Below are positions 1 through 64,000 of a stretch of DNA of 64,000 nt, in pieces. Made by a program: the position numbers and the translations under genes. The notes under the pieces are model-generated. The model saw nothing but the letters and a program-made list of their open reading frames with translations. It did not search any database and had not been told where the DNA came from. The stretch lies in assembly GCF_000003815.2 (NCBI RefSeq), contig NC_049992.1, positions 2,869,445 through 2,933,444 of the forward strand. Direction: 5' to 3'. Numbering within the stretch: the first letter of the stretch is position 1; each line of letters begins with the position of its first letter. This DNA is from Branchiostoma floridae (lineage: Eukaryota > Chordata > Leptocardii > Amphioxiformes > Branchiostomatidae).

Positions 1-115
1 AATTCGTTTCGTTTTGTTATAGTTCGTTATATTTCGTTCCGTTTCGTTAACTTTCCGTTTCGTTTTGTAACAGTTTATTCCGTTTCGTTATATTTCGTTT
101 TGTTATAGACCGTTA
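1..115. repeat. 10-bp-period satellite, T-rich orientation
   Basis: The window opens inside a simple array built from units such as ATTTCGTTCC, GTTTCGTTAA and AGTTCGTTAT, with a strict ten-base register. It is the reverse complement of the array at about 1921-2975, so the two arrays face each other across about 1.8 kb. The left limit lies outside the window. No coding role is visible. Confidence 0.8.
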
Positions 116-725
116 TATTGACAGCACACAGTCAAGCAAACATTAAGCTAGTACTAAACACAATACACACAAATACGCCAGGTTCGGTAACTAATACTGG
201 TGAAACCGTAATCAACACTATGTCACACTCAATAAGAAAGAAAACGCAACGCAGCATGAAAAACATAAGTATGTCACGGAGTATGTACATGCTACCTACG
301 GTATTACTTGCCAAGTTAGAAATCGCAAATGGATTTTGTGTGACACTCACAACACATCGTAAATCCGGACTTCAAGGTCTGAACTTTGCAAACACGTTAG
401 CTAAGCGGACAACTGTGTTGGAGGCGATGTGCAGTGGCTCCATGGCGACGATGTCATGAATACAGAACATTGAAGGCTAGAGTATATCACATGTTCATTC
501 TATGAAAGATATAGCTATTTGTTATCTCATCGATCTTTTCCGAATTCATTATAATCGTACAGTATAATTTCAGAGAGGAGAGAAAAAGTACGTAACACAA
601 CAAAACTCTCCAGTCCTCCTCCACATCCAACCCACTGACCAGGTAAGGCTATGTTGATTTGATTATATAGATGACATTTTCTTGGAATCCCAAAACTGAT
701 GCAAACGTCCGAATAAAAAAGTTTA

Positions 726-1040
726 ATGCTAGCCAATGCATATAAAACTGTTTCAATCTTCAGTAAACTTACATCTAAGCTCCTTGTAAAAATCATATAC
801 TTGTACAAATCTTGTATCCGTCCCCTACTCGAATATGGCAGCGTAGTTTGGCACGGTCGCACTTCTTTAGACTCTCCACTCATCGAACGTATACAATATG
901 AATACTCTTTAACTACAGTTGATGTCATCAGGTATCAGGGCGCCTTCGTACTCTTCTCTCCTTGCCGTACTTGGATTGGAAAAGCTATCTGACCGCCACC
1001 ATATTACTAGTAGTCAATTTTCTATAACATCATTCATGGT
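726..1040 (+). mobile_element. Non-LTR retrotransposon fragment (reverse transcriptase C-terminus)
   Basis: The frame from 726 reads a stretch with LYKSCIRPLLEYGSVVWHG followed by LIERIQ. This is the thumb-region signature (RPxLEYxxxVW...LERIQ) at the C-terminal end of many LINE reverse transcriptases. After about 940 the homology continues in another frame as LGLEKLSDRHHIT, a typical downstream block, so at least one frameshift separates the parts. The catalytic palm is absent, so this is a 5'-truncated, dead copy. It sits between the two opposed satellite arrays. The family (CR1, Rex or similar) cannot be set from this short stretch. Confidence 0.75.
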
Positions 1041-1920
1041 CAAACTGGACAAAATATAAATTAAGAGATCTAATACCAAGTATCAGAATGCACTTCCTTT
1101 GATCTTTGTAATAAACATAACCTTCAGTTGTTAGGATGTATCACAACTTGGCAGATGGGTCATTCCTGGTAAGTCTTCCACATTTTAAGAAAACAGTAAT
1201 AAAATCTGTATGTGCGTCTTCTCGCTCGTATTCGTCTCGTTACTTTAAGTTCAAACTTACTCTCGCAACCTAGTTACCAGTCTGTTGATGGCAATACCAA
1301 AATAGGCTGCAAGCTTGAGTATGGTATGCCGTCATCTTGTTGTGTATCTAAATGTTGTAACAACAACAAAACAACTTTATTATATATACGCACAATGTTA
1401 TACGTCAGACGATAAATATACACAAGCACATACACAGAATAACGACAAAAATAAAACGATTTTCAAAACCGAATCCCATGTGCTTCTCTTATAATTATTC
1501 CGTCGTAATCATACATCCATAATTTCGGATGAGACAAACTACCAACGAAAACCACACACGTCGTCTGAACAAGGTAAGTAACAGTTTGCACTTTAAGAAA
1601 GATTGGAATTACTAAACATAGACGGCGATCATGGTGCGGACCACTAGTAAATCATTACTGCCTTACTATAATTACCAGTTCTCGAGTTCGTCAATTGATT
1701 CAATTCACAAGTTCGACAATTACAATATAAAGTATAACTACAGATAGACTATGCAATATACAGGTATATTTGCTAACAACCTTGACATTTCACATAACTC
1801 ATGTTGTTCGTATTTGCACAGGGACTCCAGAAATATTTCGACTAGCCTCAACAGACATCACGACAACATATAGTAAAACAATTTTGACAAGAACAATGAA
1901 AAGTTTGAAACGGAAACGAG

Positions 1921-2975
1921 ATGGAACTAAATATAACGAACTATAACAAAACATAACGAGATATAACGAAATGGAACAAACTGTTACAAAACGGAACGAA
2001 ATGTCACGAAACGCAACGAAATATAACGAACTATAACGAACTATAACAAGACGGAACTAAAGAAAATGAACTATAACGAAACGGAACGAAATATAACGAA
2101 CAATAACAAAACGGAACGAAAGAAAATGAACTATAACGAAAGGGAACGAAACGGAACGAAATGTAACGAACTATAACGAAACGGAACGAAATGTAACGAA
2201 ACGGAACAAACTATTACAAAACGGAACGAAATGTAACGCAACGGAATGAAATATAACGAACTATAGCAAAACGGAACAAAAGAAAACAAAATGTAACGAA
2301 ACGGAGCTAAACATAACGAACTGTAACAAACTGTTACAAAACGGAATGAAAGAAAACGAACTGTAACGAAACGGAATGAAATATAACGAACCATGAGAAA
2401 ACAAAACGAAAGAAAACTAACTGTAACGAAATGTAACGAAACGCAACAAACTGTTACAAAACGGAACGAACCGTAACGAAACGAAACGGAACGAAATACA
2501 ACGAACTATAACAAAACGGAACGAACTGTAACGAAGCGTAACGAAAGATAACGAAAGGTAACCAAATTCAACGACATGAATGAAATGAGACAAAACGGTA
2601 CGAAAATGAACGAAACAGAACGCAAAATTAATAAAACTTGAACAGAATGGAATAGAGCGAAGCGGAACCAAACGGAACTAAAAGGAAATAATTGGAACGA
2701 AGCGGAACGATAATTTGATGGAAACGAAATGGAACGGCCTAATTATAAAACGTAGACGCCCAGGACGTCAGAAGACCAGCTACCATTTAGCAGCTTTCAT
2801 TTTGATAAAACTTATACGTTATGGGTTGGATCAAAGGAACTGTAACGTTAACGCAACGGAATGAAATATAACGAACTATAACACAACGGAACGAAAGAAA
2901 ACAAAATGTAACGAAACGGGGCTAAACATAACGAACTGTAACAAACTGTTACAAAACGGAACGAAAGAAAACGAA
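1921..2975. repeat. 10-bp-period satellite, A-rich orientation
   Basis: About 800 bp consist of decamers of the form ANNNAACGAA (ACGGAACGAA, ATGTAACGAA, CTATAACGAA). The ten-base register is kept over hundreds of bases with few slips. After an interruption at about 2720-2845 the same repeat resumes to about 2975. The interruption contains unrelated sequence. The long minus-strand reading frames here (2131-2394, 2417-2671) are low-complexity by-products of the repeat and not genes. Confidence 0.85.
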
Positions 2976-4105
2976 CGTTAGCCTATAGCATAATTTTACA
3001 AGTAATATCCTGCAAAAGAAATGAAAATAGTTTGGAAAAAAAATCATGCGACCTCATTTTACCTAAGGGGGTTAAAAATCAACAACTGAACAAGGCAGAC
3101 AAACGTAGTAAACGCCTAGCTCATCCGACTAACTTACAGTTTGTTTATTAGGATAACCAGGCTGTAACGCATCTGATGACTTCTATTGACCTTTCCTCTG
3201 GACGTCGACCAAAATACGACTGTATACGTCTGATTACCGACCTCGTCGTATATTAGTCAACACACAGTCGTATTTTATCGATGGGGCTCAAGGGATTCGG
3301 CCTCACAGTCGTGTTTTGGTGGGCACGATAGTCGTGAAACGGTCAACAGAGATATACGACTCAAGTCTGACTCAATTACGATCCAAACCTAACGCATTTA
3401 CACCCGCTCGAGCACTGTGGTTATGGTTCAGTAAATCTGACTTCTGCAAACAGAATGTTAACACAAGAAAATCAAAAACTTTTCCGTTCTTTGCCCAAAC
3501 CAGATTGATGATTTAAAAGGCAAATGTTTCTTCCCAATAGCTTCCCAAAAGTTGTTAGACAGTAGCAGTTGTCACGTTGTTGTTGTTTTGTTAAAAATAT
3601 GTCCCAGATAAACAATGTTTGGTTACCCGGTGTAGGTTACACTCTGACAATATCAATGTCCCAAATCTATTAGTATGACATTTGGATTTTCATATTACGT
3701 CTATGATTTTTCATACTAGTAAGTGTCCAGTAAATTTTTGTTGCAATAAATTAACCAAAAACAGAGTCTGACATATTTCCTTGTTCTACCATGTATTTCA
3801 CATAGTGTTCTAGAATGTTTGGATTGAATTGTTTCTCTCTTTATTTCATAAAGCATATTAAACATTTTTTACACTGACTGATCTGTCACATGCAAGCTCT
3901 GCGTATCAAACTTCATTTAATTAGCTTTCTACAATTTAAAACTCCATAACATAATCTTATAGTTCAATAGTCCTAGCATGGATGGCAATGCCTTTTTAGC
4001 TTTAGTACGCTCTTCCGGTAACCAAGAGAGCTAAAAAAGGCTGCCAATTGCAGGCTATAATAGTCTATCTTTAGTAACAATCCTGAATTTTTCTTGTTTC
4101 CTTTT
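2976..4105. other. No gene recognised
   Basis: AT-rich sequence with no convincing coding exon. Around 3190-3350 there are several scattered copies of words like AGTCGTA and TACGACT, which suggests an old repeat. The missing 5' exon(s) of the CFAP107-like gene could lie here or left of the window. I could not identify them. Confidence 0.5.
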
Positions 4106-4334
4106 CGACAGTTTGAGAAGGGACATTACCGACACACCAGCACACACAGGCTGGACTTCAGGGTTGGTTAGGTAGTTAGTTAGTAAGTTATGGCTAGTTA
4201 TTGACAGCTGTTTGACTTGTTTTCCCCACAGTTTGAGAAAGGACGTTACCGGCACACCAGCACACACAGACTGGACTTCAGAGTTAGTAAGTTATGATTA
4301 GTTATTGACAGCTGTTTGTCTGCCCTCCCCACAG
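4106..4334 (+). repeat. Two truncated tandem copies of a CFAP107 exon start
   Basis: The acceptor and first ~50 bases of the exon that begins at 4335 (cacag followed by TTTGAGAAGG) occur twice more just upstream, at about 4109 and 4231. Both copies diverge after the coding words for HRLDFR and run into stops. The intervening intron sequence (GTTAGTAAGTTATG...TTATTGACAGCTGTTTG) is repeated too, so the unit is a junction-spanning tandem duplication of roughly 100-120 bp. Each copy keeps a usable polypyrimidine-AG acceptor. Confidence 0.85.
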
Positions 4335-7300
4335 TTTGAGAAGGGCCGTTACCGACACACCAGCACACACAGACTGGACTTCAGGGACTGGAAGGGACAC
4401 AAACCTGACATCACCATCCGGAGGGCAGCACTACAGAGGAACGAGGTAAGAAGATTTAAAAAAAGCCACCTGAAATAAGCTGTACACAGATGTTGGTCTG
4501 CTTTTGATTGCTTTGTATAACTCAGTTTTAGCTTTAACATCAGGTTTTTCCAAAAGTTTATTTATGCTGTATATAATGTTACTACTGGAAAAAGTAAACA
4601 TACTGCTTAACAAATGATCAAAACCCTCAGCCGAAACCAATGAGCTTTTTTTTTCAATCAAAGTAATACTTGCCAAAACCAAGGCCAAAACCTTGCATTT
4701 TTGTCTCAAAATACTGAGATGAAAGATGATAATGGTACACACTGCAGTCAAGAAAATATATCAAAGGCTGTTCAATATTGTTCCTCACCCTAGTTCTAGA
4801 ATGATAGTAGCAATATAGCCATATATTATAGGTGAACATTTTTAGGGCAGGAATAAAAAAAAACACAGTATGAATAATAAATGCCTGAAACCATAAAAGT
4901 TGACCCAGAAGTGTCACACCAAACCGATGATGCTCATTATTGTATTACCACCTGTTCTATTGTGTCAGCATGAATAATTAATTGTGTGCCACCTGTTGAA
5001 CAGAGACAGGTGATCCTCCTTTACAGTACAGCATGGCACATGTAACTTCAGTTGATGTATGTGGTATTCTGTGATTTAAATGGTGGTGAGAAATACTCTC
5101 CAAGCAGAGTTTAGCTAGGGCTGTTTTTACGGGGTTTTATGGGTCAGGCAGACATGAAGAAATGGGGAAAGTAAAATATAATAAGCCCAACAAAAATGCC
5201 TAAAAACACATTAAAAAACAACAGCTGAAGCCAAAACACTGCTTGGAGAGTAGGTTAGAAATCCTACTATTACATAGTAGTTCCATACTTGTCTTGCCAC
5301 TTAATGTCAGTGACTTCCAAGGACAAGGTGTACACTTCAGTTTGAGCCATGTCATACTTGTATACCTCAAGCACTTTATAGAAGCAACGTACTTAATGGA
5401 ACATCTTTCATCCAGCTCTTTTACAGTAATGTTACATTGTATTACTGGCATTCTTGAAACTTGTAAAGAAATTAACTCATATAACGTTACTATTACACGG
5501 TAACAATGCAGAAGTGAGAAACCTGATCGTTTTATGGTGAACAGGCGAAAAACCTGAAACCTTTGCACTGGGGAGACAACGAAAAGTTGAACCAGATTCA
5601 TTTACATGATTGGTGGAATCAGATTCTGCGCTGAATTTTTCCAGCATGTTTGGACAGTGTAAAGGAGCTGCCGGGTTTGAAAAGACTTATTTTCCAATGA
5701 CCCGCTAGGGTTAACCAGTCTGTATGTTTGACTGGCAGGTTTGTTTACGTTACCTCACCTGACCCCAGTGGTTTTATGCACTGCTGTAAAATACAGGATC
5801 CTTTTCTGTATCTGGTGTTGGGTAACCACACTGGGACAGTCCGGGTTGTGAAACCTCTACTCTTTTTAGTAGGTTTTTTTGGTTGCTGCCAAAAAGAATT
5901 ATAATATGATGATTTCCTTAACAACAAAAGGCTGAAGTCTAACTAGTACCAAAGTGAGCTGGAGAGATACTTGACTGTCTGAATGTCTGCCAATAAGAGG
6001 GTAGAAAATGAAGAACCAAAAGGTATCCAATTTTTGCCCTTAAAAGACAGAAAGAAAGAGACAAAAAAAGAAACAAAGGAAATAAGACTTTGACTTAATT
6101 TGGATTCCAACACTCAGGTACAATACAGTGTCTACACTAGGAATCTATGTAGCTGGTAACATGATGACTTTAATACAGTACTTTATGTCTATATCCTACA
6201 GGGCCTCCCCAAGTCACTAGTGTTTGACCACCACGGCAAGCACTACTCCAACAACATGATCTCCTGGTATGACCAGCAGTTCAACAAGCGAGAGCTGGAC
6301 GAGGGAACACTCCCTAAGCTCCGGACCTGGGACGGACACAGACTCGCCTGGGCACCCGAGAAGTCTGACTACCCGCTACAAGGTAGCGTGATTATTCCTT
6401 GTTACTTCAAGACTTTTGCACAATTATCCTCAAAATTATAATATTGAGGGACAGGCATTCGATTGTCAGATTAGAAGGACAAACTTTTGAATCATACAAA
6501 CCTTAAGGTTCATTTAGTACCAGTTAAAATAAAGGATCATCGACAAATTCAGTATAACAGTATAAAAAAGTGTACAACTCATCTGCAGGAACTAGGGGCT
6601 CCATAGAACCCTGAACAGTGAGCATTAAATGCACTACAATGTTGCTTATTGAAAAAGTAGCTTAGCTACGTTTTTATGTTTCACAATTCAGATAGGGATG
6701 ATCCTCCTCCCTCCTATTGTGATGACTTGTACTTTTAGTTCTAATTTTACTTTAAGTTAGAAAAAGTAGAAGTCATCACAATAGATTGGCAAAAAAATCT
6801 GCGCCACTTTAGGGCATGTAGCTTGTAGCATAAAAGCAAATGAATAATGATGACATGTCTTTTACTTGTACTTTTGCAATATTGATAACTTTTCTTTTCC
6901 ACCCTTCAGGCAGCTCCACAAACTGGGGCCTGTACCCGAAGCTTCAGGAGAAGTGGCGGAAACAGAACGAGACGCTGTCGGGCGAGTACAACACCATCTA
7001 CAGCTCCTCCTGGGTGCAGCATCCCAAGGAGGCCATGACCTTCCGCAAATACGCCACGCCCAAACCCATCTCCAGTCATCTGCACCAACCTAACAAGGTG
7101 AGAGCTAAAGTAGCATATCAGTAGTCACCAGTAGCATTTCAGTAACAAGTACTGTATAGGGAACCTTATAATAGTAACTGTCAAACCCATCTCCAGCCAC
7201 CTGCACCAGCCTAACAAGGTGAGAGCTTATAGTACTATATATCAGTAACCACTAGTAGTAATCTTATGATTGTACTGCCCAAACCCATCTCCAGCCACCT

Positions 7301-8300
7301 GCACCAGCCCAACAAGGTGAGAGCTTATACTTATAGTACTATACATCAGTAACCACTAGTAGAAATCTTATGATTTTACTGCCCAAACCCATCTCCAGCC
7401 ACCTGCACCAGCCCAACAAGGTGAGAGCTGTAGTAGCATATCAGTAATCACCAGTAGCATTTCAGTAACAAGTTCTAATACGAAATCTTTTAATAAAGTT
7501 AAATGTCAAACCCATCTCCAGCCACCTGCACCAGCCAAATAAGGTGAGACATTCGACCTGACAGTAAGACAGTTAACATATCTGTAGTAATCACCAGTAG
7601 CATTTCAGTAACAAGTACTCATAGGAAACCTTAAGTATTGGTCAAACCCATCTCCAGTCACCTGTACCAGCCTGCTGTTTAAAGGCCTAAGAAAGAAAAA
7701 TCGGTTTGTGGTCCTGAAGCATAAAGTTGGCAGGCAGGGTTTCTCTTTTTTCTGTAATTTCTTGCTCTTATACAAATATTTTAGACTTCAGCCAAAATTG
7801 AAATGTATCACGACACTGGTATTTTCAAATTTAAATCATTTTCACAAACATGTTTTTCCTTGGCCCAAGATCAGGCACTCATCAAATTGTCATGTGTTGG
7901 TTCTCATCTACCGATCTGAATAGATCAATTAACAGCAGCATCCTATTTAGTTTGGGAACCATCTGTCTTTTAGTCATTAGTTTATTTTTCTGTCTCTTTT
8001 TCAGCTTTTTTTAGAATAATGTATAGCCATATTATGTGACCCATGTAATGTACTGCACAATTAATAGCAGAGTATCACAGACTAAATTTACTAAATAAAT
8101 TTGATCTTTGTGTTTTCATTTAGGTGAACAAGGACCTGACTCTACGCAGTGTATCGTTGTTACGGAACGGCGCCGCGCCGCCAGAGTCTGCCGCCATGAC
8201 GGGCTACATCAAACCGATGCCACAGAGCGCGGGGTCACAGTTCGCGGTCGGATCAGCGATGGGGGACGCGAAAATGGAGCGGATTGCGACAGTAGCATAA
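4335..8300 (+). CDS. CFAP107: CFAP107 (C1orf158)-like axonemal protein, 5' end not found
   Basis: Four coding exons are joined by consensus GT..AG introns with matching phases: 4335-4445 (phase 0 exit), 6202-6382 (phase 1), 6910-7097 (phase 0) and 8124-8300, ending in TAA. The reading contains GLPKSLVFDHHGK, LRTWDGHRLAWAPEKSDYPL and STNWGLYPKLQEKW. These match, in order, the conserved blocks of vertebrate CFAP107 (LRTWNGQKL..PEKSDFPL, TNYGLYEQL). CFAP107 is known as a microtubule inner protein of the axonemal doublet in motile cilia. The visible part gives about 216 residues, and perhaps 30-40 N-terminal residues are missing. An AATAAA follows 12 bases after the stop. The gene is odd in having splice-junction tandem repeats before its first visible exon and after its third. 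Confidence 0.88.
6714..6784. repeat. Intronic hairpin in CFAP107
   Basis: CTATTGTGATGACTT at 6714 is answered by its exact complement AAGTCATCACAATAG at 6770-6784. Weaker pairing continues inward through the A/T-rich centre. This is probably a small fold-back MITE remnant. Confidence 0.7.
7181..7680 (+). repeat. Tandem copies of a CFAP107 exon-donor junction
   Basis: The last ~37 bases of the exon ending at 7097 together with its donor (CCTAACAAG/GTGAGAGC) recur at about 7181, 7277, 7381, 7507 and 7642. Each copy is followed by a similar ~60-90 bp intron piece (CAGTAACCACTAGTAG...). The first three intronic copies keep an intact AACAAG/GTGAGAG, the fourth is AATAAG/GTGAGAC, and the last has lost the donor. 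The unit therefore straddles the 5' splice site and lays further donor sequences downstream of the real one. Confidence 0.9.
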
Positions 8301-8312
8301 ACAACTGTATTT

Positions 8313-8318
8313 AATAAA
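8313..8318 (+). terminator. Polyadenylation signal of CFAP107
   Basis: AATAAA lies 12 bases after the TAA stop, which is a suitable place for 3' end formation of the short mRNA. Confidence 0.7.
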
Positions 8319-9314
8319 CCACAGACTGTAAAAGTGTATAATCTTTTTATACATTAGAAAACCACAGAAACCTCAGGCAGGTTTTAGCTTCCTCAACTTG
8401 AATGATATTTACTGATTAAAAACTGTTCAGTGTGAGGTATTATCAATGTAAACAGGAAATCTTAAATGCATATTGCTCACTTTTGTTGCACTTTATGTGT
8501 ATTAGATTTACAACACAGCACGTTTTGTTTCCAATGTGAATCAACCTCTAAGTTTACAGCCCCATTATAGAAATGGCATCACCCTGATGTTGATAGAGTT
8601 AATTTTGTTATACAGTGTAGTTCTACAAAAAGTGTGTATGTATATATAATGTCACACTGTCAGTGTGGGTGGGGTGGGGGTGTTCTATGCCAAAAGAGAT
8701 TAAGCAAAAGCTGCTATTTGACCAAGAACTTATCTTTTATTACTACAGTATTCAAAGTTTTCTGAAAAACCTTAAAGTTTATGGGCCCAGAAAGTAATGG
8801 GCAAAGTTATATATATAGCCAGAAAGATAAAGTGTAGCCGAGATAAGGTAAATGTAGACCTTTTATAACAGAGTTACTTACCACTACATTGTAGGTATCA
8901 TCTACAACTTTCTTCTAACTTTCATGCAACCTGGTGGCACCAAATTGTACTGGCAGCCATGACGGGAAAAAATTCCAGCTTATTTTAATTGAATTTGCAT
9001 CTCTCTTGTTTTACACGTCCAGATGATAAATAAAAGGTTTAACCATTTGGTCGAACCTTGAAAGTTTTGATTGATGCTTTTGCTGCTAATGTTTGTACTA
9101 CTGTAAGTGTTGTTTGTGCTTTACTTTGGAAGGTTAAACTTTGTGTAAAAAAAGTTAGGTCAATGAACATGTACTTTATTATTTGTATTCAAGAAACACA
9201 ACACAATAAAAGAATTCAATGCCTAACTTCAGTTGGTATTTCTTGTGTCTGTTATTCTAGGCACTAAAACATATCCCTGGGACCTCTCAGGGTTTATGTT
9301 TTATAAGAAAATGT
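8319..9314. other. No gene recognised
   Basis: AT-rich intergenic sequence with a short G-rich run near 8665-8690. Open frames here are short and lack family resemblance or splice context. Confidence 0.5.
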
Positions 9315-9910
9315 CCCTACCAGATCCATAATGTACATATGCTGATTAAATTATGCTTAAAGCAGCCATTCACAGTCTCAAAAGCAGAGTTTGTGTCATA
9401 GTCATACAGACGACACATATATGCAAGACAGTGAACATCATAGGCATTGTCCCAACAAATGAAATCTGGGTTTGACAGCTTTATTTTGAAACCGAACATA
9501 GATATAACGCTAGTTCTCCTTTATCTGCGAGGTAACATACAACTGTATATCCGTTATTCTTAAAGACAGCGTAATAAGTAGAAAGATAGTGGTTTCCAAA
9601 ATTGCAATAGTTTCAACATCATACTCTAATATTCTAGCATTTTGAAACCTTCATATATCAACTTGATACCCCGGTTCTAAATGCAACAGATATAGGTTAC
9701 CCCGCAGATAAAGGTGAACTAACGTTACCGTTACGAAGCTGACGTCACCGGCGCTGCCTCCAGCTGGACCTGAGCACGGTTCTGTACCAGTCCGCTGCCA
9801 TGGCAACCAGACGTCACCGGCGCTGCCTCCAGCTGGACCTGAGCACTGTTCTGTACCAGTCTGTTGCCATGGCAACCAGCACCTGGTCCAGCATGATGGT
9901 AAAGAGAGAC
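9315..9910 (-). pseudogene. Duplicated fragment of the NUDT8 3' end, split by a MITE
   Basis: 9315-9500 matches 9960-10145, the region just downstream of the NUDT8 stop (shared CTACCAGATCCATAATGTAC, CAGCTTTATTTT and more). 9741-9890 matches the terminal coding exon at about 10150-10230. In the NUDT8 copy these two parts are contiguous; here they are separated by about 240 bp of inserted element. The coding-derived part is itself duplicated with a 69-base period (starts at 9741 and 9810). 69 is a multiple of three, so the minus frame stays open through both copies. Confidence 0.85.
9500..9738. mobile_element. MITE inserted in the duplicated NUDT8 tail
   Basis: An inverted-repeat element: the left end has AACGCTAGTTCTCCTTTATC near 9506 and the right end the complement of AACGTTAGTTCACCTTTATC near 9725. 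The same termini recur at 26055 and 27148, so this is a family. The insertion is proved by comparison with the uninterrupted sequence at about 10135-10160. An exact target duplication could not be fixed by eye. Confidence 0.8.
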
Positions 9911-10137
9911 TCTCCTCAAACACCGGACCTCAGACTTTACGTTCCAACCAAGAAATTGCCCCTACCAGATCCATAATGTACATATGCTGGCATGATTAAA
10001 CTGTGCCTAAAGCAGCCAGTTATATTGCAGCCACTGAAAGCAGAGTTTGTGTCACACAGACTACATGATGGAAGACAGTGAACATCAGGCATTGTCCCAA
10101 CATATGAAAGCTATGAAATGACAGCTTTATTTTAAAA

Positions 10138-12321
10138 CTAAACATGAAAGCTGACATCATGGCGCTGCCTCCAGCTGGACCTGAGCACGGTTCTGTACCA
10201 GTCCGCTGCCATGGCAACCAGAACCTGGTCCAGTATGATGGCGGTGAGGCCCCAGACTCGGTGCGGGCCGCCAAGCCAGACGGGCATCGTGTAGCTGTAG
10301 TTGTCATGGCGACGCTTCATGGTGGTGTAGCGCTGGTGGGCGGGGTCGAGTAGATGGGAGAAGGACATTGGGAACACTGCCGCTACCTGGGTAAACATAA
10401 ACAACAACAACTGTTTACATCATGGTGGGTTATCCCTATAGCATGTCATCCGTAAAGCAGGTTTTCAGTCCACAATTTCTGTCAAAAAACAACCTTTCCC
10501 TTTAGTCATCCTAAAACAGATTTTTAGATCCCTACACCATGCAAACACACATAACCGTTGCCTGACAGGAAACAACAGATGATAAACTGGATAGTGAGTG
10601 AGTGGACATGTGTGATCCGAAATCACGTCATCCATAAAAACAGGTCTGTAGTCTATCACAAGAATACAGTGCAGTACCCACCTCCCTGGGGCTGAGCTTG
10701 AGTTTTGCTGGGTCCACCTCCCCCACATTTCCCAGCACAGCCACCACAGTCATGGTGTTTCTCTGTAAGAGTGTCAGGAATTATATATAGTTATGCACAT
10801 TTATTCAAGATAAAGCCATACATTGTTTTCCAGGTATTAGATGATATATACTAGTAGCCACATGTACCTACACTTGCAACCATCAAGTACAGTCGTAAGT
10901 GAATGGTCCAAATACATAATGAACAGTCCCCCCCATACCAGCCCTGTCAGGGACAGGCTTGAGTGGCCCCTACAGATCATAATGAACAGTCCCCATGTAC
11001 CTATCCTGCAAGATACAGACTTGGACTCCACACATCATGGACAGTCCCCATGTACCTAGTACTTAGAACCCTGTCAGGATGAGGTTTGATTAATAGTGAT
11101 TAATGTTACCATATAGCAATGTCATAGCAAGAAATGTACCATTTTGCCTTGCACTGTACACCTGTGACAATAAACTTTGACTTGACTAGGCCTTGACTGG
11201 CCCCCACGTATACTGAACAGTCCCCTGTACCTACCCTGTCAGGTATAGGTTTGAGCGGTCCCCATATATAATGAACAGTCCCCTGTACCTACCCTGTTGG
11301 GTATAGGTTTTAGCTGGCCCCAGACATCCACAGTGCTGGATGGGATGCCCAGTTCCTCCTCGGTCTCCCGTAATGCTGTGTGCACGACGTCGCGATCGGT
11401 CTTGTCACACATGCCACCCGGAAAACTGGGAGCCATGTCGAGAAAGAAGAAATCAAACACATCAAGAAAAAAATTATAGCTTCAGATACTGACTAATAAA
11501 ATAATAGTACGTACTAACTGTGTCTTAAGTCTTATAAGGTGTGGTTTTCTTGGCAACTTCTCTTTCAGTCTTATGGTAACTGCCTATTGATTTACATTTG
11601 TGCAAAGTAATTTTGGATAATCTGTATACTTAGTGTTCGCTGTGTACAAAAGAGAGAAAAAGCATGTAAATTAAACTAAGTATGGGCTTTTATACTATTC
11701 CCTTTTTATCCCACTTACTTCATGTAGCCAAAATGGGGCATGAAATAATGCAATAAACTTCATTGTCATTGTCGTTCGTTATATATTATAATGACACAAA
11801 ATCAGACAGTTACTTGTGTTGGAAAGATTGTATAAACTTCTTTCAATCATCTAAGACCCTGACCTGACTTCCCCTCTGTGACTCCTTAACCTTGATGACC
11901 TGAGAGTGAGCAGCACAGAAGGAACTCCCTTCACTGTACAGAGGGGCACCAGCACTGCAGCACCCACCGCAATCTTCTCATTGGTCACAATACTCCTCAT
12001 CTTGGGTATCCTCTCCAGCGTCCTCCGCTTGCTCTCCTCTAGGAGGATGTTCTGGATAGCTGCCTCCTTGGAGAAGGACGTCGCTGAAGAGAGCTTGCGG
12101 CACAACGTTTTATTGGCACTGAGAAATGTGACATGTTTTCCTTGAAATTTAGTTCTGTTTGACTTTGAGATGTCACCTTTTGTGTGAGTTGAGGAAAGGT
12201 TCGTATTTTGGTAGCACACAGTTCTTGCACTCAAAACCAAAACTCTCTGAGGTATATGGTTACTCTGGAGGACAGGAATCCACAGCTTCATAGCTACCGA
12301 ATGGCATACAAGACAGTTCAT
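10138..12321 (-). CDS. NUDT8: NUDT8-like mitochondrial Nudix hydrolase
   Basis: Four exons on the minus strand with consistent phases: 12321-11864, 11425-11293, 10762-10682 and 10386-10138, about 306 residues. The Nudix region joins across the first intron as [14 protein letters not shown], then [21 protein letters not shown] is the catalytic Nudix-box core that binds Mg2+. [31 protein letters not shown] and the C-terminal [15 protein letters not shown] are hallmarks of NUDT8, a CoA-type Nudix hydrolase of mitochondria. The first ~110 residues are basic and Ser-rich and could hold a mitochondrial targeting peptide; the protein is longer than human NUDT8 (236). An AATAAA (minus, 10131-10126) follows almost at once after the stop. 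The intron after exon 2 contains repeated donor junctions. Confidence 0.9.
10905..11292 (-). repeat. Tandem copies of the NUDT8 exon-2 donor junction
   Basis: On the minus strand the end of exon 2 and its donor read AAACCTATACCCAACAGG/GTAGGTACAGGGGAC. Very similar blocks (AACCTATACCTGACAGG/GTAGGTACAGGGGAC and more decayed versions) recur downstream at about 11245, 11070, 11005 and 10945. They are separated by GGGGCC- or TGTTCATTAT-containing spacers. The repeat unit of about 60 bp includes both coding end and splice donor. Confidence 0.8.
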
Positions 12322-12854
12322 CTAGGAGAAAAAACAAAGCATTAAATTTTTTTGGAAAAAAAGGACAAACTACATGCTTATTGCTATATGTCTCTAACTT
12401 AAGCTGCAGTCATGTTTGTGAAATACGTTGTATTGTAGTACAGATCATTAGAAGTCCTACTTAGTTTATTTACCGAGCTGAGCTCCTATTCTCACATGTA
12501 TGACTATGAGGTGAGTATTAGTATGAGAGGATACAGATACAGATACAGAGGCAAGGTAAACTGACTAGGACTCAAGGGCACCCAGGCTATTGTTGTCATA
12601 GTAGGTGTCAACGATAATCAAATACTAAACAGTCAATTATCATCTAACACAATCTTGGTTATCTCAACACAATCTTGAGATTATACATCTGAGCCTGGAA
12701 TGATATAGCTAATATCAATAAACTTGTGGAACACAAGTAGAATTCCAATTTAAGTGAGGATCTACATGTATCTGTATCTGTATGCATAAAGTTTAAAGAA
12801 GTATCCTTTCTTTTCTATGACATTTCAAAATCTACAGATTTCAACAGCAGGCAT

Positions 12855-13313
12855 TAGGGATGTGTACCGGTACAGTGTACCGATACAGTACCGGTACAAT
12901 CAATTAGGTACAGATACAAAAATACCGGAACCCTGGTGTACCGGTACTGGACCTGTATCTAATTAGTGCAAGCCAGGCAGAATAACAGGTCAGGAGATGG
13001 CCACTTTGACAGATAAAATTACTGTGAAATCACCATAGCAGTCTCTGAGCCCCAGTGAGGGAAAAAGCAACAAGGGTCAAATTTTTGTTGCATCATGTGT
13101 CTACCATAATAAACACGTTTTTATTGGTTCAAACATGCTTCTACCCTTTTTAATACATTGTTTTGCTATTATAACATAATATAACATAATATTATGATAT
13201 GATATTCAATGCCATGCATTTAGGTCCGGACTCATTAGGTCCGGACCTGTACCTAAACCTCTGGATTCGAATCCGGACCTGTACCTAAACGTGGGTTTAG
13301 GTACGCATCCCTA
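12855..13313. mobile_element. Non-autonomous hAT element (MITE)
   Basis: The left end TAGGGATGTGTACC (12855-12868) and right end GGTACGCATCCCTA (13300-13313) are inverted repeats with one mismatch. They are flanked by a perfect 8-bp target duplication GCAGGCAT (12847-12854 and 13314-13321). Eight-base duplications and TAGGG-type ends are typical of hAT transposons. The interior holds GTACCGGTAC palindromes and no transposase frame, so mobility would depend on another copy. Confidence 0.92.
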
Positions 13314-13849
13314 GCAGGCATACAAAAAGTCATGTTAAGGTGATTCAGAAAGCTACACAAGTACAAAGTATGTATTATGTATTCTGAATGCTTTATTTCT
13401 TGTAGTACTAGTAACAATGTCATGAAAGGCATGTGCATGCATACAGAAGTGAAATTGTTATAAAAGAATGTGTTTAAAGAAATATATACAAATTGTCATG
13501 TATACATCACTGCAGGTGACTTTGCCAAAATGAATCAGATTTCAAATGATTCCATCTTTGCATCTTTCCTGTTGAAAGTGTTGTAACAGCGCCACCTATC
13601 AAGACTCCATAGCAGTGCACAGTATAAACTTGTACTGACCAAGAAGTGACAGAAAATATCCTGCATTTGCTGGCAAATAATAAATATCTTTAGTATGAAT
13701 CATCACTCTGTGTCCAGATATACAGCAAAAGTTCTTGTATTGTGGACAAATATGTTGCCAAAATGGCCAGATGGCCCCAACACAGGAATAGTTATCATTA
13801 CAATTTGGATTGCAGTCTTTATAATGCCTTTATTCATCAATCATATGAA

Positions 13850-14362
13850 TCAACACCCCGGCAGACAGCCAAACTTGCTGAGGTGCGCTGCTCGCTTAGC
13901 GGGCAGCAGTGTCTCGTTGTGTACGTAGAAGTCGCAGGGGTAACACCAGACGGACAGATCAGCGTAACTCAACACCATGCTGTGTCCCGTCGTCTCCCCG
14001 TGACGCACCATGTGTTCCTTCACGAACCTCCCACAGTGCACCTGGTAGCAGTGCAGGCACACCCAGTTCTCGGAGGCATCACCGCAGGTAATGCACGGCG
14101 CCGACGCGTCCAGACCGTCGCTAGGGAGCGTTGCTATGGTTTCCAGATGCGGGCACCATGTCAACGGCACCACGGCAAACATGTTGTCAGGCACGCCTTC
14201 TCCACCAATCAGGTCGCAGATCGTTGAAGATGATGCGGATTCAGAACCTCCTACAGCGCCCTCCTCAGAAGTGGTTGCCATGGCAGCGGATGAGCTGCTC
14301 TCATTGGTGGGAGGCTGGTCATGTGACCTGTCACCACTGCCTGAGGGTTGTTGGTCGGCCAT
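13850..14362 (-). CDS. Stand-alone UBP-type zinc finger protein (HDAC6 ZnF-like)
   Basis: A single visible exon encodes about 170 residues from the ATG at 14362 (MADQQPSG...). An acidic, Ser-rich N-terminal half is followed by a ZnF-UBP domain: WCPHL, CITCGD, ENWVCLHCYQVHCGRF, the HMVRHGETTGH histidine stretch, and SVWCYPCDFYVH near the end. The order and spacing closely follow the C-terminal ubiquitin-binding finger of HDAC6 (WCPHL...ENWVCLSCYQVYCGRY...SAWCYYC). That finger binds the free C-terminal GG of ubiquitin. No deacetylase domain lies within reach on this strand, so this is either an independent ubiquitin-tail binder or a copy of the HDAC6 3' end. The frame is open upstream to 14470, but the ATG at 14362 has the better start and no conserved sequence precedes it. 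Confidence 0.82.
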   Translation of the reverse strand: MADQQPSGSGDRSHDQPPTNESSSSAAMATTSEEGAVGGSESASSSTICDLIGGEGVPDNMFAVVPLTWCPHLETIATLPSDGLDASAPCITCGDASENWVCLHCYQVHCGRFVKEHMVRHGETTGHSMVLSYADLSVWCYPCDFYVHNETLLPAKRAAHLSKFGCLPGC

Positions 14363-15111
14363 GTTGTGTTTTCCCTGATGAGTGTTTGTTCTACTCAGGA
14401 ATGAGCCTCTACAGTATCTGGGCGTGAGAAAACAAAAGACAAAAATCCCAGTTAGCTGTGACCGAAACACAAAGGTTGATTACATAGATGTGAAAACTTT
14501 TCTTCTGCATAGGTAGTGGACCTATACTATATAGTCTGTATTTTTCTGGTGATGCCTGCTGATGCCTGGGAGTATGTCATTTGTTTTCACGTACCAATTC
14601 TACGAGTGGTTCGGAGTTGAATGCCCCCCTCCCCACAAGCATAGTTTTTCTAACGAAAAAAAAAATAGTTCACTTACCTTTTACAGAGTTTTTTCAACTT
14701 TATTCCTTTCTCACAGATGACAGGTTAGGCCTTCTGTTGTCTGTAACACAATTTTACGTCGCAGCAAGGAGGAAATAAAGAAACTCTGCAAGAAACGGAC
14801 AGGACACGAAAAACTCGAGTTCCGTGTCACCCTCAACTTTGACCCAGAAAATACAAGACTATCACAACTGCAGTAGTAGGGGTCGTAGGATTGTCATTTT
14901 TTCTTAACAGGATTTTTACAATAAAATACCTTTTAAAATCAATGTGCATACATTAGAACAATTAAATAGAATGTATTTATCTAGTTTATAAAGTATTTTC
15001 TTTATCTAAATGATTGTTTTACAGTAATCTATGACTTTCAAAGGGAGTAAACCTTAGCCTCCCTCTACAGTAATGGTATATCCCACGTAGGTCACGCAGA
15101 GGTCGTCCAAC
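14363..15111. other. Divergent promoter interval
   Basis: This ~750 bp interval separates the start of the minus-strand zinc-finger gene from the plus-strand GSTK1 start, so it must hold both promoters or one bidirectional promoter. No TATA box in a convincing position was seen. 5' untranslated exons of either gene may lie here. Confidence 0.4.
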
Positions 15112-17012
15112 ATGGCGGCACCAGCTCGAAAATCTGTGGAGTTTTTCTACGACGTTTTGTCGCCGTACACATGGCTGGCGTTCGAGGTGAGGGAACCATT
15201 TATCGAAACCTTTAAAGAAGCATTTTTCCTTTCTATATTTACGCCTTTAGAGGGAGAATTATTGTTGTTCGCCGATATACTTAAAGTTTAACCTTGGGGG
15301 TGGGGAGGGGGCGGGGCAAACTTTTCCGACTGGACCCAGGAGGTAAACAGAATATTACGCGCGAAATGATACATCGGAGTGGGTAGTAGAAAATGTGACT
15401 TACTAGGCTCACTCTCACATGCTTTCTGTTGTGTAGGTGTTATAAAACAGTGAAAATCTGCTTGGAGAAAAGTGTGTAGGGCAAAGTCCAAATTCTGTAG
15501 GTCATGTTTGGCAACTGTTTACCTGAATTTACCTGAATTGCAGAGATTTGATTTATTTTCAACGACTTTGTTCAGTGCAAGGCCATTGACCACTTCTAGG
15601 CACTGAACTTCACTCACTGTGGCAGCCTTTCTTCTCCCTAAGTCAGAAACATCGAGCTTTAGCAAGTTCGACTAACTGAAAGCAGGGGTTACGAGGCTGC
15701 TCGGTAAATTCCCTACACCATTTGGCCGAAATGGTTTTGATCCGCTCAAGCCGGGAAGGTCCCGTACTCTTTTAGACAAGTATAGCTGGTTCTTTTACGT
15801 GCGTGGAATTTGGCTGTCCCTGAACGTGGAACCTCCATTTAATGTCCTATCTGAGGGACGTCCTTAGCCGAAGCTAGGTACTCAATTTTCACCTGAGTAA
15901 AGTGAGGAAAGCTGTGTGAAGTGCCTTTCCCAAGGGCACAAGATCGGGGACAAGATCGGACACAAACACGATACCGCTGCTCTACGCGATCTCACTAAGT
16001 AATTTATGCAGATATACGTTTTACCTGCTACCATTCCACAGGTGATGTGCCGCTACCAACAGAAGTGGAACATCGACCTGAAACTGAGACCGTTCTTTCT
16101 TTCTGGGATCATGCAGGGGGCAGGTGGGTGGAAATATGTTAATGTATACAGTTAGTACTAGCTTATACATACATTGAATATCTAATCGAGGTGTTACCAG
16201 CATGCACGCTGCTCTGACAGTTACTAATCACTAAGATTATTTTCTGCTTGAGGTCAACTACTAGTACTAGTATATTACCTGACATATACTAGTAGGTCGG
16301 GGTTCTCTCGATCGCAGTTTAGCAGGCCCCTACGCTGTGATTTGTATCTCCTACTGATTTGGATCCTCTACACTGTGCTTTGCGCCCTTACGCTGTGTTT
16401 GAACCAGCGTAGGAAATAATGTTTCTGAGGGTTAGACTAAGAGATTTAAAAATTTCAAAGGGAGGATGCGGCATTGCCCCACGACCCCCCTACAATGCTC
16501 TTGCCTTTACCACAAGCCATGTGGCTTTGCCATGCAAAGATGCTCTCTATGCTGGGAAAAAATCCTGGTGAGAACTCTGTAGGGAGCATTGTATTTCATG
16601 GCTAATATCAAATGATATCTCTTTACTTAAGTCTTAGTACTTCATCTTATGTCTCCCCCCACCAGACAACCGTCCCCCCGGCATGGTCCCAGCCAAGGCC
16701 ACCTACATGGGGCAGGACCTGAAGAGGCTGACAGACATGTACCAGGTGCCCTTCAACATGCCCAGCAACCCTGCAGAGGTCATGTTCATCAAGGGGTCCA
16801 TCAACGCAGGCAGGTTCCTCACAGCAGTGGACATGAACTGTGACCAGTACTTGGAGGAGTTGACAAGGTGTGTGTGTGTGTGTGTGCGTGTGTTTGTGTG
16901 TGTGTGTGTGAGAGTGTGTGTGTTTGTGTGTGTTTGTGTGTGTGTGTTTGTTTGTGTGTGTGTGTTTGTGTGTGTGTTTGTGTGTGCGTGTTTGTGTGCA
17001 TGTTTGTGTGCA

Positions 17013-17056
<44 letters not shown>

Positions 17057-17937
17057 GTACTAGTATGTGTATCTATGTGTTTGTGTGTTTGTGTTTGGAA
17101 TTACATGTTATGAAGAACATTACATTTGATTTTGGTATCCATAATACACAGAGAAGAGGACATCACAGAACCTGCCAGCCTGATCATGATATCTACAGCA
17201 GGCAAAGCTGGCATCCCGGAGGATCTTTCCCTGTGCCTTTGCTTATGCAGCGTATTTTGATACAATTTACTATTTCCCTTTCCATGCAGTTGTTCCTGAG
17301 AATCTACTTCCGAGATGAGGACATCACAGAACCTGCCAATCTGATGGCTGCTGCAGCCAAAGCTGGCATCCCAAAGGATCGTTCCCCATGCGCTTTCTTT
17401 TGCAGCATATTTTGATGATAAGTTCTACACTTAAGCTGTTTTCATTTCCAGGCAGCTGTTCCTGAGGATCTACTACAGAGACGAGGACATCACAGAACCT
17501 GCCAGTCTGATGGCTGCAGCAGCCAAAGCTGGCATCCCAGAGGATCTTTCCCCATGCCTTTTCTTTTGCAGTGTGTTTTGATAAGTTTTACAGTAACTGT
17601 TTCCCTTACCAGGCAGTTGTTCCTGAGGATTTACTACCGAGACGAGGACATCACAGAACCTGCCAGTCTGATGGCTGCAGCAGCCAAAGCCGGCATCCCG
17701 GAGGATCTGACCAAGCAGCTTCTCTCCACCCTCAAGGACCAGGCGGTCAAGGACCGGCTCCGACAGACCACGCAGGCGGCATTGGACCACGGCGCGTTCG
17801 GCTCCCCGACCATCGTGGCGCACATCGACGGGAAAGCGCAGATGTTCTTTGGGTCGGACAGGTTAGAGCTGATGGCGCACATGCTGGGGGAGAAATGGTA
17901 CGGTCCGCTGCCTGAACTGGCCAAGGCCAAGATGTGA
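15112..17937 (+). CDS. GSTK1: Glutathione S-transferase kappa 1
   Basis: Four exons, 15112-15186, 16042-16123, 16666-16867 and 17613-17937, join with phases 0, 1 and 2 into 227 residues, essentially the length of human GSTK1 (226). The N-terminus VEFFYDVLSPYTWLAFE has the thioredoxin-like fold start and the SPY(T/S)W active-site serine motif of kappa-class GSTs (DsbA-like, mitochondrial and peroxisomal). Other family blocks are RPFFLSGIMQ, PFNMPSNP, YYRDEDITEP and GAFGSPTIVAHIDGKAQMFFGSDR, the last with the cis-Pro glutathione-binding region. It conjugates glutathione to electrophiles and reduces peroxides. The acceptor side of exon 4 is preceded by three partial copies of itself, and the exon-3 donor lies inside a (TG)n tract. 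The copy looks complete and functional. Confidence 0.94.
15640..16000. repeat. Probable interspersed repeat in GSTK1 intron 1
   Basis: Contains CGTGGAACCTCCATTTAATG, TATCTGAGGGACG and GTGCCTTTCCCAAGGGCACA. I recall these words from a dispersed repeat shared by many marine animal genomes. No inverted ends or target duplication were found, so the limits are approximate. Confidence 0.45.
16868..17054 (+). repeat. (TG)n microsatellite starting at the GSTK1 exon-3 donor
   Basis: Imperfect TG/TTTG repeats begin at the very first intron base, so the donor GT (…GACAAG/GTGTGT) is itself the first repeat unit. The long Cys/Val-rich frames across it are repeat artefacts. Confidence 0.95.
17141..17612 (+). 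repeat. Three partial tandem copies of the GSTK1 exon-4 start
   Basis: The acceptor and first ~100 bases of exon 4 (GAGGACATCACAGAACCTGC...GGCATCCC) recur upstream at about 17152, 17289 and 17452, with a period near 160 bp. Each ends in a shared tail (GAGGATC then TTCC..CTTTTGCAG) that differs from the true exon after the words for EDL. Copies two and three keep a pyrimidine-AG acceptor; the first lacks the CAGTTGTTCC start. Splicing to an upstream copy and reading on would meet a stop soon after SPC. Confidence 0.9.
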
Positions 17938-18263
17938 ACTGTCACAGTTGTCGTACAATAGGTTTTATAAAGTACAGCAAAGTTAGGACATTTCAAAGAG
18001 TCATGTATGTGTTGAACAATATCAGTTGGCTCTGTAAACTTCTCTTATTACAGAAGAAAATTGTTGAGGGATCGTTGTTGATGGTAGAAAATTTGATGGG
18101 TCAGACAAAGAAATCGTAAGACAAATTTGACTAGGCCTTTAAACGTGAAGTTGTCATGCTGTGAGAAAGTCAGTTTATCTCTCAGCTGGCAGTGATTGGC
18201 AGGTAGTTGATGGTGTGACTTATTGCCTGAACTTGCCAAAACCAAAGTTGATAGAATTACTAT

Positions 18264-18406
18264 AACCTCTACCAGGCTCCGTGGTTCGGATGATGGTTCC
18301 ACTCGGCCCGCTGACTCCCCTAGCATACTATTGACCCTATTTGTCTAATTGTTTATTTTTCCAATTTCAACAATTAGACCACCAAACCATGGAGCCTGGT
18401 AGAGGC
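18264..18406. mobile_element. 143-bp inverted-repeat element with 12-bp target duplication
   Basis: Ends AACCTCTACCAGGCTCC and GGAGCCTGGTAGAGGC are inverted repeats of about 22 bases, including GTGGTT/AACCAT. Both sides are flanked by the identical TAGAATTACTAT (18252-18263 and 18407-18418). A 12-base duplication is longer than for the common cut-and-paste families. No coding capacity. Confidence 0.82.
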
Positions 18407-18939
18407 TAGAATTACTATGCTATGACAGGTCTGATGTACACTGTACATGTCTGAACTGGTAGTGATTTGATGGTGGGATTATGGAATGAGCCAACGTTGT
18501 ACAGGCCACTGCCACAAGTTGCCAGGCCTTAAAATTGCTGTGTGAATGAAGCTGCTATCATATCAATACTTTATTATGCTGAGTTAATCTGTAAACTGTT
18601 ACTAATTAAGTGTTAAGGATTGACTTGTGAGGTAGCCTTTTGCACCAAGTTTGTATCGTAGGAAGCAGAGAAGATAAAAGAGACTTGATTTTGTTTACCT
18701 CATCATGTAATGATACAGGACCTCTGTCAGCAGTTAAAATGTATGGACATTGATGAAGCTTTCTCAATATTTCGATTATGAAATGTGTGAATATAAATGT
18801 TATGTCATTTATTGCTGCAGCATTGTTGCTTTGTTGACATTCCAATGATATACACAAAATTTAATGTGTTTCTTGTCTTGTCCAGTCTTTTTTCAGCATA
18901 TGATCAACACACAAAAGTGACAGAGACATGAAGAATACA

Positions 18940-18953
18940 AATAAATGTTTATT
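18940..18953. terminator. Back-to-back polyadenylation signals of convergent genes
   Basis: AATAAA (plus, 18940-18945) and TTTATT (AATAAA on minus, 18948-18953) lie two bases apart in the interval between the convergent GSTK1 (+) and four-helix membrane protein gene (-). Either could serve the long 3' UTR of one gene. Which is used is not known from sequence. Confidence 0.45.
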
Positions 18954-19599
18954 GCATACCCTGTGGAGCTAAGACAAAGAAAAAACTGACCTAATATACC
19001 TCTGATGCATGTATATTAATTCAGACAATAATATGAAAGAGATACAAAAGGTACTTTAAGAGACTATTAGCTAGGAAATGACAGACACTCATGCTAACAT
19101 CACACGAGAAAGGTACTACATATATATGTAAAGAGGTCAATTTCAAATGAGATGCAGCCGTTACTTTTTTCAAATAGTTAATGCAGTTTGATTTCATTTC
19201 CTGCAGCTGGTATTTTCAGCGAAGCAAACGGGGTCACCCTTACTGTTTTTGGTAAGTATATTGGGTTCTTTGATATGCAGAGGTTTGATACCTGAAGCTC
19301 AGTAATAGTACTATCTCTCTTTTCAAAACAAGTTTTTCATCAGCGCAAAACATTACATAGGTGAATTGTAAAATACTTGTAAAATACATGTATTTCTTAT
19401 CCCATTCTAAGGTCACACCAAACAACCTGTACATGCATGATTAACTGTCTACAACTAGTACAAGGTCAATCTTATTGCATGATATTTTGGATACACTACA
19501 ATTCATACTACATTTGTAGTGTGAATTGTAGTGTATCCAAAATATCATGCAGTAAGATGGATATTAATGTACAATGTTAATGGTTCAATTATGAGATGT

Positions 19600-22500
19600 T
19601 TACAAGCTGGCGTACTCGTTCTCCGCGCCCTCGTTTACCGCGCCCCCATTTACCACTATCTCTTCCTTCTTTGTGCTGGATTGCTCGTTCTCCGCGCCCT
19701 GGTTTACTGCGCCTTCATTTACCGCCCCCTCTTCCACCTCCAAACTCACATACTCATTTTCTGCAGCCTTGTTTACTGCGCCCCCATTTACCACTACGCC
19801 CTCGTTTACTGCACCCCCGTTTACCGCCCCTTCATTTACCGCCCCCTCTTCCACCTCCAAGCTGACATACTCATTTTCCGCAGCCTTGTTCACCGCGGCC
19901 CCGTTTACCACTATCTCTTCCTTCTTCAAGCTGGCATACCCGTTCTCCGCAACGTCATTTTCCATGCCTTCGTTTACTACTCCCTCCTCCACCTTCTTAG
20001 TTTCCATCTGAAAAAAAATCAAGACAAAGTGGTGGCAAGTAAAAAAAAAAAACGCTGATATAAATGAGCAGCACAGACAAATACAGATCCGAAGTCTCAC
20101 TATTGCCGGTATACTTGCCGACTTTGTGCATCAGTATAGTTTGTATATCAGTACAGTATGTATTGCAGTACTTAGTATTTTGGAGTGGTTATACATATCA
20201 GAGGCATACACAAGGATATTCATATGTATTGAAATTGTATTTTGTTCATAGCCTATAGAGACGAGTATTAGCAAAGGTTGCAGTTGTATTGTGTCGTTTT
20301 CCATTACTTTAACCCCATGATAAAGACTAGCGCAAATGTTTAATGTTGATTTTACCTCATGCTCAATGACTGCCACGCCCTCCTCCTTGTCATCCTCCCC
20401 GGTTAGAACCTTACTGTAGGAGTACACTGTCAGGAATGCCCATAGCTGTAGGGAAGAATATCATGAAAAGATTAATGGATGAGTGGATAGAAGGAAATAA
20501 TAGCCTGGGTACCATCCTCCGTAGTAACCGTTGGCTCAATCTTTTTGTTGTTATCCTTGGTTAGCAAGCGAAAAGATTGAGCCAGTGGTACTACATAGTA
20601 TGGTACGCAGACGAGGCCTGAAACTGTTACTGCCCAAAATACCAGATTTGTGCAATAAACAGACTTCACCTATACTGACATGGGCACAAACACCAGGAAA
20701 ACATGTACATGTATTTTAAAGTGCACTAGCTAAATGTAAATAGATCGAGCTAAAATAGATGATCTACAAGCTCACAAAGTACAATTTACTTAATGGATGG
20801 CTTCTCGCTCTCTAACACACATGTAGATAAATGAGGGTACAACAGGCTGAAGTTTTGCTTTACTGTCACTATGGAATAGGCAGGGAGAGTTCTCTTTCAC
20901 ATCTCATTGTAACGGGCATAGAAAAGTTACACTACAATAATGTTTCTGTGACGTAGTGAGTGATGATAAAACTTACGAAGATGATGAGAAGCACGACCCA
21001 GGCACCCCAGTATGGCGCCAGGAGGTACACACCCACCCGCATGGTGGCGTCCTGGGGAATAAACAAACACAATCAACAAGCGTGTTTCAGAACAAAAAAT
21101 TCAAATACAAGGAATCTGAATCGCGATTTACTAGTAATTCTGCACGTATCTGTTAAACATTTTGCAGGTATTCAGTGCAAATAATAGATATACTCGCAGA
21201 CACTCTACAGAGTCGTATACTGTCACCTGGCAAGAGACATGGCCAATTTTAAAGAGCAGGGTAGCAAATTGTAAAGGAAACAGGCTAAAAGTGCGCGAGT
21301 GGATGTCATTCAGAAAATAAGGTCAGTTTTCCCTTATCAAGCGAAAACATGGGCACCTATACTGGATGCCATCAATTAATTTACTTGCTGTGCCCTAATG
21401 TACGTAACACTACTCACAGCTGTAGCGACGGCGTTCGGCACTCCGAACACGGTAAAGGCGATAGACACGCCCAGCCGGATGATGACGTACACAGACATGG
21501 CACCCATCCACACTGCCATGGTCCGCGGCAGGCTCTGGACATGGGAAAACGAGTTAACGTAGTTTTAGTTCACATGAGGTTTCAAGTTAGCCTCCAAGCA
21601 GAACGGCCCCGACGGCTTTAGCCATTTGATACTGGGTTATGCCATCGATAAATCTGCTTGGAGCTTGATTGTAAGATAAGTCAGATGCTGTATATAGTTT
21701 GAAACAAATTACAAAACTCAAATATCAGCAAGTATGGCGCTTAAGCCTTTTATGAATTTTGAGTGAGTCCGAGACTTATCAAAAACTTCTTGTACACAAG
21801 TCTGAAAGAGTGCTTGTGAAATCCCCATAATTTCTTTGATAGTTACGATGAATAATAGTCTAATTGCTTCTTCATCCATGTCATCAAATATATATAAAAA
21901 CTAAAATAAATGTAAATAATGCTGATATTGGTTAAGAATATGTGATTTTAACATGGCATTCCTTTTAGTGCTCTGATAATAAAAGTTACGCACCAGACAA
22001 GCTCCGATGATGAGCATGACGTTCAGAAGAAAGAGCAGCGCGTCCACTCCGACTGCCGTCAGGACACCGTAGTAATCTGTGGAGACGAGTTATTGTAAGA
22101 TACACCTTAACTTTGATATACTGCTCTAATAAAGTCCTGTTCTTACAACAACGATATTCACACAAAAAAGGCAACAAAAAGTTGTTAAAGTGCAGTTTTC
22201 AAGCGATATTGTAGAGTTATTACTTGGTTCTGTCCACCTGGCCAGAGCAATTGCGGTCAGGGCTAACCAAATATGAAACACGGCTTAGGCCACTTAGAAA
22301 AGATACAAGTACAGAAAGATAAATATCAGGGTACGTACTGATTTAAATGTAGAAAATGTCAGTTATCCTCGAAAGCATTATAACACTAGAATATTGTTTT
22401 CCCTTAATTACAAGCAAACTATTATTATACACGTTTGGTAATCGATTTGATTGATCTGAACACGTGTATAAACATGATGTATAGACAAGTATACGATAAA

Positions 22501-23063
22501 GTTTACATGGGCTATCAAAACAAAATGTTGTTACTTACTAAGATCGACAGATCGGCCGGACAACAACAGCCACAGCTCAAACCCCACCTCTGCCAAGGAC
22601 AGGATCTGTAGAAATAGTCAGAATGTTTACCAGTTTGACATTCCATTTTCTTTTATGGTAAAAAAGGCATACGATAGAATCAAGCAGGAGTAACAAAGAA
22701 ATAGTTTTCAGATAAAGGATTGATGCAACCTATCAAACATAATCGGTATTACCTATTAATCTAATCACAACATCAAGCGAATATAAACATGATCTCTTGT
22801 TACAATTGATGGCAAAAAAACCTGAATATGACATTGACTAGTGGCTGTCAAGTCTAATAAAACATTATTACTCCGACAGTTCTAAGAATTATAATTAAAG
22901 TTGTACGATACTATGCTACCAGAAGATTTACTTTTAAAAAGTTAACTTTGTTTGCAACTCTACTATGCCAATAACAACAAAACGCGTTTATTCTTACCGA
23001 CAGCAGAATCCCAGCAGTCACGGCGCCCTCCCGTAGCGAACAACAACAGCTTTTCTTCATCAT
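19600..23063 (-). CDS. Four-helix membrane protein, LAPTM-like, with repeated YxxL tail
   Basis: Seven coding exons with agreeing phases: 23063-22998, 22605-22539, 22076-21994, 21534-21418, 21051-20977, 20445-20356 and 20007-19600, about 300 residues. A Cys-rich start (MMKKSCCCSLREG) precedes four hydrophobic segments, one per exon group: REGAVTAGILLSILSL..., GVDALLFLLNVMLIIGACL, WMGAMSVYVIIRLGVSIAF and APYWGAWVVLLIIFLWAFL. This order and the CCC-type N-terminus resemble the LAPTM4/5 lysosomal membrane family, but similarity is weak and the family is tentative. The cytoplasmic tail (~135 residues) is acidic and repetitive (VNEGAVN, NGGAVN), and has four copies of E-N-[GE]-Y-[AV]-S-L, the last at the very C-terminus. 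YASL/YVSL fit the YxxPhi motif read by clathrin adaptors. An acceptor precedes the ATG, so the 5' UTR is split. Confidence 0.72.
20509..20606. repeat. Fold-back element in an intron
   Basis: GTACCATCCTCCGTAGTAAC at 20509 and the following GGCTCAATCTTTT pair with AAAAGATTGAGCC and GGTACTAC...ATGGTAC up to 20606. The arms are about 36 bases around a ~25-base loop. It has the look of a short fold-back MITE. Confidence 0.75.
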
Positions 23064-24975
23064 ATTGGCTTATCTGGAAACAAAAGAACAAAAAATCGAG
23101 TTATTCAAATGCTCTTATTTCTTTTGCCATTTAACATACTTTATGGTAACAACAAATTGTGTGAAATACGCCGCACGTACATACAGATCTAGAGAATTGT
23201 GTCTCCTCTTGACCCACAATAAAAAAAAACAGCTTAAAACTATCCTAGGGTCCGAAAACATATCGTGATTTCTAGCTCATCATACCAGCAGTTTGTTGGG
23301 CGTGTCTGACTCTGCTGCCTTGCTGAATCCTTTAATTTGTCAAGGCTGTTTTAATACAGTGGTCAGGAGAGAAAGTTTGCAGGGATATGGCTGTGCTTTA
23401 GCCATACAGTACGTGTTACAAAATAACAGCTACAATGGAGGTTATACCCACAGCACAGGTTTGACCGAAAGGTCATGACGTCATGCCTGTTGGGCGTAAC
23501 TGTCAGATGTTCAAACATCGCCGCGCCCTCCCCACACACTTACCCTGTCCCTCCCTGTTTGTGGCGAGCATTAGCGCACACTGACTAACATATTGTCTCC
23601 CAGCCAACATGGATACAAATACCGTAAGCAGATATTTATCTTAAGGGTCGTGAACATGTTTGGGCTAAAGACCATCAGCGATCATGCGAAGAGTCTTCTG
23701 TCAGCTCGTTGTCATTGCATTTTTGTCAAGGATTCTGTCATTGTCCAAAAAGAATCCATTATTTGTATTTTCCTACGCTTTTTAAACATAGCCAAAACCG
23801 GTAAGAAATGTTTCCACTTAAAATTCCCTAGTAAAAACATAGACTTCCTATCGTTTAATAAAACACGTTTGGTAAAACGTTTAAGGTAGGCTATTGACCA
23901 TACAGCAAGACATTTCTACTGTGCTTTGTGTTGAATTGCTCTGATTTGATACTGCTACTGAGCCTGAGGCAATGAAAACATCCTCCCTGGTTGATACTTT
24001 TGGAGAACATGCGCACAAAGAGAGCGGCATACAGGAGCACATACCATACGTTTGCTTATCCACCACACCCAGGATAACAGCTTCAAGTCAAATGAAAAGG
24101 ATACGTTTTATTTGATCTATCACATATGGCTCGTTTAAGAACTGTTGAGAACGTGTCGTCAGAGTTGTGGTACAACATGCCACAACATGCCCCCGTTTGC
24201 TCATTATCTGTGACACGTGAAGAAATGGACACATGAACTCTTTACGTATCACCGGACCGTACTGTAGACATTACATTCAATGTTAATCTAGTGTGCCCAC
24301 CTGTATTCATCGCAGGGTTTGATACACTGAATGATGACCAATTGCAAATATTGTAAGAGCACGCTGTAACAAAAACCCTACCTTTTAGCAAGTCTCTCTG
24401 CATTATATCGATATGTATAAATGATTGCATCCAGGTCTTTTCTGCTTGGTCTTGCTTGCATACTGATCTTTCCTTGCACTGTTCAATTATAAACGTTAAC
24501 ACACCAAGGTGCTCTTTCAACGACTAATTGGAAAATTCAAAATATTTCTTCTAGAAAGGAAAAAGTGTCTAAAGTACATAAATACCCATACTCTCACTGA
24601 TGATGAGATAGACGGCTGCAAAAGTCTCGTTTCCATTGGATTTACGTGAAAAATTAAATTTTGTCAAAACTTTCTTTGCATGTGTCAGACAAACTGTGTA
24701 ACACTAAACAGGGCTTACTAACAATCATATGTACAAAGGACTTTGTAAGAAAAAATAAGCTTCCTCTACATTCATCTACGTCGTAAGATCGAAAATTGAT
24801 ATCATTCCAGAGAAAGTCACGGACAAAATCCAGTTGTTTAATTACAGAAAACGTTGCCTGAAATCATTACCAGTGATTGATTTTGTCATTCTAAAACATG
24901 AAAAACGCACGACGAAACACAATGAATATGAGACGCCGTAAGCAATGAACCATAAGTACACCTGTAAGAAACTAC

Positions 24976-25078
24976 TCACTTGGTCCGAGGCAGGTACAGG
25001 TACAGGTACTATCCAGGCCACAGGCGTTCACTCCGACGAGGAGACTGGTATGTTTAGTTGATACACCTGGCTTTTATA
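24976..25078 (-). promoter_or_regulatory. Likely TATA promoter and first (noncoding) exon of the membrane protein gene
   Basis: On the minus strand TATAAAAG (25078-25071) is followed about 30 bases later by sequence suited to transcription start. A splice donor CCAA/GTGAGT (donor bases 24981-24976) comes next, about 60 bases on. The coding part begins at 23063 after an acceptor at about 23077, so an upstream noncoding exon is required and this is the best candidate seen. It contains a short (GGTACA)n-like run. The link to the gene is inference. Confidence 0.5.
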
Positions 25079-26054
25079 CTGCACCACACCTCGTCAACCC
25101 TCATGGCGTCGGATGGTAGCACGTGTCCTATTTGTCCTTTCAGTCTGTGTTTTCATATCTCACACACTTCTGTCCAATCAGATGCCAGTTTACATCGGCA
25201 AACGAGTAGCCCCTTGAGCAAACCAAGGCGGTTGAAGAGAGAGCAAACTGAGAGACAGTCTTTTGACGTAAGGAAATTTGCTTTACCAAGACGGGGTCCA
25301 CCCAGCCCAGCCCAACACATTCCGTGACGAGCTCTGCCCGAAGGTTAACCTGTTATTGTCCTGGCGGTCAACATACCATCGCGGGGACCCAACCCAACAC
25401 ACTTGGTGACGCATCCAGTCGCAAGTGTTATGACGACCGTAATGTCAAAAATGTTACTGTATGTCTGTTGAAAACGCCCTTACATAGGAAAACCTGTCGT
25501 ATTTATCACGTAGTTATAACTATCGCTGACAGGCACAATATTGTGTACAGTACAAAAAGGTTATTTATACATAATTGTCATTACTTCCCTTTAAAATAAA
25601 GCATTTCGTATTCTAGCTATAGCTATCGCAAATTAGTTAAGATATCTTGTCATAAATACTAGCCATGTTGTTATCTTTCGTCATTCGAATGTATGATACA
25701 ATAAATTTGGCCGCGCCTTAAGCAGTAAATAGATCTAGAATTTTGATATCATACTTCTGATGCACACCCAAGGGACAGCCAGAATTATTGCAATTTCACG
25801 ATAACATTAGAAAAGCTATACTAAATGCATTTCCTTTCAATACTTTCGCGTTCCTACTCTTGGCAGCACAAAGGATAGAAATTCACTCCAGAGAAACCCG
25901 TCCTTTAGAAAACATTGAGACTTTAAGACTTTACATTGTAAAACTACATAAGACCTACCGTAAATATGTGTACTTACTGCCGTTACAGTAACGTACATAT
26001 GGGGGGGGGGGGGAGGAGGGTAATTTAAATGATCTCTACAGCATGAATACACTA

Positions 26055-27148
26055 TATAACGCTAGTTCACCTTTATCCGTGGGGTAACCTACGAGGGACA
26101 TTCAATAAGTAATGTCCCTGACCCATTTCCCATAGCAGGAGATTAATGAAACTTGGCACAGTTATTAGTCTTTCTCTTCATAGGAACCACCCAGAGTTTT
26201 GCATTTCTCCCATCATTTGATGTAGCTCTGTTGGGACCAACTTCACTCCTTAGGCGCCGTATCCTTCCACAGTGGCTCAGAAGACTAAGACGGCTGTGGC
26301 GACCTCGGAGCTGTAGGTTTTAAGGACTGTCCTTGTCCGTGTCCCCTCGACGTGGTTTGGCCCGCTTGCTGAAGCGGTGTACCGGGGTGTGGCGCTTGGA
26401 GCCAGCACGTGAGAGTTTAGGGGATGAGTGAGGGTCGAGGTGAATGTCCACCCTACTGATGGTCGTTCGGGCGCAGCAGCCATCCACCAAGTGACTATCC
26501 CTCTACACAGAGCCCCCTACACCCCAACTGTAGCTCTGGACACCGTTCTTGTAGGACATCCCAGGTTGGTCCTCTGACAGATGCCTCATCAATGGCAGAA
26601 GAGGGACGACCAGGTCTGGGAGCTGTTTCCACAGACTTCCGACCTTGTTTGCCAGCGTTTTACAAGGTCATATGATGGGGCATCATCACCATAAGTTTTT
26701 TTTTTCATTTCATCAAAAGTCCCCTTTGGTGTGCGTCCTTTCAAATACAAAAAACCGGATCACTGCGCGACACTGAACTTGCTCCATTTCACACCTGGTC
26801 CATTTCACACCTGACTCAGTTCAAACACCAGTAAATCAGTAACCACAATTAGTTCAGAGCTTTGCAACATAAGCCATAGAGATATGACTCATTACACATG
26901 CAAAATTTCATCTAGATCAGACAACTGGAAGTGGGTCAGGGGCATTACTTATTGAATGCCCCTCGTACATCCGTTGTTTTTAAAACAGGGTATGTAGGGA
27001 TATTTTGTCAACGGGTGGTGGTTTCAAGCTGCAATATCCTGAAAATACTGCAATTTTAAACCAACCTCCGTTTACTTGATATCTGTACATACCCTGTTTT
27101 TAAAACAACGGAAATAGGTTACCAGCGGATAAATGAGAACTAACGTTA
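26055..27148. mobile_element. Inverted-repeat element carrying a nested mariner-like insertion
   Basis: The left arm (TATAACGCTAGTTCACC, TTTATCCG, GGTAACCTA, then after the insertion ATCCGTTGTTTTTAAAACAG) is mirrored on the right (CTGTTTTTAAAACAACGG, TAGGTTACC, CGGATAAA, GAACTAACGTTA) up to about 27148. The arms exceed 80 bases. The same termini occur in the MITE at 9500-9738. The left arm is interrupted by the element at 26092-26965. Confidence 0.82.
26092..26965. mobile_element. Mariner/Tc1-type non-autonomous element, nested
   Basis: The ends read CGAGGGACATTCAATAAGTA and, on the opposite strand, CGAGGGGCATTCAATAAGTA, continuing as ATGYCCCTGACCCA. They are flanked on both sides by TA, the target duplication of the Tc1/mariner superfamily. 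The ~870-bp interior has no transposase frame with recognisable motifs, so it is a deleted or foreign-filled copy. Removing it rejoins the left arm of the host element. Confidence 0.88.
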
Positions 27149-28998
27149 CTAGTATCCGACATACGAACATATTGATGGTTTGTGTGGGTAATCAGGAGCT
27201 TCCGCGGGGTCAAGCCGGGTCATTGTTTGAAAAATGGCGGCTAGCTGGGGGTGGTGGGCATGCAAAGAATACAAGATGCTGGAAGAATAAGATGCTGGTA
27301 AGTGTTTACTACACTGCTTACAGATATAGTGAATCCTAGTAAGTATAATGGATTCTGGTGTATCTACATCTGCATTGGGCAAGTGGTCATAGTGAACCCA
27401 TGTAGCGCTAATTGTATTGAACCAAGGAGGTTGAAAGGTTTCAACCTCCTTGATTGAACTTAACAGCAATATCGTTTTGCTTCCTGCGTCCGCAATTGTC
27501 TGATTTACCGACAACGGCTTTTACATAACGTTCCGTATTTGAGTTGCATAATTGCTAACGTTTTCCATATCTATGGATCGTCAAACAATAAGATGATAAT
27601 ACTGTTTAGGCCCTGTCTATGTTTTGTGTTGTTTACAACTTAAGCCCATACCGTACATGGAGGTCACGGTCCCTGATTTCTACTGTCAATCATGTTGAGG
27701 CAAGTATCGAGAAAGTAATGACACACAGTGTTTCAGTCAGAACTGTTTTATCACACCAATGCCAACGTATAAACAGTGTTACATGTACAACATGCAAAAT
27801 CACAACAGAAACAAAAACTGCACATCCATTGCAAGATTGTTCTGTACACCGGCATGTACAAGTTCTTGAGCATTCCTTCTCAGTTCCTGTTGTAACATGC
27901 ATTGGCATAATACCGGTAGTAAGACTTATACCGGTAGATTAAAAATACTGGAACTTAAAGAGATCTACACTTGCAACAATAGTTATTTCTGAGCTGTGCA
28001 CACTTCAGACATCTAGGTGTCCAATACATCATTTACAAAGCATCGATAACAATGCATTCGAAGACAACAAGGCCAAAAGTTTTCAGTATCTTTTTCGGGG
28101 TAGGCAGCTCGTCGTGGGACGAACACACTGTCACATTCATTGCCAGATTTATAGATCATAACTACACATGGTCATGGCACAAGACGAACATGATTCAACA
28201 ACAATCTTGAATTTCTGTTGGTGACCAACAACTCATGTAAAAGTGTGAAGAACCGTTGCATAATAGCCCGGATCTACGACTGAATGGGCAAAATTGAACG
28301 TACGCAGTCACTTTCCCGCCATTTTTATATCTACGCTAGCAGTGAAGTGTTACGTCATAGCGGTTGTGACCGACAGAAGTTAAATGAAAATTCTTGACAG
28401 TATACGTCAGTTTTCTCATAACATTTTGTATGCTCATGCAGGTTTATGTTTTATGCATTTACTGACAGAAAAGGAAGGAACATCAGAGGATGTATAAATG
28501 TACATAGCGGCAGTTAATTGTGCCGTGTTTCTTCCTACCGGTATTTTGTACCCCCTCCCAACCACGCGCCCGTTCGCCGTGTAATTCCGCGGCGTGTTAC
28601 AATTACATTATTACGCTTTTAGCAGGACAAGAGTGGCAGAAAAGTTACACAGAAGAAGTGGCAAGGGTAACCTATAACAGCAACATGTAACTGGAGAAAA
28701 TGATGCGTTGACAATTTGTCAAATCAGTATGGCTAGAGAAATCGTCGTAAACGTACCGGTATTATGATAATAGATGTTATATATAAGGCACTCAACGTTA
28801 CACACTCGTCATGTTTGCTGGATTTAGAATGTATTCCAACTGTCCGAGTATTTTGGCTCAGAGCAGTCTGATAGAATCTAGTTTGCGCTGAAACATTGGA
28901 CGAGGGAGCCTTTACAGGAACCGTACGCGTACTAACGAAGGAATGATAAAACAAGAAAAAAAGTTAGTAACGTTAGCGTTACACTATCAAGATTCATG
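27149..28998. other. Intergenic region with a perfect hairpin
   Basis: No gene recognised. At 27423-27452 a perfect 14-base inverted repeat (CAAGGAGGTTGAAA, GG, then its complement) is present. The frame at 27149-27514 (-) has no family resemblance. The 3' UTR of gene A must extend into the right end of this interval. Confidence 0.5.
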
Positions 28999-30200
28999 TC
29001 ACTGCGGAATGCCGCATTCCTCCAGGAACTTCCTGTGGGACTCTTCCCAGTACTTTGATGCCAGGAGATTGTCTTTCAGCCGTTTTGCGGCCTCAAACTC
29101 CTCTCGTCCGCCGTCCAGTACCTTGATGATGCGGTCTGCCAGTCGTTCGGCAACTTCATCATCGGCGCCCTTAAGGTCGACAATCCGGCGGGAGAACTCG
29201 GGATCGTGCTTTTCCAGGAACTCTGCTAGTCCCGAGTTGCTGGACACGAGAACCGGGACACCCGCAGCGATGGCCTCCAGCCCGACCAGTCCGAACGGCT
29301 CTGCGCGTGACGGCATCAGGACAACATGAGCCTTTCTAAAGTCTTTTCTCAGCTGTTCCTGTGTACCGTATGCCAAAGGAGTGAATGTAAAAGTCTCGTT
29401 GTCCATGTTTGCTTGGATGATTTCTTTGCTTTCTGCAAAATCTTTAGCGCTAATGCCGCGGACTCGCCACCTGGCCTTTGGGAATCTTTCTATCACAATG
29501 ATCATGGTCTTCGCTACTAGATCATAGCCTTTCAACTTCTCCACGCCCTTGACCCTGCCGACAGAAAGCACCACTTTGGTCTCTGTTTCTTCATACTCCA
29601 CATCCAAATTGCTGAAAATTTCGGATGGTTTAGGCAGGAACTGGTGGTGCGTTTTCTTCAATCCTCTGATCTCGTTTTTGTAGTAATCAAACATAGTTGG
29701 TCCCACCGAGAACACCACATCGGCTTCTTCTATGTCTTTGTCGATCGCTTCAGTCTTGTCTCCAATGCCCATCGCCTTGTCACCGCTTTTGTGGTGCTCA
29801 GTGTCTTCCGGCATGACATGATTGTAGAGGATGACCTTGGCGGATGGAAGACGTTCTGTCTTGATATTTCTCGCAGCTGTGCTGGTGACGTCAGCATGCC
29901 CTACGATGACGCTTATATCTGACCTAAGGATTGGATATCGTTGTTTGTGGTGGAAGGTGATCCAGTCTAGTGTGGGTCTGCTTTCCCCTGTAGTGTTTGC
30001 CATTGGTAGGACCAAGTCAATGCCATGCCTGCGTGCTTCTCGCTTCTCTTCTTCTGTAGCATGTAATACAGTACAAAGAACTTTTGCTCTTACAGTCAGT
30101 AGGTCCAGCAGCTGACCGTTGATGGTGGAAATGCCGCCCTTAGAAGTTCCGACTTCATCAATGACTAGAAGCACAACAGGTTTGCCTCCGGATAGGGTCT
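28999..30200 (-). other. GT4-type glycosyltransferase module of gene A
   Basis: The exon codes for about 400 residues. VVLLVIDEVGTSKGGIST is the N-terminal Rossmann start with the Gly-rich acceptor-side loop. VVLSVGRVKGVEKLKGYDLV is the donor-phosphate-binding GRxxxxKG region. HVVLMPSRAEPFGLVGLEA holds the E-x7-E motif of retaining GT4 enzymes. I recall a Pfam group of GT4 enzymes in biological-conflict systems; membership here is a guess to be tested. No signal peptide is seen, so the enzyme would act in the cytosol. Confidence 0.8.
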
Positions 30201-33200
30201 CTGGAGAAGAGATTAAAAAGAAGGTAGTTAGAGTTTCATTATTCACAGGCCGAATTTAACCTGTTTAAGCTGTTTCTTGAGGTGCACTTATTAGTTTGTA
30301 TTTATCATTGATATTTGATTGATTTATTAATAGCCTTCTGACACATTCACTAACATTTCTTATTATATCACAATATTATTAGTTAGATTGATAGCGATAA
30401 GTAGTATCTAGCTCTTCTGTTCATGCTACAAAGCAATAAAAGAATGAATGAATGAATGAATGCCTTTATTGCACTTTTTGCCACACCTGGCTAAGTACAG
30501 GTCACAACAAGACTTGTTGAAAAGATACAGTTAACAGATACAAGCGAAATAAAAGCCAAATCTGCTGGCTTGAGCACTAGATCAGGTACTAACCGTCCAG
30601 ACTTGCATAGTGGTTCTCCGCATAGTGCCCCAGCAACAGGGGACGCGCAGTCTCGGGGTTAGCTCCTGATTGTGGCTGTAGGACAGTGACGTAATTGTCC
30701 GCTTCTACACTGGACACGATGATGACGTCACGACCCAACATGCCCGCCATGGCCTGTAGGACGACATGGTCTCCCCACGTCCCGTCACGTGACATGGTCT
30801 CCAGGTACTCTTCCCAGGTTTGGTTTAAAATGAAGTTGCTGAGATGGTCACCATGAGCCTGAAAAATTATGGACGGAGAAATGTGTACATCACAGGGAAG
30901 ATCTCCTCTTGTTAGATAAGCACGAGCACGGTGTGACTTTTACTTGTAACGTTATTTTGTTAACGAGAACCCTAACTAATTAAGAAATGTGGAAGTCTAC
31001 AAAGAAATATATTACCATTAATATGTAGTAACGGTAGACATCCCACAGTTGTTAAGAAGTTGAATTTATAGATTGTCAGTTATTTTTGTAAGTCAAGCAA
31101 CAATGGTGCCAAATGTACTGTGCATTGTACATATTGGTTTATCCATCAGATACAAATTTTAGTCTTCCAAAATACATTAAATTTTAAAAGGAACATGCGA
31201 TTGCGTGTTTTGCTTACATATATCAATAAGATATTTAGTTATTTAGCAGTCATATTTCTATTTACATTGCGTGGATTCCTTCTCAGATGGGTGACTGCCT
31301 GTTCACGCAGTTGCAGATGAGTAATGTTTCTTCCCTCGGTGCGGAGAACCTGGTCAGACACGGCGTGAAACATGCAATTCCCGTCTCCTGGTACCTCATC
31401 CCGGAATGTCAGACCTAACTCACACACGCGAGCTGCAAGTCTCGTGTAGTGGGCCTCATATGCGTCTTTTACTTTCGCCTCTGTTGGCAGCCACTTCAAC
31501 CTGTCAAACTCATCTGAAAGTAAAAGGAATGGGATGGAAAGTACAGTCATATTGTTTCACTAAGGTGCTGTACACTTTGCAGTAAAAATTCTCTTCTTAT
31601 CATGTTAGGCTTCTATTGTTTCCATACTCAAGAGCAAGACCTGAGCTCTACATATCACAAATTTACATATCTTAAGTTTAGAGTGATTTGGCACCGGTGC
31701 AATGGATGCGTTTGCTCCTTCAGCAGTGAACATCACCCAAGAAGATGTTATTGGGGTAGACTTGAAATACATTAACACATTCACAACTAAATGAATATAA
31801 AGAAGCATACTATTAGGAATATATAAAGGTGTAAGTAGAAACTTTTGCCTAGTGATTGCATAAATGATATTACTCGCATACAGTATTGGTTCTACACGGA
31901 TCTACACGGTTCCTAATTATAAGCACACCTAATTTTGAGACAAAAGTACTCGCTGCTGTATTTGTAGAATCTGCTACATTGTCTGTACCTATTTTAATAT
32001 AGGTGAAAGGTGAACAAAATTGTTGCGTTATGGCTTGTCCCGTCACTGTTACAATTTTGTAAGCCGGACATTATCAAAATTATTCATATGATGAGGACTA
32101 ATAGAGTCAACTTTCCTGTACATAACGATGAACAGAAAAACACTTTGGTCATGAAAATGGGATTAACTGATATTGTTGTGAGTCCCCGGTTCTTAATAGT
32201 CCTTTTCATTTGTCTGTGGAATGTCAGTACAGAGACAGATACAAAGTACACGTACCGTTTAGAATACGTTTAGCTGTTCTTCTATTCTGATATCGTTTGC
32301 AATTCTTAAATGCTAAAAATTCAAACTAAAAATTGCAATTTGTATAATATGTGTACGTGTGCCTACCTCCTGACGATCCCGAAACCTCAGCAATAAGACT
32401 AATGGAACCCTGGAGTGCCCGTAAATGCTGGTTACTTCCATTAGCTGTGAGAGAGAAATATGTACATTTAATAGCTCTAACTCTGTAAAGAAGTCTGAAG
32501 AAGTGTTACATCTAAGCCCCAAATGCTGTGTTTATTAAATGATGAATAATTTGAGTCTTCCCTGTTGTTTTTAACTGTCTGTTCTTTATAAAGTCTGCTT
32601 TAAGATAAATATGCTTCATACCTTGGATTCCATATGGTCTGTACACAAGGTCTGCTGAAGTAGACGCTGTATATTTAACCTCGGGGTGTGGACATCTAAC
32701 GTCACGGCCGTCATCTGCAGTCCGGTCCCTCAGGTCGTACTGGTGCGGGTTGTCCAGTCTTGCCTTGATGCAGTGCGCACAGGTGACGTGGAGGGAGTAC
32801 AGCACACCTGGCCACTCCTGCAGCAGCTGGACCAGCACCTCCAGCAGTGGGTGGACCACGCCCCACATCTCACCTGCCTGGGCAAGCCTGCCTCTGGTTG
32901 CCATGGTGATGTAAGTGTCGTCTGCAGCAGGTTTCGAACACACTTGTACGGGATAGCCCTGTCTGTAGGCCAGGACTCCATCTCTCCAGTCAATCCTGTC
33001 CTTTACAAATGGATGGATCCCAACACTGAACCTCTGAAACAGTCCCCGGGGACAGAATCCTCTGATGTCACACATCAGCTGTAGCTGTATCTGTTCCTTT
33101 CGTACGTCTTCTGGCCAGACACTCATTAACTCTTCTGGCATTTCTTTGTACAGGTACCAAGGTATTTTATAATGACATGTATGTTTTGAAGGGTCCGTTT

Positions 33201-36200
33201 TGTCTTCAGCCTTTAACTCAAAGCAAAGGCCGAAATTTTGCATCAGAGCTATAACAATGTCAGGAGCGACATCTAGTGGTAACATACATGTCAGCACATC
33301 CTTCCGAATCAGTCCACAGTCGCACAGATCCTGTTCAAACCCCCTCAGCTGTACGCTAGTATAATTAGCATTCTGTAATCTGGGTATTGAGAAAAGTTCC
33401 TTGGTATCGTGATGGAAGAGATCCTTAAAGAGTTCTATTAATGCAGGAGGATCATGGAAGACAAGCTCCTTGAGCTCCGGTATGTCCGTGTACCTGAGGA
33501 TGGTTCCCACCTGCTGCAGGTAAGACAGGACTGGCTCCAGTCTGTCCGCCGTGAGGCCTGCTAGATCCGAACAGAAGGCCCACGTCATCCACTTTGGTTT
33601 CTTGTCCCTTTCTCTGTCACTTTGAAGATGCAGAGATGACATGTCATCGTCGTCGCTGCTAGTGTCATCGTCGTCGCTCCCAGTGGTCTTCCAAGAATAA
33701 AGTTTCTCTCGCTCTGTTCCCTTGTCACGTAGCTTGTGTATCTGTTGTTCAAAATCCACCCAGGTTCCCGGTAGAATCCTCCGCAGTATTGGAAACAGTG
33801 ATGTATTATTTGCTGATTCCAGTAAGTGACTCCTTAGCGAGTCCAACCGAGATGTTGGTTCTACAGAACTGACGCAGTACATTCCGACCAGCCGCAAGGG
33901 GCGTTCCAGAAGGCTTTGTGTGTGTTCTAACTGCTTTTTTAGTTCCTTTTGACCACCCACTTTTGGGGCATCACTTCGATCGATATCATTTCCTAATTTC
34001 TGAATGTGCCACTCCATACTTCGTTTCCAAGATAGCTGCTGCTTTTCGTACCTTTTTCGGATATCCCTGGTCTTCTCTTCTATTTCCGCGCTGCTGCATT
34101 CGTCCATTTTGCTTCCCACTATTGTAACCACCGCCCCCGGCACGCGGGTATTCAGTGTATCCAGCCAAAACCCTACGGCTTCTGTGTACCTCTGTTCCGT
34201 GCAGTTATAAGTTTGGAGGTCTACTGTCAGCAAGTTCAATGCGCCTTGTGTCAAAAAGAACTGATGGGTAAGATGGTACACGTCATGGCCGCCAAAGTCG
34301 TACACTTCAAACGTAATGTTGTCATCAGGTGCCCACTGAGTTATCTCTACACAGTGTGTGCGGTCTTCTTCTTTCGTCAGGGTAGACTCGCCCCTTTGTA
34401 GCGTTTGTACCAGGCTTGTTTTTCCCGCCATTGTATCTCCCAAGACGACAACTTTCAAACGGGCGCTTACCTTTTCTTCTGAACGTTCCAGTTCGTCATA
34501 GTATTGTCTAATAGCAGTGATACCCTGACTGCACACTTCGGGTGGTGGTTTTATAAGTGGATTTTTGCTGACGTACAGATGTGATAGGTTAGTGAGCTGT
34601 CCAACTTCTGCGGATAACGTCTGTAGTTGGTTATCACTCAAGTCCAGCCATTCTTGTTGTGTCAGTGTCCACAGCTCAGGTGGGATTGTGTTCAGCTTAC
34701 AATGGGACAGATGCAAGTGCTTGACGTTAGTGAACTGTCCAACTTCCGCGGGTAACGTCTGTAGCGGGTTCCAGCTCAGATTCAGCCATTCTAACTGTAT
34801 CAGTTTCCCCACTTCAGGTGGGAGTGTGCGCAGCCGGCAGTTTGATAGATCCAAGTGTTTAATTTTTGTGAGCTTTCCGACTTCCGCAGTTAATGTCTGT
34901 AGAGCGTTATTGCGCAGGACCAGCCATTCTAATTGTGTCAGTCTAAACACCTCAGGTGGCAGGGTAGTCAGCCTTCTATCTGACAGATCCAAACGTTTTA
35001 TGTCAGTGAGCCGTCCAACTATTGCTGGTAACATGTTTTGTGGGTTATTGCGTAGGTCCAGGTATTCTAATTGTGTCAGCCTAATCACTTCAACCGGGAG
35101 TGTGTGCAGCTGGCAGTTGGACAGATCCAAGTGTTTAATTTTTAAAGTAAGTTTTCCGACTTCGGTGGGTAACGTCTGTAGAGGGTTATCTTTCAGGTCC
35201 AACCATTCTAACTGTGCCAGTCTCCCCACTTCAGGTGGGAGTGTGCGCAGCTGACAGTGGGACAGATTCAAGTGTTTGATGTTAGAGAGTTGGTCGACTT
35301 CCGTGGGTAACGTTTGTATTGAGTTAGAGCTCAGGTTCACCCATTCTAATTGCGATAAGTTCCCCACTTCAGGTGGGAGTGTGTGCAGCTGACAGAGGGA
35401 CAGATCCAAGTGTTTGACGTTAGTGAGCTGTCCAACTTCCGCGGGTAACGTTCGTAGCGGGTTATAGTGTAGGTCCAAATGTTCTAACTGTGTCAGTCTC
35501 CCCACTTCAGGTGGGAGTGTGCGCAGCTGGCAGTGGGACAGATCCAAGTGTTTGACGTTATTGAGCTGTCCAATTTCCGCGGGTAACGTCTGTAGTGGAT
35601 TTATACCCAGGCGCAGCCATTCTAGCTGTGTCAGTCTACCCACCTCAGGTGGGAGTGTGCGTACTTGGCAGTGGGACAGACCAAAGTATTTGACATTACT
35701 CAGCTGTCCAACCTCCGCGGGTAACGTCTGCAGTGAGTTAGAGCTCAGGTCCAGCCATTGTAACTGTGTCAGTCTCCACACTTCAGGTGGGAGTGTGTGC
35801 AGCTGGCATTGCCGTAGGTCCAGCCATTCTAACTTTGTCAATGTACCTACTTCAAGTGGGAGTGTGTTCAGCTGGTAGTGGGGCAGATCTAAGTATTTGG
35901 CTTTACCCAGCTGTACAACTTCCGCGGGTAGCGTCTGTTGTGAGTTACCGCTCAGGTCCAACCTTTCTAACTGCACCAGTCTCCACACTACAGGAGAAAC
36001 TGTAACCATGTCTGTATTGTCCAGTTTCAGTACCCGGAGGTTCGTAAGTCTAGACAGCTCATCCGGCAGGTGGACCCCACTGTTATAGCTTAGGTCCAGT
36101 TCCTCCAGCTGCGTGAGTTTCAGGACTGCCGATGGAACGGTGCCGAGTTCACAGTCACTTAGTCTCAACACTTTGATATTCTTAAGTTTGTACAACACAT

Positions 36201-36659
36201 CTGGTAGGCATATCTGCTTATTGCCACTTAGATCTAGCTTCTGTAGGTTAGGTAGTTTCAGCAATATTAATGGTAGTGTATTCAAATTGCAGTCGTCTAA
36301 TCGCAGGACCGTAAGGTGACGAGACCGGACATCTCATCCGGCAGGGTGATGTTCCTGTTGTTACTGAGGATCAGTGTTTGTAACTGTGGAAGTTTCATCA
36401 CAGCTGCAGGGACTGTGTCAAGGTCGCACCGATCAAGACGCAGTAATTTCAGATTGGTGAGTTTGATCAGCTCACTGGAGAGATCAATGTTCTCGTTGAG
36501 TGACAAATCTAAGGCCTCCATATCTTTTGAATAAAAGAGTTCAGAAGGCAGCTGTCTGAGATTTTTGTTGGATAAGTCCAGTGTTGAGAGGGTTGTTCTA
36601 CCCATTATATACCATTCTTTTGTTTTCACCTGGTCTTTAAAGCTTGACGGCGTAGCCAT
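28999..36659 (-). CDS. Gene A: LRR-ROC-COR-OTU-GT4 fusion protein (one frameshift in LRRs)
   Basis: Five coding exons on the minus strand: 36659-32622, 32444-32367, 31513-31266, 30858-30594 and 30200-28999, roughly 1,900 residues. The first exon encodes a tandem LRR array (about 28 units), a ROC GTPase (P-loop GDTMAGKTS, switch DFGGHDVY, VGSKMD) and COR. The next is a 26-residue linker. Two exons make an OTU protease (DGNCMFHAV with the catalytic Asp/Cys; ENHYASL with the catalytic His). The last encodes a GT4-fold glycosyltransferase (GGISTINGQ; RVKGVEKLKG; E-PFGLVGL-E). Exon phases (1, 1, 0, 1) let all parts join in frame. The platform resembles MFHAS1/ROCO proteins. Compared with gene B one base is missing near 36316, so the frame breaks within the early LRRs. 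This is either an assembly error or a defective allele. An acceptor at 36678 shows a split 5' UTR. The joining of all modules into one mRNA is inferred from splice sites and from conservation in gene B. Confidence 0.8.
30440..30475. repeat. (GAAT)n tail of a dispersed repeat
   Basis: AGAATGAATGAATGAATGAATG followed by CCTTTATTGCAC resembles the tetranucleotide-ended 3' terminus of CR1/L2-type retroposons in reverse. It lies between the OTU and GT4 exons of gene A. Confidence 0.5.
30594..31513 (-). other. OTU protease module of gene A (two exons)
   Basis: 31513-31266 carries EVPGDGNCMFHAVSDQVL, the canonical OTU D-G-x-C-x-F block. 30858-30594 carries WGDHVVLQAMAGMLGRDVII and LLLGHYAENHYASL with the catalytic His. 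The order, spacing (~170 residues) and split-exon layout are the same in gene B. OTU enzymes cleave ubiquitin or ubiquitin-like chains. The active-site residues are all present. Confidence 0.88.
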
Positions 36660-36804
36660 GGTGATAATTCCAGTATTTCTGTGGGGAGAAAACATGACTA
36701 TAACAATGGTGTTTTCATGATTAGCTGTAGAGTCCCGTCAAGTACTAGTACTGCAATTTCTAATACATTAAGTCTCCTATGTAGTTCCTTTAGTATAAGT
36801 TATT

Positions 36805-37795
36805 ACCTCCATGAAATGTCATGGAATGGAGGTTATATTTTCTGTTATGTGTCTCTGTCTGTGTAGATGATTACTCAAGAACGGCTGGATGGATTGGTTT
36901 CATACTTGTTGTGTTGGTGGGGTGTGATGAAAGCTCGAATCGATGAGATCTTGGGAGCCGTATCTGTCGTTATAATCGATGTAATAATATCAGAAATCAC
37001 CCCTATATTTGAGATATATTGGTACAGGCATCGTGCTGTATGTGTTTGTTAATGGGCTTAGCTGCAAGCAGATAGTGAGGTGACAGCTGTTTGGGGAACC
37101 CCCAGTAGTTTTATTTATGTCTGCTTAGGACTGTTTGAAATATTTGTAACAGTTGGCACAGTAGTTACCTCCATGAAATGTCATGGAGGTTATGTTTTCT
37201 GTTATGTGTCTCTGTCAGAAGTTTTATGGGCGATACAGATGTTCTGATTTCGTTACGATAAGGGACAGTTGTTAGTTGTCTCTTTCGTAGCCAATGGTAC
37301 TTGTTTTTTAGCAGACGGGGTTGGCGCCAAGTATTCATCTTACAGTTGATGTAGGGCTATCAGAGGAAAGTGTGCATGTCATTTTTGTACCGTGTGAACA
37401 GCTGATATTATGACATATTGGTGGAAAATCAAATCACCATCTGACTAAAGTTGGCCACATCCCTTCTTCTTTCTGAGTTTCCCAACTTCCTCCCACCACA
37501 CCGCTCTGAGGCACATAGTCGAACCTCAATAATGCTGACAACCTTAGACAGTTTAAATGCCAAACATCAAGCTTAAGGAACACCACGCTACCATATGCCG
37601 TCGACCTCTTAAACGCACATTACACAATTAAGTGTCACATTTTAATAATTACTAATCAGATGGACATCCTCTGTGTCATTAAATAAATACACCACTACTT
37701 TCCCATAACATTTATAACCATTACTCTCAAATACAACCGACTATAAACATACATACCATCCACAAAAAAGCAATAAATATTTCATGGAGGTATGA
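36805..37795. mobile_element. Dispersed element(s) with ACCTCCATGA palindromes
   Basis: ACCTCCATGAAATGTCATGG, a near-perfect palindrome, occurs at 36805 and again at 37167, each followed by GTTATRTTTTCTGTTATG and TGTCTCTGTC. The opposing end ATTTCATGGAGGTATGAGG is near 37779. This pattern fits a repetitive element family with a second, partly nested copy. Class unknown. Confidence 0.6.
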
Positions 37796-38917
37796 GGTCC
37801 CCGAACTCTAGTTTTGCTCTAATTTGGCAAGTAAACCTTAAACTGGAGCGGCCATATATGGTGAAGTTTAATCGGTGTAGTAAACTAAACACTGTTCTGT
37901 TTACTACTACGGCATGTATCATTTTATAGCATTATTTCATTATGCATAAGGCAAATGAGGTCCATGATATTCGTAAATAATGTATTTCCCTTGACCCTTG
38001 GTAAACATACAAGAATTATGTGGTAATTCGAACAATTTCAATCTACCTAGTGGTATGTGGATGTTGAATAGTTCATCTACCCTATGACAACAGATGCAAA
38101 ACAGGAGAGTCCCACTAGCACTGTAGTAAAATAAGAGATAGTAGGGGGCAAGAATCAAACGTGATCGTTGTTTTAGCGGCACCTATCCACAACTAAATAC
38201 CACTAGAGTACCAAGACCCCATACCCTCGCCAAGTGATATTAACCATGTCGAGTGAAGTATCATTTATTTCCGTTATAATCAAGTATTTCCGTTGATTCT
38301 GCAAATAAGGTCCTCGTTTGCATAATTGTCTCCATTGACCCTCTTTATCCAACGAGCAGAAATTGTTCAAAATATGGGAATCTTTTATTAGCATGTTTAG
38401 AAGGCTAGTGTATCGTTTCCTCGTATATCATGTAGATGTGACCCTGATTTGCATGATTTATGTCTAATAATGTTGACCTTTCTTTCGCTTTGTAATGCCC
38501 TAAGTATGGAATTCTCACCATTTTTCATAAAGGAATTGTAGTATTTTTTCACGAATTATACAAACGATGTAATTCTTCACAATATTGATATCTATAGACA
38601 TTCCTCTCTTTCTCAGTTACACAGGTGACAAGGTTCTATCATGGAATGCAATGGATTTATAAACTTATTAACTATGCAAATAAGATGTTGATTTGTATAA
38701 TTATCACGTCATTACGTATCTATAATCCCAAAATCCTGATGATACGTCATGACCTTCTTGACTTATTATCCTCTAAACTTTTAAACAAATTCGGGCCGTG
38801 GAGTTCTAAAAAGCTGCTAGGACGGGGGGGGGGGGCTCATTGCACTTACCCTCTGCCCCAAGATCTACTTGCCACAAATATCATTAGGATCCATCAGAGG
38901 CTTCTCGAGTTATGCTG

Positions 38918-38920
<3 letters not shown>

Positions 38921-38963
<43 letters not shown>
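38921..38963. repeat. (CA)n microsatellite
   Basis: About 20 CA units. A 12-base G run is at 38824-38835. Nothing else in the 37.8-39.5 kb stretch could be assigned. Confidence 0.95.
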
Positions 38964-38968
<5 letters not shown>

Positions 38969-39589
38969 ATTTCTTGGCGAAGGTAATAAAAACCAATTCA
39001 ATGCGTCTCGGGCTATACTCTAACACACACTCGCTCACTAAAAGTAACCAAGTAGTATAGTGCAGTATAGTATAGTACACTGAACGACCTGCCACGGCTA
39101 CAAGCGTTGTTTTGTCCTACCACCTGTCATTCAAGACCTTGAGCCTATTTAAACCCATTGTGGGCAGTTTTCAATGGCACACTATTACTCTATTCGTCAT
39201 GCGTCTTGCTCTCTATGCTTACAAACATGCAGCAAAGCTAAGTATGTTCATGAACACGCCTGTGACCACTGCAAAGAGTTGGAAAGCACAACCATCATGG
39301 TTGAACACATAGATTTTACGTTAGTAGAAAAAAGGATATTACTGATAGAAAATGTTTGAACTCACGTTTATGTCAGCAGGTAGAAAGACAACAAAAGTTG
39401 ATGACGACCTTCCACAAGTCTTGATGTTTCTCCTTAGTACTTGACTTTATACGGCTCCTTCTTCACGGTTCCACATTGAAGACGAGTACGTCACTTCCTT
39501 CCGCAAATCTTCTTATGACCCTTTACAGTCCATTCTTTACTGTGGTCCACTCTTGGAAAAACTTGCGAGCCAGCCAAGTAGCGATTGGG

Positions 39590-40680
39590 CCAGGGCCAGG
39601 GCCCCGCCGCTCTACCCCCAACTGCGGCCCCGCGCGTCGGTCCAACTTTTACACAATACGGCAGGCGCAACTGTACCTGGCGTTGGTCCCGTTGCCAAGG
39701 GGAGTCTACCTGTCGTGTGCAGACCTGTCAATCACCGTGACACTGATGATGGCTTCAAAGGCAACTGCAACAACAGCGTCTGGGGTTTGTTTTTGCATCA
39801 ACGCAGTGGCTCGGTGTTAGTACTCGACGTTTTTGTGTCCTGCCACTTTCCGAGAATGCACCTGCTACTATGAAGGTTTCTTTGCACTAAACAATACAAA
39901 CAATCGTACCTCTAGGTCTGAACTATCATCACAATAGCTATGCGTGTATGTTGTTTTATCTTGTCGTTTTGTCTGCAATACATTTATATTCAACCACAGC
40001 ACAACTAACCTGGTGACATCCTAGCTAGTTAGAGAGCATCCATGGTCCAGTCGTCACTGAGATTCGATCTGTCGTGTGCAGACCTGTCAATCAGAACGAC
40101 ACTGATGATGACTTTACAGGCAACAGTTTTCTGCATAAACTACAGCAGAAATAGCGTCAGGTTTGTGTTCTGTGTAATTACAGTAAAGCGGCGTCAAGTT
40201 GCGACATTTTTATGTCCGGACGATTTCCCAGAAAGCACCTACTACTGTATATAAGTATGAAAAGCCATAAAGGTTGTTTACATCAAACAATGTAAATAAC
40301 TTAAGCATGCATCTAGATCTGAACCGTTGTTACGAAAGCTATACGCTTATGTTCTTTCATCATAATGTACTGGCTGCAATAATGAATTTATTCAGGAGCC
40401 AAGACAGCACAACTGATTCTGGGGTTTAACAGATCAGCCTGGGTGCAATCCATAGCCATCCTAGCTAGTGAGCCTCCTATACCCCCTTGGCCCAGTTGCC
40501 ATTGAGATTTGACCTGTCGTGTGCAGACCTGTCAATCAGAACGACACTGATTATGGATTCAAATGCGCAGCAACAACAGCGACAAGTTTGTTTACACTAC
40601 AATGGCGCGAGATCGGGTATCGACGTTTTTTTACCATAGCGTTTAACGTTACCTGTTGCGTGCACACCTGTCAATCAACA
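39590..40680. repeat. ~445-bp diverged tandem repeat upstream of gene A with TGATTGACAG decamers
   Basis: Two full and one partial copies start near 39590, 40035 and 40485. Shared landmarks in order are CCTGTCGTGTGCAGACCTG, TCAATCA followed by ..ACGACACTGAT, GCATAA/GCATCAAC, a CACTTTCC/CGATTTCC..GCACCT block, ACAATACAAAC/ACAATGTAAAT, and CATCCTAGCTAGT. A fourth CTGTCAATCA sits at 40668. CTGTCAATCA is the complement of TGATTGACAG, found at 39725, 40084, 40529 and 40668. No coding frame runs through the repeat. Confidence 0.75.
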
Positions 40681-41602
40681 TGCCAATGACCTCAAATTGG
40701 ACCTCGATAGTATTGTCAGGTCTGTTTGTTTTACCAGCAAGAATGTTTATGTTACCAAGGCTTTCTACAATGCTACACAATCACTTTGAAATCGTATTCA
40801 TACAAAATAGCATATCGACTGGACTTATCAAACACTTTTACCTTTAACTTTACGGCTTAACCTAGTCCCATCCTGAAGTCCAAACACTTAAATGAAGTTA
40901 AAACAAAGGAAACGGCACAACGTGGAACTTAATCCTATGAATATCCTTGGGGTGGGCCCCGAAAATAACAAGTCATACCTAAAGTAATCAAGTTAAAAAT
41001 TCACACTAAAGAAGATCCTTCTTCTTTCACATAGATCTAGAGTTCTATCAATAAACGTAATGTTGTGCAGAGACAGCAGGCGGGACTTTGTTCATGATGC
41101 ATGGTCTGGCCGAAGATTGTCTCTCAAATCCACTTGACTCTACTAGATAGAAAAGGGCAGTGTGGGCCACCCGACTACAGGCCCTGCATTCTACGTTTTC
41201 GTCTAAATAGAGGTATGAAGTAGTCTTCTCATGGCCAGGTTGTCATGAAAGATATGACTTTCAACTGACGGCCTGCTTGCCAGTACGCCTCTACGTTCAA
41301 GATCTATCACCTTTACGTTTCTGTGTCTAGCTGAACTTGAAATGCCAGTTTGTCACTGGCATTGGAGGTCCTTGTGCACGACACAAAGCTGTCTGGTTAT
41401 TTTGAAAGTTGTTGATACTGACCAGTTTCTAACGCGTTAGCTGTGTAACTAGGTTTCCTACAACATTTGAAAATTGTGCTACTTAAGGGAGTCACCGGAT
41501 GAATGAACTGAAACAAAAAAAGGAGTCACAGACTCTCCAGAAGTAGACCGTTTTTCGTATTGAATCATATTTACATATATACAACAAGATCTGTCCTTGC
41601 TT

Positions 41603-42372
41603 AATGGACCCTTCCAGCCGAACACCATATCTAACAAATAGAATCCCCTATTCTATTTCGAATACTCGGTCAAAAACAGCCCTGATGGGACAGGAATGGC
41701 CAAGAGGAAAATGCTTTGCCTTTTTTGTTGTACTACACCGGCTGAGTATAGTTGTTTTGGGAAGTGTAGGCGCTACATAGCACTACTTTGTTCCTGGGCA
41801 GGATGCACATGTTAAGCAATGTCCGTAGAAGAGACGGGACTCTGCACTAGCGTACTTTGTAGTAGGATCTTATATTTGACACGTGGTACAAGCTCCCTCA
41901 CCGCGAGTGACCGAGCTGCTTTTTTCTTAATTTGGTTTTTCTCCTTAGCATGTATGCACAAAACGCGGTAGAAAACCCGTCACAGATATATGTACCCAGC
42001 TTTACACCTGCATTTACCGCATGTCAGAAACCGGGCACTCTTGCCCACCAACAATGTAATATTATGGAGCGCCTGCCGCTTCCACTTTGACTGAAATTAT
42101 ATCGCCCTTACGGCGACTATATACGCCCCCTCCTCAAACGACTGTATCAAGTGGATATAGCTTCCCACAAAGAATGCATAGCATTTTTCTTTCGCCCGTT
42201 CTGATAGGATTTCAGGGCCCCAAAAGCTAAACCGAAGTCATACGGTATCCTCAGCTTAGAGCGGCGGCGGCCATGTTTTTGCAACTCGCGCCGTTTTTGA
42301 CCGAGGTTTTGAAATAGAACCCGAGATCGAACAGGGGGCGGGGCTTATGGTGTTCGGCTGGAAGGGTCCATT
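41603..42372. mobile_element. 770-bp DNA element with ~26-bp inverted ends
   Basis: The left end AATGGACCCTTCCAGCCGAA (continuing CACCATA) is matched by its complement at the right end (TATGGTG TTCGGCTGGAAGGGTCCATT). The left flank GATCTGTCCTTG and right flank TTGGTGCTGACTC are two halves of the 43-bp unit repeated at 42373-43066, so the element inserted in that array. The target duplication is unclear. No transposase frame. Confidence 0.85.
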
Positions 42373-43066
42373 GGTGCTGACTCACATTCACACATAAGCA
42401 GATAGACCTGTCCTTTGTGCTGACTCATCTTTACACATAGGCGGACAGACCTGTCCTTGGTGCTGACTCACATTCACACATAGGCGGACAGACCTGTCCT
42501 TGGTGCTGACTCACATTCACACATAGGCAGACGGACCTGTCCTTGGTGCTGACTCACATTCACACATAGGCAGACGGACCTGTCCTTGGTGCTGACTCAC
42601 ATTCACACATAGGCAGGCAGACCTGTCCTTGGTGCTGACTCACATTCACACATAGGCGGACAGACCTGTCCTTGGTGCTGACTCACTTTCACACATAGGT
42701 GGACAGACCTGTCCTTGGTGCTGACTCACATTCACACATAGGCAGACAGACCTGTCCTTGGTGCTGACTCACATTCACTCATAGGCGGACAGACATGTCC
42801 TTGGTGCTGACTCACATTCACACATAGGCGGACAGATATGTCCTTGGTGCTGACTCACATTCACACATAGGCGGACAGACCTGTCCTTGGTGCTGTCACA
42901 AATTCACTCATAGGTGCATAGGTGGAGAGACATGTCCTTGGTGCTGACTCACATTCACATATAGGCAGGCATACCTGTCCTTGGTGCTGACTCACATTCA
43001 CACATAGGCAGACAGACCTGTCCTTGGTGCTGACTCACATTCACACATTGGCCGATAGACCTGTTA
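42373..43066. repeat. 43-bp minisatellite, about 16 copies
   Basis: Unit CACATAGGCGGACAGACCTG, TCCTTGGTGCTGACTCACAT, TCA, with few substitutions between copies and one expanded unit near 42900. It lies between gene B (3' side) and gene A (5' side). No gene recognised around it. Confidence 0.95.
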
Positions 43067-43721
43067 TTAGTAATATTGTAACATTGTTTTTTTTTAACTG
43101 GTAACGAGAAAATTTGATAAGTAAAGCAAACTCTAGTGAGAACATGAGAAAGATTTATTGATTACACCACAGAGACAGAAGTTCTGTAGTTCAGCATCTT
43201 TCAAGAATTTGGACGTGCCATCTCTTTTTCCGCGTTAGATTGTCACGTTTTAACAACGTATATCGACGCCTTCGTTTATATGATAGAATCAGATAAAATA
43301 CAGCACGTGCTGTAAGTAGTTAGACTAAGCACTCCCATAGGAAGCGTATTTATGCTACCATAGGAAGCTTCTTTATGATATATACTAAATAGCGATTACT
43401 TAGGTATGACATTCTAGTCGTGTTGTTAGTGAAATAGGTAAGGTTTACTAGTTATAAGGATTTTAGTCAACAGCAGTCTATACAACTTTACATGTATAAC
43501 ATGTAAAATACAGCAGGGCAGCAAACAAAAACAGTAAACTCACAAAGCCACATTACAGGATTCTTATGTACACTGTGGTATTTAGAATTTCGTTAGCGTT
43601 TCTCCTTAACTCCTCCTCCCCTTCCTGAGCTGGCCTGGTTCCAAGTATGTTGCTAAGTGATATGTTGTAATCTAGAACGTAATTTCCAGGAGCTAGCAGA
43701 AGGATCAGTATAAGAGTCGTG

Positions 43722-44907
43722 TCACTGCGGAATGCCGCATTCCTCCAGGAACTTCCTGTGAGACTCCTCCCAGTATTTAGATGTCAGGAGTCTGTTCTTC
43801 AGCCGTTTTGCCACCTCGAACTCCTCTCGTCCGCCGTCCAGTACCTTGATGATGCGGTCAGCCAGTCGGTCGGCAACTACATCATCGGCGCCCTCGAAGT
43901 CGACAATCCGGCGGGAGAACTCCGGATCTTGCTTTTTCAGGAACTCTGCTAGTCCTGAGTTGCTGGACACGAGGACCGGGACGCCCGCAGCGATGGCCTC
44001 CAGACCGACCAGTCCGAACGGCTCTGCCCGAACGGCATCAGGACAACATGAGCTTCCTTGAAGTCATTGCTTAGCTGGTGCTGTGTGCCGTACTCCAGAG
44101 GAGTTAACTGGAATTTACTCTTCGCCATGTTGGCTTCAATGATTTCATTGCTCTCTGGTAAATCAGCGCTGACGCCACGGACTCGCCACCTTGCCTTTGG
44201 GAATCTGTCTAGCACCATACCCATGGCTTTTGCCACTAGATCGTAGCCTTTTAACTTCTCAACGCCCTTGACCCGGCCGACTGACAACACCACTTTGGTT
44301 TCTGTCTCGACATACGTCACGTTCATTTGACTGAAAATGACGGAAGGCTTCGGCAGAAACAAGTGATGGGGTTTTGATCCTCTTATTTGGTTATTGTAGT
44401 AGTCGTGCATTGTTGGTCCTACCGAGAACACCACATCCGCCGCTTCTATATCTTCACGGATAGCGGCCATCTTGTCTCCAATACCCATTGCCTTGTCATA
44501 GCTCTTGTGGTGCTCAGTGTCCTCCGGCATGACGTGATTGTAGAGGATGAACTTGGCACATGGAAGACGGTCTTTTTTTATGTTTCTCGCAGCTGTGCTG
44601 GTGACGTCAGCATGCCCAACGATGACGCTTATATCCGACGGAAGGCTTGGATAGCGACTTTTGTGGTCGTAGGTGAGCCAGTCTAGCGTGGGTGATCTTC
44701 TGTCTCCTTCTGGAATATTGGGTAAAAATAAGTCAATACCATTTTTGTGTGCTTCCCGTTTTTCTTCTTCCTTTGCGTTTAACACAGTGCAGAGTACCGT
44801 TGCTCCTTCACGAGTAAGTAGGTTCCCCAGCTGACCGTTGATGGTGGAAATTCCGCCCTTGGAAGTTCCGACTTCGTCAATGACCAGCAGCACAATGGGT
44901 TTGCCCT
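43722..44907 (-). other. GT4 glycosyltransferase module of gene B, frameshifted
   Basis: The exon opens EGKPIVLLVIDEVGTSKGGI and is collinear with the gene A module. At 44021-44034 the plus sequence GCTCTGCCCGAACGG is one base shorter than gene A's GCTCTGCGCGTGACGG. As written, translation leaves the frame inside VVLMP and ends near 43949, losing the catalytic E-x7-E and the last ~80 residues. The downstream frame (43970-43722) is intact, so the lesion is recent or a sequencing error. Confidence 0.82.
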
Positions 44908-47900
44908 CTGAAAGATCAACGGGACAAAATCATCAGCCTCTTAAAAAGAACAGACCCTTGAGTTTCTTTTTCCATAGGACAAAGTGTCCAAGTTTTTATT
45001 AGTTTTTTTATTGGTCGTTTTTTCTATCTTTCACATACTGCGGTAATTGTTTGATTGAGAGTTAATTGTATCTATCATTTGTGTTAACCGTTACAAATAA
45101 ATATGGCAAGAAATTGGACATAGGAAATCACAGTGCATTTCCAAGCCTAACAGAAAACCTAGCACTCGTAGAATTACATTGCACCCAAGGGAATTGCTTA
45201 ATATATGCAACATAATACACCTTACATGCCTTAATGGCCATTATCATATAGCCAGGCGCCGCGGACCAATCAGAAGGCCCCGTTCCACGTTGGTTATGAC
45301 GCCGTAACACTTAGATTCCGGCCAGGCCGGTGTGTTCGCTCCTTCTGATTGGTCAGAATGAATCGAAACCGGTGCCGGTGTCGATTCATTCTGACCAACC
45401 AGACTGAGCGATACACACAAGATATGCAGGGTTTGCCCAATCAAAAGGAGCGAAACATATGCCAGAGCAGAGGGAATAGGTACAGACTGCAAGGAGGGAA
45501 TAGCTCCCTCTGTTTACACTGATGATGAGTTTTGTTGTTCTAAAAAGCGAAAGACTGCAATGTTTTGAATATTTTGGAAATTTTGGTTTCAAACTGCAAT
45601 CTGTAAACAAATGTATGTACCAATGAACAAATGTGAACTTTCAGAAATTCGACAAAGGAATTCACACGTATAGTACCAAGGGATCTATGCGTCATACAGG
45701 AGTTGNNNNNNNNNNNNNNNNNNNNNNNNNNNNNNNNNNNNNNNNNNNNNNNNNNNNNNNNNNNNNNNNNNNNNNNNNNNNNNNNNNNNNNNNNNNNNNN
45801 NNNNNATGGCAAAGGACCAGGCGTTATGACACCATATACACCTCGGGGCGGGTCATTAACCCTTAAATATTAATGAGGCACACACCGCCTGCTAATAGAA
45901 CTTTAGTCTTGTACGAAAGCATGGCCCACATTTTCCCAGCAAACCTAACATAACAGCCATCATTAGGATGAAAGCATGGCCCACATTTTCCAAACCTAAC
46001 ATAACAGCCTAACAGCCACGGTCCATTAGCACCAGCTACATGAGGTCCTGAAGCAATTATAATGGCCACATGCACGCCATGTTAATGTAACTTTGACCCT
46101 CCACAGGAAACAGCGTCATTAGCCCCGCTATGTTCACAGTCCAGGCTACAACAGGACACAACAGTTATATCAAACGACAACAAGTAAGTCCCGTTGTCAC
46201 AACGTATATTCCCCAATGAAGCTTCTGTGACCCTTTGAATACCAGGAATCTTGTTGTAACCTGGTAACGGTACAGGGGTGTTCGGCCAAAAAAAATCATT
46301 TCCCTTTAATACCTTGCAGACTTGCATAGTGGTTCTCCGCATAGTGTCCCAGCAACAGAGGGCGCGCAATCTCGTGAAGAGCCCCTAATTGGGGATGTAG
46401 GGTAAAAACGTAGTTGTCCGCTTCTACACTGGACACGATGATGACGTCATGACCCAACATGTCCGCCATGGCCTGTAGGACGACATGGTCTCCCCACGTC
46501 CCGTCACGTGACATGGTCTCCAGGTACTCCTCCCAGCTTTGGTTTGGGATGAAGTCGCCCAGGTGATCGCCTCGAGTCTGACACAATATGGACAGATTAA
46601 AGCGTAGTACTACATAACAGGGAACATCTCATGTATCTGTAACTTCTCAGAGGTGTGATTTACACTTTATTTCATTAACGAGAACCCTTAACAAAGTATA
46701 TTTACGAAATGCGGAATTCTGTAGAGTACTGGTATATGCCATTAATGGATCAGATACAATTTAGCTGGATAAGGATTTTAAAAGTAATTTTGGAAACAAC
46801 TTTGTGTTCGTATCCTATTAAAATGCATTTCCATCTCGTAGGGAACATGTAATGGTGTGTAATGCTTACATGTATGTGTACAATATTTAGCCATAGAGAT
46901 CTAATAGTCGTATTTCTTTACTTACATTATGTGGATTCCTTCTCAGATGGTCCACTGTCTGTTTACGCAACAGTGCATGGTCGATGTATCTTCCCTTTGT
47001 GCGGAGAACTTGGTCAGACACGGCGTGAAACATGCAGTTCCCGTCTCCTGGTACCTCAGCACGGAATGTCAGACCAATCTCAGACACGTGTGCTGCAAGT
47101 CTGGTGTAGTGGGCATCATATGCGTCGTCTTTTACTTTTACTTCTGTTAGCAGCCACTTCAGCAAGTCAAACTTACCTGAAAGTAGAAGAAAATTACAGC
47201 CATATTGTTTAATTAAGCTAAGGTAATCTATCCTGTTGATATAAAAATACTCTGGTTATTAGCAAAACGCACACAAACCTTCTCTTAAGCTTCTCAGATT
47301 ATGTTGTTCATTATCAAAATGCTTATAATTACAACTTATCCGTAGGTCAGTGTAATGTAGTTAATGTTTCATGTACTAATAACAAGAAAAACACTTTTAT
47401 CATTTGTCTACCTACCTCCTGGCGACCCTGAAACGTCAGCGGTCGAGGAAACTTTAAATGCTCTCAAATGCTGTTTCATTTCTGTGGGAGAAAATAAGTA
47501 CAGTGAGTGACTCCAACCTTAAGAACTTAAAAGAATTCTGCTGACTGCTAATCATCATCATGCTGACTGCTAATCAATTACTGGTTTAAGAACAACAAAA
47601 GGTCTGCGGAAGTGTTACATTTTATTAACTGTCAATTAATGACTATTTTGAATCTTTGATAGTTTAGTCCCAGTTGATGTTTAAGCAGCACCGTCTTACA
47701 ACTGTCTGTTATGTAGAAAGTGTGCTTTAAGATAAATATGGTACAAACCTCTGATTCCACCTGGTCTGTACACAAGGTCTGCTGAAGTTGACGCCGTATA
47801 TTTAACCTCGGGGTGGGGACATCTGACGTCACGGCCGTCATCTGCAGTCCGGTCCCTCAGGTCGTACTGGTGCGGGTTGTCCAGTCTTGCCTTGATGCAG

Positions 47901-50900
47901 TGCCCACAGGTGACGTGGAGGGAGTACAGCACACCTGGCCACTCCTGCAGCAGCTGGACCAGCACATCCAGCAGTGGGTGGACCACGCCCCACATCTCAT
48001 CTGCCTGGGCAAGCCTGCCTCTGGTTGCCATAGTGATGTAAGTGTCGTCTGCAGTAGGTTTGGAACATACCAGTACGGGATAGTCCTGTCTGTAGGCCAT
48101 GACGCCGTCTTTCCAGTCTGTCCTGTCCTGGACAAGAGGGTGGATCCCAACACTGAACCTCTGAAACAGTCCCCGGGGACAGAATCCTCTGATGTCACAC
48201 ATCAGCTGTAGCTGTTCGTTCTCCTCTGGCATGTCTTCTGACCAGACGCTCCTCAACACTTTTGGAATTTGTTTCTGCAAGTACCAAGGGATTCTGTACC
48301 AACCAGTGTGCATGGAAGTGTCTGCTTTCTTGTTTATTTCGAAACCCAGGCCGAAGTTTTGCATTAGAGCTGTGACAATGTTAGACTTGATGTCAGGTGG
48401 CAACAGACGCGTCATCACTTCCTTCTGGATCAGTCCGCGGTCAAAAAGGTCCGATTGGAACGTTTTTAGCTGGGAAGAAGTGAAGTTATTGAACCTGGGC
48501 GTTGAGAAAAGTACGCTGGTATCATGATGGAACAGATCCTTGAAGATATCTATCAGGGCAGGAGGATCATAAAATACCAGATCCTTGAGTTCCGGTATGT
48601 CCGTGTACCTGAGGATGGTTCCCACCTGCTGCAGGTAAGACAGGGCTGGCTCCAGTCTGTCTGATGAGAGTCCTGCGAGCTGCCCGATCCGTGCACAGTC
48701 AAGCATTGTCAGACAGTGTTGTGTGGGACATTTGTTTTCCTTCAGAGGAGACATCCCATCGATTGAGCCCGTTGCAACAGAGCTGTTGCTTTCATCAGCT
48801 TGCAGCTGTCTGAATGGTTTGCTGGAAGCTGGATGTTGAAGTAAGTTTTCAAATTCTATCCAAGTCCTTGGAAGGATTCGCGTCAATGTGGGAAAGAATT
48901 CCCTTCTATTGGCTGTATTTAGCAGAAAGTCTTTGAATTTGACCCAAGAAGGTGACCTTGATACGAAGAATGGAAAGTTATAAGTAGGTTTAACGGACAC
49001 ACAAGGCATATTATCGATAACACGCAGCCCTTGGTTCAACAGGAGTTTCACACGTAGAAGATGCTCGCCTATATCGTCCATCGATTTCAAACGGTAATCC
49101 TTATACCTCATCTGCATGCTTGTTAATGTTGAAACTTGTTGTCTTAGCTCTTTTTCCCAAATATCTCTTTGTTGTTTGATCCGTCTTTGAATGTCCTTCG
49201 TCTTTCTTTCTTCTTCGCCAGGCCGACAAAGGTCCTTCTTGGTGCCAACCAAAGTAACCACCGCCCCCGGCACACGGGCATTCAGTGTGTCCAGCCAAAA
49301 CCCCACGGCTTCTGTGTAACTTTGTTTACTGCAGCTGTATGTATACAGGTTCACAAGTAACAAATAAAAGGTGTCTGGAGTCAGGAAGAACTGATGAGTG
49401 AGATGGTACACGTCATGACCACCAAAGTCGTACACTTCAAACATAATGTTGTCGTCTGGTGCCCACTGAGTTATCTCTACACAGTGTGTGCGGTCCTCTT
49501 CTTCACTCAAGGTGGACTCGCCTCTGCATAGCGTTTGTATCAGACTTGTTTTTCCCGCCATTTTCTCTCCCATGACGATAACTTTTAAACGTGCGCTTAC
49601 CCTTTCTTCTGAGCGTTCTAGTTCGTCAAAGTATTGTCTAATAGCAGTGACCCCCTGACTGCACACTTCATCTGGTGGTTTCAAAAAAGGATTTCCCTTC
49701 ACGTCTAGGTCAGATAATCTTCTAAGCTTTCCAACCTCCGGGGGAAGACTTTGCAGGTGGCAGTTTCTTAGAATCAAGTGTTCAATATTGGAAAGCTGTC
49801 CAACTTCAACGGGTAACGTCTGTAGTGGATTATGGCTCAGGCTCAGCCATTCTAACTGTGTCAGTCTCCCCACTTCAGGTGGGAGTGTGTCCAGTTGGCA
49901 CCAGGACAAAAACAAGTGTTTGATATTAGTGAGATGTCCAACTTCCGCGGGTAATGTCTGTAGTGGATTTTTACTCAGATCTAGCCGTTCTAACTGTGTC
50001 AGTCTCCCCACTTCAGGTGGGAGTGTGCGCAGCTGGCATTCGGGCAGATCCAGGTGTTTGAAGTTGATGAGCTGTCCAACTTCCGCAGGAAACGTCTGTA
50101 GTGGGTTAGAACTCAGGCGAAGCCATTCTAACTGTGTCAGTTTCCCCACGTTATGTGGGAGTGTGCGTAGCTGGCAGTTCCACAGATCCAAGTGTTTGAC
50201 GTTAGTGAGCTGTCCAATTTCCGCGGGTAACGTCTGTAGTGGGTTAAATGCCAGGTTCAGCCATTCTAAGTGTGTCAGTCCCCCCACTATAGGTGGGAGT
50301 GTGCGCAGCTTGCAGTTGGATAGATCCAAGTGTTTGACGTTGATGAGCTGCCCGACTTCCACGGGTAACGTCTGTAGGGGGTTATCGCGCAGGTTCAGCC
50401 ATTTTAACTTTGTCATCCCAAACAACTCAGGTAGCAGTGTAGTCAGCCGTCTGTTTGACAGATCCAAGTGTTTGATGTCAGTGATACGACCAGCTACTTC
50501 TGGTAACATGTTTTGTGGATTAGATGTCACGTCCAGGTATTCTAACTGTGTCAGCCTGAACACTTGAAGTGGGAGTGTGAGCAGCCGGCAGTGGGACAGA
50601 TTCAACTGTCTAATTTTAGTAAGCTGTCCGACTTCCGCGGGTAACGTCTGCAGAGGGTTATTGCTCAGGTCCAGCCATTCTAACTGTGTCAGTTTGTACA
50701 CCTCAGGTGGGAGTGTGCGCAGCTTGCAGTTAGACAGATCCAAGCGTTTGACGTTAGTGAGCTGTCCAACTTCCGCGGGTAACGTCTGTAGTGGGTTCCA
50801 GCGCAGGTCTAGCCATTCTAACCGCATCAGTCTCCAAGCTTCAGTTGGGGGTTTGTGCAGCTGGCACCGAGACAGATTCAAGTGTTTGATGTTAGTGAGC

Positions 50901-52342
50901 TGTCCAACTTCCGCTGGTAACGTCTGTAGTGGGTTAGAGCTAAGGTCCAGCCATTCTAACTGTGTCAGTCTCCACACTTCAGGTGGGAGTGTGCGCAGCT
51001 CGCAGTGGGACAGATCCAAGTGCTTGACGTTAGTGAGCTGTCCAACTTCCGCGGGTAACGTCTGTAGTGGGTTCTCGCTCAGGTCCAGCCATTCTAACTG
51101 TGTCAGTCTCCACACTTCAGGTGGGAGTGTGCGCAGCTGGCACCAGGACAGATCCAAGTGCTTGACGTTAGTGAGCTGTCCAACTTCCGCGGGAAACGTC
51201 TGTAGTCGGTTAACGCTCAGGCCCAGCCATTCTAACTGTGTCAGTCTCCCCACTTTAGGTGGGAGTGTGTGCAGCCGGCAGTAGGACAGATCTAAGTGTT
51301 TAAGGTTAGTGAGCTGTCCAACTTCCGTGGGTAATGTTTGTACTGGGTTAGAGCTCAGGTCCAGCCATTCTAACTGTGTCAGTATCCACACTTCAGGTGG
51401 GAGTGTGCGCAGCTGGCAGTAGGACAGATCCAAGTGCTTGACGTTAGTGAGCTGTCCAACTTCCGCGGGTAACGTCTGTAGTCGGTTAACGCTCAGGCCC
51501 AGCCATTCTAACTGTATCAGTCTCCCCACTTCAGGTGGGAGTGTGCGCAGCTCGCAGTTGTGCAGATCTAAGTGTTTAAGGTTTGTGAGCTGCCCAACTC
51601 TCGCGGGTAACGTCCATAATGGGATGGAGCTCAGATCCAGCCATTCTAACTGTGTCAGTATCCGGAGGAACGGAGGAACGATGATCATGCCTGTTCCCTC
51701 TAGTTTCAGTACCCGGATATTGGTGAGTTCGGTCAACTCATAAAACAGATGGATCCGCCTGTTCTTGCTGAGGTCCAGTTCCTCCAGCTGGGTGAGTTTC
51801 AGTACTGCTGATGGAACAGTCGCCATGGAACATTCACGTAGTCTCAGCACTTTTATATTCTCCAGTTTACGCAAGTCATCGGGCAGGGAGATCTGATTAT
51901 TACGACTCAGATTCAGAGAATAGAGACGTAACAGTTTCAGCCCTACTAGTGGTAGTGAGTCTAGTTCACAGTTAGCTAAGTCCAGGGTAGTGAGGTTGAC
52001 GAGACCGGACATCTCATCCGGCAGGGTGATGTCTCTGTTATTGCTGAGGATCAGTGTCTCTAACTGTGTAAGTTTCATCACGGCAGCGGGGACTTTGTCG
52101 AGATTACAGTCTCCTAATCTCAACAGTTTCAGATTTTTCAATCTAACGATCTTCTCACATAGCTGGATGTTCTTATTTCTGTCTAACTTTAAAGCCTGCA
52201 ACTCACTTAATACATAAAGTTCATCGGGTAACTGTTTCAGGTGTTGGCCAGACAAGTCTAGTGTCAAGAGAGTTGTCTTTTTCCCCATTATCTCCCACTC
52301 CTCGGGTTTCATCTTCTCTTTGAGGCTTGGTGGTGCAGCCAT
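43722..52342 (-). CDS. Gene B: LRR-ROC-COR-OTU-GT4 fusion protein (frameshift in GT4)
   Basis: A paralogue of gene A with the same five-exon plan: 52342-47749, 47481-47416, 47176-46926, 46577-46313 and 44907-43722. The first exon stays open for more than 1,500 codons. It has about 35 LRRs in alternating pairs (LPPEVxRLTQLEWLDLS / LPAEVGQLTNVKHLDLS), ROC near residue 910 (GEKMAGKTS, DFGGHDVY, VGTKKDLC) and COR. COR ends in a Cys/His-containing tail (HVTCGHCIKARL, DGRDVRCPHPE) shared by A, B and C. OTU residues DGNCMFHAV and the His in ENHYASL are present. In the GT4 exon one base is missing near 44027 relative to gene A, just before the E-x7-E motif. The rest continues in another frame to the same ...EECGIPQ end. 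The array is longer than in gene A by roughly seven repeats. A 100-N gap lies in the intron before the GT4 exon. Confidence 0.82.
45349..45398. repeat. Perfect 18-bp hairpin inside a larger imperfect palindrome
   Basis: TTGGTCAGAATGAATCGA (45349-45366) and its exact complement (45381-45398) flank a 14-base GC-rich loop. Pairing continues imperfectly outward (GTGTTCGCTCC against GAGCGATACACAC), giving arms of about 40 bases. It is likely a fold-back MITE in the intron of gene B. Confidence 0.85.
45706..45805. other. Assembly gap (100 N)
   Basis: Exactly 100 N, a conventional placeholder, so the true length is probably unknown. It lies in the intron between the OTU and GT4 exons of gene B. The physical link between these modules in gene B therefore rests on scaffolding, but gene A shows the same order without a gap. 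Confidence 0.99.
45915..46015. repeat. Two-copy tandem repeat of ~55 bp
   Basis: GAAAGCATGGCCCACATTTT followed by CC..AAACCTAACATAACAGCC occurs at 45915 and 45970, differing by a short indel. Confidence 0.9.
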
Positions 52343-52504
52343 GATGATTTTTTGGTATATTTCTGAAAAAAATGCAGCTGGTGAAAATCAGCATGTACTA
52401 TGTTGGTAATTATTTCGTATGATGTTAATTGTTGTATATATGACTGGCACTTTGTATCCATAAGTTATCTTTATGTCAGAACAAAATTAAGAATAAAAAT
52501 CTTT

Positions 52505-55500
52505 GAGAACAGCAGCGGACGGACTCAGCTGTATAATCGGCCTGCTGCAAGAGATTGTGGCCATGGTAAGGGAGGGGGTTGCTTGCATACCTGTCAATCA
52601 AATAACTGAGCAAGCATCGACTTGGGCTGGCTGAATTAACTTTACAGTTGGTAACTGTTCGCGTTTCCTCCCTCTCTGATGATGCACGCTACCTTTTATG
52701 GAAAGTTTCGATGCTGACTTACAAGATTCTGATAAGTATTAGGACCTGATGCGGAGTACTAAAGCCTAACGTCTACCGTGTTTTCCATACATTGTTACGT
52801 AGTTGTGCATGACAAACACAGTAACATGCAATTGTGATTTCGCAAAATTCCAATGATATTCTTTATGAATTCCACGTCCAATGATTCTTTTAAATGTTGA
52901 CGGTTTATTATGAAATCAGCACCAACATGAGAGTAAAGATGGTGCTCGCGTAAACTTACGTAACCGGCTTGTCACAAAAGATTATCACCATCGAGATGAA
53001 AACTCAAGTTGCTGATAAAACATCGACTTGTTTGCACCAAACGGCGATGAAAAATGTTGGACTTCAAACCTTAAACATCACAAGACTGTGGTCAGCGTCA
53101 TATTGAGCAGGGTACAAGTACCCCTTAAGGTTCCACTATTCTGTTAACTTGAACAATTGTCATTTGTGCACCATAAAGTATAATTTTCCCTTGAACGTAA
53201 TACCCACGACCAATCGCCAATGGTGGTTAACATTACTTTATATAAATTATAATGCAACCCATACCGTAATAACTCATTATGCTCATATTTGAACTCAGTG
53301 GCACTTCATGTAGGCCCACATCACAGATAAGGTATTCCCTACATGCCCTGACCTGTCAACTGCCCGGTCACTGTGGAGACACGCTCTTTCCCTCAGTATG
53401 CATAAATGGTACGTAACCATAGAAACTATCTGATACATTTAGGCATGAGAATGACGTCAAAACAAATACACATGGTTGAGGCAAAAAGGGCATTGATATC
53501 ACCAGAGTGCTGCACGTAAAGGCCACACCGGGAAGTGATCAAAGAGCACAACTTGTACCATAGGAAAACTGATAAATCAAAGACAACCGGTAGAAAGACT
53601 TAGATGCCAAATTAATCAAACAACGACTTTTCATTGACAATGTAATTGCAGCTGTATGTTACTGTTGCTACGGTGAGAAAAGATACTGTTTGCACACCTG
53701 TCACTCAAATCTGATAAACATCCGGGGGGAGGGGGCGACTTTGGACATAAACGGCAATAACTGCCCGTAGAATTCAAACTTCAAACATCACAAGACTCTC
53801 GGTAGTCACGTAATCAGCCCTTTTACATCCACATGGTTATGGTACGTTTGGGAGGTTTTTTGTTCATTAGTAACTTTGAAATTGTGTGTTTTCCCAGTGT
53901 AATCCCAAAATACAATCAGGTTGCTTTCATTACTTAGAGATCAATATGCTTCTCATGTAGTGTGTTGGTGACGAGCCAGCGTTTGATACGAGTACGACCA
54001 CTGGCATGAGCACGGGCCTCTACATGTTTTCAACGGAAAACCTTCGCAGCATTTACGAGTGTAGAGTCATAAATGTTTATGATAGCCTCTTCTTATTGAT
54101 GTTTACACTGAGTCTGGCGCTAGCATTACGTGTAAGCAACCCACGAGGCTCATTCGGTCGGAAAGCGTTTTACCCAGGTACCATCTGATATCACCTAAAA
54201 TGAAAAGGTTACTCAAATATCTCATCACCTGGATGTCTAACCTTAATCGACGCATAAATGAACGCCAAGGCCACTTGTTTGCTAGTTCGTCTGTCAACAA
54301 TTTAGTAAACTGTCTGACTGAAATTTAACCCCATCTGATACATTGATAACGCTTCTCATGTATACTTATACACTTGTGTTGACATATGTTATTTGGTTGT
54401 TTTGTAATTTCAAATGGACTCCAGGAAGAATAGATTTCGCGTTTGTAAACTCTAATGGAGATTGAAATAAACAAACAAACCCCAGAAAGAGTAAATTCGC
54501 TTTAGGAATATTGCTAGCACAGAATAACATCAGTGGAGGAATGTTCCCAGGTACCCGTGACTGTAAGTACCACTGGCTGTATAATATACACGTGGTCTGA
54601 CCAATCAGTGGAGAAATTATCGATTACCTCAGAAGACTATAAGTTTCCATAACAACTATCTACTTTATTGACGTAATGATTTTGCCATTGAAACAAATAC
54701 ACACGACTGAGACGTGTTAGAAAGGCATCGATACAGCCAACTCAAGTGTTTTGCATCTACATGTTAAGGTATCACTGGAACTGGTACTGAAAGGCTACCA
54801 ACACAATAATCATTGGAACAAATAAGCAGACTACCGACACATAAAGTTATGTTGTCATGTTGTTACTGTTTATATACCAAGCTTGAGTGACCAAAGTAAC
54901 GACTGTTCCTTGCCAAAATAATTCCTGCATTAGTCTATGGACCTTGTAACATCCCTCTGTTCGTATTAAGGTAATGCTATGACACATTGCTACATTGTAC
55001 AATACCATACTAAAAATATAAACAGGTCAGTAAAGAAAGACGTTTTCATGAGAAATATAATATCACTACTTACCTTCTATGTGATGCAGTCAGAAGGATG
55101 TGAGAACTTGAGTCGAGCTACACAAAGTCTACGGTGTCTTGGCACAATGTCTCTTCGAGTAAATGTCGGTAAACGTCCACTCAAACGAAGCAATACACGG
55201 GTAGTAGTTAGCCCTGTTGGAAAGGTCCCGTTACCAGTATTCTTCTGACGTTTCCATGGAAAAAACAGTCCTCGTTACTTCGTCCAATAATGGAATCCTG
55301 TCTGTTTACGAATCCGTTGGAATTTCGCGTCAGATAACACGAGAACTCGTAGGTCCACCAGAAAGTGCACTACAACACGTCCCTGTAAAACCAGCCGGCC
55401 CGGGGCCGGAGCCCCGCCGAACTGCCCACAGCGGCAGGACTCAGCTATATCACCTGCCTGTCACATGAGACTGTTGCCATGGTGAGGAAAACTGTTGTTA

Positions 55501-55612
55501 TAATACATGTCACTCAACATGCTGATAAAGCGTCCAGGTGGGCGGACTTGTTTGCACCAAACTGCAAAATTAACTTGTTGACTTCAAACATCAAACATCA
55601 CAAGAAGTTCAC
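52505..55612. repeat. Repeat family upstream of gene B (four diverged copies)
   Basis: Copies near 52505-52640, 52965-53095, 53650-53800 and 55395-55612. Shared words are GGACTCAGCT, TGTTGCCATGGTGAG or similar, ACCTGTCAATCA or TGTCACTCAA, CTGATAAA...CATC, TTGTTTGCACCAAAC and CTTCAAAC.TCAAACATCACAAGA. Words such as GGGGCC.GGGCCCCGCCG and ACCTGTCAATCA link it to the repeat upstream of gene A (39590-40680). The first copy lies only about 250 bp upstream of the gene B start codon and holds an exact CTGTCAATCA at 52591-52600. No other gene was recognised between 52.4 and 56.6 kb. Confidence 0.65.
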
Positions 55613-56639
55613 CAACAATTACAACCTATGATAAATTTAATGCTAGTATAATTCTGTTTGCGTGACTTTTTTTCTAGATTTGTGATATCATAACTTGTCT
55701 GTTTTCAAGTAAAATGACAGAACATGTGTATATTTTTCCAAAATTTTCACAACCAGTTAATTGAATTCTATATCTGGCCGATAGTAGCTATCATTTATTA
55801 TGTCCATTTCTCCCTCGACAGGTTTCACCATATGAGTGTTTTTCATCTGACTTTATGGTTATTTTTATGGTTATTTATATTTTTATGGTATAATCAACAC
55901 CTGTAGTGACGTTTTAAGTCTACAGCATGACCAAATATGGCTGTAGGTTCTGCGGAGTCTCGCGTCCTGTCAACGTCCGACGGGGCATGTCTGACGTCAT
56001 ACAGAATTCAAACCAATACGTGCATCTGATAAGTTCTGGCTCTTGGGGAAAGTTCGAGAAATCGGTAACGCTTCTGTTGATAGTTTTAAATTTACAATGG
56101 AACGTGAGAAGCGACAAAGTAGGCTTTCTCGCCTTGATATTTTTCAGCATGTTTCCCATTGAAGTTCTGAATTCTTATAGCCAACTATTTGTATACATTG
56201 ATTAAAGGAGACACTGGTACCACGGGTTCTGCCTTCTGGTCCACGATGAAAGACAAAAAGTACTGGAAAAACTTTATTGGTACCTCACCGGAGTGATCCG
56301 GACGAAAGATGAAGAAAACACTGTGCAACCACCTTGCAAAATTAATGCTAGTAGCTGCAAATACTAACGCAAACGCCAGGTTTCCCTACTTAAAGGTTTA
56401 GCAGACTTGATTGCATGTGCCTTGGTTACATTTGAACTATTGGACTATAACATGTTAGCCATCTAGGAGGGGTGGTGCTGGTTTTCCAAACTAAATAGAT
56501 GAGCCAATACTAATAGATATTTAGAACGTCTCTGCTTAGACATTTGTTTTACGTGCAACATTCCATGGTCTGAGAATTGTGACAGTACAGACAATGGCAC
56601 GACAAGTGTTATAAAGCTGAGCATCGCTCTGATTGATCT

Positions 56640-57000
56640 TTAAGGTTTATTGTTTATTAACTCCTTTAGTCGTTGACAACTTTTGACAGTCTGCAACATC
56701 TACTCTTCCAGGAGTAATAATTGCACATAACAATTGGACACATCACATACATAGTACATAACATGTCATTCAAAATATCATTAAAAAACACGCATGTGCC
56801 TTATTAAAGTTGTCAAATACTTCACGCGCCATTAGCTGAACTTCGCATGTGTTTCACTAGCTGCTGTCTGAACATCTTGGATGTACTCACAGTTTGCAAC
56901 TCAGCATGTGCTAGTTGGTTCCATTCGGATGTTGCTCTGTATGTGAAAGATTTCTTAAGACTATGTGGCGAGAAAATAGCCTAAATTATCTCTAGTAGTA
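56640..57000 (-). mobile_element. Non-LTR retrotransposon 3' fragment
   Basis: On the minus strand a frame reads SPHSLKKSFTYRATSEWNQL followed by a Lys/Arg-rich helix and a stop near 56829. This is the common end of CR1/Rex-type ORF2 proteins (SFxxRATxxWNxLP...FKxxLKxHL). The region left of the stop is AT-rich and would be its 3' UTR. Only the C-terminus remains. Confidence 0.6.
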
Positions 57001-57575
57001 ACCCACCGGCTGCTGCAGTGGTCTGGACACCCTGCATCTGCAATTAGTCTTTCTACAACTCTCTCCACTTTGTCCTGTTCATCGCCAGCTTCCTTAACTC
57101 CTGTCTATTTTCCCCACCGGAAATTTAGTGTAGCCATCAAAACCGCATTAACAGCCCTAGTCTGATCAACTTGCCTGATAAGGAATCAGCTACATGTACT
57201 TGGTCTGAAGTGGACTCGTGTATTGACTAAATGTTTTCACTTAACTAACCATAAAAAAGCAACCAGAAGTAAACAATCGCCACACAAAATAAGTTTGTAT
57301 TATATACATTGATTTATTCAAGAACAAAAAGTCTTCCTGAAGCAAATTTAAAGGTTCAACATATTCCTGCGATCTGAATATTTCTCTATCGTTAACTTGG
57401 AATATAACGTCTTTTACAACCCTACATCAACGAATTTGCTGTTTGAAATAGTGTGCATAGAAGTAGCAACATGCTGCAAACGATACAATAGGTCACTCCC
57501 ATAGGGAGCTTGAAAGACTGGACAACAGTGAAGGTCCATCCATTTCCGGCATACATATTTTCGTATGGTAAGTAA

Positions 57576-58639
57576 AGCCCCGGTCACAAAGCGCGTACGA
57601 TTTCTTGCGATGGTATATTCCGCATATCGTACGATGAGCGCAGTAAATCGCAGCAAAATCGTAAGCAAATTCAGCCATCGCAACGCATCGGATGGTGTTC
57701 AAAATTTTTCCAGCGTCGTACGATTTTTCACTTGTGTCTCTTTTGAATATCCGCCTGGCCGCTTTTGTGCTTCTTTAACCAACAAAATGTGGACTTAGCT
57801 GTTGAATACCTTCCTATAATATATTTAACTGTAAAAATAAATTAAAAGAGACCATGACAACAAGAGCATTACAAGAAAAGTTCAAATCAAGCGTGAGTAC
57901 TGGTATGATTATCTCGGCCTGCTTGCCGGCTCTACGTGTCAGGCTCTTTTGAAGATCGTGTCATGATATGGTATCAACAAAAAGATGCCATCATACAAAA
58001 ATCACATCACAAGCATTTTATCATATATATTTCCGACTCATGGAGCCTGCCTTTATGTTCGAGTTGTCCCCATGGTTATTACGATTATGGTAAACTGACC
58101 CAAGACCGACGAGAGCTTAGATTTGATCTAATTATAAACCCACCACATGCATGAAGCGATCAAACAATTGTCTGCATCACCTGTGCGGGGCGCGCTGTTC
58201 TCTGGTTGCGACTGTGGCAGTTGCGACTGATATATTTTCCCTTTTCGTCAATATCCACAATATCAGGGAAAACTGAAACCACCACAAGATGCTAACAATT
58301 TATAAATCTATAACCTCATCAGTAGACAAAAATTGCCGTAATGAAGTCTGCTATGTGGGCAAATAAAATCTTACGACGATAGCGAAATTTTGAACATGTT
58401 CAAAATCCATTTCAGCTCTATTTTTCGCCATAAGACGCTCCCCGATTTACTATGATTCACTGCGATGGACGCAGGCACGCTCTTATGACCTCATCGTACG
58501 ATGCACTACGCGCTTTGTGACCACGGCTTTATATACTTAAACCATTGCTTCCGATTCTCCCCCGACTTACGACGCACTGCGTTTATCCTGCGCATCGGAA
58601 GGAATCGCAAGGAATCGTACGCGCTTTGTGACCGGGGCT
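57576..58639. mobile_element. Harbinger-like non-autonomous element
   Basis: Inverted ends AGCCCCGGTCACAAAGCGCG (continuing TACGATT) at 57576 and the complement ending at 58639. Both are flanked by TAA (57573-57575, 58640-58642), a 3-bp duplication typical of PIF/Harbinger. A second right-type end (CGCTTTGTGACCACGGCTTT) at 58510-58531 suggests an internal partial duplication or an older nested copy. No transposase frame. Confidence 0.85.
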
Positions 58640-58729
58640 TAAGGCTAAACTACTGCAATGGACTTTTCTGATACAAATATATTTCAATTGGAGGAATTTG
58701 ATTACAGATTGGTCTAGTCCCAATGTACC

Positions 58730-58735
58730 TTTATT
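58730..58735 (-). terminator. Polyadenylation signal of gene C
   Basis: TTTATT on plus (AATAAA on minus) about 70 bases after the gene C stop codon. Confidence 0.6.
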
Positions 58736-58805
58736 TGTAGCATCCATTATATATTTAGAGTGTGAACCTAGTCTTTTTTACATTATGCAAATGGAAAAGT
58801 TGGCG

Positions 58806-61800
58806 CTAAGGATTCTGGTCAACTGAAGCCTGAGGGAAGAAGTAGAGCTTCTTGCGTAGTGTGTGCGTCACTTCCGGTTGCTGCTTGTACTCTTGGTGTT
58901 GAGTTTTGAAGTCTGCCACTTTGGCGTTTACCTGGGGTATAGAAGGATAGCATCACTATTAGATTTCTGAACCAGTCAGTTAATAATAGGGATGATTTGG
59001 ACCAGAGGTCAAATCAGTTCATTGGCACATGACCTCTGAAGCCCGGCCCAGTAGGGAGACCAGTGACTCCGACCAGCTTCTAGACAAAGCAGCACGTGTT
59101 GGCCCTCTCACCCACGTGGGTTTAAAAGTGTTGCAAACTGTTATTTAAGTGCCAATTGTCACTATTAGCTTTCTGAACCAGCCAGTTGAAAACATATTGA
59201 TTTCATAATTGTGCTCTGACAGGGTTGAAGAAGCATCTCGTGTAGGATGACAGCAGTTGCAGTTAGAATGACGGGCACCGTTTGGATGGAAAGTGAACTA
59301 ATAAAAGAAATGAAAAGTAAGTAGTAAAAATGAACCGCGTGCAACAAAAGGTGTTTGCCACTATTATAATCGAGTGTCATTCTCACGATGACGTTTCATC
59401 AATAAGGTGATCTCCTAGCAGGTTGAGCGTGTTCCATGTCACATGTCGTTCATCCTCTCCAATCAATGAGGAGGAAAATATCTCAAACAAAGCACGAGCA
59501 TCAAGTTGCCTACCGTAGATAGACTAGAGTTTGTGTTTTACCACACCCAGTAATGCCATATATGGCCATACTAGTATTTATAGACCCAAAGTTCGGCTCA
59601 CCCTCGTTAGCATTTCCAATAGCGTCTCCGTCTCGGCGTGTTCTGTGATGACGTCAGCAAGAACCTGGATCAGCCACGTACCTGAGTTGGAGTTCCTCCA
59701 GGACACGTGACCTGTTGGACCACGTCAGACAAGAGAAACATCGTCAGAAAAATATTACAGCCTAGTGGTGTTGTTTTTTTTTACCGTACGAATATTGTGA
59801 GCTTGCTATATATATTGCCTCGTGTACATACTTAGTATAAAATAACCACATTAATTGTTCTGCTCTTAACAAAAAATATTAAATAAGTTTATAAAATACG
59901 TTCGCAGTAACTTGGGAACAACTGAAGATTGACATAGAAGGCATTATAGATATACTACTGTAGCAATGCTACAATAATTGACCGTCCATGTATTATACTA
60001 ACAAAAAAGTGCATTAAACTGCTCTCAGATGTTTGAGAAGATCGATGGAATATCAGTTGATATACCCTGCCTGGTCGCGCTGTTTGGTACTTACCATGTA
60101 CTGTAGCGTACTGTAGCGTACATCACTAGGTCCAATAAGAAAAACCGGTTTTGTACCGGTACGCTGTACCGATACCCAGCCCTAGTACATACCATGTACC
60201 GTAGCATACATCAATAGCCGGTCGCGCTGTTTGGTACTTACCATGTACTGTAGCGTACATCACCAGCCGGTACTTACCATGTACTGTGGCGTACATCACT
60301 AGCCGGTCGCGCTGTTTGGTACTTACCATGTACTGTAGCGTACTGTAGCGTACATCACTAGGTCCAATAAGAAAAACCGGTTTTGTACCGGTACGCTGTA
60401 CCGATACCCAGCCCTAGTACATACCATGTACCGTAGCATACATCAATAGCCGGTCGCGCTGTTTGGTACTTACCATGAACTGTAGCGTACATCACTAGCC
60501 GGTCGCGCTGTTTGGTACTTACCATGTACTGTGGCGTACATCACTAGCCGGTCGCGCTGTTTGGTACTTACCATGTACTGTAGCGTACATCACTAGCCGG
60601 TCGCGCTGTTTGGTACTTACCATGTACTGTAGCGTACATCACTAGCCGGTCGCGCTGTTTGGTACTTACCATGTACTGTAGCGTACATCACTAGCCGGTC
60701 GCGCTGTTTGGTACTTACCATGTACTGTAGCGTACATCACTAGCCGGTCGCGCTGTTTGGTACTTACCATGTACTGTAGCGTACATCACCAGCCGGTCGC
60801 GCTGTTTGGTACTTACCATGTACTGTAGCGTACATCACTAGCCGGTCGCTCTGTTTGGTACTTACCATGTACTGTAGCGTACATCACCAGCCGGTCGCTC
60901 GCCGTCGGTAAGGTTCTTTCTCCAGCATCAGGACTCTCCAAAGATGCTGCAGATGCGGCTGGTGCGGTTGATGGGATAGGTGACTCGGTTACCTGATCTG
61001 GTGCTCCATCTGATGCTTCTCTTCCAGCTCGTGAGGTGCTGCATTCTTTATCTGTGGTAGTGTCTGTGTGTTCATGTCCTGGATCCATGTCAACTGGGAA
61101 GAATTTGGATGCAAAGTCCACGTTAACACAATCAACAGCACGTCTTTTACAAAGATCCCATGAGTAGTGAAGCCTGCTGATGAATAAAGATAATGTGAAA
61201 AGTGATTTCCTACAGACAAGTGTTACGTTCCCCGTTCATTATGTAAATAATGATTAGAATCGATAGATTTGAAGATGTACCTATACTAGTTCATTCAGTC
61301 TAATTTTTTTAGTCAGGATTTTCCAAAAAGGTTTGTCACCTCCTCTACAGGCCTGGATGAAGAAAAGTTTCGGCTTCCCCACAAGATTCTTGCAGGCCTG
61401 GAAACTGGAAACGATGCTGTCCACAGACACGTGCTGTCCGTCTGTGCCCAGCACTCCTGTCTCCCCGCCATGGGACAGCAGGAACAGCACGAAACAGTCG
61501 TAGCTGCCGTGATCCCTCCTGGAGACGTCTTTTGCTACAGTTTCTATTTCCTAATGATGGAAATGAGATAGTAGTTAACACAGCATGCCTTTCCATTAAT
61601 TGTTAGTTACTGGATGCATTGCAGATATCTATGGACTTAAAAGCGCAGCGGCCGATTATGAATACTGTGTATCGCGCTTAGCACAGCTTTTGCACAAAAA
61701 AAAGGCACAGAAACAATATAATGGTGTGCTTTAACTAACATGCCTTTACTTCAGCGACCATGGTGCAGAACACTAATAGAATGGGGAATGGGGTACAACA

Positions 61801-64000
61801 GAAAGATTAAACAATAAAGAACTGCGATAATGAAATTCTAATCCATACCTAATTGGAATGAAAACTTGCAATTTTGTACATAATACATTTGTAAAAAAAT
61901 AAGTATCAGAATGCCCACCTGCGATGTAAGGTCCTCTCTAATCTCCTCCTGCAGCTTGAGTTTCTCACAAATCTTCCTGAGCGTGTCCAGATCCTTCTCC
62001 CCTCCTGGTCTGTTCCTACTCGGGTCCGTAAATTTGATGTTGCTGATGATCAGGGCGAGGCCGCGCGGGTCAGAGGTCATCCTGTAATAGTCCTGATCAA
62101 GCAAAAACAAAGTGTCATCAATACTGGACCTGAACATTAGATTTAAAGTAGCTTCCGCAAAACAAACAATCAGCGACTACGAGATATATGTTAACAGTTA
62201 GCCACATTAGATGTAGCTACTTACATTTTGCTGAGATGGTCTCATTTGGGTCAGGGATGTTCTACGCGTGACAACTGTGAAAAAAAAAGGACGCAATGAG
62301 AAGTTCATGGAGTCCTTGTAAAGATATAAATTTTATATATAACAGTCACCCGGCCTACAGGTTCTCTACCAGCGCTGAAGTGTTATTTAGGAGGAAAAGG
62401 GTTACTTTAAAACACTTCCTATCAATAACATCTCAACATACCAGACAACCTGCTTGGTCTGTAGACTAGGTCAGCTGAAGTTGATGCAGTCCTCTTCACC
62501 CTGGGACACCTGACGTCACGGCCGTCATCTGCAGTCCGGTCCCTCAGGTCGTACTGGTGCGGGTTGTCCAGTCTTGCCTTGATGCAGTGCGCACAGGTGA
62601 CGTGGAGGGAGTACAGCACACCTGGCCACTCCTGCAGCAGCTGGACCAGCACCTCCAGCAGTGGGTGGACCACGCCCCACATCTCACCTGCCTGGTCAGG
62701 TCTGCCTCTGGTTGCCATGGTGATGTAAGTGTCGTCTGCAACGGGTTTGGAACACACCAGTACGGGATAGTCTTGTCTGTAGGCCATGGCTCCGTCTTTC
62801 CAGTCTGTTCTGTCGTTGACAAGTGGGTGGATCCCAACACTGAACCTCTGAAACAGTCCCTGGGGACAGAATCCTCTGATGTCACACATCAGCTGCAGCT
62901 GTTCATCTTTCTCTGGTACGTCTTCTGCCCAGACACTCATCAACTCTTTTGGCATTTCTTTGTGAAGGTACCAAGGTACTTTGTACAGAACAGTGTGTTT
63001 AGAAGGGTCTGATGTATCTTCAGTTCTTATCTCAAAACACAGGCCGAAGTTTTGCATCAGTGCTGTAACAATGTCCAGGTGGATATCATCTGATAACAGG
63101 CATTTCATTACTTCTTCTTGAATCAGTCCGCGGTCGCAAAGATCCAATTGGAATCCATCCAACTTTGGAGAAGTAAACCTCACTAATTTCTGATTTGCTG
63201 TGGAAAAAAGAGTGTCCGTATCATGATGGAAAAGGTCTTTGAAGATTTCGATTAATGAAGGAGGATCATGGAAGACGAAGTCCTTAAGTTCCGGTATGTC
63301 CGTGTACCTGAGGATGGTTCCCACCTGCTGCAGGTAAGACAGGGCTGGCTCCAGTCTGTCTGATGAGAGTCCTGCGAGCTGTCCGATGCGTGCACAGTCA
63401 GCAGTTGTCAGACAGTGTTGTGTGGGATGTTTGATTTCCTCCAGTGCTGACGTTCCATCAGTAGCGGTCATTACAATAGATCTGTTGCTATCTCCGGACG
63501 GTTTGTCGGAAGCTGGGCGTTGAAGTAGTTGTTCAAACTCTACCCACGTTCTTGGGAGGATTCGTGTCAATGTGGGAAACAATTCCTTGTTGTTTGCTGT
63601 TTCTAACAGAAAGTCTCTGAATTTAGCCCAAGAAGGAGGTGACCTTGATACGAAGACTGGAAACTTTGGTTTAACGGACACGCAAGGGATATCATCGATA
63701 ACACGCAGTCCATGGTTCAAAAGACGTTTCGCACGTAGTAGATGCTTGTCAGTGTCTTCCACCGATTTCAAATCGCATTCCTTATACCTCATTTGCATGC
63801 TCGTCAATATTGATATTTGTTGTCTCAGTTCTTTTTCCCACATATTTCTTTGCTGTTTGACCCTTCTTTGAATGTCCTTAGTCTTTGCATTTTTTTCTAC
63901 GGGTCGACAAAGGTCCTTCTTGGTTCCAACAAGAGAGACCACGGCCCCGGGCACGCGCGCATTCAGCGTATCCAGCCAAAATCCCACAGCTTCCGTGTAA
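58806..64000 (-). CDS. Gene C: ROC-COR-caspase fusion protein (N-terminus beyond window)
   Basis: The right edge cuts the gene inside ROC (YTEAVGFWLDTL, VGTKKDLC); LRRs are expected outside. The ROC-COR exon ends at 62442 with a phase-1 donor at the same codon position as in A and B. Then come a linker exon 62274-62225, caspase exons 62092-61919 (RGLALIISNIKF..RPGGEKDLDTL), 61550-61340 (CFVLFLLSHGGE with the catalytic His; FFIQACRGG with the catalytic Cys), 61093-60866 (Ser/Thr/Pro-rich inter-subunit linker, then SDRLVMYATVHG), 59711-59602 (VSWRNSNSGTWLIQVLADV, the small-subunit substrate groove) and 58931-58806 (ending KKLYFFPQ...NP). All phases agree. The linker of ~65 residues is rich in Asp/Glu/Thr and could be the maturation cleavage region. 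The exon at 61093 was chosen over an earlier acceptor because only it keeps the frame. The caspase looks complete and active-site intact. Confidence 0.86.
60080..60866 (-). repeat. 49-bp minisatellite made of a caspase exon-donor junction, ~13 copies
   Basis: On the minus strand the unit reads GACCGGCTAGTGATGTACGC, TACAGTACATG/GTAAGT, ACCAAACAGCGC. The first part is the coding end of the caspase exon (DRLVMYATVHG) and GTAAGT its donor. About 13 copies follow the real junction at 60866, and most keep a full consensus CATG/GTAAGT. A fragment with GTACCGGTAC and ATACCCAGCCCTA, resembling a hAT terminus, sits in two of the units about 240 bp apart, which shows a higher-order duplication of the array. 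Confidence 0.92.

Follow-up and report, generated by a model that had tools for sequence, protein, structure and literature searches.

The 64,000-nt window analysed here (the whole stretch of DNA under study, from Branchiostoma floridae contig NC_049992.1, below C14) carries three paralogues in tandem, genes A, B and C, all on the minus strand (Table 1). We conclude, with a probability of about 0.7, that they belong to a tandem ROCO family of GTPase-gated cytosolic sensors with exchangeable effector tails. In each gene LRR, Roc and COR are encoded together in a single long exon, and a phase-1 GT donor is common to all three, four codons and one base past ...LVYRP. Past this donor, A and B continue into linker, OTU and GT4 exons with identical exon phases (1,1,0,1), and C continues into a linker and caspase exons. 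The original prediction of neighbouring same-strand paralogues that part at the same point was therefore borne out. Among 11 close family members, the tail is a caspase in five, OTU plus GT4 in three and GT4 without OTU in three.

Table 1. Exons and other features of genes A, B and C, in positions of the window
Feature	Positions	Strand	Remarks
Gene A LRR-ROC-COR exon, open part	32622..36333	-	frame broken upstream
Gene A LRR array	34588..35808	-	138-bp unit (two LRRs), 8.8 copies
Gene A linker exon	32367..32444	-	GT-AG
Gene A OTU exon 1	31266..31513	-	carries DGNC catalytic Cys motif
Gene A OTU exon 2	30594..30858	-	carries catalytic His (NHYASL)
Gene A GT4-conflict (PF20706) exon	28999..30200	-	EX7E motif intact; stop at end
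Gene B LRR-ROC-COR exon	47749..52342	-	begins at ATG
Gene B LRR array	49794..51663	-	138-bp unit, 13.6 copies
Gene B linker exon	47416..47481	-	
Gene B OTU exon 1	46926..47176	-	
Gene B OTU exon 2	46313..46577	-	
Assembly gap of 100 N	45706..45805	.	last intron of gene B, between OTU and GT4
Gene B GT4 exon	43722..44907	-	frameshift at ~44033, premature stop in this assembly
Gene C ROC-COR exon	62442..64000	-	extends outside the window to ATG at C14:2935708
Gene C linker exon	62225..62274	-	
Gene C caspase p20 exon 1	61919..62092	-	
Gene C caspase p20 exon 2	61340..61550	-	catalytic SHG and QACRG
Gene C p20/p10 linker and p10 start	60866..61093	-	
Gene C p10 exon (HVSWRN...)	59602..59711	-	
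Gene C final p10 exon and stop (KLYFFP...)	58806..58931	-	

Gene C is intact and open from ATG to stop (1573 aa), as is P1970, a paralogue 0.9 Mb from the window (C14:1968391-1974323, at 1.970 Mb) that encodes LRR-ROC-COR-OTU-GT4 in one frame of 1626 aa. The domains predicted for the tails of A, B and C were all found by Pfam, but the frame of A is broken in the LRRs and that of B in GT4. The frame of A is open from 36333, past the frameshift in this assembly (1834 aa from after the break), and its proposed start at 36659 had to be abandoned, since the ATG there sits in another frame. The early stop in B leaves the EX7E motif and the catalytic C-terminal part of its GT4 out of frame. Both frameshifts are what a largely decaying family would leave behind, with A and B as pseudogenes and the tails as relics. 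This is quite unlikely, however, because C and P1970 have remained open throughout, the dN/dS values for OTU and GT4 between A and B are still 0.21-0.35, and each break could be an artefact of the assembly or an allele. Across all pairs compared, dN/dS was 0.11-0.52.

The COR and tail exons are predicted to be spliced into one mRNA, as judged from their splice sites, their phase and the recurrence of the arrangement. Splice phases are compatible at each modelled junction in A, B, C and P1970, and a 17-residue linker connects COR to the caspase in C. A caspase lies downstream of four further C14 paralogues besides C, and OTU plus GT4 recurs behind ROC-COR in P1970 and on C8. The five caspases nearest to that of C (its own counted) each follow a ROC-COR. 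On C10, a separate ROC-COR lineage has the same tail contrast as judged by coordinates only. In P1999 and P2047, exons that look ZU5/UPA-like by eye gave no Pfam match. The raw genome matches (GT4 103, ROC-COR 89, OTU 44, caspase 50, COR 39) came to 86, 48, 33, 42 and 35 loci, respectively, after hand merging and dropping of fragments. Within 10 kb of 83 ROC/COR loci, GT4 on the same strand was downstream in 28 cases, which were scored by position with the joining exons not checked for most, and upstream in five; on the opposite strand there was none. The upstream control rises to 13/83 at 15 kb, which is not small; the GT4 of the preceding gene falls upstream in tandem arrays. In C, B and A the COR frame itself meets a stop about 5 to 35 codons past the donor. 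A short unspliced form could thus exist, and the long exon could end a short gene of its own, followed by OTU, GT4 and caspase exons that are separate genes. Against this stand the fitting phases at all modelled junctions and the recurrent order on one strand, and we regard it as very improbable. Chance neighbourhood of the tails was rejected on the same two grounds.

Roc was matched by Pfam in A (2.3e-15, beside the LRRs), B (3.5e-14) and full-length P1970 (9.7e-13), and the stretches of the Roc G motifs are conserved by eye. COR-B follows Roc above the cut-off (2.6e-9 in A, and 1.6e-9), with COR-A weak and below it. No NACHT or NB-ARC was matched by Pfam in the exons of A and B or in full-length P1970, so the family consists of ROCO proteins and its identity as NLRs was rejected; the term NLR-like used in the original prediction is fair as an analogy. 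A relationship to LRRK or DAPK that includes the kinase was likewise rejected, as Pfam gave no protein kinase match in the same sequences. Matches of the LRRs of A to bacterial LRR effectors in NCBIfam were below the cut-off and were set aside as LRR cross-matches.

With the two exons of A joined, the OTU match is 1.8e-18; the catalytic Cys and His motifs are present by eye in all six printed copies, and OTUD5 and OTUD3 are the nearest solved structures. The caspase of C, expected to be full and to have intact protease residues, proved to be so: with its exons joined, the Pfam match is 6e-56, p20 and p10 are complete, and SHG and QACRG are present. His-Gly (by eye) and QAC are found in 5/5 ROC-linked caspases. 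No DED or CARD prodomain was seen in gene C, which was scanned in pieces. The GT4-conflict match of A (1.8e-73) reaches 248 bits over positions 1-384, compared with at most 47.5 bits for the best NCBIfam glycosyltransferase model. This Pfam model exceeds its cut-off in all 14 well-known control genomes, so that passing the cut-off is by itself no marker of conflict enzymes. Both Glu of EX7E are invariant in 12/12 GT4 copies, and the structure model has a GT-B fold (pLDDT 86.8) with BshA, glycogen synthase and SPS as PDB matches. The putative proteolytic and deubiquitinating activities rest on family matches and conserved residues, and putative glycosylation by GT4 on these and the predicted fold.

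Trees of the modules supported a common platform with exchangeable tails. In the ROC tree, B (OTU plus GT4) is sister to C (caspase) with support 100/99, and P1970 (OTU plus GT4) to P2035 (caspase) with support 98/97; a single OTU clade (p 6.9e-36) and a single caspase clade (p 6.4e-109) were rejected. Sisters with different tails, together with the rejected clades, indicate that modules were exchanged between genes. The COR tree, built without P2047, is weak, with one starred branch and single tail clades rejected only at p 0.039 and 0.029. In the GT4 tree, in which B is represented by its N-terminal piece only, the GT4 of P1970 groups with GT4s other than those of A and B (p 5.7e-42), unlike its OTU, which is close to theirs. 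The COR ends were expected to be nearly identical, and this applies within a tail class but not between classes: over the approximately 110 nt up to ...YRP, identity is 94-96% among three OTU-type genes and 86-95% among four caspase-type genes, and 73-81% between the types. The COR end of P1944 is of the caspase type (90-96% identical to the four caspase-type genes), but the start of its intron is closest to that of A (58%, versus 23-39% to those four).

It is a serious possibility, though at somewhat less than even odds, that the tails stayed in place and that gene conversion among adjacent genes replaced the ROC part, so that genes would appear as sisters although their tails differ. B adjoins C, P1970 and P2035 share one cluster, and along the LRR-ROC-COR exon the closest partner differs from block to block, which is a mark of conversion. 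However, this would be the same exchange viewed from the other side, with an unchanged outcome. In addition, the differing ancestries of the GT4 and OTU of P1970 and the break of P1944 near the exon-intron border suggest that parts of the tail have moved too. Since neighbours probably convert each other, the sequence trees show that modules have moved between the genes of the family, be it on the ROC or on the tail side.

How sensors of this kind might work can be outlined from the domain order. No signal peptide was seen by eye in the family proteins, and the protein would be cytosolic. The LRRs would bind a pathogen or danger ligand, the nucleotide state and COR-mediated dimerisation would then change, and the tail would be freed or clustered after this switch. 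Clustered caspase tails may activate each other by proximity and lead to proteolysis or cell death; an OTU tail would cleave a ubiquitin or ubiquitin-like chain; and a GT4 tail would glycosylate a target, probably some protein of the host or the invader close to the ligand. By effector exchange, one recognition and switch body could be given a different output and resist inhibition by invaders. Ligand sensing has indirect support from LRR variability, which peaks at one position; pN/pS exceeds 1 beyond the bootstrap range there, in N-type units only. For three concave positions pooled, pN/pS is 0.95 and 0.86 and thus not above 1. These values come from 34 N-type and 42 C-type units (97 found, 91 kept), and units of the same gene are not independent.

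The family may also be a real receptor family outside immunity, with ROCO signalling in development, allorecognition or stress and with endogenous substrates. The vertebrate ROCOs LRRK1, LRRK2, DAPK1 and MFHAS1 are indeed best known outside immunity. According to the accessible part of PMC6337361, vertebrates have these four. Nevertheless, immune families often display the traits seen here, namely many genes in tandem, exchange of modules, conflict-type tails and a position of high variability in the LRRs, and we consider a non-immune role unlikely.

A wider and more doubtful proposal, which we put forward tentatively, is that non-vertebrate chordates kept, as a counterpart to NLRs, an arsenal of GTPase-switched receptors whose variable LRR arrays and effector cassettes recombine close to the borders of introns. 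The OTU-GT4 tail, an unusual output in two steps, would remove ubiquitin and then add a sugar, possibly at the freed site or on a bound invader molecule, and the plan would match that of bacterial LRR-ROC-COR defence proteins by descent or repeated convergence. If transcripts and function agree with the preferred reading of gated sensors, an animal uses the modular design of these bacterial proteins, and a GTPase switch takes the place of the NLR ATPase. Matched genes with similar sensor and switch but different tails would then be at hand for testing how ROCO activation is transferred, a question open for LRRK2 too, and the targets of conflict-type GT4 enzymes could be sought in an animal setting.

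Several known systems resemble the family in part. Like NLRs, it combines an LRR sensor, an NTPase switch and an exchangeable effector end, but the switch is a Roc-type GTPase instead of NACHT or NB-ARC, and the LRRs are N-terminal and the effector C-terminal. It has the LRR-ROC-COR core in common with LRRK, DAPK, MFHAS1 and other animal and algal ROCOs. Diverse domains added to the ROCO core are described in the accessible parts of reports on Trichoplax ROCOs (PMC4104024) and Aplysia TIR-ROCO (PMC9334734), and LRR exon shuffling in that of a report on brown algal ROCOs (PMC11378527). In contrast to these ROCOs, no kinase was found here, the tails are caspase, OTU and GT4, and the exchange touches ROC and tail. 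In amphioxus LRRs-caspase hybrids, the LRRs connect directly to a caspase that has a QACXG site (Zhang et al. 2008, PMC2575513). Gene C has LRR and caspase as well and may belong to this group, although ROC does not occur in the accessible part of that paper. As for GT4, the part of PMC8195603 available to us describes its expansion and fusion to many domains in a coral, and GT4 ahead of TRADD-N and LRRs in cephalochordates among others. In the present family GT4 stands on the C-terminal side of LRR-ROC-COR, and OTU may or may not accompany it; general Pfam scans of amphioxus pieces listed no TRADD-N. In the accessible parts of the literature searched, we found no description of LRR-ROC-COR-OTU-GT4 in an animal; the claim that no such system is described holds to this extent, but the LRR-ROC-COR-effector plan is known in bacteria (PMC8195603 section 15).

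In layout, the family is close to the bacterial AP-GTPase conflict systems, which have N-terminal LRRs, ROC, COR and a variable C-terminal effector (Kaur et al. 2021, PMC8195603). At least 24 kinds of tail are known there, GT4 and caspase included (section 15), and a single bacterial genome may hold many paralogues with differing tails. The word OTU does not occur in the text of that paper. Among 10 bacterial Roc/COR proteins that we scanned, drawn from 22 COR-A places, the tail was TIR in seven and not recognised in three, with no GT4 or caspase. COR-A was present in 2/14 bacterial genomes with GT4 loci and in 14/296 genomes of the phylum of genome G012, and no Roc was among the matches listed for 16 bacterial GT4 proteins (of 65 GT4 loci). 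Several host proteins of the best bacterial matches to amphioxus GT4 hold conflict-system domains (cf. section 15). The bacterial systems and the amphioxus family are thus alike in LRR-ROC-COR with a C-terminal effector that varies among paralogues; they differ in that the amphioxus genes, in a 513-Mb animal genome, have introns and exchange their modules near exon borders.

The window spans C14:2869445-2933444. Genes A, B and C, three paralogues on its minus strand, share an LRR-ROC-COR exon. In gene A this long exon encodes LRRs, Roc and COR-B together; Pfam then places OTU (a deubiquitinase-family domain) across two exons and GT4-conflict (a glycosyltransferase domain, GT4) in the last. Its five exons, joined at GT-AG sites, give 1834 amino acids with a single stop, at the end. 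Gene B has five exons as in A with identical phases (1,1,0,1) and is open from its ATG through OTU into GT4. Gene C begins outside the window, and its 7 exons with GT-AG junctions encode LRR-ROC-COR-caspase (1573 amino acids) with p20, p10, the catalytic His and QACRG. The layout of the original prediction, OTU and GT4 behind A and B and a full caspase behind C, was found in all three genes, but A and B are not whole in this assembly. The LRR frame of A is disrupted and its ATG lies in a different frame; in B, the GT4 frame shifts and ends early at codon 2045, so that the EX7E motif is out of frame. The intron preceding this GT4 contains a gap of 100 N. The pattern is therefore real, with two of three copies broken. 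This doubt is answered by an intact paralogue, P1970, in which five exons with GT-AG junctions encode LRR-ROC-COR-linker-OTU-GT4 as a single frame of 1626 aa (Pfam: LRR; Roc, 9.7e-13; COR-B, 1.1e-8; OTU, 3.5e-16; GT4-conflict, 1.1e-73).

Several other features were seen in the window. A 49-bp minisatellite (about 10 copies) in gene C duplicates the terminal part of the p10 exon of the caspase and its splice donor, so that splicing of this gene may choose among many competing donors. A 43-bp tandem repeat (16 copies) lies between A and B. There are also a zinc finger of the zf-UBP type (E 1.8e-18), a domain found in ubiquitin hydrolases, and DSBA-like thioredoxin exons, which we take to be of the GST kappa type, with one stretch apparently in several copies.

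Positions of features in the window (plain numbers) and on contigs of the same assembly (C3, C6, C10, C14)
Feature	Position	Strand
zf-UBP zinc finger	13850-14479	-
DSBA-like exons	16638-17937	+
Gene A, LRR frame disrupted	upstream of 36333	-
Gene A, ATG	36659	-
43-bp repeat	42366-43064	
Gene B, GT4 frameshift	~44033	-
Gene B, ATG	52342	-
Gene C, stop	58806	-
Gene C, minisatellite	60185-60898	
Gene C, ATG	C14:2935708	-
P1970	C14:1968391-1974323	
L052	C3:32321400-32326700	
L025	C6:7767417-7771247	-
OTU and caspase piece	C10:16989908-16992448	
First C10 COR	C10:17026044	
Second C10 COR	C10:17044992	
Third C10 COR	C10:16996678	

The assembly searched (513,431,437 bases) holds 11 close ROC-COR members on C14, namely A, B, C and eight more. 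Caspase comes next in 5, OTU and GT4 in 3, and GT4 without OTU in 3. Two of the last class, P1999 and P2047, have a different COR end; their exons between COR and GT4 look like ZU5/UPA by eye, and Pfam recognised no domain there. OTU and GT4 also follow ROC-COR in more distant copies on C8 and C10, and follow ankyrin repeats in a distant copy on C4, all judged by domain order. L052, a ROC-COR locus on C3, reads ROC-COR-Death-FIIND in a Pfam scan, then GT4 by coordinates. In NLRP1 and CARD8, FIIND is the domain that cleaves itself. ROC then GT4 recurs along C3 by coordinates, the domain scan covering L052 alone. L025, on C6, has an LRR-ROC-COR frame ending SSNVQVGTGNE just before the stop (near 350-400), RHIM-like by eye.

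Gene order was compared for 83 loci with ROC or COR against 86 GT4 loci, counting pairs that no further ROC separates. Within 10 kb, GT4 lay downstream on the same strand in 28, upstream in 5 and on the opposite strand in 0; within 15 kb the counts were 34, 13 and 0. GT4 within 5 kb came after OTU in 8 of 33 OTU loci, before in 1 and opposite in 0, and caspase within 5 kb of the 83 loci came after in 7, before in 1 and opposite in 0. The five caspase loci closest to that of gene C (its own included, at least 63% identity) are the five behind the C14 ROC-CORs; remaining matches reach at most 56%. Outside the window on C10, a caspase piece lies 1.6 kb downstream of a same-strand OTU, and the two may form an OTU-caspase combination.

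That tails are exchangeable on a shared platform was borne out by the ROC tree (12 rows), where B is sister to C (100/99) and P1970 to P2035, a caspase-tailed paralogue (98/97). A single OTU clade (p 6.9e-36) and a single caspase clade (p 6.4e-109) were rejected; the COR tree is weak (single tail clades rejected at p 0.039 and 0.029). The nearest partner also differs between blocks of the LRR-ROC-COR exon. The GT4 tree (13 rows) pairs A with B and places P1970 among P1944, P1999 and P2047; A, B and P1970 as one group were rejected (p 5.7e-42), even though the OTUs of P1970 and A are 78-84% identical. The near-identical COR ends first proposed hold among the three OTU-type genes (94-96% over ~110 nt of the exon ending at YRP) but fall to 73-81% between tail types. 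P1944 has a caspase-type COR end (90-96%) and an intron start closest to that of A (58%, against 23-39% to four caspase-type genes), which places a break near the exon-intron border. These results show that modules were exchanged between family genes. Either side, ROC or tail, may have moved, since conversion between neighbours would look alike. The contrast is repeated by coordinates in a separate ROC-COR lineage on C10: one COR is followed by OTU and GT4; behind a second (91% identical to it) comes OTU, and no GT4 is listed up to 20 kb away; a third (87%) has a caspase 2.2 kb downstream and no intervening OTU.

All OTU, GT4, caspase and ROC pairs compared gave dN/dS of 0.11-0.52. The LRRs are built of 138-bp units of two repeats each (8.8 copies in A, 13.6 in B). 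When 76 single repeat units from A, B, C and P1970 are compared, the most variable residue is the one immediately before the conserved N or C of LxLxxN (3.37 and 3.23 bits); it faces the LRR concave side. At this residue N-type units had a pN/pS of 1.77 (bootstrap range 1.07-4.00) and C-type units one of 1.03 (0.70-1.73); the three concave positions pooled gave 0.95 and 0.86, and all others 0.40 and 0.53. Because units within a gene are not independent, these values are a hint, not proof, that ligand diversity is selected for.

The tails are predicted enzymes. The EX7E Glu pair of GT4 is invariant in 12/12 copies, and the predicted GT4 structure (pLDDT 86.8) resembles GT-B enzymes, among them BshA, MshA and sucrose-phosphate synthase. 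GT4-conflict scores 248 bits, against at most 47.5 for NCBIfam glycosyltransferase models; its name alone is little proof because it passes its own cut-off in 14/14 well-known control genomes. With this model we found 65 bacterial GT4 loci (best full-length identity ~32%). Of these, 16 proteins were domain-scanned; all carry GT4-conflict (316 to 460 bits), several also NB-ARC, TIR, EAD1, CATRA-N, VMAP or TPR, and none Roc. The Cys and His motifs of OTU are present in 6/6 copies compared (closest solved relatives OTUD5 and OTUD3), and His-Gly and QAC of caspase in 5/5 (caspase-3 and caspase-9).

The family is real, recurrent and modular in its anatomy, open frames, phases and exchange; its function we infer. 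Ligand binding by the LRRs would relieve or drive the ROC switch, and COR dimers would draw the tails together. Caspase tails might then be switched on by proximity, while OTU and GT4 might change how a target is marked with ubiquitin and sugar, their substrate being the most doubtful step.

Amphioxus LRRs-caspase hybrids are named, with no mention of ROC, in the accessible part of Zhang et al. 2008 (PMC2575513), and ROCOs of Trichoplax, Aplysia and brown algae have other partners or shuffling in the portions available (PMC4104024, PMC9334734, PMC11378527). The amphioxus pangenome paper stresses variable immune genes, with 0 occurrences of OTU, LRR or glycosyl in its available text (PMC12373286). 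An animal LRR-ROC-COR-OTU-GT4 protein was thought undescribed, and none was found in the literature searched, with subscription papers, figures and supplements outside reach; the plan itself, however, is already known in bacteria. TIR ends 7/10 bacterial Roc/COR proteins that we scanned. The accessible text of Kaur et al. 2021 (PMC8195603) describes bacterial proteins in which fast-evolving LRRs are joined to an AP-GTPase (ROC), COR and, at the C-terminus, one of at least 24 domains, which include GT4 and caspase, with several LRR-ROC-COR paralogues per genome; it regards animal GT4 domains as bacterial in origin. The amphioxus family and these bacterial proteins thus have in common LRR, ROC, COR and a varied C-terminal effector, GT4 and caspase included.
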